DNA of 64,000 bases from Cliona cf. orientalis (lineage: Eukaryota > Porifera > Demospongiae > Clionaida > Clionaidae): positions 3,100,001-3,164,000 of the forward strand of contig OZ005696.1 in assembly GCA_963930775.1 (NCBI GenBank). Direction: 5' to 3'. Both the position numbers and the translations under genes were made by a program. The notes below the pieces were generated by a model. The model saw nothing but the letters and a program-made list of their open reading frames with translations, had not been told where the DNA came from and did not search any database. Of this stretch, positions 1 through 64,000 are shown piece after piece. Positions within the stretch are counted from its first letter, which is position 1; each line of letters opens with the position of its first letter.

Positions 1-218
1 TAGGAGTGGTCTGGTATCGAGACTAGGTCCTAGCTACATAATAGAGAAGTATATAAAGAGCCCCTGAAATTAGGAAACATCTGTAAGAACACTATAGTAC
101 TATAATTATAAGCTGTCCCAAGGGTATTCGGAATAGAGAGTTAGCTACACTGTATCTGAGAAGACGATCTACTGTAGCTACAGGTATTATAATAAGGTAA
201 TGGTGCATGAAAACTTAC

Positions 219-3200
219 AGGTAGTTTTTGCTCCGGAATTGATTCGACTGCTTGAGGTGGTTGTATTGTAGCACTCTCATCACTGGCAGTAGCTTCCTCT
301 GTCCTTTGGGGTTTAAAGGTCGGTCGTCTGCTTCGATAGTTGAAACCAACCGAGCAATAGGTGGCAAATTTCATTTTAATTTCAGTATCTCCACACCTAT
401 AGAGTCATGATTACGATTTATTTATACACGTACTAACATACAGTTGTTCATACATGTACTGTAATTCGCGAATATTTAATGGCCAAAATATTTCATGTGA
501 TAATAATTATTCAAGTCAACTAATTTTCGGACAAACAACCCTGTACCGCATTATCATTAATATTGCACATATACTTCGCGCATTTAATTTTCACACTAGC
601 CAGGCTGTCCGATAATATTTTAACAACGAAATATTCACGATTGACGTTACTGCAGTGTATAGCCAGAATATTTGGTGGTCTGTCTTCGCAATTGCCAACA
701 AAATCCACCATAATTTCCTATATTATATATACGTATAGCAATCCCATATACTGAATCACCAAACTAAATCCAACTTTTTGAATGATGATTTTGGCCCAAC
801 TGCAAAATTAATTACATGTAGATTTGGCCACTATTTCCTGATGTACGGTTATTATTAAGCATTCCACCAGTGATGTGCAGTTATAGACACCCCTTGAATT
901 TAAAAACTAATAGGCCTTATTCCCTCTGGTCCCTTTCCTAGCTTTTCACACTAATGTTGAAGATTAGGCAGATGGCTTTGACCTGATTTTGTTTCACTAC
1001 TGCCACATTTATATACATGCAATGTCAGGGGTGTAGATACATGTACCTTTTTATAGGGGGGGGGGGGGTTGCCATGCCCATTTTTGTGACTGTGGCACTC
1101 CTACTCATTATTGCATCGTTACCACGTGGCATTTCATTACCCCGCGCGCATGCGCAAGGGGTAAAGCAATCGGTTTATATGTCTGTTGTTGTCGTTGTTG
1201 TCGTTGTCGTTGGCACGAAAATCGCCAGATCTCGAGTTCTAGGCGTCTGTGCGTGCTATAAGCACAACCAATCGGTAGATATCGGTGAAAAAAATGGTTT
1301 GTACGCGCTTCGAATTTCTCGAAAAAGCTTACTAGTTCTACAAATCGTGCATTTTCTGTTCAGCATGCCTGTGGTTTATCGACCACACCCACTCTTTTGG
1401 TATGCGGATGCGACTGCGCATGCTCAAGCACTGTGTTGTAAAGGGTCGTCACGTCATGAAACCGCTACATGTGTGCCTCATAGTATTGCAATACTACGCT
1501 AGAGTGGCTACAGGGCGCGCGGGGTATGTGCTCTACAGAGCTCTAGTTTTGTAAATTAATGGCTTGTTCCTCTTGAATGGTGGGTGGACATACATGTAGT
1601 TCAAATTCATGGTAGAAAATCTGGAGAGCTTCAGCCCCCTAGCCCCCCCCCCCCCCCCCCCCCCCCCCGCTCCCATTATCTACATCCTTGAATGTAGACT
1701 GTATGTATCTTTGCTGTGCTCAGGCTAACCTATATGTACACAGTAAATGTGCAGAGTGCCTAGCCACGTATAGCTAGGGGGTACGTAGGTTGTTTGTCCC
1801 ATTAGAACCATCTGCATGTATTATGTACATGTAAGTAGCTCACATATGGATGGGTAGCTTGTGGTACATTACTATGCATGCCATTTGCATGTCAACTTAT
1901 TTCTTATCCACGATGGGTATGTCACTCACCTCAAGTGGTGAGTGTATTTGTATTTGCCTATCATAGTTTCAGGGTCAGACGCTTCTTCCCCGCCCATCTC
2001 CAGGAGACAGATATCTTTATCCTTCTCTTCTTTTGGCATGTGCTCTGCCACACTGGTAGTTTGTTTGGCTGCTGCATCCTGTTCCTGGGCCTCCTTCTGC
2101 TGTATGGACTTTCTTGCCTTCCACTCAATCGTACCCGGCTCTTTCTCAACTACTAACTCATGTTCAATAAACCTATCAAAGGCCAAATTTGTACATACAT
2201 GTACATACATGCATATGTAATACATTATATACAATGTAGATAGGTGCAAGTACAATAAATATTATATGTACATGCACATCTACGTATGTGCATAATGGTT
2301 GTATATGCTTCAAGGAGTACACGTGTATGGTATTCACAATTAACAGTAGTCTACATGTACATGTATGATTCTATGAACTCCATTGAAGATATTACCATAG
2401 TTATTACATGTAGTACATAATTATATCCCAGCCAAGCGCCCACTACCTGGAAAGTGCCCACGTACTAAAATTTCAAGGACTCAGGAGTCAATGTAGCCGC
2501 TTCCATTCAAATGTATGCACTTAATATCCCAGATAAGCACTCTTAGATTTAATCACAAGTTGTGTTCTAGCATCCATGGGCACTACCTGGGACACTACAG
2601 AAATGTTAGCAGTAGCTATACTACATGATGCAGTAATTCCAAGTCATGTACCAAGAACATGATAATTAATAATTAACACTTCAACAAACCTTGATTTCCG
2701 AGGTACATATTCAGTGAATAGGCCCTTGACATTCTTCCCACCAATGGTCTTTGGAGTGAGTGTCAAGAGGACAGCATCCTTTCCAAAACACTCACTGATT
2801 TCATCAAGAAAGAGGTCAACTAAAAAATTATCACAATGATATGGAGTGGTTAATATAGGCCTCCAAACTGTGTGTAGGTACACATACATGTACATGTAGC
2901 TCTTACTGTAATATAAACCTGAAAAGATTGTTGCCTATGGTTAGGATTGTTGCTTAGGCATCAGTTTATACATGTGTATGTCAAGCCTATGGGCATTGTT
3001 GCTAGGATCTAAAGTTGTTAGACACTGTTTAGGAGGTTTGCGAGGGTTCTACTGAGCCCTGAGGTCTTCTAAATCACGTAGAAACCGACATATTAGTTGG
3101 ACACTGTTTAGGAGGTTTCTACGTGCGCTCAGGATTCTACATAGCCCTGAGGTCTTCTAAATCACATGGAAACCGACTAAACAGTGTCTAACAAGTTCAG

Positions 3201-6200
3201 ATCATAATAGTAAAACACTGTAATCGCCCGAGGATACAAAATTGTCATACAGGCGGAGGAAGATGCCGGGAAGAGGGGGAGCAGTATTTTACTGAAATAT
3301 AGTACATGTACATAAAGCTACCCTTAATTTAATTATCCAATAATGTGACCAGGGTTTTTGCCTGACTTACTCAAGGTCAAACAATGATTCCATACGGTGA
3401 TATGCATATGTACACTATTGATATCGTACTTGCATGGCTTCAGTGTCTCTGGAAAGGAGGGCACTGTCCCTACCTTAGGCTGGTTGGGGGGGGGGGGCAC
3501 GTGTCCCTGGTGCCCCCCTGCTTCCGCCACCTATGGAACTTTTAGGGGTTCTATCAGACTTGTAGGGGTACTATCACATATAGCTACATGTAGATACCTG
3601 CTAATGACGAATCAGATTCAATTTGCAGAATTTGTTATAACTATGATCTAATATTATTTATATCCCGTGTCCTAACCTGGAGGACACAAAAGATGCACTC
3701 TGCTACAAGTTCAGAAGGCCCACGATTGGTCAGAATTGCAGTGTCGTACCGTGTGCACAAACAAGGGTGGCCATAGACAGACCGCACGTTTATAGGCCTG
3801 CTAGCATGCATGCTCAGCATGCAAGCCACGTGCCACTGAGCCTCAAGGTCTGTACTTTGCCATAGACTAGTATGGTAGTAGATTTGACGTTTGAGCAGAG
3901 TGAGAACGTCACCATTGCCGTGGTGAGTTTGAGCTGCTGCTGTTGACTAGTCTCGTCCCCGGATCCCACCTCAGGTGCATATTAGCCACATTATCCCATT
4001 TTTGTGACATCAAACATACTTGTATATTGTATAAAAATGCCTATGAAAATATCAATGGCTGAGTACACCTTATGTAGATGTATGTACAATGTACGAACAA
4101 GTGTTATAATATTATTCCACTGTGCTGCTGATAGCTGAATTAAGTGGCTGTATATAACTGGTTGCCTTGCACTGTGACCATTATTTTACACAGGTTCAAT
4201 TGTACAGTCACACACAAAGAATCGAATACGGCCATCGTAATAAGCCCATTAGCTACAATTATTATTGTCCAAACCTGTTGTAAGATGTCCAGGATTGTCG
4301 TTGGGGATTGGTCCAACAACAATGAAACTTGTCTCGTATGCTGCGGTTCTATCAGGAGTTGGAAACCACAGATTCCGAAGAGGACCTTCCAACTGTACAT
4401 GTATGTCATATATGCATGTACAGAGTGGGGGTAACTATTATACATGTAGAGTACAATTTGTATACCTTAGTGTCACTAAAGTTAATTACACCTTAATTTA
4501 GCGAATTTGGCGACCTTTACCCAATTCGCTAAATTAAGATGAAGCCAAATATTTTTCGAGATGTATTATTCATGACATTGTATTGTGGTACATGCAAAAT
4601 CGCTAAATTAAAGTGCAGCTAAATCCTCTCTCCTGAAAATCACTAAATTAAAGTGCAGTTAACTTTAGTGACACTAAGGTATTATCATTAGTGAAAGTTA
4701 GATACTGTATGGCTGAAAATTTTCGATGGCCAAAAATTTCACTTTCATTTACATAGCCCAACTACACAGCTATGTATTTTTCACCAATGTTATAAAGGGT
4801 GCCACATGTTCTATACATGTGATTGCTAATATACCTGAAGATAAAAAATTAATTTCATCAACAATTAAGAGCAAGTATAACGTAGCCAAAATTTATTAAC
4901 TTGGTGAAAATTATTATTATAGCTATAATACATGTGTATGCTAGAATAGAAGCCTCCCCCAACTAAATGCCAGTCTCGTTTTGAAGCCGAGTCTTGAGAA
5001 TCAGGAAGGAAATAGAACTCCTGGCTTGTATTCAAGCATGATAATTATAATTACAGTATTATGGTATAACTCCAACACTGACTGACCTTGGTTCTGATTT
5101 CTAAAGGAGCCGACAGTATGTTCTCATTACAGGTTATGGAGACCATGTTGGTGCAGAATGCTGTGCACTGAGCAGGCTCCTCACCAGCCGCAGGGTCAAA
5201 GGTGGAACTGAAGTTCACCGAACCAACCTAACATGTGTGCATGTAGTGTATATACCGTGATAGCCAAAAAATTTGGCGGGGAATTAAATATGGCGGTTTG
5301 GCGGTCTATATTATAATCACCAAATTAAAATCCACAAAAATTTCCTATTCGCATATATACGTATGGCGATCCCATACCGAACCGCCAAATATAAATATTC
5401 TTGCAATCACGATTTTGGGCTCAACCACCAAATTTAATTCCTGCCAATATTTCTGGCTATACAGTACATGCGTAACACCAGGCTGGTATGTATACTCAAA
5501 ACCTTGGTAATAAAGACATCTAATAATAATATGATATTAATGGAGTGGTAAGGCACCACTATAAAACAGAAATTACCATACTATACATGTACAGACAGTA
5601 TCTCTCTAGTTGGCAAATCCCAGTTGCTATAATAAATTATAATCGACTGCATGTTTTGTATACCAGTATTGTGGTCATCTCAAATTCCATATGTAATTAT
5701 ATGTACATTGTGTATCAATGCTCAACTGTACTGTACAAGATAATGTCATGCATGTGATTGTATTTTGGGAGAGTAAACAGCTATATTGTAGCTTTAAAGC
5801 TCCACCTACACCGATATCAAAGGAAATTACTCGCTGAGGAGCTTAGCTTACAGTGCTCCAATTGAGTGGGGAGAACACTGCATTATATGTCTTACGTACC
5901 CAGTTGAAGGCTCTTGCTAGAGTTATTCCATACCCAATACCATCAAATGAGATAGAGAGGGCGTTCATGTTCCTGGGGTAGCGATTATAATCTTCATCGT
6001 CAGGATCGACTTTGGGCACTGGGGAGCAGGCAGCATAGCCGAGCACGGCTCCCAACAGAGTATCAGGGATTTTCTGTATTATAGTTCAGCACAATATATA
6101 GTTAGTTCAAGTCTAATTATGTGTATGCACGCTATTAGTATGAATGTGGTATGGGACAGTCCTACAAAATTTTAATTTCACAATAATATTATACCAATGT

Positions 6201-9045
6201 ATATTCAGTTGATACAGGTTTGTACTCCAAGTAGACTCCCTTCTTGCCTCCTTCTTTGCTGAACTTCCACTTCAGGTACTCCTCAGATGAGTCACCTTGT
6301 CTCTTGGAGCCCTCTTCTGCAAGGAATTTATATTGCTATTGTAACTAGAGCTTTCTTGAGCACAAAATCCTCCGAGTCGGTGCGATGCATGGCATTAGCT
6401 AGCTAGGGCTGGGGACATGGCTAATGTTATGCTTGCACAGCTAGGTTCAACAACTCACAGCAATAATGATATCCCTGGTGTGATACCGTCATAGGAGGGT
6501 GTATTGTATCGAGCACCACACTGTGGTGCCAGCTATTGCATGTCCAATGTTATCACTGCAAGTTGCTCACATATGGGTCCAAGTACTGCATGCATGCATG
6601 CATACATGTCGAGCTCCAAAGGACCTGGATACGAGGCTAGTACAAGCTTAGCTAGCCAGACTATTGTGCAAACGTTAGCGTGCTTGCAAGCTATCCAGCC
6701 TTAATAATATTATAGTCTGGGTGAAGGTACCGTATGGCGGGTAATTTTCATGGGGTGATAATTTTCGTTATTTTCGTGGTTGACTTGGCGATTACGAAAT
6801 TTTCCCACCCACAAAAATTAATGCCTACAGTGATATGCGAGTCCATGATGATGGACATGGCCACAAACATCGTGGTAGCACGGCCAATACTTCCCAGTAT
6901 TAACAAGCAACAGTAGCCACTGTCATCCAGCTGATGGCGTCTTCAATACTAATATTCTTCTATCTCATGCTATTTGTCCAAGTCTCTGTAGGTATGGCTT
7001 AGTAACAAAGAAGATCGCGAGCGCGTGTATTGATTACATCATCGCTTGTGCAGCAGTGCCACGCCCCTGGACTGGTTGCTGTCATGAAATTTAAAACCAC
7101 GAAAATTAATTTTGAGGGCCTTTAAGGACTTTCCCCAAAAATTAGCCCCAACGAAAATTACCCGCCATACGGTATATGTAGCTACAATGTATACTAGCTA
7201 GTCCAGCCTATGTTAGCAGCACTCCGCACAATTAGCTACGTAATAATATGCATGCACATGTGCGTGTATGCTTGATCAGCAGTTTTATTACACACAAAGA
7301 AAGTACAAGCCAAGAAGCAATGTTGATAGTCTACCATGATCAGTGATGAGTCAGTCGAGTTATAAGAACTATCACTAGTCATACATGTACACACTATATT
7401 ATAGTCTTCTTGAAATGAAACGATCACTGTCTCTTTTGTCCATTGTGAGCTGGTCAAGAAGCTAAGAAGGCCATGGAGGTCAGAAAATGTCACCAGAACT
7501 TCTGAATAAAGCATTTTCAACGAAATCCACACAATGTATAAGTTGAAATCAGCATAGAAAGCCTAATGATACCTGATTTTCAATGTATAAATGAGATATG
7601 TAACAGCTAGCTCGATAACAGACAGATAAACAGAGAGACACACAGAACCACTACCATAAACCTGCAGTGCATGCGCCGAGGGTTTATAACATTCTTTGCT
7701 GGATATAGCACACAACGTTTAATAGACAAAGTACTGGCTACCGGAGGGAACTAGGTGATCATAGGTTGCAGTAATGACAAAAGGATGTGCTACACGTATT
7801 TTGAATCATGTCTCCCTCCCCATCTACATAGAAATCTCTTTATCAGTTTTGGATCTAAAGGATTTAGATCATAAACAATGCTGTCTAAGAGTATAATATT
7901 ATAATACTCCTCACCACACTCACAAATACCATACCATCCTTTTCCTTATTGCGGGTATGCATGAGGTAGTGCATGTAAAGCCTCCTCCGGTCATCCTCCA
8001 ATAGATCCTTCAGTGCCAGACTCGTCTGAATATCCTTAAAAGTGTACCCCAACCCACTGTCCGTGCGAAACAGCTGCATCACCATGAAGTCCAAGTCAGA
8101 GCGAATTCTTGGCCCACCTCCAAATGTAAACCACGAAACAGTCGTAACATACTTAAGGACACAGCTACGCAGGAATCTACAGCAACTCCATTCAGGGATT
8201 GGCAATTGAGCTACGTAGTATTTAGCAGGCAGACCAGTGAGAAAGCTAAACTTGGCAACGTCCTTGTGCCCCAGCTCTGTGGCATGAGTAAAGAAGCACC
8301 AGAGAATTGCCCATGTCAGACACACCAGTAGAAGGCATATCAAGCAGAGATAGGCAACTCGTAAGTATGAGATCAGTACCAGCGTGTTGTAAATACAGAG
8401 TGCTTTGTCATTGAAAGGCCAAAATTCATCCGATGTTTGATTGCCACTTGGACAGAGGAAACCGTCCATAAAGTTACTGTCTTGAAAGATAAGGATGGCT
8501 GCTACAATACTTCCGGCGGTGAATAGCCACTGAAAAGTAAGTTTCAAGACATAGAAGAGAAATATCGTCGATCGTTTCTGTGTAGCAAACACAGTGGTAA
8601 GTAGCTCCACGATTTGAATATTCTGCTGATCACTGTGTACTCTGACAATTTTGACATCTGTCAAACGATTCAGGTTGCTCACTTGCGAGAAGAAAAACTC
8701 AAAATTCCCACGGTAGTGGTTCAACCACAGGTAGTGGGGAATGGCAATGAGGGCCCCTGTGATCATTATGTACACTGGAAAGTATTGCGTGAATGGTAGA
8801 TTACCAGAACAGAATGTATTGATGTATTCCTGTGATACATCACCAATTCCTTCTGGAAGACAGCACTCCACATTACTTCCTCTGACGAATTCAGTGATGA
8901 TATCTAGCGTTGTAAGGCCAACAATGGCAGAGATGACAAAGTGAGCAACGCTATCCCAGAAGAAGTCTCTCGGTTTGAGTGTCCCTCCTTCTCCATCGTT
9001 GTCTTTCCTGCCTTCAAGGTCTTTAATATTGACACTGGACCACAT
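219..9045 (-). CDS. Channel gene 1: pannexin/LRRC8-like four-pass domain plus unassigned C-terminal region (3' partial)
   Basis: Exons on the minus strand: 9045-7935, 6316-6195, 6073-5900, 5227-5087, 4392-4275, 2819-2690, 2172-1930, 396-219, all with GT-AG borders and matching phases. The last 17-codon exon must lie left of the window. Residues numbered from the Met shared by all copies: TM1 about 31-54, extracellular loop 1 55-85 with C61, C62 and C79, TM2 86-108 starting at a YFP motif, TM3 160-187, loop 2 188-222 with C198, C217 and glycosylation sequon NQT at 202-204, TM4 223-252, then a long cytosolic part. This topology with paired loop cysteines is that of pannexin/LRRC8-type large-pore channels, so a plasma-membrane anion or metabolite pore is inferred. 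Another in-frame ATG lies 9 bases upstream (9054). C62 is private to this copy; the others have Tyr. Leucine-rich repeats, usual in LRRC8, are absent. Confidence 0.8.
656..853. mobile_element. Old TTTGGCGG-type MITE shared by the paralogs (gene 1 intron 7)
   Basis: Diverged copy with TGTATAGCCAGAATATTTGG at left. Sister copies sit at the same place in gene 3 (46972-47158) and, truncated, in gene 2 (32337-32410), so it was present before duplication. Confidence 0.6.
1137..1548 (+). repeat. Dispersed ~420-bp repeat (ACCCCGCGCG family), copy 1
   Basis: It runs from TTACCCCGCGCGCATGCGC to CTCTACAGAGCTCTAG. Reverse-complement copies occur at about 34311-34727 and 27042-27530, and a partial copy at 32411-32710. 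It contains NRF-1-like GCGCATGCGC-type words and a GTTGTCGTT triplet run. An ORF across it (1017-1502) is not a gene. Confidence 0.65.
1643..1668 (+). repeat. Poly-C tract (26)
   Basis: Uninterrupted C run near the right end of the 1026-1690 element. Length is likely unstable and hard to sequence. Confidence 0.9.
3012..3196. repeat. Foldback repeat in gene 1 intron 5
   Basis: Same family as 28165-28300: GTTAGACACTGTTTAGGAGG arms facing CCGACTAAACAGTGTCTAAC, with an internal duplication of the CTGAGGTCTTCTAAATCACR segment. Confidence 0.65.
4463..4681. mobile_element. MITE with TACCTTAGTGTCACTAAAGT ends
   Basis: 219 bp in gene 1 intron 4. The ends are inverted repeats of at least 22 bp (TACCTTAGTGTCACTAAAGT and its complement at the right). 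The A+T-rich interior repeats GCTAAATTAA-type words. TA-type termini suggest a Tc1/mariner-like or related MITE. Confidence 0.75.
5253..5466. mobile_element. TTTGGCGG MITE, gene 1 intron 3
   Basis: TACCGTGATAGCC at left and GGCTATACAGTA at right, with interior AATTTGGCGGGGAATTAAAT and its inverted partner. A nearly intact relative is at 29007-29227. Confidence 0.75.
6728..7174. mobile_element. MITE with TACCGTATGGCGGGTAATTT ends, gene 1 intron 1
   Basis: 447 bp; the right end is the inverted ATTACCCGCCATACGGTA. Both ends also carry inverted ATTTTCGT words. There is no coding sequence of note. Confidence 0.78.
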
Positions 9046-9215
9046 CTCGATCATGAATTTGCACGAAGACCTCACTTTTTTCAAACATTTGCCTCGCGTT
9101 TACTTCGTTGCCATGACTGCAAAAGTTAAGTGTGGCATGGTATGGCATATCGCGCATGCGCCGGCGCGCGAGAGCTCGAAATAATATTATGCGCGTTAAT
9201 TTTATCATAATAATA
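9046..9215 (-). promoter_or_regulatory. Conserved 5' flank of channel gene 1 with NRF-1-like site
   Basis: This flank aligns closely with the flank of gene 2 (40787-40970), including a GC-rich core with GCGCATGCGC at 9152-9161 followed by CGGCGCGCG. GCGCATGCGC is the known NRF-1 core palindrome. Location about 100 bases before the ATG suggests a core promoter; no TATA box is evident. The same core also occurs inside several transposons here, so the motif alone is weak evidence. Confidence 0.45.
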
Positions 9216-10439
9216 TTTGCGGGCAGATTCTTTTATTTATTTCAAGGAGACCACACACAAAGCAGGAAAAAATTGTCCATAAACCACGAAATAGTTGAGC
9301 TGGATGTTTAGTAGAGCCATACAATGCAAGCAGGCTGCCTATACTCCAATTTTGGCCAAATTGGGTAAAGGTCGTCAAATCTATGTGCGCGCGTAGCCTC
9401 GATCCCGGATCCCATACATGTATCTGGACATTGTCCTATACATAATGAAGGAAAATTTGGAATTAGGGAATGAAACTTCGCCAGTAAGTCTATATTGACA
9501 AAATAATGTCAGAGCCCAACTGAAGTCCCGTGAGAAAATCAACCATGGAGTACTTATGAGCTGTTTTATGTACAATGGAATGCAATTAAGCGACAAAGTA
9601 TAGTGCAAATATGTACTCCACTATATAGGTAACACTGTTTTGATGATCTTAACAGGCTAAGATGTAATATTTCATCAGTATGGAGTCACTGGCAAAGTTA
9701 TTACCCCTCAATTCAAAGATTTTTGTCTTTATGTATTGAACTATGCATGTCCAACCTCCTCTGACATGTATCCCTCACGTAGCGCGTGGGCGGAAACATT
9801 GCACTTCCCTATACAAACATGATTATTATTATATATATGGGGAAACTTCAAAGGGCCATAACTTTGATTGTCAAATCTCTAATTTCGACCCATTCTGCGT
9901 GCCCATGTACTATGAAGGTTGTCCCCCCCCTCCCCCCACAAGTGCTCCCAACCCCCCCATGAATTAGATTATTTAATTATTTTCTTTTCTACTTAGTGTG
10001 TAAATTTATTTATAATAATTTCTGCTCAACAACAGAACAGTGGTTAGCATGATTAGCTGGAGATAGCTAAAACTAGCATGTAACCTATGGAGGGAGTGCA
10101 AATAAGTAGCTATGAGTTAAAGATTAAAATGCTGACTGAGGCCTGATTTAGGGAGAGAGATGACTGAAGTGATGAGGGAAGAGAGTTCCAGAGAGCAATG
10201 GTTTTTGGAATTATAAAACTGATTGGTTCTAGCCTGGATGTTGACTAACTGCAGGGGATTGGTATGCCTGTTGACATAAATAATATCTCTTTCACTGGAT
10301 GGGAGTGTCAGGAAAGTTACAAATAATTGTTGACAATTTTGAATAGAATCTGATGTTCCAGCCTAGCATTAGATCGTCTCAGGGTAAGGGGAGGTATCAT
10401 CGACCATGAATACAACTGACTATGTATATATGGTCAAGA
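9216..10439. other. Intergenic, no gene seen
   Basis: AT-rich sequence with no supported coding region. A TAGCCTCGATCCCGGATCCC fragment near 9396 resembles the Mutator-type TIR at 35344, and a C-rich run lies at 9919-9935. Confidence 0.5.
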
Positions 10440-10689
10440 GATCAATTTTTCAAGCACATACGCAGAGCGAATCGCTGATCTTTCCCCAGGGCCTGCATGG
10501 AGAGGATCCCAGACAATTGCACAATATTCCAGATGTGGTCTGATAAATGACTCATATAGTTGGAGAAGAGTGGCTGTGCTAGCATGCTTGTAAAAACGAT
10601 GGTAAAGTAATCCAATAAGCTGCCTGGCTTTGGCACATATTATTAAGTGGGATATATGAAGAGACCATGAAAGAACTACACCACCAGTA

Positions 10690-11640
10690 GCTACTAAACT
10701 TGCTTGGCTCTGAAATAGAGGGAGTTGATTCTATCAAGTATCTCGGCTTAACTATTAAACGCAACCTCTCCTGGTCTGACCACATCAACAGAATTTGCTC
10801 TAAGGCAAGGAGGCTTGTTGGCATGCTGTATCGACAATTAAATTTTTACAATTGTGCAGACACTTCTACCATCAGAACACTCTACCTAACACTTGTAAGG
10901 CCACATCTCGAGTACGCGAGCCAAGTTTGGGATCCTCATCAAATCAAGGACTGCAAGCAGCTGGAAGATGTTCAAAGGTTTGCTTGCAAGGTATCGTTAA
11001 AGAATTGGAGCACAGCATATGATGAAATGCTGGGTACACTGAATATACCGACACTAGGGCAAAGAAGGAAAGCACTCGGACTGTGTTTAATGCACAAACT
11101 TGTTGAACCTGAAGCCCCTGAAATTGTACCTTTAAATCCAAGGGCCTGCTTGTACAACACCCGCTATAACCATGCACTCAAAACAGCTAGGCAGCCTAAA
11201 TGGTCATATTCTACAATACCTGAACTCTTTTTTTTCCCAGCACAATTAATTTATGGAATAAAATTAATTAAGTAGTAATGTCATTTCTTTACCCTTAATT
11301 CCCCACATTCAAACATCGTATTTACAATTTATTATCCAGTAGTTAATTATTATCACTAGTCCGTAACCTTATAATTTCTTATCTCAGGATGTACATATCA
11401 TTTATTAGCATATTGTTGCTATTTTTGTCCATCCTTTGCATATAGTCATGCAGAACGATATAGAGAAAGAAAAAAAAAGATCTTGAGTTAGTTCAATTCG
11501 ATCCCAAGTATCTTATACTTGTCACACATTTCAATTATGGTGTTCCAGACATATAGTCTAGAGAATGGGCAGGAGGTTCTCTTCCTTGATACCATAGATT
11601 ATATAATCTATGTTGATACCAACATGTAGCAGCATTTGGC
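10690..11640 (+). mobile_element. LINE C-terminal piece in opposite orientation within LINE A
   Basis: The open frame 10700-11275 encodes the end of a non-LTR reverse transcriptase protein: SIKYLGLTIKRNLSWSDHI, KARRLVGMLYRQL, LVRPHLEYASQVWDP, and the usual downstream LGQRRKALGLCLMHKLV. An AT-rich tail follows. A 5'-truncated insertion of a related LINE into LINE A is the simplest reading; the right border is approximate and no target duplication was found. Confidence 0.65.
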
Positions 11641-12265
11641 ACGTTGGACAGAGAGAGGCATTGCCGGCATGTCCAATCAACAATTAAGAGTATTTAATAT
11701 CAAGTTGGAGCTTCCAGTAGTCAACAAGTGATTTGATGCATCGATACAAGGTGATGTCGTCGGCAAAGAGTGACATAAAACTATCCAGTGAACCCTGATT
11801 GGTGACTTCATTAAAGAAAACAAGAAACAAAAGGGGGCCAAGAACTGATCCTTGGGGAACACCAGAGATCAGGTAACACAGGATTCTCACCATCAACAAC
11901 CACCAGCTGAGACCTACAGGTAAGTTAATTACGGATCCAGTGGATAATGAAAGGATCCACTCCAATCTCATTGAGCCTTTGGAGCAGGAGAGAGTGAGGG
12001 ACACTGTTGAAGGCTTTTCTTAGGTCAAAGAACACACAACATACTTCATTAGCTACCATTTTCAAGACACTGAAGCCAGTCAAAAGTTACTGACAGTAGC
12101 GCAGATTGTGCGGATCTTTCCGGTAGAAAATCCCATTGTCTGCCAGAGATCGGAGAGTTCTCACAAAGGTGATAAATAGCTTGTATACATGAGCTTACTA
12201 ACTAGTGGTAAAATAGATACTAGAGATAGGTCAATAATTGCTGGGAGATGATTTATTCTGTGAAG

Positions 12266-12403
12266 AATAAAATGAAGATTCTTTGCGGACAACTTAACTG
12301 TTCAGTAATATTTTCCAACGTTTCGACTAGAGCATCTAGTCAAAACGTCGGCAAGTTTTACCGAACAGGTATTAAGTTGTCCGCAAAGAATTTTCGTTTT
12401 ATT
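12266..12403. mobile_element. Short foldback element inside LINE A
   Basis: Arms of about 30 bp: AATAAAATGAAGATTCTTTG with GCGGACAACTTAA, and their complement at the right. A second small inverted pair (AACGTTTCGACTAGA / TCTAGTCAAAACGT) is at the centre. Confidence 0.65.
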
Positions 12404-13454
12404 CATGCAGATTGCAACTGAGAACGATGTCACTTTATTCTAGGAATGGGAACAATAGGGGCTTGCTTCCAAGAATTAGGTACCACACCAGAAGACAGTG
12501 ACAAGTTAAAATGCCTAGTGAGGGATGAAGAGATAGAACCAGCAACTGCATGACTTCAACATTATAGCCGATACACTGTGTGAACCCGTCGATTTCGAAA
12601 ATGTCAAGGTGAGTGATAAGATCAAATACCTCCTCATCGCTGTAGAGAAAGTCGGGAGGACATGTAAAGCTGCCAGGACACAGAGGGGAAGATTGTATAG
12701 AGCTTTGTTAAAACAATCATGAAAAAAGCAATTCAACAGAGTAGCCTTCTCTTTGCTGTTCTCCACTTTGGCTCCATTCGATATCAGGGTTGGGATTGAA
12801 GACGTCTGCTTGCTCAGTAGCTTAATGGCCTTCCAAAATTCTTTTGAGAAAAGAGAAAATTGTGCCTCCTAGCTAATTGCTTATGTGACAATCTTAGGAA
12901 GATTTGGACGAGAACGGAACATAACCTTGGGGATACATTCTTCCATGATCTCCAAAAAATGAGAGTGCCAATTAGCCCAGCAACTGCTCACATCATTTGT
13001 TGCAAAATTCGAATACCAGTCAGTTGAGTCCAGCAGCTCACAGGTATGGTCAAAGTTTGAATGAGAATATCTCCAAACTGATCGACTTTTACGTTTAGGC
13101 TAGGACCCAGGATTACCTGCAGAAAAAGAAACTGAAAGACCAAGATGGTCTGAGTTATAGCTAAGGCAGGAATTGTGACACAACCAGTTTGATGACTGTA
13201 GGACTAGGATCGGACAATAATACTAAGTCAATAAGAGAATGGGAATTAGATAAAACACGTGTAGGCTCAGATACAACTTGTGTGAGACATCAACTAGAAC
13301 TCATAGATAGCAAACAAGAAACAAAGGATTCAGCATCTACTCTACTACTGCACGTTTATTATTAGTCTACCATAATATCTGCATATGGGGCGGGACGCTG
13401 GCAAGGCTCTAACATCACTGCTAGATCTACATCACTGCATGAAATATAAGTTTT

Positions 13455-13582
13455 ATGAGAAATATCGATTGTTTGTGTGTTGCAAACACAGTGGTAAGTA
13501 GCTTCATGATTTGAATATTCTGCTGGTCACTGTGTACTCTGACAATTTCGACATCCGTCAAACAATTCAGGTTACTCACATG
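13455..13582 (-). pseudogene. Isolated fragment of channel exon 1
   Basis: The minus strand matches the cytosolic loop between TM2 and TM3 of the channel genes (SNLN, LTDVEIVRVHSDQQNIQI, then LLTTVFATHKQS), with an internal stop (codon after QIM, IFKS-TGA). It is closest to gene 3 in words such as CGATTGTTTGTRTGTTGCAAA. A segment at 13335-13436 matches the gene 2 flank at 40968-41070 but in an order that does not fit a simple truncated copy. Confidence 0.7.
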
Positions 13583-13794
13583 GGCTTAATATGACATAGT
13601 ATAAGCATTAAATTTTATTACAATTAATTATTGTGTTAGAACACAATAATTGTAATACCAAGGGCTTATATAGTCTCCTAATAGTGTGAGTCTGCATGAC
13701 ATTGTGTGAAATAATTGCTATCAGTATATAGAATAATATGTGGTTTCCAAGATAAAGATTTAGTCTTCATAAGAAGTTTCAGGCCTATATAGCT

Positions 13795-13967
13795 ATGCAG
13801 TCGCTGGTGACACTCTTCATCGGGATGGTCAGGATCAGTAGCACAAGTCTTGCAGAGCTTGTTATGTTTACAGTGATCAGTAGGTGAGTCTTGTAACAGC
13901 GATACCTAGCACCAGTGTACATGTATAGCTCTTGATCCTTTGTTGTAGCAGATAGCTAGCTACATTC
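13795..13967 (-). pseudogene. Broken copy A of the eight-cysteine protein gene (exon 2 only)
   Basis: This stretch aligns with exon 2 of copies B and C, including the acceptor, the LYTGARYRC region and the DHPDE region. An inserted GCTAGCTA-like segment right after the first cysteine adds a stop. Another short insertion and lost bases shift the frame, and the CIDYC end runs into a stop. No exon 1 was found upstream. It is a decayed duplicate. Confidence 0.7.
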
Positions 13968-14336
13968 CTGGAAAAAATTATGTATAATTGTTGATCTGCT
14001 GTATTTTTGTTCCTATATTAATTTTTGATACCGGAATTCTTAATTTTTGATACCATTTTTATAAACATACCCCCCAACAATGGTCTAATGAGATACCATA
14101 GGTCAAGTTTTAATTACGAGTATCTATTAATTGCGAATTACGAGTTTTCTACATTTCGCAATTATTAATAGATTTGCAAACATAAACATAAACATGCACA
14201 TATACTACAGTACGGTACGGGGTCGTCCATCGCAATTATTGGATTTGCATGAAATCCTTCTTTCACTTCCTCTAAATAGTGTGGTCACTGGTGGGACATC
14301 TACTACTACCTCTTATGGGCAAGTACTGTTGTCATG

Positions 14337-15905
14337 TCAACTGTATGCCATTCGTGCCCATGTGCTATTATCTGTACGTGTGTACTTATTTTTGTGGCAA
14401 TTCTCTTTGGACCTGTCTGACTCAGTGGATTTTCGTTTTCTTGTTTGGTCAGCCTCATTGAGCATGGTGTTCGCAACATTAACAAAAATCTGTTTTGGTG
14501 CAGAGGTATAGTCATATCTCTCAAAACTGTATCCGTCACCATACTTTTCCCAAATACTTATTTTTGTTGCAAGCCAGCTCCCATACAACGACCCTGCCAG
14601 GACCCACTCTGAGATCAACTTGCCACCTTTCCTCCATTGAATTTGCTCCTGATATGCATCCACGACTCAGCCAGATTTGTTGTAAAGTTTCCTAGCAGTT
14701 GATATGCTTTTTCTACCAGCTTGCTCACTAGCATTTGAATATTGTGCATAAATTAATTTCTCATTGACTTTCACTGGCTTATCCATGCCTTTTCTGGCGT
14801 CTTCTTCCAGTTCCACTCTGTCGTCTGTAGTCGATCTGCTCCCAAAGCAATTGATGTTCTGCATGTATGTATTATATACATGAGCGTTCATTTTTCACTG
14901 AACTGACTTACCATGCATCACCTATACCTTCAGAGTAAGGAAGAAGATAAAACAAAGGACTTACGTACATTGCTGAAGAAAGATTTAATTAATGGTCCTT
15001 ACCATTGTTTCGGATATCACTCCAACTGCAGCTCAGACTTCTGTCAAGCTGCTCGACATTCAAAAGCTGATAATAGCAATAACGAACCCGTGGAAAATAA
15101 AGAAAGTACAGCTGCATTTTAATTGCACACCGTGCTGCAATTGTCAGTCGTCTCCTCATTTTTTTTTCCCGTTAGCCCCCCTTTTCCTTTATATTTGTAT
15201 TATTGGCTGCCATTTTTTCCAGAGATGCTCAGTAACATTTGCATGCGTGCATGGTTAGCACACTACATTTTTTTAATATAACGACCCCATACCGGCACAT
15301 GCTGAAGGAGGGTGGAATAAACTGAGCTATCCCCATCACCAATAAATCTGAGGTACCTCACCCCATAAGTCTCTTCTGCCTGTTTAAACCTTCTAGGATT
15401 ATATCAATGCATACTCCAGTTCAGATACTGAATCATCCCAGTTCTTGTAACATTCATGTTCGCTTGGTGAAATACCTTGGGCACATGCCGAACAGTACTT
15501 GTTTTGTATACCAATGAAAAGCAGCTTGCCTGTGGCCTGGCCTATTATATGATCCCCATTCCCGACTTTGCATTGTGTGAATGCTTATGTGATCGTTTGG
15601 ACCACCCACCATCCACTGTATAACAGTGACAGCAGGTAGTATCGGTACACCTTGATGGTAATCATTCCATTCCTCTGCTAATCGCTTTCCTTCTCTGAGT
15701 GTTCCAGCTTAAGCCAGCGTAGCTTCCTGTAATCTTGTACTCCACCATTTCCCAATGTCATTATCAGTTTTTTGAAAGCATGGTTTGTTCATAACAGGGA
15801 TGCCAAGGATACTCATTGTTTCCTTCAAAGGGAAGTGCCCACCCCCTGTGATTATGACATCTGTCCCCATACAGCACCCATCTCATGTAGAAACTCGAAA
15901 TATCA
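14337..15905 (-). mobile_element. Mutator-like transposase remnant with inverted middle segment
   Basis: The minus strand 15880-15290 reads ITGGGHFPLKETMSILGIPV, then VDGGWSKRSHKHSHNAKSG, GKLLFIGIQNKYCSACAQG, and VRYLRFIGDGDSSVYSTLL. DGGW and GDGDSS fit the first two catalytic acids of the animal Mutator-type transposase family. The next expected segment (DLINGPYHCFGYHSNCSSDF) is on the plus strand at 14913-15122, and the C-terminal part (KFNGGK, GSW, then RKRKSTESDRSK and KYTRTD) is again on the minus strand at 14891-14337. So an internal block is inverted. Stops and frameshifts are frequent. Terminal repeats were not found. Confidence 0.72.
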
Positions 15906-16609
15906 TAAGCAGTAGTACTTATGATTAGTGCCTGATGACTAGCGCACGCATCTAGCTAATTGAGTGCCACGGGTATCAGCTCATTACTGTGTGAGTATGC
16001 ATGCATGAACAATAAGTCATTATACTGAATTATGATGTAGACTAGTAGTAATTTGGCTAAGTAGCTTTGATAGTTCCTTTGAGTGTGATAGACCTCAAAG
16101 GCTGATATCTAAACACAGAGGGAAGACTTGATGCTGCAGGTAGCACAATGGCATAGCAGTCATGTACCGCTCATCTCCTCAGATGATAGTATCACTGCAT
16201 ACACAATAGTCAGTCCGTTTCCGCCCCTTCTCCATGACGAACCTTCTATAGCAATTCCAAATTCTGTGACGGTGGTGGACTTTGGTAAGCTATTTATATC
16301 AGAGCCTGACGGGATGTTTCATTGATCACTGCTCTTGCAATGCTGTCAATGTCTAATTATAAGTGAGTAGCACATCTTCCTCCACCACTTCACATGCACT
16401 CATGTGTTAGAATCTGTTGTGCTAAACTGATACAATTAATTTTGTCAATACACTGCATCGTCACCCAGGGGTGTTCCATTGATTCTATTGGCTACAACTT
16501 CATCTGCCTGGATCTGTTAGAAGTAGACATGTAAGTGGTGTGTGTATGTGTATGTGTATAGGTGCATCGAGTGTGTGTACATTATGTATTATTATAATAT
16601 TATTGCGCA
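15906..16609. other. Intergenic, no gene seen
   Basis: A 65-codon plus-strand frame at 16128 has no recognisable features; a GTGTGTATGTGTATGTGTAT stretch lies near 16538. Confidence 0.4.
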
Positions 16610-17335
16610 TACAGTGCTCCAAGCAAAGAGAGCAAAACTTTTTAGATTGGGTCAAAAAACAAATTCTATGTTATTTGTTGTTGTTCATTATTGAGGCCTG
16701 ACACTAATAACATGTCCTTCTGAGATGATATACCAGGTCAAATTTGACAAAATATGACACACCCACCCTAATTACCTGCCATTTTGTTTTATGTAAATAT
16801 TTCTGATTTTCAAATTTTGAAATTTTTTTGCCTATTTTGACTCATAGCTTCATTCATGCATAAAGATAGGAGTTCAGACTTGACATATATAAACTTTGGG
16901 GACTTATCTAACATACCCTAGAGCGTGGACCCCTAAACCATAGGAATTTCCTTATATGGATCTAAAGCAAACAGCAACAAAATGGCTGCCAAAAATATAC
17001 AAAATTTGAATTTTCTGAAGAAGTACTACGGAGATTTAGTTGAAACTTACTTGGAGGCTTCTACCTTAGTAGCCCTACATTGGTGCCACATGTGGTTGTG
17101 TATCTCACTGTGGTTCTCATGTATTTATCTAAAGCTTTTTTTGAAGGATCTCTTCACTGGTGAAGCCATAAAACTGTATTGACCTCAAATAGTTTCATTA
17201 TAATTGAATCATAGTTAGAGGACATATTGCTGAACCTACATACCAAGTGTAGTGGGTTGAAAACTTAAGAGTGAAAAGTTATGCCCATATTGGTAAAAAT
17301 TCAAAAGTTTTGCCCTCTTTCCTTGGAGCACTGTA
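16610..17335. mobile_element. TIR element with TACAGTGCTCCAAG ends
   Basis: 726 bp; left TACAGTGCTCCAAGCAAAGA, right the inverted TTTCCTTGGAGCACTGTA. Interior AT-rich, with a 66-codon frame at 16982 that has no recognisable product. Confidence 0.7.
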
Positions 17336-17924
17336 TAACATTTTAACATATTATTTTTATGAAAAGACATCACTTGCATGTGTATGTACCTCACCTACAC
17401 TTAGTATAATAATTATATACATGCACATGTATGTTCTTAAGAATTCAGGTTCACAGTCTTATGTTTATCCAGGTGAGCATGCATGAGGATGTTATTATGA
17501 TGACTGTCATCAGACCGATAGGCATGGACAGTCCCAACTGGCTGCCTCTTCACTGCTGTAGGAACCCCTTTCGATTTGTCTACATTGTGCTTGTAACTGT
17601 CATTCCTACTACTTTCTGAAGCTGGTAAGTATAGGACTAGTATAATACATATGCAATGCACTTAAGCTTTCCGCTTAAAGATCATGCATGTAGCTTTTAT
17701 TATGAAATTCTTTCACAGACTACATGAGCAAAATCTTCTACTCAATCAGTGTATCACACACATATGCACACATTGTAGGTACCCAGATGTATATACTTGC
17801 AGAGAGAATGTATGACTTGGTACCCCAAGGATAGGCTTCCCCTTCTCATGTCAGCAAACGGAGACACGGCTCTTACACAAGACTCGTCTGTGGCTGTGTC
17901 ACCATTAGGGTAGTGTAAGCATTT
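17336..17924. other. Intergenic, possible lone exon only
   Basis: A minus-strand stretch at 17620-17470 after a CTTACCAG acceptor-like site is open and Ser/His-rich, but has no partner exon or family. Confidence 0.25.
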
Positions 17925-18160
17925 GAACCTAGCACAGAAGAGATCATGGACTATCGATGATATTATATTATGGTGATTTTCTCAGTTCGCTTTCTTTATT
18001 AGCGAGCTCGCTTTCTGGGGGATTTCCCTATTCAGTCGAGCATATGGCAGTTGAAGGTCACGTCTGGGTCAACCGGCTCAAGCCGCACACCCTAATCTAT
18101 GTGTATACGGAGGGATCTCGTTATGTACAGAGATCCTACGAGAACTTAGAAAAATTTCAA
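17925..18160 (-). repeat. Diverged inverted copy of the 420-bp tandem unit
   Basis: The reverse complement matches the 45-46 kb units over GGCTTGAGCCGGTTGACC, CTGAATAGGGAAATCCCCC and GAAAGCGAGCTCGCT. It also has its own inverted GGATCTC/GAGATCC pair at the position of the unit hairpin. Confidence 0.65.
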
Positions 18161-18179
18161 GAAGTGTAAAAAAATCCAA

Positions 18180-18251
18180 GTATAAAGTGAGATTTGAACC
18201 CGCCACATGCTGCTCGGCACACAAGAGCCCCAACCACTATACCACTGCTGT
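18180..18251 (-). repeat. tRNA-derived (SINE-like) segment
   Basis: Minus strand: A-box-like TGGTATAGTGG at 18244-18234 and B-box GGTTCAAATC at 18200-18191, spaced as in a tRNA (positions 8 and 52). The acceptor stem does not pair, so it is not a functional tRNA. The downstream AATTTTTCTAAGT is shared with the segment at 37.34 kb. Confidence 0.6.
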
Positions 18252-18629
18252 TGTCAGTGCTGCCAATCATCATCATTAATTTTTACCCCTTTCATAGATA
18301 AACGCTGCTACCATTGGCAATCCATCCCCAAACCACTCCCCCCCCCCCATCCATACCGCAATTTAGAGACCCGAAGGCCAGCATCTTGTCAATGATCATG
18401 AGTGAAGCAAGGGCACTACATGTACTAAGGACTGGAGTGAATTCCAAGTTCAATTTTTCATTGTTCAATAATGCCCACTGAAAAGTGGGAGCATAAAAAA
18501 AATTGGTGAGGCTAATGTAGGGAAGTATTGTACGGGTAGGTTATAACATACAGTATACACAACAATATCACGTCATGCATACGTATTCCTATTACACAGT
18601 AGCTCATATAGGTCAATTTGTCAAAATCA

Positions 18630-19071
18630 CTAGTAGTAGGCACTCTCCCCTCCCAAGAATTTACCGTGGTAGCGGCAATAGTCTATACAGTTGTTGTTGA
18701 CAGTCTTATCATAAGGATGGTCTGGATCAGTGGCACAAGTCTTGCAGAACTTGTTGTGCTTAGGGTGGTCAGCAGGGTGAGTCCTGTGACAGCGATACCT
18801 AATACCAGTGTACAGCTCTTGATCCTTTGTTTTGCAGCAGATACATTCCTGGATAAATTATGTACAATCAATGATCTGCTGATTTTTTATACCACAATGA
18901 TATTATGTTATACCCACCCCCCCCCCCACAATGACACAAAGTAAAAGGTGAAATAATTATATATTAGCACTTTTAAGAGTTACATAATTATGTAATTACC
19001 TCTTGTAAGAGTAGCTATCTATTTAATAATACTATATAATGTACCCCTTTCGTTCCAGTATTTGCAGCCAT
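18630..19071 (-). CDS. Small eight-cysteine protein, copy B (two exons)
   Basis: Exon 1 is 19071-19045 (nine codons, MAANTGTKG) with a GTACAT donor; exon 2 is 18848-18630 after a TTTATCCAG acceptor, ending in TAG. The product is 81 residues. Exon 2 has the pattern CICC, then YRCH, then CKTC, then CIDYC followed by RYH: eight cysteines plus several histidines, and no signal peptide or membrane segment. The pattern suggests a zinc-binding intracellular protein, but I do not recognise the family. The copy at 43.1-43.6 kb shares every cysteine and the intron position and phase, which supports both as real genes. The upstream region shared with that copy resumes only near 23.28 kb, because a stack of transposons lies between, so expression may be altered. 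Confidence 0.62.
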
Positions 19072-19393
19072 TCCTGTCTTCTGGGAAAAGTAGTCTTCTC
19101 AAGTTTTCCAATTGGTAGCTAACTGTTCTTCTAAGAGGAAGAACCGAAGGTTCAACTCACAAAACCAGAACAGAATGAGACTACAGCATAAAACTTTGTC
19201 TTATATAGACAAAATCAAAGACAAAAGTTATGTCTAAGAATAAATCATAGCTAGTCAATAGAGAAATAATTCAGTAATAAAAACAGCAAGTGTTCAAGTT
19301 CTTCATTCTGTTTTGTCCCCTTGATTTGATCAGTGACCTTCTCACAACAAGTATCACAGAGAGACAGCGGGACTCTGGAGTGAGAAAGGACTT

Positions 19394-19732
19394 CAGTGGC
19401 GGATGTAGGATTTCTAGAAGGGGGGTAGTAATACAGTCTTGCGCGCGAAGCGCGCGCAAAATTTTAGAAGCCACGCCCACTTTGGGGCAAAACCACGCCC
19501 ACTTCTATCGTTTTTGAGACAAATTACCAGCCCTACCACTCCAATCGATCTGTTTTCGAACGAATTTCTTCTAAAACATTCTAAGGTGAGCCATAGCAGC
19601 AGTTTTCTTAGATCTATAGCCAGAAAGGGGGGTTCCATTTAGTTTATCATCAATAGCTACTTCTTAGTGTTCAAGATGAAGCCCAAAGGGGGGTACACTT
19701 GCACCCCCCTTACCCCCCTGGATCCGCCACTG
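19394..19732. mobile_element. TIR element CAGTGGCGGAT, 5-bp TSD GACTT
   Basis: 339 bp with ends CAGTGGCGGATGTAGG and CCTGGATCCGCCACTG. GACTT flanks both ends. The ends look hAT-like, but the duplication is 5 bp, not 8. Confidence 0.72.
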
Positions 19733-20485
19733 GACTTAAATCACTGATAACTTAAGGTGATGGGACTGTTGGCAGTGTGCGAGGGGTCCGCAACGATCTG
19801 TTTTGGCGTACGAGATTTCGAAATCACAAGATTTCAAACACAGATTTCCTGATTTCAGCTATGATTTCTAGTCATGGTTGATTTCTGATTTCAGATAAGA
19901 CATCTGATTTCAGACCAGATTTCCCTCCTAGTGTTCGATTTCTGCTTTGATATCGATGATTTCTTACCATTTTGGATTTCTAATACTGATTTCTGTAAAA
20001 GTTTAGTATGAATAGCTACACCTGATAGTAATTGCATGACAAAATAATTACCAGTATGCATGTTATTTAGCTAAATGCACAAAAGATCTAAAAATTTATT
20101 GTACAGGGTCTTGAAAGACAATATAAACATGCACGACAGTGTCAAAAGTAGCTAACTGAAAGTATCAAACAGCCAAACGTTCTTTATTTTGCAACTCGTG
20201 ATACAGTCAATCTTAGTGAAACCATTCACTGCATCATATCATGCTCATGAAGGCAATCAGTAAGTATCATAGAGTCGGTAGACTCTATAAGTAGGGATGG
20301 CACGGATACTCCATATATGTAATACATTACAAAAATCCAAATATCTCAAAACAGGTAACTTTATGAGCTTTCTAAGTGTCAAAATCGGAATCTACAGCAA
20401 ATTATCTATCTAATAAGACCAAGATCATTCATCAACTTAATTGTATATGCCAGAACCAGATGTTCAAAAAATGGCCATTTGTCAT

Positions 20486-20520
<35 letters not shown>

Positions 20521-20830
20521 GTTTTCTTGGGCTAACTCAAGACTACCATGACCGCTCACAGTAGTTCGAATATAAATCCACTCCATTTTGGAGCGCGCAC
20601 GTCTGTGGCACGCTCGTTTTAATTTGTGTTATCAGGACAGCGATTTAATAATTGTGGGTGTGTCCAGCGCTTTTGCGAGTGGGTGTGTCCGATTAGCCAT
20701 TTTGTCATATAATGCGCATGCTCATACGGTGTTGCCATGGTGAAGTCATGTGACTGATGGCAGTGGCGCGCATGCGCCGGCGCTTCCACGATTGATCCAG
20801 GACATGCTCGAGCGCTCAGCTGATCTAAGC

Positions 20831-20880
20831 TAGTCTCGCGGCGCCGCCCCTTCTTGTGAAGGGGCGGCGCCGCGAGACTA
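20831..20880. mobile_element. 50-bp perfect palindrome with 9-bp target duplication
   Basis: Two perfect 23-bp arms beginning TAGTCTCGCGGCGCCGCC, separated by TTGT. GATCTAAGC (9 bp) flanks both sides (20822-20830, 20881-20889). Very GC-rich. A 9-bp duplication is the Mutator-type signature. The TAG(T/C)CTCG terminus is shared with the 35.3 kb element. Confidence 0.75.
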
Positions 20881-21013
20881 GATCTAAGCTCAGTGAACTG
20901 TCAATTATGGTGGCTACTACCAACAGCAAACTTACTGGCCTATAAAATACGCTCCCGAAACGGAAGGTTTTCGTCGTTATTTGGTTCTAAACAGCCTTCT
21001 AATCTTTCAAGTA

Positions 21014-21389
21014 CATAGTTGCCAAGTTTCTAAATCAGACAACCGGGACAGTTATTTTCGCGACCGCGAAATTTGTTAGCCCCGCCCATATTCGCGAGCC
21101 CCGCCCACTTTCCCGCAGGTCAAAGTTTATTGATGGGCGTGGCGAACAACCACGCGGTACCAAAAATCGATACTAGCAAAAGTTTTGAGTTGAAATGAGT
21201 GGCTTTCTTCGCTTCTGATAGGCTTACAAATTCTTCCTGGGACAAAAGTCGTCATATTTGCTCTTCTAAAGTCGAGGTTTGCAAAAATTCCGGGACATTT
21301 GCAGCCTTTTGTGTCAACCGGGACGCTGCCGGGACATAGGCCCAAATTCCGGGACTGTCCCGGCCATTCCGGGACACTTGGCAACTATG
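21014..21389. mobile_element. MITE with CATAGTTGCCAAGT ends
   Basis: 376 bp; right end ACTTGGCAACTATG; CAAGTA flanks both sides (21008-21013, 21390-21395). The interior repeats CCGGGAC. Confidence 0.7.
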
Positions 21390-21869
21390 CAAGTATGCCG
21401 ATCAGCCAGCTTCAGGATCGAGATAACGAGGGGCGTGGCTTCAATCACTGGTCACTGGTTATCTGAGCTGTCTAGAATCCCACTGATGCGTGTTCAATAG
21501 TGTGTAATGAGACGTCAATAGCTATCAAAAGACTGCCTGGGATTTGCACTTCAAGTTTGAACTAATGGTGTGTTTGGGGTACCATAGCTCATGTACCTGC
21601 CTGACTCAAAGGCTAGGATCGCACAAATATGCTGAATCAGTGATGTACCTGCTTCCCTATAATATTGTATTATTGTTGGAGCACAGTTGGATGTAGCTAG
21701 GTCCAGACAAAAATTTGTAAGTGTAGCTGGTTCCATGCATTAATTTTTATAACGATGAATAGGCAAACAATATTATATATCAGGTCACCGTGGTATACGT
21801 ACAGTCTCATGCCCAGCCTCTGTCCCCACAAGATTAGTCAGCTAGGTGGCATTGATGAAAATTAATAAC

Positions 21870-22093
21870 TACCGTATTTCTTCTAAAAATTCGGCATGAA
21901 AATAATAATATTGCTTAAGCTTCGCCGAATTTTTAGAGGTTAATATTCAACATTCTCTCTGCGTCCACATTCCATTCCCGTTTATAGCATATATACATGA
22001 CGACCTTTGCCGAAAAATTAGAGACTATATTCAATCATTCAGTAAAGGGTGCCGAATAATTAGAAGGGCCGAATTTTTAGAAGAAATACGGTA
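21870..22093. mobile_element. MITE with TACCGTATTTCTTCTAAAAA ends
   Basis: 224 bp; the right end is the inverted TTTTTAGAAGAAATACGGTA, with further inverted GCCGAATTTTTAGA words inside. Confidence 0.75.
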
Positions 22094-22136
22094 TCATGCA
22101 TGAATTACCCTGAGGGCACTAAAAAAAGAACAGTAA

Positions 22137-22508
22137 CAAGTAAAAAAACAATTGAATAAAATTGAAGGATGAAGTAGGGATGGCAGTGCCAAAAAATACA
22201 CAAACAAGGTTTGTAGGGATAATGTATCACATCCACTATACATCCCTACGCTTGCTTTTCTCGAGAATTAACATCATACACATATGCAATTCTGATTCAG
22301 TATGTAAAGTGTTGCTATAATATTTTGATATTGATCCAACATTCCTGCATGTGCCCCATATACAATGTGTGTGCACGGCTACTCAAAAAGCAAGCGTAGG
22401 GATGTATAGTGGATGTGATACGTTATCCCTACAAACCTTGTTTGTGTATTTTTTGGCACTGCCATCCCTACTTCATCCTTCAATTTCATTCAATTGTTTT
22501 TTTACTTG
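22137..22508. mobile_element. Foldback element with ~125-bp arms
   Basis: The arms run from CAAGTAAAAAAACAATTG to AAGCAAGCGTAGGGATG and are nearly perfect complements around a 115-bp centre. A partial relative is at 23505-23600. Confidence 0.75.
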
Positions 22509-22666
22509 TATTATATAAAGGTGGACTGATTCTCAACCGCAAGCGATTTCACAGGATGATTTCTAGTGATTTCTTGATTGATTTCTGTGGATTTCTGCTG
22601 ATTTCCGTTGATTTCTAAGCAAGGTGTACGAGTTTTCTTTTGTTGCGGACCGGTACCCCTCGGCAG

Positions 22667-23070
22667 CATAGGCGTCATTTTGGGGGGGGCCTGAGGGGGC
22701 ACATGCAGGCCCCCTCACTTTGCTTCAGTAATAATTATTGCTCTTTACTACAAAAATGATATTATGTATCGTGGTAATAATAATTATTACGAGATTCATG
22801 TGTACAAATAGCATGTTCAGAACCGAAAGCATATTAAATATCACAAGATCTGAGTGTATAAATGCTTTTTAATCAATGTTCTGAATGTACCAGAATAGAT
22901 ATCAGATTCTGGGTACGTAAATATTTACAATTTCCCAAAAGTATGGGTAATTATTTATATTAAGTGATTTTAGTCTGGGTATTTACAATTTCCCAAAGGT
23001 ATTTTTTTATGTCCATCTGTCAGATGGAACTCTGTGACCCCCCACTTATGATATCCAACTGACGCCTATG
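22667..23070. mobile_element. hAT-like MITE, 8-bp TSD CTCGGCAG
   Basis: 404 bp with ends CATAGGCGTCA and TGACGCCTATG. CTCGGCAG flanks both ends (22659-22666, 23071-23078). It landed across the right end and target duplication of the 2.9-kb element. Confidence 0.75.
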
Positions 23071-23325
23071 CTCGGCAGTGTGCCTGAATGGACGATTAAC
23101 AAAGGTATTAGCTAGTTTCACCACTTGCGCTAGCTCCAAGCAATTGCAAGGAATGGCACTTTCACTCAGACTGCAGACCTCTTAGTTATGCCGGATGCCA
23201 AGTGCAGTGAGTGAAAGCTGTGAGTGACTCTTTGTCAGAAAGTCTGTACCTGACCAGTTTAGAGTGATAATAATATATCTCATCGACTTTGTAGCCCTTA
23301 AAATGTCTCTTCAACTCACATACCA

Positions 23326-23372
23326 ATCAGAGAACTGCAAAGCCACAGATAGAGCCAACATCCACCATTGTG
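23326..23372 (-). promoter_or_regulatory. Same CCAAT block, displaced 4.2 kb from Cys-rich gene B
   Basis: Matches 43884-43930. The distance to the copy B ATG (19071) is filled by the nested transposons at 19394-23070. Confidence 0.4.
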
Positions 23373-23949
23373 TGGAATATTCATTGCATTATTATAATTA
23401 TATTATAATATCTCTCCACGTACTATGTAGCTAGCTCAGCCAACAACTAGCAAACTTACATCCCACTACTAGTAACTGTTGTATATTATACAAGTATAAA
23501 CTTAAACAATTGATTGAAGGATGAAGTAGGGATGGCAGGGTCAAAAAGTACACAAGCAAGATTTGTAAGGGATATATATAATCGCATCTACATACAATGC
23601 TTGCTTTCCTTGATTATTACACACTTAATGTCATAGGCTCCAACTGTACGTGCCCGGACTGCACTGCGCACTACAAAATGCTAGATATAATTATTATTAT
23701 AAGAACTAATTATAAGATGAGCCGTCCAGACAGTCTTGAGGTAGCCCTGGAAATGAGAAAGAAAGAAAGAAAAAATATTGAGAACATCTGGTTCTGGCAT
23801 AATTATGATTTGATAAACACACCATGGCACCATAGGTGTAGCATAAATTAAAGTATAAAGGTAATAAGTATAGAAAGAAAATGGAATCAATGTTAAGCTG
23901 CAGCTACAGACATAGATTTTATCTTCATTAATTTTAAATGTGAGTTCTC

Positions 23950-26345
23950 AACTGGTGCAAGTCTGAGTCAGACATCTCGAATAAAGTTTGCGCAAATTTA
24001 ATAATATCTTGATCAGAGTAAATCTTATGACGGGAGCCATAAATAATAATAAATTATACCCTAGGCTTGTATAGGTAGCTAAGGGTTGAGCTCTGAGCAA
24101 ACACATCACGAACCAGTGAAGATTGAGATTTCAGGGCCGCAGACAGAAGCTTGAATGATCTCCGAGTTAACAACAATATTATACAAGCTGCTGAGATGAG
24201 CTGTACAATGAAGTATGCCAGTATGGCACTTACAGAGGATATTGTTGAAAGTAACCTCAAGTGACCTTAGAGGAAGAAAACCAAAGAGCTGAACCATAAA
24301 GGCATAGGCAAAAGCTGTCGAATAGCTTAGTTTTAACAACTTGGTTGCAGGGAGAGAATGAGATGAGCATGCAGTTAGCTTTGCGAACAAGATCTAAATT
24401 TCTTCACTCTAACAATGTCATCAGTGTCAGAAAGGTTACAGGAAAGTATATATGACCTACGTGCTTGGGCGAGTGACTCAAATTGAGCTCCAAACCATAG
24501 AAGAAAAACTATAGCTGCCAGTGACAACCAACACCGTTTCTTCTCAAGCTCAGTCAGTAAATCATCAATATAAACAGTGAACAAGATAGGAGAAAGTACT
24601 CCACCCTGACGCACCCCATTAGAAACAGAGAATTTGTTAGAAAATTGACCATTCCAGGATACACGTGCACATACATTCTGATCAGAGTATATAATACCAA
24701 TTAAGAAGAGCTCTAGTGATGACAGGAGATAAATCACGCTGAAGTAGCCTATCAAAAAGAATTGAATGATTAACTGTTACTCGGTCAAAAGCTTTGCTGG
24801 CATCAAGAAAACAGCCACAAGCACTAGAATCATTGATATTATAACGAGCAATGACATTCTTGATGAGACCAGCACAAAGCTGAGTTGACAAGCCCTGCTT
24901 GAAGCAAAACTAGCTATAAGGAAGAGGTAGAAAATGCCCATCTGTGGTCAATTAAGATTGTCCATTCGGGTGCAAGAACAATTGGCCGATAACTGTCTGA
25001 GTCAGAAGGGTCTTTTCCAGGTTTTAAAATGGGCTGCAATACACAATCTCTGACAGATTTAGGGACATAACCATGATGAAGCACAGCTATGAAAAGTTTG
25101 GAGAGCAGATGGACTAAGGAAGTGGATGCAAAGATAAATTGATTAGACATTTAATTTTAGTGATGTACCATCTGACTTGTTTGATTTAAGGTGCGACAGA
25201 GCCTCAGAACAGTAGAGGGGACACTGAGATTGAAGCTAGGTCAGAGGAGGAGAGAGAGCTTGCGAGAAGAGGGTGAGAAGTTATCCGAGTTCAAGAGATT
25301 GTGAAGCTTGCATTGTCACCAAAGGCATTAGCAATGTAGCTAAGCATTGCAAGAACAATTATCAACACAAGAGTAGATGCACCCTTACTGGATGTAGCAG
25401 CATTACGAACAACTCTCCAAAAGTCATTGTACCTGGATTGAGAGAGGGCATCACCAAGTTGCTCCCGCCTGATGTGCTCCTGCTGTCATTTTAATCTGCG
25501 GACCTCATACTTGAATCTCTTCTTAGAGTGCTCCTTAATTTGAAAAAGTACACCCGAAGAGGGACAACCTGAATCACACCATAACTTATGCCAGAAAGCA
25601 GCTGACTGTGAGCAGAAGCATTCCAACCAGCCAGTATAAATGATGTCGCTTTTAGCCTTAGGAAGGAAAATGCTAGCTAGATCCAGTAAGCAAGCACTCA
25701 AGAAGTTTACTACAGATCGAATCTAGTAGTTGACAGTGTGACTTACAGTTAGGGTAGCAACAGTTAACAGGGTCATCTGGGACAGTTAAATTGATAGGTT
25801 TATGTCAAGGTAGCAACAGAAATCACAAACTTGTTGTATGCGAAGTAACCATGTGCCAGTCAATTCTGTCAGCAATATTATTAGGACAAAAATGCGAACC
25901 AGCGTCACGAGATGAAGACGACATGGCCAGCAGAACTTGCAATTGGAGTACAAGATTAAAGACTAAGGGCAAGTGATCGGAGAAAAATTATTATCAATAA
26001 TATTGTCTAAGCAGGCAACTCCCACTATTTGCGACATAATAATATTATGGCTTAGAGTAAGGGTATGATCAGGCCAAGATGAAGCAGAGTAGTCATCCCT
26101 TTTATAGGTAAATTGAATATTCGAAGAGGTGTCAGCTCTAACCAGATTAAGGTGAGTCATGAAATTCAGAAGGTGTTTACAGTTATGACTGTCATGAAAA
26201 AAATATAATAATTATTATTATTAGTATCAAAATTAATGATTAATTTTGAATCCATCCAGCTCAGCAAGGGATTCTAGAAAAGCACTGTTAGAATCATGAG
26301 TGCCATAATCAGTTGGTAAGTACACATTCACAATAATTAAAGTAT
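23950..26345 (-). mobile_element. Decayed LINE B with endonuclease and reverse transcriptase
   Basis: Minus strand from 26345: endonuclease motifs NVYLPTDYGTHDS and SDHLPLVF-like sequence, linker LWCDSGCPSSGVLFQIKEHS with FKYEVRRLKR (about 25590-25490), PKSVRDCVLQPILKPGKDP with DSDSYRPI (25080-24970), CGCFLDASKAFDRV (24810-24770), VRQGGVLSPILFTVYIDDLL (24625-24550), then NLSDTDDIVRVKK and a C-terminal part to about 24060. The presence of an APE-type endonuclease and the order fit a CR1-superfamily LINE; the clade is not assigned. It carries several stops and frame changes. It lies 0.55 kb past the end of channel gene 2. Confidence 0.75.
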
Positions 26346-26901
26346 ATGATAATTATAAGATCCACAAAGAATGCAGTCAATAGCAAGAAGACGGCACAAA
26401 AGCGATAATAATAAATAATTGATTTGATGAATGATCTTGGTGTTGTTAGATATACTTTGCTGCAGATTCTGATTTTCACACTTAGAAATTAAAAATTTTC
26501 ACAAATTTAAGTTGCATAATAATTTATTATTGAGATATTTGGGTATGTATTACAATGTCATTATTATAATATTATGGCATATATCCGGGTCACCCCTACT
26601 TATAATTATACCGACTCTATGATACTTATAATTTTGTTGTCCCACGTACAATAATAATAATATTATGTATGCGTATCATACACAGTTTACATTACTATAA
26701 TTTTATAGAATATCATGTATTGCATTTCATTATTCCTTTTATGAGGGTCAATGACATTTACATGCATGTATAAACCATGATGAAAGTCTTGATACATAAT
26801 AATAATTACACACAAATGTCATAGTGATTTGCATGATTCGTTATTGTGATTAAAACATGATAATAATAATAATAATAATTATTGTGTTTTATTATTATTG
26901 A

Positions 26902-29380
26902 TTAAAATTTCTCTTTCGCAGTTTGCTCCACCTTTCTCTGTCGTACTGAAACATCCTATAAGACAAATAAAAGTAATGCACTGCATGGCTATGCTTTGCA
27001 GCAAGGGTTAATTATTAATGTGAAACATCATTACTGTAATGTAACTAGAGCTCTGTAGAGCACATACCCCGCGCACACATTGCATAATCTATAGATTTAC
27101 TTTCAGTGCATGGCTATTTTTGTGAACTCGAGAGAAATAATGGAAATGCTGCTTAGTTGTCTCGGTGACACTTGAAACAGCATTCTCTGCACCCAGACTA
27201 GGATTCGCTTGAGATTTCAGTCACTATAGACGTCACGAGCATTCTTTAGAACATCGACGATCTTTACCAGTCATGATGGGCACTATTGATAGGCGTGGCT
27301 ACGGTGGCCAACAAAAAAGCACTATTTGTAACACTCGTGGACCGTATCACTCGATTTGACACACACTGAAGCCATTTTTTGCTGGATTCGATTGATTCAT
27401 GGTGCTTACGAGTCGCTTAGGCGCCTACATCTCTGAGTCAGGATATGGCAATTTTTATGCTAACGACAACAACAACGACGACACGACCGATTACTTTACC
27501 CCTTGCGCATGCATGCGCGCGGGGAAATTAACTACTCTTAAGCTTGGGTCAGGGAGAGTGGATGGAAGGGGGTGGTTAAATAATACCCCATCGTTACTAA
27601 GTCATATAGTTGCATGCAGTTATATCCCCATAATTAGAATATAATTGTAAAAAATACAGCCATCTGAATGGTCAGTTGGAGGTCTATTATTTCACTTAGA
27701 TCCTACTTGTAACAAATACTGTGATCTGATTGGTTAAACTAAAGTATCTATCCTTCATAGAAAATTATGTAAGCTGCGTAGAAAGGACGTTGTTGCTAGG
27801 ATCCAAACATGCTAGACACTATTTAATCGGTTTCTACATGATTTAGAAGACCTCAGGGCTCAGTAGAACCCTTGCTTCGCTCGGAATTCTACATAGAGCC
27901 CTTCGGTTGTCTAAATCTCGTAGAAACCTCCTAAACAGTATCTAGACCTCTCAATTCACTTTTAGATCCTACTTGTAACAAATACTGTGATCTGATTGGT
28001 TAAACTGAGGTATCTATCCTTCATAGAAAATCATGTAAGCTCTGTAGAAAATCATGTAAAGCTCTGTAGAAAATCATGTAAATTTTCTTGCCTATGGTTA
28101 GGGTTGTTGCTAGGCAGCAGTTTATGTGTCTAGCATTTGGGCATTGTTGCTAGGATCTAAACATGTTAGACACTGTTTAGTCGGTTTCTACGTGATTTAG
28201 AAGACCTCAGGGCTCAGTAGAACCCTCGCTTCGCTCGGGATTCTACATAGAGCCCTTCGGTCTTCTAAATCACGTAGAAACCTCCTCAACAGTGTCTAAC
28301 TATTATATAGACCTTTTAGAGAGGTAGGTTTATTATTGGGCTGCCAAGAGCAAAGAAAGATGCACAGTGCAACAGTAGCCTAGTCCCTGGGCTAAATGTC
28401 ATGGTTACAGTTGCTATTATTCTAAATCAGTTAGAGACCTCGTTCAATGGTCTCTACATTATAGTTAGAGACCGAGTCCAAGGTCTCTACGTCTTTTAAG
28501 AGACCCGAAGGCCCTGGGCTGTAGCATCCCGAGTGAAAGCGAGGGTGCTACTAAGGGCCTGAGGGTCTCTTAAAAGCATAGAGACCATTGGACGAGGTCT
28601 CTAAGAATATAGCAACTGTAACCGTGGTAGTTGACCTGAGGACTAGGCTACTGTTGCACTGTGCATCTTTCTTTGCCCTTGGCTATACTTGTAGGTCTCT
28701 ATGAAACTTGTAGGTCTCTATGAGAACTTGTAGGTCTCTATGAAAACTTGTAGGTCTCTATGAGAAATAGAGACCTCCAAGTGTCCAATCAGATCACAGT
28801 ATTTGTTACAACTATATTCTAAGCTTAGATGCTACAACATCGGCCTTGGGTCTTTAGATGCGTAGATACCTTGGACTCAATCTCTAACTATTATTTAAAA
28901 TAGCCACCCTAACTCTAAACAGTGGAGTAGGAAGCAATCGCGTGTTGCAGGGGCCACCGATACAAATTGTGGGTGTGGCTTTGGTTACTGAATTTTGTGA
29001 CCATTATACCGTATAGCCGGAAAATTTGGCGGGGAATTAAATTTGGCGGTTTGGCGGTCTATATTACAACCGCCAAACTAAAATCAGCCAAAATTTCCTA
29101 CTCGCATATATGCGTATGGCGATCCCGTACCGACCCGCCAAATTTAAATCCGCTAATATTCTTCCAATAGCGATTTTGGGCTCAACCACCAAATTTAATT
29201 CCCGCCAATATTTCCGGCTATACAGTAATATTATTATTATTCTTTTGTAGAGGTCATATTATTTAAACCAGACTTTTATGAAGAAAATCTGATATAATTA
29301 TTATGATGAAAATTGGAAGAAAACCTACACAAGGGTTTTGCATCAAGCCTAATTATTATTGGGAGGGCCAGCGACCCCCT

Positions 29381-29415
<35 letters not shown>

Positions 29416-32400
29416 TCCTACTCCACTGCTAAGTTAAACACCAAGTCCAGGGTCTCTACGCGTTTTATGATACCCAAAGGCCTGAGGCCATATAGCATTC
29501 CGAGCGCAGCGAGGGTATAGCAACTGTAACCGTGGTAGTTGACCTGAGGACTAGGCTACTGTTGCACTGTGTATCTTTCTTTGCCCTTGGCTATACTTGT
29601 AGGTCTCTATGAGAAGTAAAGACCTCTGAGTGTCTAATCAGATCACAGTATTTGTTACAACTATATTCTAACAATATTATAGCTAGCTGTTGTAAAATTA
29701 ATATCTTGTATAATCCATGCCTGGCTAGCTACAATGGATCATACATATGTATTTTATGGGAAGGTAGTTGGTTTGTAATGTATAGCAATCACAGATCTTC
29801 GAACCTAGATTTCTAATTAAAGATCACATCTAAATTGTTACTATATAAGCAACAGACTATATATATATAGCTACAGTGGAACCCCTCCATATAGCTAAGG
29901 ACACTCTTGAAACTAGAGCTCATCGATCCATGGCCATGCCTCTTCTTTAATAGAGGCCTGTATTCTTTGAGGTTTATTCTCTTGCTACTCACGAACTTTT
30001 TCGTTCCCTTCTGAGATCCATGATGACAAATCAGTGGTGTAGGCAGAGGGGGAGCTTTGGGGGCTCGAACCCCCCCCCCCTTGTTATCAGCCATAGTGGG
30101 CATCATCATGGCAACAGTTGACATTAGCTTCTTTGCAGTAAGTAGCTACTCCATGAATACTGCATTGTACTGCTCTAACTTATATCTTAACAATTGATTT
30201 CAGCTGTAGCTAGAACTCCATACCTTTCAGCGCTTAAAGTACGGCGGTGTATAAGAGCTCGTGCAAGCTTAGTACACTATACTTTAGCTTAGAGTTCGAA
30301 GTTCAGTAGTCAATAATATTGTAATCACGTGATCCTAATTAATGGGCATGGCCAAGGTGAAAAATTTTTGCGCACTTTGAGCACTGTTAAGCCCCCCCAT
30401 ACTCAAAATTCTGGCTACGCCCCTGCAAATGACATATTGCTAGAAGAAGCTCAAGCATGCGCAGTAGACTCTCTATAGTAGAGTAGAACATGCGCAATAG
30501 ACTTCATAATGTACTAGGTGGGCGTGTCCAACATACTTGCACGATTTGTAGCTTCCCTGGGTATTGCTTAGGGTTGAGAATGAGACAGAAGATGTTTTTT
30601 CGCTGTCTTACACCATTTTATCCCATTTATTGACCCTACTTTCGCCTAAATGTTGAGATTTGCCAATTTTTATGCTGACAGACGACAGATAAACTGATTG
30701 CTTTACCCCTTGCTGCGTATGCACGCATGCGGGGTAATGAGTCCAACTAATCATGATCAGGACACTGCATGCACATCGTCCCAGCTACCTATTATATATA
30801 ATAGAGAAGTGTCATAGTATAAACAGCCCCTGAAATTAGGACACAGGTAAGAACGCTAGTGCTTTAATTATAATAAGCTGTCCCAAGGGTGTTCTGAGTT
30901 AGCTACACTGTACCTGAGAAGATGATCTACAGGTATAGATTATTACCTATAATGGTGCATGCATATAAACTTACAGGTGATTTTTGCTCCAGAATCAATT
31001 TGACTACTTGTGGTGGTTGTGTTATAGCACCCCCATCACCGGCAATAGCTTCCTCTGTCCTCTGGGGTTTAAAGGTCGGTCGTCTGCTTCGATAGTTGAA
31101 ACCAACCGAGCGATAGGTGGCAAATTTCATTTTAATTTTAGTATCTCCACACCTATAGAGTCATGATTACGATTATTAATTTTATGTACCGTAGAATCCC
31201 GCAAACACACCCCCCCACACATAACCCCCTGCAATTTAAGCTCTAATAGTATAGTGATTACAGTCCCAGTACATTACTCCCATAGGCAAGAGTACGGATT
31301 ACAGCTGTAATTGTACTCTTGCTCTGTAATTGGTACTCCTGCTATAGCCTGGGGCAAAATTTATACTATTATCAATTAATCACACACTTCAATCCTCGTA
31401 CAATTAGGGCAGTAATCAGTACTTTTACATGTACACGTACGGCCAAATAGCACTCGCTATCGCTCGTGCTATTACTGACCATACTCGTACAAGTAAGAGT
31501 ACTGATTACTGCCCTAATTGTACTCTGAAGTGTGTGATTAATTATACAAATTCCTGCATAGGTAGTTTTGTCTCACGTATAAGCCCCCCCCCCCCACCTC
31601 CCTGACTGATAGGAGAGTCCATAAAACAGTATAATTACATCTAGCAAACTAGCTATTTGTCCCATAGTAGCTATAATGCCTTACTTTATTGATTTTCTCG
31701 AGTTTTGCCCATCAAATATCGGTAGCTATAGCAGGAAATTTTCGTATGGTGCTAATTTTCGTATATTATTATTTCTTATGCTCCATCCCTTATATGAAAA
31801 CAAAAACTGCGAAAATTTGAACGTATTCTTTTATGCGTGTGACCTTTGACCTATACGCCTACCCCGCGTCACAAGCAGCAGGTGCTAAATGCAAGACTAG
31901 CTCACTGAATGATCCCTCTTTATCAGTTCTTTGCCAAGGCGTTGAAATGGAGTGATCTTTCTGATCCCAGTGGACTGCTATCAGCAGTGATGCTAGCGTT
32001 ACCGTATAGCTACTACATGTAAATGTGAGCGCTATCAGCTGCGCATGTGCGCAATCTCCCGCAGCAAGCATACGATACGAAAATTTATTCTAAGGGTGTT
32101 TACGGTCAATCATACGAAAATTAGCACCAACAAAAATTTCCTGCTAGTTATACGGTAGCCAGATCGCGCACCCACGTGGCGTTCTATGGTCGGTAATGGT
32201 CGTCACATGGAAATGTAAGGATCCCGCATATAAGCCCACTCCCCACTTTTGCCCAATGCTAACATGCACAAAGAGGGGGGGCATAATCGCGGGATTCTAC
32301 GGTAGCTACTAACATGGTTGTTCATACATGTACTGTATTGCCATGTTATAGCCAGAAAATTTGGCAGTTAGGTGGTCTGTCTTCGCAATTGCCAACAAAA

Positions 32401-35400
32401 TCCACCATAATTACCCCGTACGCATGCGCAAGGAGGTAAAGTAATCAGTTGTGTCGTTGTTGTTGTTTTGAGCACAAATATCGTCATATCTAGCTAATTG
32501 AGACCTAGGCACCTGAGCAACTCATTAGCACAACGAATCAATTGAATTCGGTGAAAAATTGGCTTCAGTATATATGTGCTTCAAATCAAGGGACATGATC
32601 CACGAGCGTCACAAATAGTGCCTTTTTGTTAGCCATCGTAGGCCACGTCTATAGATACTGTGCCTACTCCAATGCATAATGCATAGCTTTCTGCTCATGC
32701 GCACAACTCTATATGAACTAGTAATTAAGGCCCTGATCGTCGATATGTTCTGCTTGTGACCATAGCTATACTCTATAGTTTGGCCGCCATCCCGGATCTG
32801 TCAGACTGTACAATAGTTATAATATCAAGAGTATATAATAGAGAGGGAGGGAGAGTATCCTACTCCAGTAGCTATAGTACAGTGTAACAGCTGTTAGGCA
32901 AGGTCATTACCTTTATAATCATATTCATATCTAACAGTTTACACAGTACTATACAGTGTTGTGTGCACGCTAGCACCGCACATGGCTTCCCACAGGCATG
33001 AATATGATTATAAAGGTCATAACCTTGCCTACTCTCCTCTCTATTATAATACTCTTGGCTATAATTTAATGTCATATTATGTAAGAGCGCTACAGTTCAT
33101 ATCTTCCTAGTCTAGAGAGAGAATCATTGTTGTGCATTTTATTATCACACATCATAATATGCAATGTATTTTTTAATTGCTGACTCAGCAAGTTGACCTG
33201 GCATACTACGGCAAATGCACTTTAATTAGAATCCGTGATCAACCTCCTCTGTATAGTTATGCATGCAGTACAAAAAGATGGCTTTAGCTGACTTTGTTTC
33301 ACTACTGCCATGGCGCACATTTATACATGTAGCTAATGCATGTCAGGCCGGGCGGGTGTATAGCTATAATACATGTAGATAACTTTTTTATAGTGGGGGG
33401 GCTTGTCACGGACGGTTGCCACACCCATTTTTGTGACCACTTCTACTCATTATTGCATCACCACGTGGCATTAAAGTTTTGTATACATGTATATACCGTA
33501 CCCTCGCGAAAGAGGGCCCACTATGGAATGTCAGCCCACCCCCCACTTTGGGCTCAATTTCCTGCTAAGGTCTAGTATTTACTCGAATATGTGCCCATGT
33601 GTAGCTGCACTTGAAAACGCAGATCAAATGGCTGGTTTATGAGGACTGAACTTCAAATAGTCTATGTAAGATCGATAAGTAGCTAACGTGCTAAACAGCC
33701 GTAAAACTAAGCCTATGCCACGTTTCAAATAAACGATCGTATACGGCTAGCGATCATAGCAACACCCACTTAACACCGCTGCACTCAACGACACACGGTG
33801 AAGTATCGCGGCCGCCCTTGCTCTGGATTGGTACCCGTGCTTGATTATAAGGCTGAAATCAATAGTAGCCACCGCTACAATTCAAAGTATGAAAAAACTA
33901 ACGTGGGTAACTTAGCTGGGTGCTCTTTCGCGTATAAATGCGATACTGATACCTCGAATATCGGCCCATCCCCCAATCTTGGCCCAATGTAAGGTGTACC
34001 GCCCATGGGCCCTCTTTCGCGAGGGAACGGTATAAATAAAATTAATGGCTTGTTCCTTTTTAATGGTGAGTGGACATACACACATGTAGTTCATGCGAGT
34101 TCGTGGTAGAAAATCTGGAGGGCTTCAGCCCCCTAGCCACCCCCCCCCCCCCACATTGTCTACACCCTTGAATATATTATGTAGACTACCTTTACTGTGC
34201 CACGTATAGCTATAGGAAATAGATTAAAAGCTTGTTTGTCCCATTAGAACCATCTACATGTATACATGTACATGTAAGTACATGTAGCTCATGCCAGTAA
34301 AACATGATTATAACTAGAGCTCTGTAGAGCACATACCCCGCGCGCCATGTAGCCACTCTAGCGTAGTATTGCAACACTAAGAGGCATACGTGTAGCGGTT
34401 TCATGACGTGACGACTCTTTCCAACACAGTGCTTGAGAATGCGCAGTCGCATCCACATACTATTATGCTAAAAGAGTGGGTGTGGTCGATAAACCACAGG
34501 CATGCTGAACAGAAAATGCACGATTTGTAGAACTAGTAAGCCTTTTTGAGAAATTCGAAGCGCGTACAAACCATTTTTTCACCGATATCTACCGATTGGT
34601 TGTGCTTATAGCACGTACAGACGCCTAGAACTCGAGATCTGGCGATTTTCGTGCCGACGACGACAACAACGACAACAATAGACGTATAAACCGATTGCTT
34701 TACCCCTTGCGCATGCGCGCGGGGTAACTATGCATTCGCATGTCTTAACTCCCACGATGTGTATGTCACTCACCTCAAGAGGTGAGTGTATTTGTGTTCG
34801 CCTATCATAGTTTCAGGGCCAGATGCTTCTTCTTCCCCACCCATCTCCAGGAGACGGATATCTTTATCCTTCTCTTCTTTTGGCACGTGCTCTGCCACAC
34901 TGGCAGTTTGTTTGGCTGCTGCATCCTGTTTCTGGGCCTCCTTCTTCTGTATGGACTTTCTTGCCTTCCACTCAATCATACCTGGCTCTTTCTCAACTAG
35001 CAACTTATGTTCAATAAATCTATCAAAAGATCAAAACATGATACATTACCGTAGTGTCCTGGGTAAGCACCCATGGGCACTTAAATACATGTACATGTAT
35101 AACTCGCGATTTTGGCCTGCATGGGTGCTTGCCCAGGATCAAACTTCCATACATTTGTATAGAAGCTGCTACAGTGGCCCCATGAAATGCGGTACATGGG
35201 TGCTTACCCGGGATACTACGGTATATACAATAATATTACAGATAGGCAAGTACAACATCTACATATGTGCATAATGGTTGTATATTATATGCTTTCAAGG
35301 AGCATACATGTATGGTATTCACAATTAGCTATCAGTAGTCTACTAGCCTCGTCCCCAGGCCTTCTGAGGGGGGAGGGGGAAGGAAGGCCTGGTATCCACT

Positions 35401-38400
35401 GCATGCGCATGCGCTACATTTTCCGTATAATTTACCGTAAAGTGTCCGTACACTAATATCTACCACGTGCTGACAAGTGAAACGGTCCATGTGTCTAAAG
35501 AATACGGAATGACCTCCCGACCTTTGTACTAGCGATCACGCTAAACGCGTGCCCACGCTGTTCAGAGGCCTTTGTCGATCGATGGACAATATCGCTCGGG
35601 CCACCTCGAAATCTCGCTCGAACTTCCAACTGTCTAAGCCTGCCATTACTAGGTACGTTGAGCACGATGCATTAAGGTCAAAGGACAAGTATACTAGACA
35701 GTATCCGTACGTAATCGGATTATTCAGAATCTGAATAATAACAGCGCATGCGCATGCAGTGGATACCAGGCCTTCCTTCCCCCTCCCCCCTCAGAAGGCC
35801 TGGGGACGAGGCTAGTAGTCTACATGATTCTATGAACTCCATTGAAGATAATACCATAATAATTATAATAGTGCATAGCAGCATGTATACATCCCAGCCA
35901 AGCACCCACTCCCAGGAAAGTGCCCACGTACTAAAATTTCAAAGATAGCCACTTCCATTCAAATGTATATTATGCACTTTATAACAAGTTGTGTTCTAGC
36001 ATCCATGGGCACTACCTGGAATACTACAGTAGTGCTAGTAGTATAATTATACTGCACAGTATAACATAATGCCAAGTCATGTACCAAGAACATGCCATGA
36101 TAACACTTCAACAAACCTTGATTTCCGAGGTATATATTCAGTGAATAGGCCCTTGACATTCTTCCCACCAATGGTCTTTGGAGTGAGTGTCAAGAGGACA
36201 GCATCCTTTCCAAAACACTCACTGATTTCATCAAGAAAGAGGTCAACTAAAAATGACATGGAGATGTTAAAATAGGCCTCCAAGCCGTGTATAAATACAC
36301 ATAGCTCTTAAAGACATCAATGGCTTAATGAATACACTCATGTACATGTATGAACAAGTGTTATAAATATTATGTTCCACTGTACACACATTAGCCACAA
36401 AGATTAGAGGCTGAAAATCAGTGGCTGTGATAGAGATGTGCTGCTTGTAGCTGAACTAAGCGGCTGCATAATTAGTTTCCTTGCACTGTGACTATTTTAC
36501 ACAGATTCAATTGTACAGTCACACACAAAGACTAGACCTCTAGTTGAATACCGTACGGCCATAGTAAGCCCATTATCTATAACTAGACCAAACCTGTTGT
36601 AAGATGTCCAGGATTGTCGTTGGGGATTGGTCCAATAACAATGAAACTTGTCTCGAATGCCGTGGTTGCGTCATGAGCTGGAAACCACAGATTCCGAAGA
36701 GGACCTTCCAACTGTACATGTATGTCATACATGCACGTATAGAGTGGGGGTAACTGTTGCAGAGTACAATAATAGCTATTATCATTAACTAGAGCTCATA
36801 GAGCACATGCATGTACCCGGCCGGCCAGTCCACATGCCATGGCAATATCACCATAGATTATGAATATCTAATATATAATATCACCCATGGCCAATGACCA
36901 TGCCTTCTCTTTCTTTGAAGTTTATTCTCTTGCTATTCACCAACTTTTTTGTTCCCTTCTGAGATCCATGATCACAAATGACATTAATTTTGTGCTAGAA
37001 GCATGTTGTAGAGAAGCTCAAGTATGCGCTATAAAGGTACTAGGTGGGCATGTCCGTTGTAGGCATGTAACGACGCAAATGTGATCCCGACCCGTTTGCG
37101 ATACGCCGGTATGTACACCGCCGCGATCACTGGACGATATGGATGGGAGGGGCTGGGAGGTCAGGGGATGGGTTGCGAATGGTTAGCAGGGTTAGTCTCT
37201 AGGGTTTGCGTATACGTGGACTGGAGAGGCTGGGAGGTCTGGGGCTGGGTTACGAATGGTTAGCAGGGTTAGTGTGGGAGGGGCTGGATTGCATAGGGTT
37301 TGTCTATAAAATAGTTGAAATAACGACTGCCAGCAGCAACGACAGTGGTGGCCGAGTGGTTGGGCTCTTATGTATGGGACGGAATAGAGCGGGTTCAAAT
37401 CTTGCCGTACACTTTGACTTTTTTTTTCCCCTGTCGAATTTTTCTAAGTGTTGATAGATCGCATTTGCGTTAGATCGCATTTGCATCGTAACAAGGCATA
37501 CTCACATGATTTGTAGCTTCCCTATAGGTATTGCCTAGGATAAGAACGAGACAGGAGGTGTTTTTTCGCTGTCTTACAGTGTCACCATTTTATACCATTT
37601 ATTGACCCTACTTTCACTTAGCTAAAATTAATGTTGAGATTTGCCAATTTTTATGCTGACAGACAACAGACAAATTGCTTTACCCCTTGCTGCGCATGCA
37701 CGCACACGGGGTAATGATGGTTAGATACTGTATGGCTGAAAATTTTCAATGGCCAAAAAATACGTTTATATAGCCCAGCTACATAATTTCACCAATGCAA
37801 TGAAGGTTGACACATGTTCTACATGTACTGTACGTGATTGCTAATAGCTACACCTGCAGATAAAAAATTAATTATACCAACAAGAACAGGTATAATGGGT
37901 GAAATTTTTTAACTTGGTAAAAATTGTTACTGTAGCTAAATGTATAATAATAATATGATTATTGCTCAAATAGAAACCTCCCCCAAATAAATGCCAGTCT
38001 AGTTTTGAAGCCGAGTCTCGAGAATCAGGAAGGAAGTAGTAGCCCAGGCTTGTATTCGAGCATGATAATTATACGGTATTATGGTAACTCAAAGGCTGAC
38101 TGACCTTGGTTTTGGTTTCTAAAGGAGCCGACAGTATGTTTTCATTATAGGTTATGGAGACCATGTTGGAGTAAAATGCCTTGCACTGAGCAGGCTCCTC
38201 ACCAGCCGCAGGGTCAAAGGTGGAACTGAAGTGCACCGAACCAACCTAAAAATTAAATTAATGTGTACATGTAGTATATATAACACCAGGCTGGTATATA
38301 TACTCAAAACCCCGGTAATAAAGGCATCTAAATTAATAGAGTGGTGAGGCATCACTACAAAAATTACCATACTATACAGACAGTATCTCTCTAGTTGGCA

Positions 38401-40786
38401 AATCCCAGTTGCTATTATGTAATAGTTATTGACCAACTCCCAAGGTTTGTATGCAGTATAGAAGCACAAATCCCGAGGGCAAAGCCCGAGGGATGAGTGC
38501 TTCTATACTGCATACAAAGCGAGGGATTGGTCAATAACTATTTTCTAGCCCATTATTTCCATGGATACAATAAACATGTTTTTAACCCCCAAGAACTGTA
38601 TGAATGTTTGCCCTGGCCCTCAGGAACTGTATAATAGTAAACATATGGACATGAGCCCTACAAGGAGGGACTGTATCACATATATAGTACCTTGTATACC
38701 TTAGTAACCACATAGCAACGGGCTAGAAATTATTGTAATCGACTTCATGTTTGTATACCAGTATTGTGGTCATCTCAAATTCCATATGTAGCTACGGTAC
38801 GATACATACTACATGTACATTGTGTAGCATTTTGGGAGAATAAACAGCTATAATATTATACACAATAATATTATAGTAGCTTTCAAGCTCCACCTACACC
38901 GACATCAAAGGAAATTACTCACTGAGGAGCTTAGCTTGCAGTGCTCGAAGTAGGGAGAACACAGCATAATAAGTCTTACATACCCAGTTGAAGGCTCTTG
39001 CTAGAGTTGTTCCATACCCAACACCATCAAATGAGATAGAGAGAGCGTTCATGATCCTCGGGTAGCGGTTATAATCTTCATCATCAGGATCAACTTTGGG
39101 CACTGGGGAGCAGGCAGCATAGCCGAGCACGGCTCCCAAAAGAGTATCAGGGATTTTCTGTATTATAGTTCAGCACTATAATTATAGTTAGTGTATGCAC
39201 ACTATTAGTATGAATGCGGTACGGGAGAGTCCTACAAAATTTTTGTACGAAAATTTCACAATAATATTATACCAATGCATATTCAGCTGATACAGGTTTG
39301 TATTCCAAGTAGAGTCCCCTCTTTCCTCCTTCTTTACTGAATTTCCACTTCAGGTACTCGTTAGATGTGTCACCTTGTTTCTTGGAGGCCTCTTCTGCAA
39401 GGAATTCATATTGCTATTAATATTGTTTGCTGGCTATAGCACATAAAGTTTAATGACAAAGTAGCTACCAGCTATTGGAGGGGACTAGGTGATCATAGGT
39501 TGAGGTAATGACAAAAGGATGCACTACACGTATGTTGAATCATGTCTCCCTCCCCACCTCCATAGAAATCTCTCTATCAGTTTCGGATTTAAAGGATTTA
39601 GATTGTAATATAATACCGTCTATATACCACACCAAGAGTATATAATACTCTTGACCACACTCACAAATACCATACCGTCCTTTTCCATCATGCTGTTATG
39701 CTTGAGGTAGTGGATGTGAAGTCTCCTCTGGTCATCCTCCAACAGATCCTTCAGTGCCAGACTCGTCTGAATATCCTTAAAGGTGTACCCCAATCCACTG
39801 TCCGTGCGAAACAGCTGCATCACCATGAAGTCCAAGTCAGAGCGAATTCTTGGCCCACCTCCGAATGTAAACCACGAAACAGTCGTAACATACTTAAGGA
39901 CACAGCTACGCAGGTATCCACAGCAACTCCATCCTGGGATTGGCAATTGTGCTACGTAGTATTTAGCGGGCAGACCAGTGAGATAGCTAAACTTGGCAAC
40001 GTCCTTGTGCCCCAGCTCTGTGGCATGAGTAAAGAAGCACCAGAGAATTGCCCATGTCAGACACACCAGTAGAAGGCATATCAAGCAGAGATAGGCAACT
40101 CGTAAGTATGAGATCAGTTCCAGCGTGTTGTAAATACAGAGTGCTTTGTTGGTGAAAGGCCAAAATTCGTCCGATGTTTGATTGCCAATTGGGCAGAGGA
40201 AACTGTCCATGAAGTTACCGTTTTGAAAAAGAAGGATGGTTGCTACAATACTTCCGGCGGTGAATAGCCACTGAAAAGTAAGTTTCAAGACATAGAAGAG
40301 AAATATCGTCGATCGTTTCTGTATAGCAAATACAGTGGTAAGTAGCTCCACAATTTGTATATTTTGCTGATCACTGTGTACTCCGACAATTTTGACATCC
40401 GTCAAACGATTCAGGTTGCTCACTTGCGAGAAGAAAAACTCAAAATTCCCACGGTAGTGGTTCAACCACAGGTAGTGGGGAATGGCAATGAGGGCCCCTG
40501 TGATCATTATGTACACTGGAAAGTATTGCGTGAATGGCAGATTACCAGAACAGAATGTATTGATGTATTCCTGTGATATATCTTCAATTCCTCCTGGAAG
40601 ATAGCACTCCACATTACTTCCCCTGACGAATTCAGTGATGATATCTAGCGTTGTGAGGCCAATAATGGCAGAGATGACAAAGTGAGCAACGCTATCCCAG
40701 AAGAAGTCTCTCGGTTTGAGTGTCCCTCCTTCTCCATCGTTGTCTTTCCTGCCTTCAAGGTCTTTAATGTTGACACTGGACCACAT
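26902..40786 (-). CDS. Channel gene 2: pannexin/LRRC8-like four-pass domain plus unassigned C-terminal region (complete)
   Basis: Nine exons: 40786-39676, 39394-39273, 39157-38984, 38245-38105, 36711-36594, 36246-36117, 35019-34774, 31152-30975, 26955-26902. They sum to 2274 nt, predicting 757 residues ending in KEKF and a TAA stop. Exon lengths equal those of gene 3 throughout and those of gene 1 except exon 7 (246 against 243, one extra Glu codon). The first exon encodes the four TM segments; the following exons encode roughly 390 cytosolic residues, ending in a charged Glu/Lys/Gln-rich stretch (exon 7) and an Arg-rich RSRRP motif (exon 8). The gene is stretched to 13.9 kb by transposons: intron 7 is 3.6 kb and intron 8 is 4.0 kb, so the last exon is isolated and easily missed. 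The frame is open throughout. Channel function is inferred from topology and loop cysteines; transported substrate is unknown. Confidence 0.82.
27042..27530 (-). repeat. Dispersed ~420-bp repeat (ACCCCGCGCG family), diverged copy
   Basis: Starts AACTAGAGCTCTGTAGAGC and ends near GCGCGCGGGG; the interior is diverged from the other copies. It lies 90 bases upstream (plus-strand right) of the last exon of channel gene 2. Confidence 0.55.
27690..28815. repeat. Cluster of long palindromic repeats
   Basis: It holds foldbacks at 27811-27944 and 28165-28300 (GACACTGTTTAG...GTAGAAACC arms), a 340-bp fold at 28344-28683 whose arms include GATGCACAGTGCAACAGTAG and its complement, and four tandem ACTTGTAGGTCTCTATGA units (28687-28770). 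TTGTAACAAATACTGTGATC at the left and its complement at the right bracket the cluster. A partial copy recurs at 29440-29665 and a relative at 3012-3196. Confidence 0.65.
29007..29227. mobile_element. TTTGGCGG MITE nested in a 5-bp-TSD element
   Basis: 221 bp, TACCGTATAGCCGGAAAATT at left and AATATTTCCGGCTATACAGTA-type right end, strongly inverted. It is inserted inside the element at 28920-29428. Confidence 0.78.
29383..29412 (+). repeat. Poly-C tract (30)
   Basis: Near the right end of the 28920-29428 element, the same relative place as in the 1026-1690 element. Confidence 0.9.
29910..30741. repeat. Related longer repeat with nested 5-bp-TSD element
   Basis: Begins AACTAGAGCTCATCG and ends near GCATGCGGGGTAATGA. 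It aligns with 36788-37716 (shared words CTTTGAGGTTTATTCTCTTG-like, GACCCTACTTTCRC). A 394-bp element is nested at 30032-30425. Confidence 0.5.
30032..30425. mobile_element. TIR element CAGTGGTGTAGGC, 5-bp TSD CAAAT
   Basis: Ends CAGTGGTGTAGGCAG and CTGGCTACGCCCCTG; CAAAT flanks both sides. The sister repeat at 36966-36985 shows the uninterrupted site. Confidence 0.7.
31374..31543. mobile_element. Nested palindromic element
   Basis: 170 bp; arms of about 50 bp with AATTAATCACACACTTCA and TACAATTAGGGCAGTAATCA, complemented at the right. Confidence 0.65.
31723..32157. mobile_element. Nested MITE with GCAGGAAATTTTCGTATGGT ends
   Basis: The left GCAGGAAATTTTCGTATGGT and right complement end in GTTATACGGTA. 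The style (inverted ATTTTCG words) resembles the 6728-7174 element. Confidence 0.65.
32337..32410. mobile_element. Truncated old MITE in gene 2 intron 7
   Basis: The left half (TTATAGCCAGAAAATTTGGC onward) matches 656-710. It is cut off exactly where a partial ACCCCG-type repeat (32411-32710) begins. Confidence 0.55.
32826..33057. mobile_element. Foldback element CAAGAGTATATAATAGAGAG
   Basis: 232 bp; a second inner inverted pair, GGCAAGGTCATTACCTTTAT and its complement, extends the stem. Confidence 0.6.
33344..34170. mobile_element. Counterpart TIR element in gene 2 intron 7
   Basis: It matches the 1026-1690 element in both ends and in flanking text (ACCACGTGGCATT near the break and ATTAATGGCTTGTTCC after it). 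It contains a different nested element (33494-34032). Confidence 0.6.
33494..34032. mobile_element. MITE with TACCGTACCCTCGCGAAAGA ends
   Basis: 539 bp; right end the inverted CTTTCGCGAGGGAACGGTA. A diverged relative starts near 53489 (CTCGCGAAAGAGGACCCA). Confidence 0.72.
34311..34727 (-). repeat. Dispersed ~420-bp repeat (ACCCCGCGCG family), copy 2
   Basis: Reverse complement of the 1137-1548 repeat, from AACTAGAGCTCTGTAGAGC to CGCGCGGGGTAAC, within gene 2 intron 7, 37 bases past exon 7. Confidence 0.65.
35047..35223. mobile_element. MITE with TACCGTAGTGTCCTGGGTAA ends
   Basis: 177 bp; the right end is the inverted ACCCGGGATACTACGGTA, with a second internal GGGTGCTTGCCCAGG copy. Confidence 0.72.
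35344..35814. mobile_element. Mutator-type MITE with ~70-bp TIRs and 9-bp TSD
   Basis: 471 bp, beginning TAGCCTCGTCCCCAGGCC with a perfect long inverted end. GTAGTCTAC flanks both ends. The homologous sites in gene 1 (near 2350) and gene 3 (near 48110) are empty. Confidence 0.8.
36788..37716. repeat. Second copy of the longer AACTAGAGCTC repeat with a different nested insert
   Basis: Same outer sequence as 29910-30741, in gene 2 intron 4. Here the insert is a 428-bp element (37066-37493) at a place that is empty in the sister repeat. Confidence 0.5.
37066..37493. mobile_element. TIR element carrying a tRNA-like promoter and a minisatellite
   Basis: Ends TGTAACGACGCAAATG and CATTTGCATCGTAACA, flanked by AGGCA on both sides (37061-37065 and 37494-37498). 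The interior holds two copies of a roughly 95-bp GGGAGG-rich repeat (37139-37290) and a tRNA-like segment (37342-37413; A-box TGGCCGAGTGG, B-box GGTTCAAATC, then a T8 run). The related site at 30.52 kb lacks it. Confidence 0.65.
38421..38542. mobile_element. Foldback insert in gene 2 intron 3
   Basis: The arms AATAGTTATTGACCAA and TATGCAGTATAGAAGCAC are complemented after a GAGGGCAAAGCCC centre. A block of about 315 bp (38415-38730) is missing at the matching spot in gene 1 (near 5633). Confidence 0.65.
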
Positions 40787-40970
40787 CTCGATCATGAATT
40801 TGCACGAAGACTTCACGATTTTTCAAACATGCGTTTGCCTCGCGTTTACATCGTTGCCATGACTGCAAAAGTTGAGTATGGATGTGGCGTGGCATATCGC
40901 GCATGCGCCGGCGCGCGAGAGCTCAAAAAAATGCGCGTTAATTTTATCATAATATTTGCGGGCACATCAT
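40787..40970 (-). promoter_or_regulatory. Conserved 5' flank of channel gene 2 with NRF-1-like site
   Basis: Near-identical to the gene 1 flank. GCGCATGCGC is at 40899-40908, 113 bases upstream of the conserved ATG. The similarity continues to an ATTTTATCATAATATTTGCG stretch and then decays. Confidence 0.45.
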
Positions 40971-41182
40971 ATTCAGCATCTACTCTACTACTGCGCGTTT
41001 ATTATTACTCTACCATAATATCTGCGTATGCTCTAGTTCACAATTAACATCACTGATAGATCTGCATACCCGAACATAAAAATGACTGCAGGCAGGATAG
41101 CTTGTCCTATGTCAGATGGCTACTTGGACCATATATATAGTCTAATTTTTATCATTAATTTTCATCCTATCTGTACTGCCTA

Positions 41183-41882
41183 ATGATACATACACCGGTC
41201 ATCTCTCAGTGCTTTGGTACATATCAGGTTGGATTCACTCTGATAGTCCTTGCATGGTGTCTGCAGTGCCGTCATGAGCATCTTTCACAGCCGTTTGCTG
41301 AAGTTTATGCCTCGTCTCGTCATAGTGCTATTTGGCATGGCTCTCACAACCACCATGTTGTTGTTTATGCTCTTCTGGGAGAGAAGACCGAGCTACTGGG
41401 TATGGCTGATGCCATGTGGTCAACAGTTCCTGTAAGTAAGTTCATTATTATTGTCTGTACTTGAGCAGTTAGCTACCAATAATATTCGTGGCAGCTTGGA
41501 AGTGAAGAATGTACAAAACTACCATAAAATGAGGACGCCTTTTTTAGGTAGGACACTAAAAGTTATCTCAAGATGTCCAGAATTCCACTGTATGCTGTAT
41601 TATAAAGCGTCACTAGTCTAATATTTTTCCAAGACTTAGCTTGTTGATGTTTCAACTCAATTTAATTTTATATCTTGCAGGTTTGACTGGAATACTGTTT
41701 GCTCATTGAGATGTTGCCTATAGTGCGATGAGGATATATCAGGCTGCTGGCCTCACCATCGGCTTTGCAATGGCAGAGCTGCTCAACTTCAATATATCCA
41801 GCTGTGGGTGCTACTGAGTACAGCAGTACTGGCAACCCTAACTATATTATGTAGTATGATCGTTGACCTTAGCTACAACCCA
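41183..41882 (+). pseudogene. UNC-93-like transporter remnant
   Basis: Pieces in different frames read like the C-terminal half of UNC-93-type major facilitator proteins: CFGTYQVGFTLIVL, then SAVMSIFHSRLLKFMPRL and FGMALTTTMLLFMLFWER, then GMADAMWSTVP followed by a GTAAGT donor. A second exon after a TTGCAG acceptor near 41681 gives AHxDVAYSAMRIYQAAGL (x is a TGA stop) and, after a frameshift near 41800, QLWVLLSTAVLATLTI with a stop at about 41880. GMADA-W is a hallmark of the family. At least three frame changes and one stop show that it is broken. It lies just outside the 5' end of channel gene 2. Confidence 0.65.
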
Positions 41883-43108
41883 GTCTAAAGAAGACTCTCC
41901 TACCTTGTGGATGGACTCCTGTATCAAGAACTGACAGTGTGGATGGTCATTGGTGCCGTATCCCCCCCCAGCAACTTATGACTCTAAAGAGCCACAAGAG
42001 CATCGTCATAATATTATTATGCATGATACTAGTATACTAGTCTCGAATTTGATCGTGAATGGTTGCTGGCACCATGATCAACCCACTGCTGTCAATGCCT
42101 CTGTCAGTAGGGAAACACTTCCAGAGATGAAGCTACGATGGTTGAATCCAATCAGCGAGAGTGAAGATAAAGAGACTGACTGAGTCACTCTGTAACTTCT
42201 CTTAGTGTTTGTATTCAGCAATCAAATTTTAACATGGTAGCACTTAGTAATGATGATAAAGCTCTATAAGTATTGTTGGAAATGATCATCAATTTCACAA
42301 CAATTTTTTTTACTTATAGCTAGCAGGTACAGGGACGTCATTAAGTCAGTGATAGGTCAAGTTAATTAGGCATTATGGTAGTATAATAATACATATGTAC
42401 ACATTGTAAATAGAAAAACCACAAGGTACAAGCCTCAATATGCATCCCATATAATAATAATTATTATTAATAATTATTGCTATGGGCATACACACTAATG
42501 CTATGCTTCCCCACAAAGAATGCATGCCTGTGAGGAACTAGGACCAATGGAAGTGGCTGAACATGTAACACAATAGCTTGCAATAGCATGAGTCTATCAA
42601 TCTGCAGCTTCATGACTTTGTATGAAAGTATGCAGTATTATAATATGCATGCATAGATTCCAAGATAACTTAAAGTTGTAGGCTTGTAAGAAATTTCAGA
42701 CCTATTATTGGCTATAATCTTACCCTCAAAGAATTTGAACAATAGAGACCAAATCCAAGGTCTCTACACGATTTAGAGACCCAAAGACCTGAGGTTGTAT
42801 ACAACATACTAAGTGAAGCGAGGGCACTACTAAGGGCCTGAGTGAATTCCCAGCTCAATCTTTCGTTGTTAAAATGTATATTGCCCCCTGAAAAGTGGCC
42901 ATATTGGCATGGGAGCATAAATCTAGGGCGAGTGTATATAGGCAAGGTTACCGGTATACGCTGGGGCGAGGCTAATAATATTATGTGACAGTAGCATGAC
43001 GTTGTATGAGCAAGGTCGTAATATGTAGCACACAACATAATCATGCAAATGCATTGTGCACACTATTACACAGTAGCTCAATAGCTTTAATTTGTCATTC
43101 AGTTGAAT
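41883..43108. other. Region between UNC-93 remnant and Cys-rich gene C
   Basis: No supported gene. 42775-43105 aligns with 18360-18620, the 3' flank of Cys-rich copy B, and includes GAGACC-type foldback debris (GAAGCGAGGGCACTACTA). The first part has a 77-codon plus frame at 41950 of unknown meaning. Confidence 0.45.
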
Positions 43109-43616
43109 TTACTCAGCGCTCTCCCCTCCCACTGATTCACCATGGTAGCGGCAATAGTCTATGCAGTCGTTGGTGACCTTGTTCTCATCGGGATGGTCTG
43201 AATCAGTGCCACAAGTCTTGCAGAGCTTGTTATGTTTAGGGCGGTCGGCAGGGTAAGTTTTATGACAGCGATACCTAGCACCAGTGTACAGCTCTTGATC
43301 CTCTTTATTGCAGCAAATACATTTCTGGGGAGAAAGAGTTATGTACCATAGTTTATGATCTATATATCTGGTGTTTATCACTCTGATACTTTTAGAGTCC
43401 GCAGACCATCTAAATAATTATCAATGCTCCCCCTCCACCATACCCCCCTCCCCCCCCCCCCCCCCCCCCCCCCCCCATGATCAGCTGCGCAACAGTGGTA
43501 TGATGAACATAGCTTAGTGCCTTCAAGAGCATCTCTTGATCTGCTAGCCCACAATTCAGCAGCTATAATAGAGAGAATCATGTATGTACCCCTCTCTCCC
43601 CAGTCCTCGTAGCCAT
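43109..43616 (-). CDS. Small eight-cysteine protein, copy C (two exons)
   Basis: Exon 1 is 43616-43590 (MATRTGERG) and exon 2 is 43324-43109 after a CTCCCCAG acceptor, stop TAA; the product is 80 residues. Cysteines: CICC near the start of exon 2, YRCH, LCKTC, and DCIDYC then RYH, with further His in PKHNK and DHP. The C-terminus is acidic (GGESAE). The intron (43325-43589) contains a 28-base poly-C run. An upstream block at 43884-43930 carrying CCAATCAGAGA is shared with the copy B locus at 23326-23372. Metal binding is inferred from Cys/His spacing only; a disulfide-rich fold is less likely without a signal peptide. Confidence 0.65.
43450..43477 (+). repeat. Poly-C tract (28) in the Cys-rich gene C intron
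   Basis: Uninterrupted C run between the two exons of copy C; poly-G on the transcribed strand's RNA. Confidence 0.9.
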
Positions 43617-43883
43617 TGCTTTCTCCTAGGACTTTGGAGTATGTAGTTAGTACAGTCTTCCCTTTGATAGATCACAACGTCTAGGAAGATCGATATAATA
43701 CTCTAATCGGCAACTAGTATTTCTTCATCTGATTGTACAGCCCTTAAAAATGTCTTGATGCTATGCCGGAAGACTTGTTCAACCTATATACGTCAAAAGA
43801 TGCTCATTGACGTCAACAGGTACTCATTGTCTTATCACATCTCTGCCACAATTTCATTGGGATGTTCAGCTCACCAGCCAATC

Positions 43884-43930
43884 AGAGAACTGCAAAGCCG
43901 CAGATAGAGCCAACAGAACATGTTTCCACC
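43884..43930 (-). promoter_or_regulatory. Conserved CCAAT block upstream of Cys-rich gene C
   Basis: CCAATCAGAGAACTGCAAAG followed by GCAGATAGAGCCAACA is nearly identical to 23326-23372. It lies about 270 bases upstream of the copy C ATG. Promoter role is inferred from conservation in otherwise diverged flank. Confidence 0.4.
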
Positions 43931-43939
43931 ATTATGGAG

Positions 43940-45011
43940 TATTCATTACATACCTCTTCACTATGCAGCTCAGCCAATAATAGTACTCTACTAATGGTTG
44001 TACACCTCATGTAGCTATGACTACTCCAAAGGTATTTTAATTAAGTTTAACTAACCACTACAAATGTATAGTATCACATAAATTAATATGCACACTTTGC
44101 ACCCAAGCACACTGAATATTATGCTCATGCATACACAATAATATCATTGTAACATTAATATATAATAATATTGGGGTATATATGATGTATTATAGTAAAG
44201 TATTATAGATTCCTCCATCCATGCAACTATTACTAATAATTTTGTTGAATAATATTATGCACACAATATGCACATTATTATACACGATTATATCACATTG
44301 TTAACTCCCATTTCTTCCTAAGTTCTGAGACAGTCAATGATGTCAAATTACATAGTCATTAATAATAATTATTATACAGTGAAAGTGTTGATACATAAAA
44401 ATTGCTACCTATTATTAATACAATGCACACACGTCACCATGTGATTGCATGATTGATATTAATAATGAACCCTTGACCATCTCCCCAGTAGCTGCATAGT
44501 GTAATGGTGCATGTGGTAAGAGGTCGTCAATAGAATGCGTACACATCGATCGATGCTCGCCCCAGAAATCATGGAGATGGCATCTAAGATCGACTCTCAG
44601 CCTTGATAGCGACAAGTTTCGATGCTTCAATCACAGAGACGAACTCGACAGTACAGTATTCCTTCCGAACTTCAGGTTGGTCACGCTGCTGCAGTCGCGC
44701 GCGGGACAGCCCCTTGTGATAATGCGTGCTATATATAGCGCAAGGCTAGCTATATTTATCCACGGCATTACGTAAGCCAAGAAAACACGTGAAGTTCAAC
44801 CAACGGTACTTCTCAGAGAAAGTAGCGCTCGGCTTGTAATGTATTCGCTGGATACACGCGTAAGATACTCTACATATTTACTGATTTTCAAGTCCCAGAA
44901 AGGCTCCAGCGAGGCCCTGAATTTTCTCATAATTACCTCATAGATTACACCATAGGTTTCATCATAATTACACCATAATTACCTCATAACCACAGAAAAG
45001 TAAATTGCTAC
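43940..45011. other. Intergenic, AT-rich then tandem-unit debris
   Basis: The first 450 bases are dense in AATAATATTA words. From about 44870 CATCATAATTACACCATAAT-like text matches the tail of the 420-bp tandem unit. Confidence 0.45.
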
Positions 45012-46274
45012 TGGGGAGATAATGAACAACTCAGAGACTACGTCCAGAGTCCCTCATGGATACGCCGCCATAAATTCGAACTGGGACACATCGACAAACT
45101 GCGCATGCTCCGTATACGCGTACAATATTGGGGCGCGCGGCTTGAGCCGGTTGACCTTCACCTGCCACGTGCTCGATTGAATAGGGAAATCCCCCCGAGT
45201 GCGAGCTCGCCAAAGAAAGCGAACCGAGAAAATCGCCATATCTCATCGATAGTCCACGATGTCTTCTACGCTAGGTTCGAATTCTGGGTCCCAACAACCT
45301 TTCATGCGCGCTAAACATTTTGAAACAGTTTCACAGGAATTACATCATAAGTTTCATCATAGGTTTCATCATCATTTCATCATCATTTCGTCATAATTTC
45401 ATCATAGCGAGAGCCGAATTCTTTGTTTCTAATTGGGACTCTGGACGTAATGAACAACTTGGAGACTACATCCAGAGTCCCTCACGAATACGCCGCCATA
45501 AATTCGAACTAGGACACATCGACAAACTGCGCATGCTCCGTATATGCGTACAATATTGGGGCGCGCGGCTTGAGCCGGTTGACCTTCACCTGCCATGTGC
45601 TCAACTGAATAGGGAAATCCCCCTGCCCTGAAAGCGAGCTCGCTAGAGAAAGCGAACTGAGAGAAACGCCAAAAGGATATCATCGGATAGTCCACGATCT
45701 CTTCTACGCTAGATTCGAATTCTGGGTCCCAACAACCTTTCATGAGCGCTAAACATTTTGAAACAGTTTCACAGCAATTACATCATAATTTCATCATAGG
45801 TTTCATCATTATTCATCATAATTACCTCATCGCGAGGCCGAATCGATTTGTTAATTGGGACTCTGGACGTAATGAACAACTTGGAGACTACGTCCAGAGT
45901 CCCTCATGAATAAGCCGCCATAAATTCGAACTAGGACACGTTGACAAACCGCGCATGCTCCGTATACGAGTACAATATTGGGGCGCGCGGCTTGAGCCGG
46001 TTGACCTTCACCTGCCACGTGCTCGACTGAATAGGGAAATCCCCCTGCCCTGAAAGCGAGCTCGCTAGAGAAAGCGAACTGAGAGAAACGCCATAAGGAT
46101 ATCATCGGATAGTCCACGATGTCTTCTACGCTAGGCTCGAATTCTGGGCCCCAACAAGCTTTCATGCGTGCTAAACATTTTGAAACAGTCTTAACCGCAT
46201 TTTCGTCATATTTTACATCATATTTTACATCACAATTACCTCATCGGTCGGCCGAATAGTTTTTTTTCTAATTG
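45012..46274. repeat. Three tandem ~420-bp units with a hairpin at each unit start
   Basis: Units begin near 45012, 45435 and 45857, with the start of a fourth at 46274. Each opens with GGGACTCTGGACGT, about 20 bases, then ACGTCCAGAGTCCC (diverged in unit 1), followed by a GGCGCGCGGCTTGAGCCGG segment and a TTTCATCATAAT-rich tail. Each has a similar minus-strand open frame of up to 104 codons, judged a by-product. Tail-like sequence before 45000 suggests an older unit. Confidence 0.8.
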
Positions 46275-46380
46275 GGACTCTGGACGTAATAATAATATTA
46301 TTATTATTATTGTTGTGATTCACAAATTGAAAGAAAAAACTCTGCTATAATATAAAAACTGCATGTGTTCTGTAAACCCA

Positions 46381-49300
46381 TTAAAATTTCTCTTCTGCTG
46401 TTTGCTCCACCTTTCTCTGTCTCACTGAAACATCCTATATACAAGACAAAAATGTGAGAACATCACTACTATAATGTAATTAACTCATCTTGGGTGAGGG
46501 ACTATTTAGTGGGAAGATTTTTTTATTTCTGCATATCCAGGAATCAAATGGGATACATATTAAATCTAGTTTTCTAATTAAAGACCCCATCTAACTTTTC
46601 ACTATCAGCATCCCTGAAAACAGATTACAAGTGGAACCCCTCTATAATGACATCGACACCCGCTATAATTATATATGTAATATTATTATATATACAGGTA
46701 CTTTCAAGTTTTACGAGAAAACTTACAGGTGGTTTTTGCTCCGGAATCAATTCGACTGCTTGTGGTGGTTGTATTGTAGCATTCTCGTCACTGGCAGTAG
46801 CTTCCTCTGTCTTCTGGGGTTTAAAGGTCGGTCGTCTGCTTCGATAATGGAAACCAGCCGACTGATAGGTGGCAAACTTCATCTTAATCTTAGTATTTCC
46901 ACATCTAGAGTCATGATTACAATTTTTTGCTAAATTGACTGTGTACTATAGAACATGGTTGTACATACATGTACCGTACTGTATAGCCAGAAAATTTGGC
47001 AGTAGTGGTTGCACAATTGCAATTGCCAACAAATACTGCGATATGTTGGCAACCCCATACTGAACCACCAACTTAAAATCCAATTTTTTGCAATGGTGAT
47101 TTTGGATCCAACCACAAATTAATTTGATTTGGCCAATATTTCCAGCTATATGGTATTAAGCATTCCACCAGTGATGTGTGATTACTTTGTTTTAGACACC
47201 CTTGAAACCATATCTCTTTGATGGTGTTTGGTGGTTAGTCTACAAACCCAACTGTGGTTTTAGACAACCCTTAGTCTTGCGAGATGTCAGGCTAACCTAT
47301 ATGCAGCAAAATCGTGCAAAGTGCCTGCCTAGCCTTGAAAACTAGCTAGGGGTGGGTTAAAAAGCTCTTTTATCTCACCTACAAGTTATATGATATTGTA
47401 TATGCATGTACATGTACATATATGTAAGTAGCCATAGATAGGGGCAGCATGTGGTACATGTAACGTTAACTATGGATTCACATGTCAACTTATTTCTTAA
47501 AATCCCATGATTGGCATGTCACTCACCTCAGGAGGTGGGAGTATTCGTGTTTGCTTGTCTTAGTTTCAGGGCCAGACGCTTCTTCTTCCCCGCCCATCTC
47601 CAGGAGACGGATATCTTTATCCTTCTCTTCTTTTGGCACGTGCTCTGCCACACTGGCAGTTTGTTTGGCTGCTGCATCCTGTTTCTGGGCCTCCTTCTGC
47701 TGTATGGACTTTCTTGCCTTCCACTCAATCGTACCCAGCTCTTTCTCAACTAGCAAGTTATGTTCAACAAACCTGTCAAAAAGGCCGAAAAGTGTACACA
47801 CATAATACATTAATTATAGCAAGGGCTTATAGACTCCTAAAGGAGAAGAGGGCATGTAAGTAGGCACCTAACAAAATTCATATCCAAGCTAAAATCCTCA
47901 ATACCCATAGTGCAGTCCAGATTATTGTATACAAACCACTGAATTTTGCTATATAGGTATATAATATACAGCATAGTATGGCAGTTACATGCCATTATAG
48001 ATATAATAGGTGTATGTACAATAAATAAGTACATCTACATGTATGTATGTATGTGCACAATGGTTGTATGCTTTCAAGGAGTACACGTGTATGGTATTCA
48101 CAATTAACAGTAGTCTATGAACAGTCAACTCCGTTGAAGATGTTACCATAGTACATGTATCCCAGTCTAGCACCTACTCCCAAGAAAGTGCCCACGTACT
48201 AAGGGTCAATGTAGCCACTTCCATTCAAATGTATGCACTTTAGTATTCTAGCATCCATTGGAACTACCCGGCAATTAAACTATGGTAATGATAGCTGTAC
48301 TGCACAGTAATGCCAAGTCACGTACAAAAATCGATAAGTAACACTTCACAAACCTTGATTTCCGAGGTACATATTCAGTGAATAGGTCCTTGACATTCTT
48401 CCCACCAATGGTCTTTGGAGTGAGTGTCAAGAGGACAGCATCCTTTCCAAAACACTCACTGATTTCGTCAAGAAAGAGGTCAACTAAAAATGACATGGAG
48501 AGGTTAATTAAAAGTAGGCCTCCAAGCCGTGCATAAGTACACAATACATGTAGCTCTTATTGTATAAAGACAAATACACTCATGTAAATGTATGACATTG
48601 TACGAACAAGTAACATTATGTTCCACTGTACACACGTTAGCCCCAATGATTTTCAGCTGAAAATCAGTGGCTGTAATAGAGATGTGCTGCTAGTAGCTGA
48701 ACTAAGCAGCTGTATAACAAAAGGATGGTTGCCTTGCACTGTGACCATTATTTACACAGGTTCAATTGTACCGTCACACACAAAGACCTTAGCCATAATA
48801 ATTATATAGTAAGCCCATTAGTATTATTGTCCAAACCTGTTGTAAGATGTCCAGGATTGTCGTTGGGGATTGGTCCAACAACAATGAAACTTGTCTCGTA
48901 TGCCGTGGCTCTGTCAGGAGTTGGAAACCACAGATTCCGAAGAGGACCTTCCAACTGTATGCCATACACACATGTGTAGAGTGGGGGTAATTATTATAGA
49001 AAGTGCCCTCGTACTAAGGGTCAAGGTTTGATATGATACTGTATGGCTGAAAATTTCCGATGGCCAAAAATTTCACCTATGTCGCCCAGCTACATATTAT
49101 AATAATATTATTAAAAATAACCTTTCACCAATGCAGTAAAGGTTGCCACATGTTCTATGACACTGTACTACTGTAGATAAAATTTCACTAACAAGAAACA
49201 AGTATATAGCGAAATTGGTCTGGCAAAAGTTTTTACTATGCCATGGTAACCCAATACTGACTGACCTTGGTTCGGGTTTCTAAAGGAGCTGACAGTATGT

Positions 49301-52016
49301 TCTCGTTACAGGTTATGGAGACCATGTTGGTGTAGAATGCCTTGCACTGAGCAGGCTCCTCACCAGCCACAGGGTCAAAGGTGGAACTGAAGTTCACCGA
49401 ACCAACCTAAAAATTAAAAAAACATAGAGTATACGTAACACATTAGCTTTGGCTGGTATGTACATATAGCTAGACATATAATAAAATGTGCAGTGTAACA
49501 CATTTGCTTTGGCATCGGGTCGGTATGTATATCCACGGACTCAAAGAAACAGGGCTACATAATAATATTATTATTATGAAAGGGACGCCCCCTGACTGCC
49601 TGGAAATAATGCGTCTAATATTATTGAGTGGTACATGCATGTATAACACCGCTAAGCTAAGCTCAACAATAACTATACAGGCAGTATCTGTCTAGTTGGA
49701 AAATTCCATTTAAATGACATGAATTTGCAATTGGGAATTGGTTGTTTTGTATACACTGAGTATTGTGATCATCTCAAATTTCATATGTAGCTACAGTGTA
49801 ATGCATACTACTGTGTTTCAACAATGCATAGTACTGTGTGTGTATCAATTTAACTCTTCCGGACATGCATACATCTACGACCACTAATAGTGTCTTCCTC
49901 AGAAATTTCTTAAGGTAATTGGATGGAGTAAACAACTGCGTCATAGCTTTAAGCTCCACCTACTTGGATATCTATTCACTGAGGCTGCACTTAACTTGAA
50001 GTAAAAGTACAGTATACTTGGAGAACACAGCATAATATTATACATCTTACATACCCAGTTGAAGGCTCTTGCTAGAGTTGTTCCATACCCAACACCATCA
50101 AATGAGATAGAGAGGGCGTTCATGATCTTGGGGTAGCGATTATAATCTTCATCGTCAGGATCTACTTTGGGCAGTGGGGAGCAGGCAGCATAGCCAAGCA
50201 CGGCTCCCAACAGAGTATCAGGGATTTTCTGTATTATAGTTCAGTAAAAGTAATGTGATACATTAATTTTAGTCTCAAATCTAATAATGTGTATGTACAT
50301 TATTAATAATATTATACAGAACAGTCCTACAAAATCTTTATATGTAAATTTCACATTAATTATTATTATACCAATGTATTTTCAGTTGGTACAGATTTGT
50401 ATTCCAAGTAGAGTCCCTTCTTGCCTCCTTCTTTGCTGAACTTCCACTTCAGGTACTCCTCAGACGTGTCCCCTTGTTTCTTGGAGGCCTCTTCTGCAAG
50501 GAATTAATAGTGTAATAATACTCTTTGCTGGCTATAGCACACAAAGTATCGGCTACCGGAGGGGACTAGGTGACCATAGGTTGAGGTAATGATAAAAGGA
50601 TGTCATGGACCAACATGCAACCCAATTATATAAGGTTTTATATGTCAGGAAGGTATTCAAGAACATATTCATAAGAATATCGGTAATGTATAGTACAATG
50701 TGAGCAAGACATCTAATTCAGCATCAAAATGTTCTGCTGGTACAATAGTTACTATACAATGAACAGCTGGCATTCAAACTATACATGTCTCCCTCCCACC
50801 TCCATTGAAATCTCTATCAGCTCCAGATTTAAAGGTAGCATCAATCGTAACATAATGCAGTTCTTAGACTATAACCATACTCACAATACTTATTCAAGAC
50901 CATACCGTCCTTTTCCTTTTTGTTGGTATGCTTGAGGTAATGGATGTGAAGCCTCCTTTGGTCATCCTCCAACAGATCCTTCAGTGCCAGACTCGTCTGG
51001 ATATCCTTAAAGGTGTACCCCAATCCACTGTCCGTGCGAAACAGCTGCATCACCATGAAGTCCAAATCAGAGCGAATTCTTGGCCCACTTCCAAACGTAA
51101 ACCACGGAACAGTTGTAACACACTTAAGGAGACAGCTACGCAGGTATCTACAGCAACTCCATCCTGGGATTGGCAATTGAGCTACGTAGTATTTAGCCGG
51201 CAGACCAGTGAGATAGCTAAACTTGGCAACGTCCTTGTGCCCCAGCTCTGTGGCATGAGTAAAGAAGCACCAGAGAATTGCCCATGTCAGACACACCAGT
51301 AGAAGGCATATCAAGCAGAGATAGGCAACTCGTAAGTATGAGATCAGTACCAGCGTGTTGTAAATACAGAGTGCTTTGTCATTGAAAGGCCAAAATTCAT
51401 CCGATGTTTGATTGCCACTTGGGCAGAGGAAACCGTCCATAAAGTTACTGTTTCGAAAGATAAGGATGGCTGCTACAATACTTCCGGCAGTGAATAGCCA
51501 CTGAAAAGTAAGCTTTAAGACATAGAAGAAGAATATTGTCGATTGTTTGTATGTTGCAAACGCAATGGTAAGCTGCTTCACGATTTGAATATTCTGCTGA
51601 TCACTGTGTACTCCGACAATTTCGACATCCGTCAAACGATTCAGGTTGTTCACTTGCGAGAAGAAAAACTCAAAATTCCCACGGTAGTGGTTCAACCACA
51701 GGTAGTGGGGAATGGCAATGAGGGCCCCTGTGATAATTATGTACACGGGAAAGTATTGCGTGAATGGCAGATTACCAGAACAAAATGTATTGATGTATTC
51801 CTGTGATACATCACCAATTCCTTCTGGAAGATAGCACTCCACATTACTTCCCCTGACGAATTCAGTGATGACATCTAGCACTGTGAGGCCAACAATGGCA
51901 GAGATGACAAAGAGAGCAACACTATCCCAGAAGAAGTCTCTCGGTATGAGTGTCCCTCCTTCTCCATCGCTGTCTTTCCTGCCTTCAAGGTCTTTAATGT
52001 TGACACCAGACGACAT
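46381..52016 (-). CDS. Channel gene 3: pannexin/LRRC8-like four-pass domain plus unassigned C-terminal region (complete, compact)
   Basis: Nine exons: 52016-50906, 50493-50372, 50228-50055, 49406-49266, 48954-48837, 48483-48354, 47772-47527, 46904-46727, 46434-46381, total 2274 nt and 757 residues, stop TAA at 46383-46381. The start chosen is the ATG aligned with the other copies (residues MSSGVNIKDLEG); a further in-frame ATG exists at 52172, but the sequence between is not shared with genes 1 and 2. Domain order is as in the sister copies: short N-terminus, TM1, Cys-bearing loop, TM2, short cytosolic loop, TM3, loop 2 with two Cys and an NQT sequon, TM4, then the unrecognised cytosolic region. 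It has few intronic insertions and is the best template for defining the family. An NRF-1-like palindrome lies 58 bases upstream of the ATG and a GC-rich transposon begins about 420 bases upstream. Confidence 0.84.
46972..47158. mobile_element. Old TTTGGCGG-type MITE, gene 3 intron 7
   Basis: TACCGTACTGTATAGCCAG at left to CCAGCTATATGGTA at right. Same intron and offset from exon 8 as in gene 1. Confidence 0.62.
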
Positions 52017-52130
52017 CTCGATCCTACTTGGGGCCGGAGAGCCTTGACTCGACCGCACCCAGCAATGCCCTCGTGCGCATGCGCAAATGTGCGTCACAAC
52101 TACATAACGTAAGTCTGTGTGCCAAGTGAC
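52017..52130 (-). promoter_or_regulatory. 5' flank of channel gene 3 with perfect NRF-1-like palindrome
   Basis: TGCGCATGCGCA at 52074-52085 is a perfect 12-base palindrome 58 bases upstream of the conserved ATG. The rest of the flank does not resemble genes 1 and 2, so retention of this motif is notable. Confidence 0.4.
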
Positions 52131-52236
52131 ATGAGTCCAATACATTACCAGTACAATTACAAATTTGTTCATAGAATAGAGACTACATAATTAAGCAACA
52201 CGTCTACATGTAGGTAACTGCTTTTAATCACGCACG

Positions 52237-52425
52237 TCACATCTGGTAAGGATCGTTAATAGCGCGGTATTCTTCACGCACTAGGGCCAAGCCTGACGCA
52301 CAGTCTGACAAAGCCGTGATGGAGAAGGTAGTGCTTACTTTGATGTTACGCTCTTCATTGTTATTCCTGCCTATTTTCTCTTTGGGAGCATCCACGAGCC
52401 AAGCAAGTGAGTGAAAGGACACCAT
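52237..52425 (-). other. Short open frame beside the TTAA element, doubtful gene
   Basis: A 62-codon frame from ATG (52425) to TGA. Its ATG lies only six bases from the TTAA insertion site at 52431, so if it was part of a gene, its upstream part is displaced. No family was recognised, and it overlaps the 5' side of channel gene 3. Confidence 0.2.
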
Positions 52426-52434
52426 AGCAGTTAA

Positions 52435-53448
52435 GGTACCATTTAATTGCGTGGGCGTGAGCGTCAGGAATGGCTAATTCAATTAGCGAATCGTGAAGGG
52501 GCATGGCCGAAGAGGCCATACGAGTGCCTTTGGTCGAAGGTGGGCGTGTCCAGAATCGGCCAGGGATGATTATGCGCGTGTAATTAGCGACCGGAAGTGG
52601 CCCCTGAAGAAAAGGCCGGTAATTGCCCACATCAAAGCAAGATCAAAGCATTCTTTCTTAACTATTAACCGCAACGACTTAAAAAAAAAAAAAAAAAAAA
52701 AAAGCTTATTAGGCCTAATTAAGCATGTGGGCGTGTTCCTGGCACTGTGTGTGGAGTGTGTGCGTGTGCGTTAATGCAGGTTTTATTGCTTCCGATTGGG
52801 CGTGGCTTCACGGGCCAGTGCTTGGACATCGGCGCCTGGGACTTGGCCTCGGCGATAGGTGGGCGTGTCCCGGAAGCGGTGGTGACCTTTGAACCCCGCG
52901 AGGAGGCTTTGGGGGCGTGGCAGGCGGTCAAAGGTGACGCCATGTCTGTTAATGAGGCACTGTACGGCGGTGCGATCGAGGGGCCTGTACGGCTGGACGG
53001 AAGCTGACGATGGTTTGAAGCGGATGTGGTTGCGATGACGTGTTGTTACTCCGCCCACACAGGAAATGAGGTGAGCTCTTGCGTGGGCGGTGTGGCAGAA
53101 CGGCCTCCAAGTGTTTGTGTGTGTTTTGGCCTTGAGGAAGCTGTGTGTTTTAATTGGGATTGATTGTGGGCTTCCGGTGGACATCCGGTGGTTAGTAGGC
53201 ACTTGATTGAGAATGGTGGTCCTTGGGGAACAGGGTGGGGCTGTTTTGGGCGTGGCCTGGCCCCTCCCTTCCGGCTCGGCTTCCGGTCCATGGAGGATAT
53301 TAAATGAACACTTCCGGCTCTAGCAGCCACACCCCTGAGACCTGTGCAATTAAAAGGGCGTGGTTACACAACATGCACCTCACTAATGACTTTGATGTGG
53401 TTTAGGTGTCATATCCCCCACCTCACGCCCACGCAATTTAATGGTACC
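52435..53448. mobile_element. GC-rich TIR element at a TTAA site
   Basis: The ends GGTACCATTTAATTGCGTGG and the inverted CCACGCAATTTAATGGTACC (about 28 bp) are flanked by TTAA on both sides. TTAA duplication is typical of piggyBac or Kolobok-type elements. The 1-kb interior is far richer in G+C than the surroundings, has a 23-base poly-A run (52681-52703), many GGGCGTG words and several CTTCCGG/CCGGAAG words. Open frames of 86, 94 and 139 codons show no family features. Confidence 0.72.
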
Positions 53449-53452
53449 TTAA

Positions 53453-54092
53453 TCATAATTAATTTTAATATTATTATGTAGCACGCGGCATAGTCTCGCG
53501 AAAGAGGACCCACTATGGATGTCCGCCCACTCGCCAGTTTCGGTCCGAGCATTTCGGCCAAACATTGCAAATAGCTATATAGACACTATAAAACCTGGAG
53601 ATGAGATATAGCTAGCTCTATAGCTCAGAAGCGTAGAAAGCTGGTTTGATAAAGGGGTGTTCTATAGATCTCTAGGCAAGCGCTAGTGTAATGTGCATGT
53701 ACATAATGCCAATTAGCTATATTATATCAGAAAACAGGGGGGGGGGGGACCAGCCCTCGGAGCCCCCAAGGTTCCTATGACTATGTAGCTATCTGGTTTA
53801 CATAATCTGCTTAATATCGGTTTTAAATTACAAGGTACCTCGAACCATAAATTAGATGAACAAAATAATATTATTGTGGCCTCGTGAAAAAGGGCCTATG
53901 GGCAGTGTATGTCATCTCGGCCTCAACTTGTGTGTTACAGTGATGGTGTGATCTAAAAATCAATCTATCTATGTCAGGGGCACAGACTCAGGTTATGGAT
54001 GTAGCTTTGAATTTTGCTATAGGATTTAGTTATCAAATCAAGTCTAATTACTGTGAGGCCAGGATGGAAGGGATTCCCTCTCAATCTCCCAA

Positions 54093-54093
<1 letters not shown>
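53453..54093. other. Intergenic, transposon fragments
   Basis: 53489-53535 resembles the left end of the 33494-34032 MITE, and GGCCTCGTGAAAAAGGGCC near 53879 may be its decayed other end. No coding region was seen. Confidence 0.4.

Positions 54094-54125
<32 letters not shown>
54094..54125 (+). repeat. Poly-C tract (32)
   Basis: Lies 46 bases before the first recognised exon of the Calx-beta gene. Confidence 0.9.
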
Positions 54126-54171
54126 ACAATGTTGAGATTAACTTCTAATCTTGTACCTATTTCTGCAATAG

Positions 54172-57100
54172 ATTTCAGTTGTTATACGGAACCTCCCGAT
54201 CACTTTATAAATATCACTATTTCATGCTTTGCATTCAACCGAGGACCTGGTGCTATTGACTCCGCCACATGTTCGATTGATGAAAATCCTCCCTCACCAT
54301 GTATACAAGTTGTGTACTATACATATTGTACTGTGATATTGCATGGCCATATGCGTACCATTACCCTATAATTATAATATGGTAGTAATGTTACGTGTAT
54401 AATATTATATATAGTCCACTGCCCAGACCACTGGTCAGTGCGTTTCAGGTATATGTTACTGCTCGTATTTACATTGTATATATTATTATGCATAGTTATG
54501 ATCGGTCTGATGTAAGGCTCCAAACTACATGTACATGTATTTTATTACAATCAAAGCTTATTAAGTATAGCTAGGTGTGATACTACATTACAAAGACAGC
54601 ATGGTTGACCACTGCCTTTTGTACCATCATAATGTGACTAATAATGATTATTATTATAATAATATTATGCACAACCTGGCATTGACATTGTAACTATTGC
54701 TTTTCCTCTTGTGCACCTGCAGAATATTATGATTATTTCTTTGAGTATGATGTCTTCTCTGTGAATCTGCCTCCATTCAACTTTGACCTTCCAATTTACA
54801 ATGATGGTATTGCTGAGGATGTGGAAGGATTGATTCTGTTCCTGGAGGTTGTTGAGTCTCAACTAGACCCCAGAGACGTGGGTCAAGTACAACTGTGATT
54901 AGATCTGCTTACCTAAGTACTATTAGCCAGTCAGGTACGTGCATGTAGGCTGAAATTCATACTGTCTAGTAAAAAAATTTGGATTGCACGGTGCAAATTA
55001 TTGTATATCTTGCTGAAAATGAGAAATCCAGTGGTAGTGTAGCTATATTCATGTATGCCATCATTTTCATTGTAGTAGAGTGAAGTAGTGCCTTAATTTT
55101 TATTCGTTAATATAATTTGCACCGAGTTGAAATCCTGATCATGCACCATCATGATGATGGTACAATTAATGCATGATTCATACTTCACGTTAGATATTTC
55201 CACCTTTCAAATCCTACTGGGTGAAGTTGATCTGATATCAATGATGAGAGCTAACCTACTGGGTGTGGCTGTGACATCCACAGTAGTAGCTGTCGTTCCC
55301 TTTGTTACCGATGATAATCAGACAGTTGTAGCTGCAGAGTCTACCATCGTCCGTCTTGACTGGCTGAAGTGGGTCACAGAGGTGCTTGGAGCGTCGGCTA
55401 TAGATGCAACATTCACACTTCACAGGACACAACTTGATGAGTATATATGCAATTACCGGAGAGGACAGGATTAGTACATGGTTTAGGGCAGAAGACAAGC
55501 AATATTTTGTTCTGGTAAGTATTATTGTGGCCATTTATGATCTGATACCATTCCTACTACAAACTAATGGAACTGGATAAACAAACGTAACAATCATACA
55601 TAGAACATCATGTGTTGTGTTGATTATTGCATTTTGAACACACATTTTCCTTATTAGATTTTTGGACTCCATGTGAGAGCAGAGGGTGGTGAAGATGCTG
55701 ACAGAGCACTCTATGAGCTTGAGGCTTGTGTCATGATGCAGCCTTCTAATATCCAGGAGTGCTACAGATCATCCGTCACACTCTACGCTATCCCTGATCC
55801 TATAGGTACATGCTCATTTTCAAGAACAATTTACATACTGTATAGACGAAATTTTGCTGGACAAAAAAACGTCACGCCCAGGTTCCTTTATTTAATTGTC
55901 CATTGATTTTGTGTTTGTCAGAGCTGGACTGTAGAGCCAGAAGCATGTCACTGCTCCCCACTGTTGAATGTGAGGCCCTGAACGCAATCATCAGTGATCT
56001 CCTCTGTGCCTATGATGATATTCCAGGAGTGGAATGTGAGTAACAGTGCATGATGATATCAATATGCAATATCTACCGTGTACTTTCTTACTTTCAATTT
56101 CATCCATGTCTCTGTTTTAATGTAATGGCTATGGTGCTCGTTACCATAAGCGTATATAAGGGCATTGATTCAGAACTATTATTATGATTAATAGCCAATC
56201 ACACATGCACATTCAAGTCCAATTAGGGAATAATTGTACACGCAATCATCAAAATTAGACTCAGCTTCACTTCGTCCAATTTTGAGATTGCTAGTACAAT
56301 TATTTCCCTAATTGGACTCGTCAAATGTGTGCGATTGTCCATAACTAATGTCTGCCGGTTTTATATTCTTCCAGTTACTATTGACCTAGCACTGTTTGAC
56401 AGAGATCCAGGTCAACACAATCTCTCTTTGTTTGCCTTATCAACATTTGGAGATACGACTAGTTATACCTACACATTCACATTTCCAGGTAGCTACATGT
56501 ACACTGATATTGTGTATAGTGTTGGGCATCATTAATTTTTATAATACATGATTGTATACAAGCTAGATTGCCTCGTGTGTGAATGTAATTAAGGTATTTA
56601 TCATAATTTTTCCCTCCCTCCCTCTCCCTCTCTTTAATGATCATCAGTCCTAGAGTGTGTTGAAATGACTGAGCCGGGAATGACTACTCTCATCTGTTCC
56701 TCTCGAGAGATACTAATTAGCCAGCCAATCTGTACTTTTGTTGAAGCTGTTCCTTGTAAGCGCTAATAGTAATAATAATAATATATATCAAAATAATTTG
56801 TACTTAATATTAATTCTGGAGGAGTGATGATATTAATCATTAACACCTGCAAATTTAAGCTTATGCTGTAGGATGATTTGGATAATGTTTACTGCTCAAT
56901 AAAATTTAATATTAATTTTTTTAGGTGATGACCTTGGTAGCATCATTCTCACATCCTCTGCTTATCCTTCCCACATTGGACTCAGCAACCTCACCATTGC
57001 AGCTACTGCTGATGGCCAGCAAGAAATCACACAGACAGTCATGATATCATTGAGTATGTATAATAATATTATCGGGTCACTGTTGTATTAATATTATCAT

Positions 57101-58078
57101 AAACATGTACCAAGGTTTCACGAATCTGGATCCATCAGTACGGTGCCATTCTATTATACCAGCAAACACTAGCTATCCGTGATGATTCTAGAGCTATTTT
57201 AGCTGTTAATTATGTATGTCATGCATGTGTGCAGGTGAAGAGCAGCTGGTTGAGTGTTACACTACAGTGAACTGTTCCTCCAACAGTACACTGCTGTCAG
57301 CCAGGCAGTGCTGTGTGGACGCTGAGGATGGACTCTCGTACTCTATTTCTGGACAAGAGCTGTGTCACATATGCATTGGTAATGTCACACCAGGCCTGAA
57401 ATAGCATTTGATATCTTTTAGCTTGAAGTTTTTATGACATTGTAGGAACTTTTACAACAATTTCAATAACATGTTTTCCCGCTATAATATATTAAGTGCA
57501 TGAGTTTGTATCTCCACGGGAAGAAAACTTGCACTAAATAGCGAAGAGCACCTAACAACGAGATATATTTATCTAAAAATAGGTACATCCAAGTATGCAT
57601 GTGAGTTCACAAGCTTATTTAAGGGATTTAGCCAATTGATCGATTGATCATTCGATCATTCGCGCTGCATATTGTTGCGCATTCCAACGGCTCAAAATGG
57701 TAATCACTGCTTAAAAAAACTGAGAGTCGACAGTAGCCATCGTAATTTTAACTAACTCGAAAGGCTAGAATCCTGGGCTAGCAAGCAAGCACGCTATAGT
57801 AGGTTTATGCAGGCAAAAGGGAAAATTACTTTGGCTGTAAAAAATTATCATTATCTTTATCACATGAATTTACAGTTTTTGGCTGGTTTGAAGACTCGTT
57901 TACTGGAATGGAACAGGAATCTGCTCACATGATTGGTGTTGGCTACCTAAAGGGCTGGAAGGAGGCTGGGGTGGACATTATGCTTGGGATTGTCAGCCAG
58001 CTAGACAATGCAAGTAAGGTGCTGCATGGCTACACTAGCGGTATCCCTGAACCTGGTGATACAAACATAAAAGACGAG
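54172..58078 (+). pseudogene. Multi-exon extracellular gene with Calx-beta modules, disrupted
   Basis: Exons with consistent phase-1 or phase-0 splice sites: 54172-54300, about 54720-54934, 55194-55514, 55658-55805, 55922-56035, 56375-56488, 56648-56755, 56935-57053, 57235-57378, 57876-58078. The 54.72 kb exon (FNFDLPIYNDGIAEDVEGL) and the last exon (FGWFEDSFTGMEQ, ending EPGDTNIKDE) read like the second and first halves of Calx-beta domains. Three paired exons form a repeated Cys-containing module (FSCYTEPP; ELDCRAR; VLECVEM). A CCVDAEDGLSYS segment precedes the final Calx-beta half. Phase-1 borders are typical of shuffled extracellular modules. No signal peptide or terminal exon was found. 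Frame breaks occur near 54890 (VQL continues as VIRSAYL in another frame) and near 55456 (LDEY continues as AITGEDRIS), so it is probably decaying. The ends are uncertain. Confidence 0.55.
56196..56337. mobile_element. Foldback element in an intron of the Calx-beta gene
   Basis: Arms CAATCACACATG and AAGTCCAATTAGGGAATAAT pair with the right half. Confidence 0.6.
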
Positions 58079-58293
58079 GTATTGGCTATAGTGATTATTG
58101 ATATAAATGTATTGGATGATTACTTAAAAATAAAATTTAATAATGCCGTCTTAATAACTACTTATCATTACAGTGTTGGACAGTCAATAGATGAGGCACA
58201 TCGTGTGTGCATAGCATGGTTCAGTGCATATTCTTGTTCAATATCAGGAGTATTGAACTACATACCCTGCACCTGAACAGGGTGTTTAGTTCA

Positions 58294-59183
58294 TACGGTG
58301 GCCCAGAAGGTCACTCTAGATTGCACATTAGCCATTCAGTTGTGCAAAGAGATTGCATATTGGTGATTCGAATCCTAAATCATCAGCGAATGTCCAATGT
58401 CTTAGGATATATACTGCGCTAAGAGATTGCACATTGGTGATTTGAACCTCCAATCACCAATCTCTTAGCACCCCATGCTAAGAGATTGGTGATTCGAATA
58501 ACATGCTAAGAGGTTACACAATGCATGGTGATTCGAATTCCGAATCTTGATCTCTTAGTACACTGTTTTATGTGTGGATTCTAAAAAAGGGGATTACGTA
58601 GAAACTGGATTACTTTAATCCGGATTCTAATCTGGATTAAGGGCCTGCTATATTATAGGACACTATGGAATCCCGAAATTATGTCCAATTTCTTAGGATG
58701 CTGAGATTGCACATTGGTAACCACGAATGTGGAATCCCTTAGAACACTGTGCTAAGAGATTGCACATTGGTAATCCCCAATCACCAATCTCTTAGCACTA
58801 CATTGACCATTGATGATTCAAATCTCCAATCTCTTAGCACTAGCTACTGTGCTAAGAGATTGCATATTGAAGATTTGAATCCCCTATCTCTAATCCCTTA
58901 GGAGATGCTGTGCTAAGAGATTACACTTTGGGGATTTTAATCTCCTATCTCCAACCTCTTAAGAGATGGTGTGCTACGAGATTGCACATTGGGGATTTGA
59001 ATCTCATAAGCACTGTTTATACTTATTAGAGTTGGACAATCGGGATTCAAATTGCCGTTGTGCAATCTCTCAGCACAGTGTCCTAAGAGATTGGAGATTT
59101 GAGGTTCAAATCACTAATGTGCAATCTCTTAGCACAATCGAATGGCTAATGTGCAATCTCAAGTGACCTTCTGGGCCACCGTA
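58294..59183. mobile_element. 890-bp TIR element packed with palindromic sub-repeats
   Basis: Ends TACGGTGGCCCAGAAGGTCA and the inverted TGACCTTCTGGGCCACCGTA, flanked by AGTTCA on both sides. The TIRs extend into GATTGCACATTAGCCATTC. The interior holds more than ten variants of CTAAGAGATTGCACATTGG with GATTTGAATC, in both orientations. Confidence 0.75.
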
Positions 59184-59189
59184 AGTTCA

Positions 59190-59990
59190 GAGTCAGTGCA
59201 CTATCTAGGAGAAGGGGGAAGGTACCTGGTATGTCACTATATAAACTGAAAGCCTCAGTGACATATATAGGCATATTGTGGCCTTTGGAGATTAAACAGT
59301 TGACTGGCAACAGAAGTAAACTTTTGGGAGCTCAATTTGACAAGTATGGTTATTATCCACTTAAAGCTGATGGGGCAAATTAGGTATTGGTGTAAATTTC
59401 TTCCCAAAATGTGATTGAGCTACCAGTCAAAGAAATGGAACTCCCTAGTGGCCACTGCATGAGTATAATAAATTATTCACTGAGTTTCCCAAAAAAACTT
59501 GCATGTAGTGATATTGCCAATCAGGGAACAATTTTCCAAAGGCAATAAGGTACTTTTCATTGTACAAACTAAAGTACTACACTGCCATATCTAGCTTTGT
59601 TTCATAGATGATCATCTTTTCTACATGCAATATTTGGTATGATATTTTCCCCAGGCTCTTTCATCATGATTGCATCTTGCTTAGGGATTGGCTGGGTGGC
59701 TCTGCCTTTTACATAATTCGAAAGCATAATATACATGTATAGATATATCTGGTTTTGATCCACAACTGAACATGGGCAATTTTCATTAACGCACACAACG
59801 AAGTATAGTAATGCACTTCTTTGATCACCAATTAGGGATTTATTATGAAAATGTCAGTATGGAATTGAAAATTTTTAATCACATGTTATGAAAGCCATCA
59901 TATGCAACTATTTCACAGTAAGCAAACGAGAGTAAAGCAGCTTATATTATTTATCGATCAACTACAGTGACCGTAAGTTAAACGAGGACA
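59190..59990. other. 5' flank of the beta-helix gene, no gene seen
   Basis: No supported coding region or repeat. A short ATTTATCGATCAACTACAGT stretch precedes the ATG; the promoter cannot be placed. Confidence 0.4.
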
Positions 59991-62900
59991 ATGTCAAGAT
60001 CAGTGGTGCTGTTGTTAGTTCACTTTAGTTACCTATGGAAAGTAATGCTATGCAGCAAATTCTACGTAACAGCTTCAACAAATGATAAGCTCCAGTGCTC
60101 AGTTGTGCACTGCACGACACTTGCCCAACTTGCAGCCAATTATTCTGCCTACCTAGAGCCTGCTGAAAACATCACACTAGTACTTCAACCAGGACACCAC
60201 CAGCTCGACTCAGAGCTCACCATTAGCAATATTGGAGGACTACTAATCACTTCAGATGATTCATCATTTGATACACCAAGTATTGGTATAAAAATGGCAA
60301 CATTTAGCAATATAAGTTGGATTAAGATCAGTGGTGTAAACTTCAATCGGAGTGGCAGCATAACAGTGGAGTCAGTGAAGCAATTTACACTAGAAAATTC
60401 GACATTTTCTGGGAGCAACGAGACAGCAATCATGTTAATCAACACAACTGCAAGTATTATTAGCAGTGCCTTCATTTTTAATGATACCAATAGTGGACCA
60501 AGTGGAAATGAAGCACATATAATATGTATGTTTGCACATGTGGGCCATTCAATTGTTGTATCCATGAGCAGCATTATCATTCAAAGTACTTCATTTAAAG
60601 GGAATTGTGCAAAAAATGGTGGAGCAGTATATGGTGAACTCAACAGTCAAATTTTAATAACCAAAAGCAACTTCGCAGGAAATAAGGCAACAGCAGAGGG
60701 TGGTGCTTTATATGCAGCCAGTGGATGTCATGTGACAATTACTGCTAGTATTTTTCAAAACAATAGAGCAGGCAGTTTTGGAGGAGCACTGCAGTTTCTC
60801 CACAGCACTGCATTCATTAACCACAGCAACTTTAGTAATAATAAGGCAAACGGATATGGTGGAGTGATTTCTGTAGTATCAAATTCAGCTGTAAATATCA
60901 TTGGTAGTGAATTTTATTATAATGCAGCTATAGGTGATTACAATGGCGGAGTTACTCACATATCTGAGTCTAAAGTGAGCATCACAGAAAGCAATTTCAA
61001 AAATAACAATAATAGTGGGGTAATTGAAGGGATTGACTCAGAAATTACAGTCACAACCAGTATATTTGACAATAACACAGGAGGAGTAGTGAAAGCATCG
61101 AGAGTTAAACTGCTTGTTAAGAGTAGCAGATTCACTAGGAATACAGCAAACGAGTCATGGTACGGTGGAGTAATGTGGCTATCGTCTACAAACATATCTA
61201 TTGCATATTGCGTCTTTACTGACAATACAGCATACAAAGGAGGAGTTTTAGATGTGCACTGGCAGCACTAATCTGACCCTAACTGCATCCAAATTTTACA
61301 GAAATTATGGATTCTGGGGAGGTGTCTTGCGTGCACACAGAGGAAGCTTTGTTGTCACTAATGGTCAAAATGTCCTCAAAAACAATAGTGGCCACCAAGG
61401 GATAGTGCTCTTCATGGAGAGTACTGGCATGCTATCAGGAATAATTAGCTTTATCAACAACAGTGGGTCTTTTATTGCACACTACAGCAGTGTGACATTC
61501 AAAAGCTTCACTTCCTTTAGTGGAGGTTTTCCACTCAAAACCAATGAAATAATCTTATATCAAGAAGGAGGGGCAATAACTGGCTTTCAGAGTAATATTT
61601 TCTTGGAGGGAAAATGCACGTTCAAAAATAACCGCGCTGAAAATGGAGGTGCAATATATACAACTCAAAGCAAAGTAAATGTGCTAGGGCGTGTATATCT
61701 AAGGAATAATTCAGCCACAGGTAGTGGTGGTGGCATCTACCTCTATCAAAGTGAACTAAACTGCCAAAAAGAAAGCACTCTCAATTTCAGTGGAAACACT
61801 GCAAGTCAAAAAGGGGGAGGCGTCCATGCTATAAGTTCATTCATTAAAGTAAATTTTAATGCATCAGGTGGATCTTACACAGGATCTTCAGTTTATTTCA
61901 TTGAAAACAGAGCCATGAGAGGCGGAGGAGTTAGCCTGGAGATGAGCTCTTATATATTATACATACTGAGAGATAATACAAATACCCTCCTCAATCTTCC
62001 ACAATCGCAGTATGCAGTGCACTTTTTTGACAACCTTGCAGATTTTGGAGGAGCAGTACATGTAGCTGATGAGACCAATCCAGCAACCTGTGCTAATGTA
62101 TTGAACAGCACACACTCAACAACCACAGAGTGTTTCTTACAGACGCTGGCACTACGTGGGAAATCTATCGCGCAAATATTAAACATACAATTTCTTCAGA
62201 ATCAGGCAAGAATTTCCGGAAACTATATATTTGGAGGATTGCTTGATAGGTGTACAGTCAGTCCCTTCAGTGAAACGTATGAGGAGCATATACTTCATGA
62301 GGAGCATAAAAACCTAATCGGCCTACCACAAGGTGTAGCATATTTATCATTAGTCAGCAATATCCGAGATTTGCAACAAATTAGTTCTGAACCCATCCAA
62401 TTGCACTTCTGCAAAGATAATGAGCCAGATTCCACCTATCAAGGACCAAATACCACGATCAAAGCTGGAGAAACATTTTCAATATTAATTGCTGCAACTG
62501 ATCAGGTCAATCACACAGTTGAAGCAACGATTCACAGTTCCCTACTCTCCAGTGCCAGTGACTTAGGCGAAGGCCAGCTAATTCAGAAAATAACTAAAAA
62601 CTGTATGAACTTAACTTTCACTGTATTTTCTCCAAATGAAGAGGAAGAATTGATAATGTACGCAGAAGGACCATGCAAGGATGCCAGCTTATCACAGCTC
62701 AGATTGCCGATTCAAATCTCAGCCTGTAAATGCTCTATTGGATTTCAACTTAGAAAGTACACAAGCAGAGCTGCTTGTGAATGTGAGTGTGACTCTGCCC
62801 TCCTTCCATACATCACCAACTGTGACACTCAAAGAAGGACAGTGACAAGGAAACGAAACTTTTGGATCACCTACACCAGCAGAGGCAACAAAAGTGGATA

Positions 62901-64000
62901 CGTGATACACCCCAACTGCCCACTGGACTACTGCTACCCAGCAAGTGCCAACATAGAGATCAACTTAACCGTCCAAGGAGGAGCTGATGCACAGTGCGAA
63001 TATGATCGCTCAGGAAAACTATATATGTGGAACATGCAAACCTGGTCTCAGCTTATCTCTAAGTAGTCCTCACTGCCTTCCGTGCTCGAGATACTGGCCG
63101 ATAGTGTTTGTGGTGATAGTATTAGCTGCATTGCTGCTGGGTACGGCACTGGTAGCCTTATTGCTAATACTGAATCTGACAGTTGCTGCTGGAACACTCA
63201 ACGGGTTGATTTTCTATGCCAACATTGCCAATGCGAACAGCATTTTCTACTTCCCACATGGACAACCAAAGTTCGTAATCACCTTCATTGCTTGGCTCAA
63301 TCTGGACTTGGGTATTGATGTATGCTTTTTTGACGGATTAGATGCCTATTGGAAAACCTGGTTACAGTTAGTCTTTCCAGCATACCTTGTATTTCTTGTC
63401 ATTGCAGTGATAGCAATAAGCAAGTGGTCAACCAAATTCTCCCAGTTGGTAGGTAAAAGGAACCCTGTGGCAACTCTTGCTACACTGATTCTGCTATCTT
63501 ACACTAAATTCCTTCATATTATCATTGCAGCTCTGTCCTTTACCATCCTCCATTACCCTGATGGCTCAAGCCAGGTTGTCTGACTTCCTGATGCCACTGT
63601 TTCTTACTTTTTCGGCAAACACTCGGCCCTCTTCATAGCAGCTCTCTTTATCCTCATAGTATGCACTGTTTATACGATTTTGATATTCTCATGGCAGTGG
63701 CTCCTCTACCTACAAGATAAAAAATACTTCAGGTTGTTGGTACGTCAGAAACTGAGCCTATTCGTTGAACCATATCATGTTCCCTACACCCCACAGCATC
63801 GATACTGGACAGGTCTCCTTTTATTAGCCAGAATCGTCATCTATCTCACTTCAGCAGTAAACGTGTCTGGTGATCCCAGCATAAGCCTTCTTGTCACTGG
63901 AATAGTAGTAAGCTTCCTCCTATTTCTAAAAGGGTATTTTGGCAACATCTACAGGAATTGGCTGATTGGCTCACTAGAGGTTGGATGCTACTTGAACATT
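59991..64000 (+). pseudogene. Beta-helix repeat/multi-pass membrane protein gene, disrupted, runs off right edge
   Basis: The first frame opens at 59991 with a hydrophobic leader (MSRSVVLLLVHFSYLW). It continues with about 25 short repeats of the type FxxN...GGA(L/V)Y, the signature of right-handed beta-helix proteins and of the Pmp-like repeat. After about 62700 comes a Cys-rich stretch including CGTCKPG, then from 63085 successive hydrophobic segments (YWPIVFVVIVLAALLLG, LQLVFPAYLVFLVIAVIA, ATLILLSYTKFLHIIIAAL, and more), at least six passes. It is a putative secreted-ectodomain surface protein of a type common in sponges. The reading frame shifts near 61258 (GGVLDVH continues as GSTNLTL) and near 63015 (before CGTCKPG), and an in-frame TGA sits at about 63580 between SQVV and LPDATVSYF. 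No introns are seen. Alternatively the breaks are sequence errors. Confidence 0.65.

What the first reader, a model, noticed from the sequence alone, without database searches (positions are those of the whole stretch)
219..52016. Tandem trio of large-pore channel genes with a non-LRR cytosolic region
The sequence shows three genes with identical nine-exon structure, each starting with a four-pass domain whose two extracellular loops have paired cysteines, a YFP motif at TM2 and an NQT sequon in loop 2. Established knowledge: this topology defines pannexin/innexin/LRRC8-type large-pore channels, and LRRC8 proteins carry leucine-rich repeats after it. Here the pore domain is followed by about 500 residues without leucine-rich repeats. 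Sponges are generally described as lacking gap-junction-type innexins, so a local expansion of such a channel would be a lineage-specific innovation. The family assignment is by eye.
Basis: partly seen in the sequence, partly recalled or inferred. Interest (0 to 1): 0.8.

Follow-up and report, generated by a model that had tools for sequence, protein, structure and literature searches.

The report
Sponge pannexin-like channels, new cytosolic domain
This sponge genome carries a family of genes whose pore-forming half looks like a distant relative of pannexin and innexin membrane channels, which sponges are generally said to lack, joined to an uncharacterised domain inside the cell; such channels could be how sponge cells release signals such as ATP.

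Summary
Three same-strand genes (9045..219, 40786..26902, 52016..46381) share nine exons with matching phases; gene 1's last exon lies 1.4 kb outside the window. They belong to at least 15 intact four-pass paralogues in this genome, which carries a silicatein gene, so it is a siliceous sponge. Profiles of the four-pass exon match only pannexins and innexin-6 in the PDB (best 2.6e-7; reversed control 0.49). Of two non-overlapping subsets, one gives the same families significantly, the other weakly. The window genes' loop cysteines have frog pannexin-1 spacing (18 and 19). No member reaches the Pfam Innexin or LRRC8 cut-off, and a whole-genome scan with the Innexin model returns only this family, below threshold: perhaps why sponges are reported to lack it. 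The cytosolic domain (about residues 371-610) has no leucine-rich repeats and no Pfam or PDB match, but divergent paralogues share it. All 15 members have an outer-loop glycosylation sequon, which favours single-membrane channels over gap junctions. Best reading: a sponge branch of the pannexin/innexin/LRRC8 superfamily with its own regulatory domain.

The parts
46381..52016 (-). gene 3, complete: 9 exons at 52016-50906, 50493-50372, 50228-50055, 49406-49266, 48954-48837, 48483-48354, 47772-47527, 46904-46727, 46434-46381; 757 aa
26902..40786 (-). gene 2, complete: 9 exons at 40786-39676, 39394-39273, 39157-38984, 38245-38105, 36711-36594, 36246-36117, 35019-34774, 31152-30975, 26955-26905 plus stop
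219..9045 (-). gene 1: 8 exons in the window at 9045-7935, 6316-6195, 6073-5900, 5227-5087, 4392-4275, 2819-2690, 2172-1930, 396-219; exon 9 and stop lie 1.4 kb beyond the left edge
50906..52016 (-). gene 3 exon 1: whole four-pass pore domain (aa 1-370); hydropathy peaks near aa 33-51, 90-108, 169-187, 230-248; loop Cys 61/79 and 198/217; NQT 202; PHYLW 103-107
39676..40786 (-). gene 2 exon 1: pore domain
7935..9045 (-). gene 1 exon 1: pore domain
47739..50493 (-). gene 3 exons 2 to the start of exon 7: conserved cytosolic domain (about aa 371-610), shared with divergent paralogues, unknown to Pfam and PDB by sequence
46381..47738 (-). gene 3 rest of exon 7 to exon 9: charged tail (aa 611-757) holding a short motif (HxYxxLxCGxT) with a likely counterpart in paralogue L035
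13439..13648 (-). degenerate fragment of a further pore exon (58-62% identical, 2 stops)

Best explanation
These genes encode a sponge branch of the pannexin/innexin/LRRC8 large-pore channel superfamily. SHOWN: gene structure; purifying selection on exon 1; four hydrophobic passes with two cysteines per outer loop, at pannexin spacing in the window genes; profile similarity that falls only on pannexins and innexin-6; no LRRs; and a conserved cytosolic domain of unknown type in their place. INFERRED: subunits assemble in a ring (6 to 8) around a wide pore; the loop cysteines lock ECL1 to ECL2 as in pannexin 1; glycans on the loops keep two cells' hemichannels from docking, so each ring works as a single-membrane channel that lets ions and small metabolites, plausibly ATP, out of the cell; the cytosolic domain and charged tail sense an intracellular cue and gate the pore, the place that the LRR disc holds in LRRC8 and the C-tail in pannexin 1. 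At the pore constriction the window genes carry Asp followed by Val or Ile where pannexin 1 has Trp74-Arg75, so pannexin-1-like anion selectivity is not expected.
For: Profile of 15 members against PDB: 32 of 32 hits at E<=10 are pannexins (31) or innexin-6 (1), best 5.5e-7. A profile of 8 of the 15, one or two per branch: 32 of 32, best 2.6e-7, aligned from TM1 to TM4 with both cysteine pairs in register. Group A alone (10): 30 of 30 pannexins, best 1.8e-4. Groups B and C alone (5): 4 of 4 pannexin or innexin-6, but weak, best 0.35. The same 8 reversed: best 0.49. Pfam at E<=10: Innexin hits 5 of 15 members (0.0011, 0.0013, 0.013, 0.065, 0.13) and the LRRC8 Pannexin_like model 3 of 15 (0.0011, 0.31, 5.1). 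Two cysteines in each outer loop in 15 of 15, plus one extra in gene 1; spacing 18 in loop 1 in 9 of 15 and 19 in loop 2 in 11 of 15, window genes included, as Cys66-84 and Cys248-267 in frog Panx1 (PMC7108861 passages). TM2 Pro in the form PxxxW in 9 of 15; the Trp in 15 of 15. K/R summed over 15 members: 42 in the two outer loops (about 70 residues each member) against 159 in the inner loop plus the 40 residues after TM4 (about 90). Outer-loop sequon in 15 of 15, shuffled expectation 8.6. P2X receptor exons are present in the same genome, and ATP acts through P2X in sponge contraction (PMC11883242 passages).
Against: No member reaches a Pfam cut-off (best 18.7 of 25 bits); the three group B members match neither model. 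Gene 3 exon 1 alone hits neither PDB nor Pfam large-pore models. A GPCR in this genome matched the Connexin model at 1e-5, so single E-values near 1e-3 prove little for membrane proteins. The reversed profile also touched only pannexin-1, at 0.49 and 12.6 bits, so part of the forward 33 bits may be composition. Groups B and C alone are not significant. In L019 and L021 the first loop-2 cysteine does not fall in the common alignment column, and loop spacing varies from 18 to 25 and 19 to 23 over the family. No structure, oligomer, expression or current was measured. Sequons do not strictly exclude gap junctions: some functional innexins have them (PMC8769644 passages). Sequon counts are not independent among related rows, and the loops are rich in Asn.
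Confidence: 0.7

Rival explanations
1. LRRC8-type volume-regulated channel: the cytosolic domain replaces the LRR disc as the sensor, and the channel passes chloride and osmolytes during cell swelling.
For: One member matches the LRRC8 Pannexin_like model at 0.0011, two more only at 0.31 and 5.1. The architecture, a pore followed by a large C-terminal cytosolic domain, is LRRC8-like rather than pannexin-like.
Against: No LRRC8 chain was hit in PDB at E<=10 in the four forward profile searches (that LRRC8 chains are in that copy is recalled, not checked). No LRRs. A whole-genome scan with PF12534 found nothing at E<=0.001, but it had no positive control.
Confidence: 0.2
2. True gap-junction channels: hemichannels dock between cells and give sponges electrical or metabolic coupling.
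For: Weak Innexin Pfam matches in 5 of 15. Some innexins with sequons form gap junctions (PMC8769644 passages).
Against: All 15 members have an outer-loop sequon. Gap junctions have not been identified in sponges (PMC11883242 passages). PDB matches favour the pannexins over innexin-6, though pannexin entries far outnumber innexin entries in those lists.
Confidence: 0.1
3. Unrelated four-pass membrane family; the match reflects shared composition and the chance placing of cysteines.
For: Sub-threshold Pfam scores; a Connexin-model hit on a GPCR shows that such errors occur; the reversed profile still scores 12.6 bits on pannexin-1.
Against: Forward hits are confined to one superfamily and are about 20 bits and six orders of magnitude better than reversed; both cysteine pairs and the TM2 Trp fall in register.
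Confidence: 0.08

Closest known systems
Vertebrate pannexins (PANX1-3)
   Same: Four passes, two Cys per outer loop with the 18/19 spacing of frog Panx1 (window genes), outer-loop sequon, best PDB match (6vd7, 2.6e-7).
   Different: No Trp74-Arg75 pair; adds a conserved cytosolic domain of about 240 residues; below the Pfam cut-off.
Innexins
   Same: Weak Pfam Innexin match from about TM2 to TM3 in 5 of 15; TM2 Pro and PHYLW ending in most of group A; innexin-6 is the only other PDB family hit.
   Different: Below cut-off; outer-loop sequon in 15 of 15; long extra cytosolic domain.
LRRC8 (VRAC)
   Same: Pore domain followed by a large C-terminal cytosolic domain; weak PF12534 match in 3 of 15.
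   Different: No LRRs; no PDB match to an LRRC8 chain.
Connexins, CALHM
   Same: Four passes, large-pore topology in general (recalled).
   Different: Two, not three, Cys per loop; no PDB match; in the genome scan the best Connexin-model hit is a GPCR, the other nine sub-threshold hits were not followed, and CALHM gave nothing, without a positive control.

Membership tests
Pannexin/innexin/LRRC8 superfamily | four TM segments with two Cys in each of the TM1-2 and TM3-4 loops | tested here: met
   Two Cys per loop in 15 of 15 (gene 1 has a third in loop 1); four hydropathy peaks in 12 of 15 at the cut-off used, three in L010 and L015, a fifth weak one in L014
Pannexin/innexin/LRRC8 superfamily | specific sequence-profile similarity | tested here: met
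   32 of 32 PDB hits, best 2.6e-7; reversed control 0.49; groups B and C alone not significant, 0.35
Innexin/pannexin family (Pfam PF00876) | score at or above the curated cut-off (25 bits) | tested here: not met
   best 18.7 bits, L008; genome scan best 16 bits
Innexin/pannexin family (Pfam PF00876) | conserved proline in TM2 | tested here: inconclusive
   Pro in 9 of 15, window genes included; absent in L011, L013-L015, L019, L021
Pannexin 1 | Trp74-Arg75 constriction in ECL1 | tested here: not met
   Asp69 followed by Val or Ile in the window genes; no Trp-Arg between the loop-1 cysteines in 15 of 15
Pannexin (non-junctional) | N-glycosylation sequon in an outer loop | tested here: met
   15 of 15; occupancy not testable
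LRRC8 | leucine-rich repeats after the pore | tested here: not met
   no LRR in gene 3 by Pfam or motif; no Pfam family in the 9 cytosolic domains scanned
LRRC8 | PF12534 at its cut-off | tested here: not met
   best 18.5 of 25 bits, L009
Gap-junction channel | docking and cell-to-cell transfer | not testable with these tools
   needs paired-cell recording or dye transfer
Connexin | three Cys per outer loop | tested here: not met
   two per loop in 14 of 15; gene 1 has three in loop 1 and two in loop 2
Superfamily fold | predicted or solved fold and ring oligomer | not testable with these tools

The most novel reading that the evidence does not exclude
Sponges did not lack this superfamily: they kept an old, divergent branch of pannexin/innexin/LRRC8-type channels, fused to a regulatory domain of their own, which works as glycosylated ATP- or metabolite-releasing hemichannels upstream of P2X receptors in whole-body contraction. 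The superfamily would then date from the common ancestor of sponges and other animals.
Probability: 0.4. Interest if true: 0.88.

Novelty: new variant of a known kind. Interest (0 to 1): 0.74.

Why it matters
Six papers state that innexins or pannexins have not been found in sponges (PMC6391747, PMC9949713, PMC9816575, PMC4685580, PMC8769644, PMC5412853; passages read). How nerveless sponges pass signals between cells is open: gap junctions have not been identified, yet ATP acting on P2X receptors is needed for the contraction reflex (PMC11883242; passages read). A pannexin-like family in a sponge gives candidate genes for the missing release channel. If it is old, it would push the superfamily back to the base of animals; and it offers a new cytosolic module on a large-pore channel. 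It also suggests why it was missed: the genes score below standard thresholds.

Tried and rejected
The cytosolic part was searched alone (phmmer, best E 1.1, MaoC-type dehydratase) and as a profile (best 0.3, riboflavin kinase): rejected as chance. A Connexin-model hit on C15 turned out to be a rhodopsin-type GPCR; the nine weaker Connexin-model hits were not followed. In the prokaryotic and viral collections no relative was found, but each scan used only two short peptide patterns. The idea that the trio alone is the innovation was rejected, since 12 more intact members exist. Group B loci (L036, L037) gave no convincing cytosolic domain. One paper found by search had only an unrelated mention of pannexin, and the Ephydatia genome paper has none.

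Rows left out before counts: of 23 pore matches only the 15 intact ones entered A1; A8 and its reversed control use 8 of these 15; of 12 cytosolic stretches prepared three near-identical ones (L043-L045) were left out of A3. Gene models of divergent paralogues come from a home-made spliced aligner that forces weak tails, so only the part up to about gene 3 residue 610 was used, and of L038 and L039 only the better-aligned start. In the close copy L045 exon 7 is shorter and the model has an extra tiny exon; in L043 and L044 only eight exons were found in the stretch fetched.
Full report
WHAT IS THERE. On the minus strand of the window three genes lie head to tail. Gene 3 (52016..46381) has nine exons with GT-AG introns and encodes 757 residues. 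A spliced protein-to-genome alignment gives gene 2 (40786..26905 plus stop) and gene 1 (9045..219 in the window) the same exon sizes (exon 7 is 3 bases shorter in gene 1) and phases. Gene 1's ninth exon, with its stop, sits 1.4 kb beyond the left edge. Exon 1 of genes 2 and 1 is 89% and 91% identical to gene 3 in protein. Pairwise dN/dS over exon 1 is 0.21-0.41 among the six close copies (the trio and copies on contigs C3, C4, C5), which points to purifying selection.

THE FAMILY IN THE GENOME. The window is C8:3100001-3164000 of a 216.8 Mb assembly. A search with the 370-residue exon 1 gave 23 matches (a lower bound by the tool's own note): 15 intact four-pass exons, one broken copy on C9 seen as four pieces, three other fragments (window 13.4-13.6 kb, C2, C11) and one piece that belongs to an intact gene. 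A tree of the 15 (rooted at the midpoint, for drawing only) sets group B (L013-L015, on C11) apart and joins the six close copies, each with full support. The rest of group A (L008-L011) and group C (L019, L021, joined to L011 at 86/95) is less well resolved, and the program warns of long branches. In all 15 the pore domain is an uninterrupted reading frame; where modelled, the cytosolic part is split over several exons.

WHICH ORGANISM. Of 116 papain-family matches in the genome I read four stretches. One, on C12, has CGASYAF where the other three have CGSCWAF or CGSCWSF. Ser for the catalytic Cys is the mark of silicatein (recalled), so this is a siliceous sponge, probably a demosponge.

IS THE PORE DOMAIN A PANNEXIN/INNEXIN RELATIVE? 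Gene 3 exon 1 alone hits no such model. Profiles do. All 15 members against 177,635 distinct PDB sequences: 32 hits at E<=10, 31 pannexin chains and innexin-6, best 5.5e-7. Eight diverse members: 32 hits, same families, best 2.6e-7. Group A only: 30 hits, all pannexin, best 1.8e-4. Groups B and C only: 4 hits, pannexin and innexin-6, best 0.35, not significant alone. The same eight members reversed: five hits, all pannexin-1, best 0.49 and 12.6 bits against 33 forward. So some of the score may be composition, but about 20 bits are not explained by it. No LRRC8, connexin or CALHM chain appeared in the four forward searches. In Pfam at E<=10 the Innexin model matches 5 of 15 members and the LRRC8 Pannexin_like model 3 of 15, each best at 0.0011, several of them weak, all below the curated cut-offs; group B matches neither. 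Scanning the whole genome with the Innexin model returned three matches at E<=10 (0.377, 7.39, 8.36), all in this family: at standard thresholds this sponge would be scored as lacking innexins. As a warning, a rhodopsin-type GPCR in this genome matched the Connexin model at 1e-5, so I rest the claim on specificity, the reversed control and residue positions, not on one E-value.

RESIDUES. Two cysteines lie in each outer loop in 15 of 15, with one extra in gene 1. In the window genes the spacings are 18 (61-79) and 19 (198-217); over the family loop 1 has spacing 18 in 9 of 15 (range 18-25) and loop 2 spacing 19 in 11 of 15 (range 19-23). In L019 and L021 the first loop-2 cysteine is outside the common alignment column. 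Frog pannexin 1 has disulfides Cys66-Cys267 and Cys84-Cys248, spacings 18 and 19 (PMC7108861 passages). The alignment to pannexin 6vd7 puts both pairs, the FFP/YFP start of TM2 and the Trp at the end of TM2 in register. TM2 proline followed by xxxW is present in 9 of 15; the Trp in 15 of 15. A conserved TM2 proline is described for innexins (PMC5412853 passages). Basic residues are scarce in the outer loops (42 K/R over 15 members, about 70 residues each) and commoner in the inner loop and just after TM4 (159, about 90 residues each), as expected if the cysteine loops face outward; the N-terminus is acidic and does not add to this. Pannexin 1's Trp74-Arg75, needed for anion preference, is Asp69 followed by Val or Ile in the window genes.

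GLYCOSYLATION. Each of the 15 has at least one N-X-S/T in an outer loop; loop shuffles expect 8.6. The sites move between loop 1 and loop 2 across groups. Rows are related, so the excess is suggestive only. In pannexins such glycans block docking; some innexins with sequons still form junctions (PMC8769644 passages).

THE CYTOSOLIC DOMAIN. Residues about 371-610 are conserved with divergent group A members (30-40% identical to gene 3) and, in their first half, with group C (23-27%). There is no Pfam match for any of the nine stretches tested, and the best PDB match is 0.3. A genome search with the gene 3 C-terminal part gave 46 matches, all beside pore exons of this family; that search missed the domain in L008, L010, L011 and group C, so a distant copy in another setting could also have been missed. 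Segments such as FIVVGP...HLTTVDLFLDEI...VLLTLTP look like an alternating alpha/beta fold (by eye). The tail (611-757) is charged. No LRR was found. It is best called a family-specific domain of unknown fold.

HOW IT MOST LIKELY WORKS. Inferred: a ring of subunits, a wide pore, loops locked by two disulfides, glycans that favour single-membrane channels, gating by the cytosolic domain. The same genome has P2X receptor exons on C10 and C2. In Ephydatia, blocking P2X stops glutamate- and ATP-triggered contractions, and the authors note that gap junctions have not been identified (PMC11883242 passages). In the passages I read no ATP-release channel is named for sponges, and the words pannexin, innexin and hemichannel do not occur in that paper's main text. 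A pannexin-like channel is an obvious candidate. This link is a hypothesis.

WHAT IS KNOWN. Six papers state that innexins or pannexins were not found in sponges (PMC6391747, PMC9949713, PMC9816575, PMC4685580, PMC8769644, PMC5412853; passages only). Searches of the held library listed no title that reports such a gene in a sponge (listed 25 of 63, 7 of 7, 12 of 12, 20 of 23, 7 of 7 and 15 of 223 papers). Most subscription papers are not held: Abascal and Zardoya 2012 is not, and Leys 2015 I saw only as a citation. So: a new variant of a known kind; superfamily membership well supported; filing as innexin, pannexin or LRRC8 proper not met.

Noticed in passing
45020-46222: Tandem array, period 422 bp, 2.8 copies, whose unit borders hold a 47-nt near-palindrome (GGGACTCTGGACGT...ACGTCCAGAGTCCC); looks like tandem insertions of a small DNA transposon just downstream of gene 3.
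   Followed up: partly
59991-63583 (+): Three overlapping open frames; the first two match beta-helix or Chlam_PMP repeats and the third looks hydrophobic by eye, probably parts of one multi-exon membrane protein.
   Followed up: no
24375-24755 (-) and 10700-11275 (+): Reverse-transcriptase remnants: the first matches RVT_1 at 9.1e-7, just under the cut-off; the second only by eye, with no such Pfam match.
   Followed up: partly
43110-43350 (-): Short Cys/His-rich open stretch ending in a stop between genes 3 and 2, like a zinc-binding exon (by eye).
   Followed up: no
L051 (C15:7143900-7145500): A rhodopsin-type GPCR that matches the Connexin Pfam model at 1e-5 (25.9 bits): an example of chance similarity among membrane proteins.
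   Followed up: yes
genome contigs C19, C12, C16: Arrays of papain-family (cathepsin/silicatein) genes, e.g. C19:4508728-4535937; the one C12 stretch read has the Cys-to-Ser change of silicatein.
   Followed up: partly
genome C10:212595-227697 and C2:4611609-4616151: Clusters of P2X receptor exons, probably several genes in tandem on C10.
   Followed up: no
C11:7691500-7707000 (L036, L040): A second tandem array of pore genes (group B): two intact copies and a third one with broken frames.
   Followed up: partly
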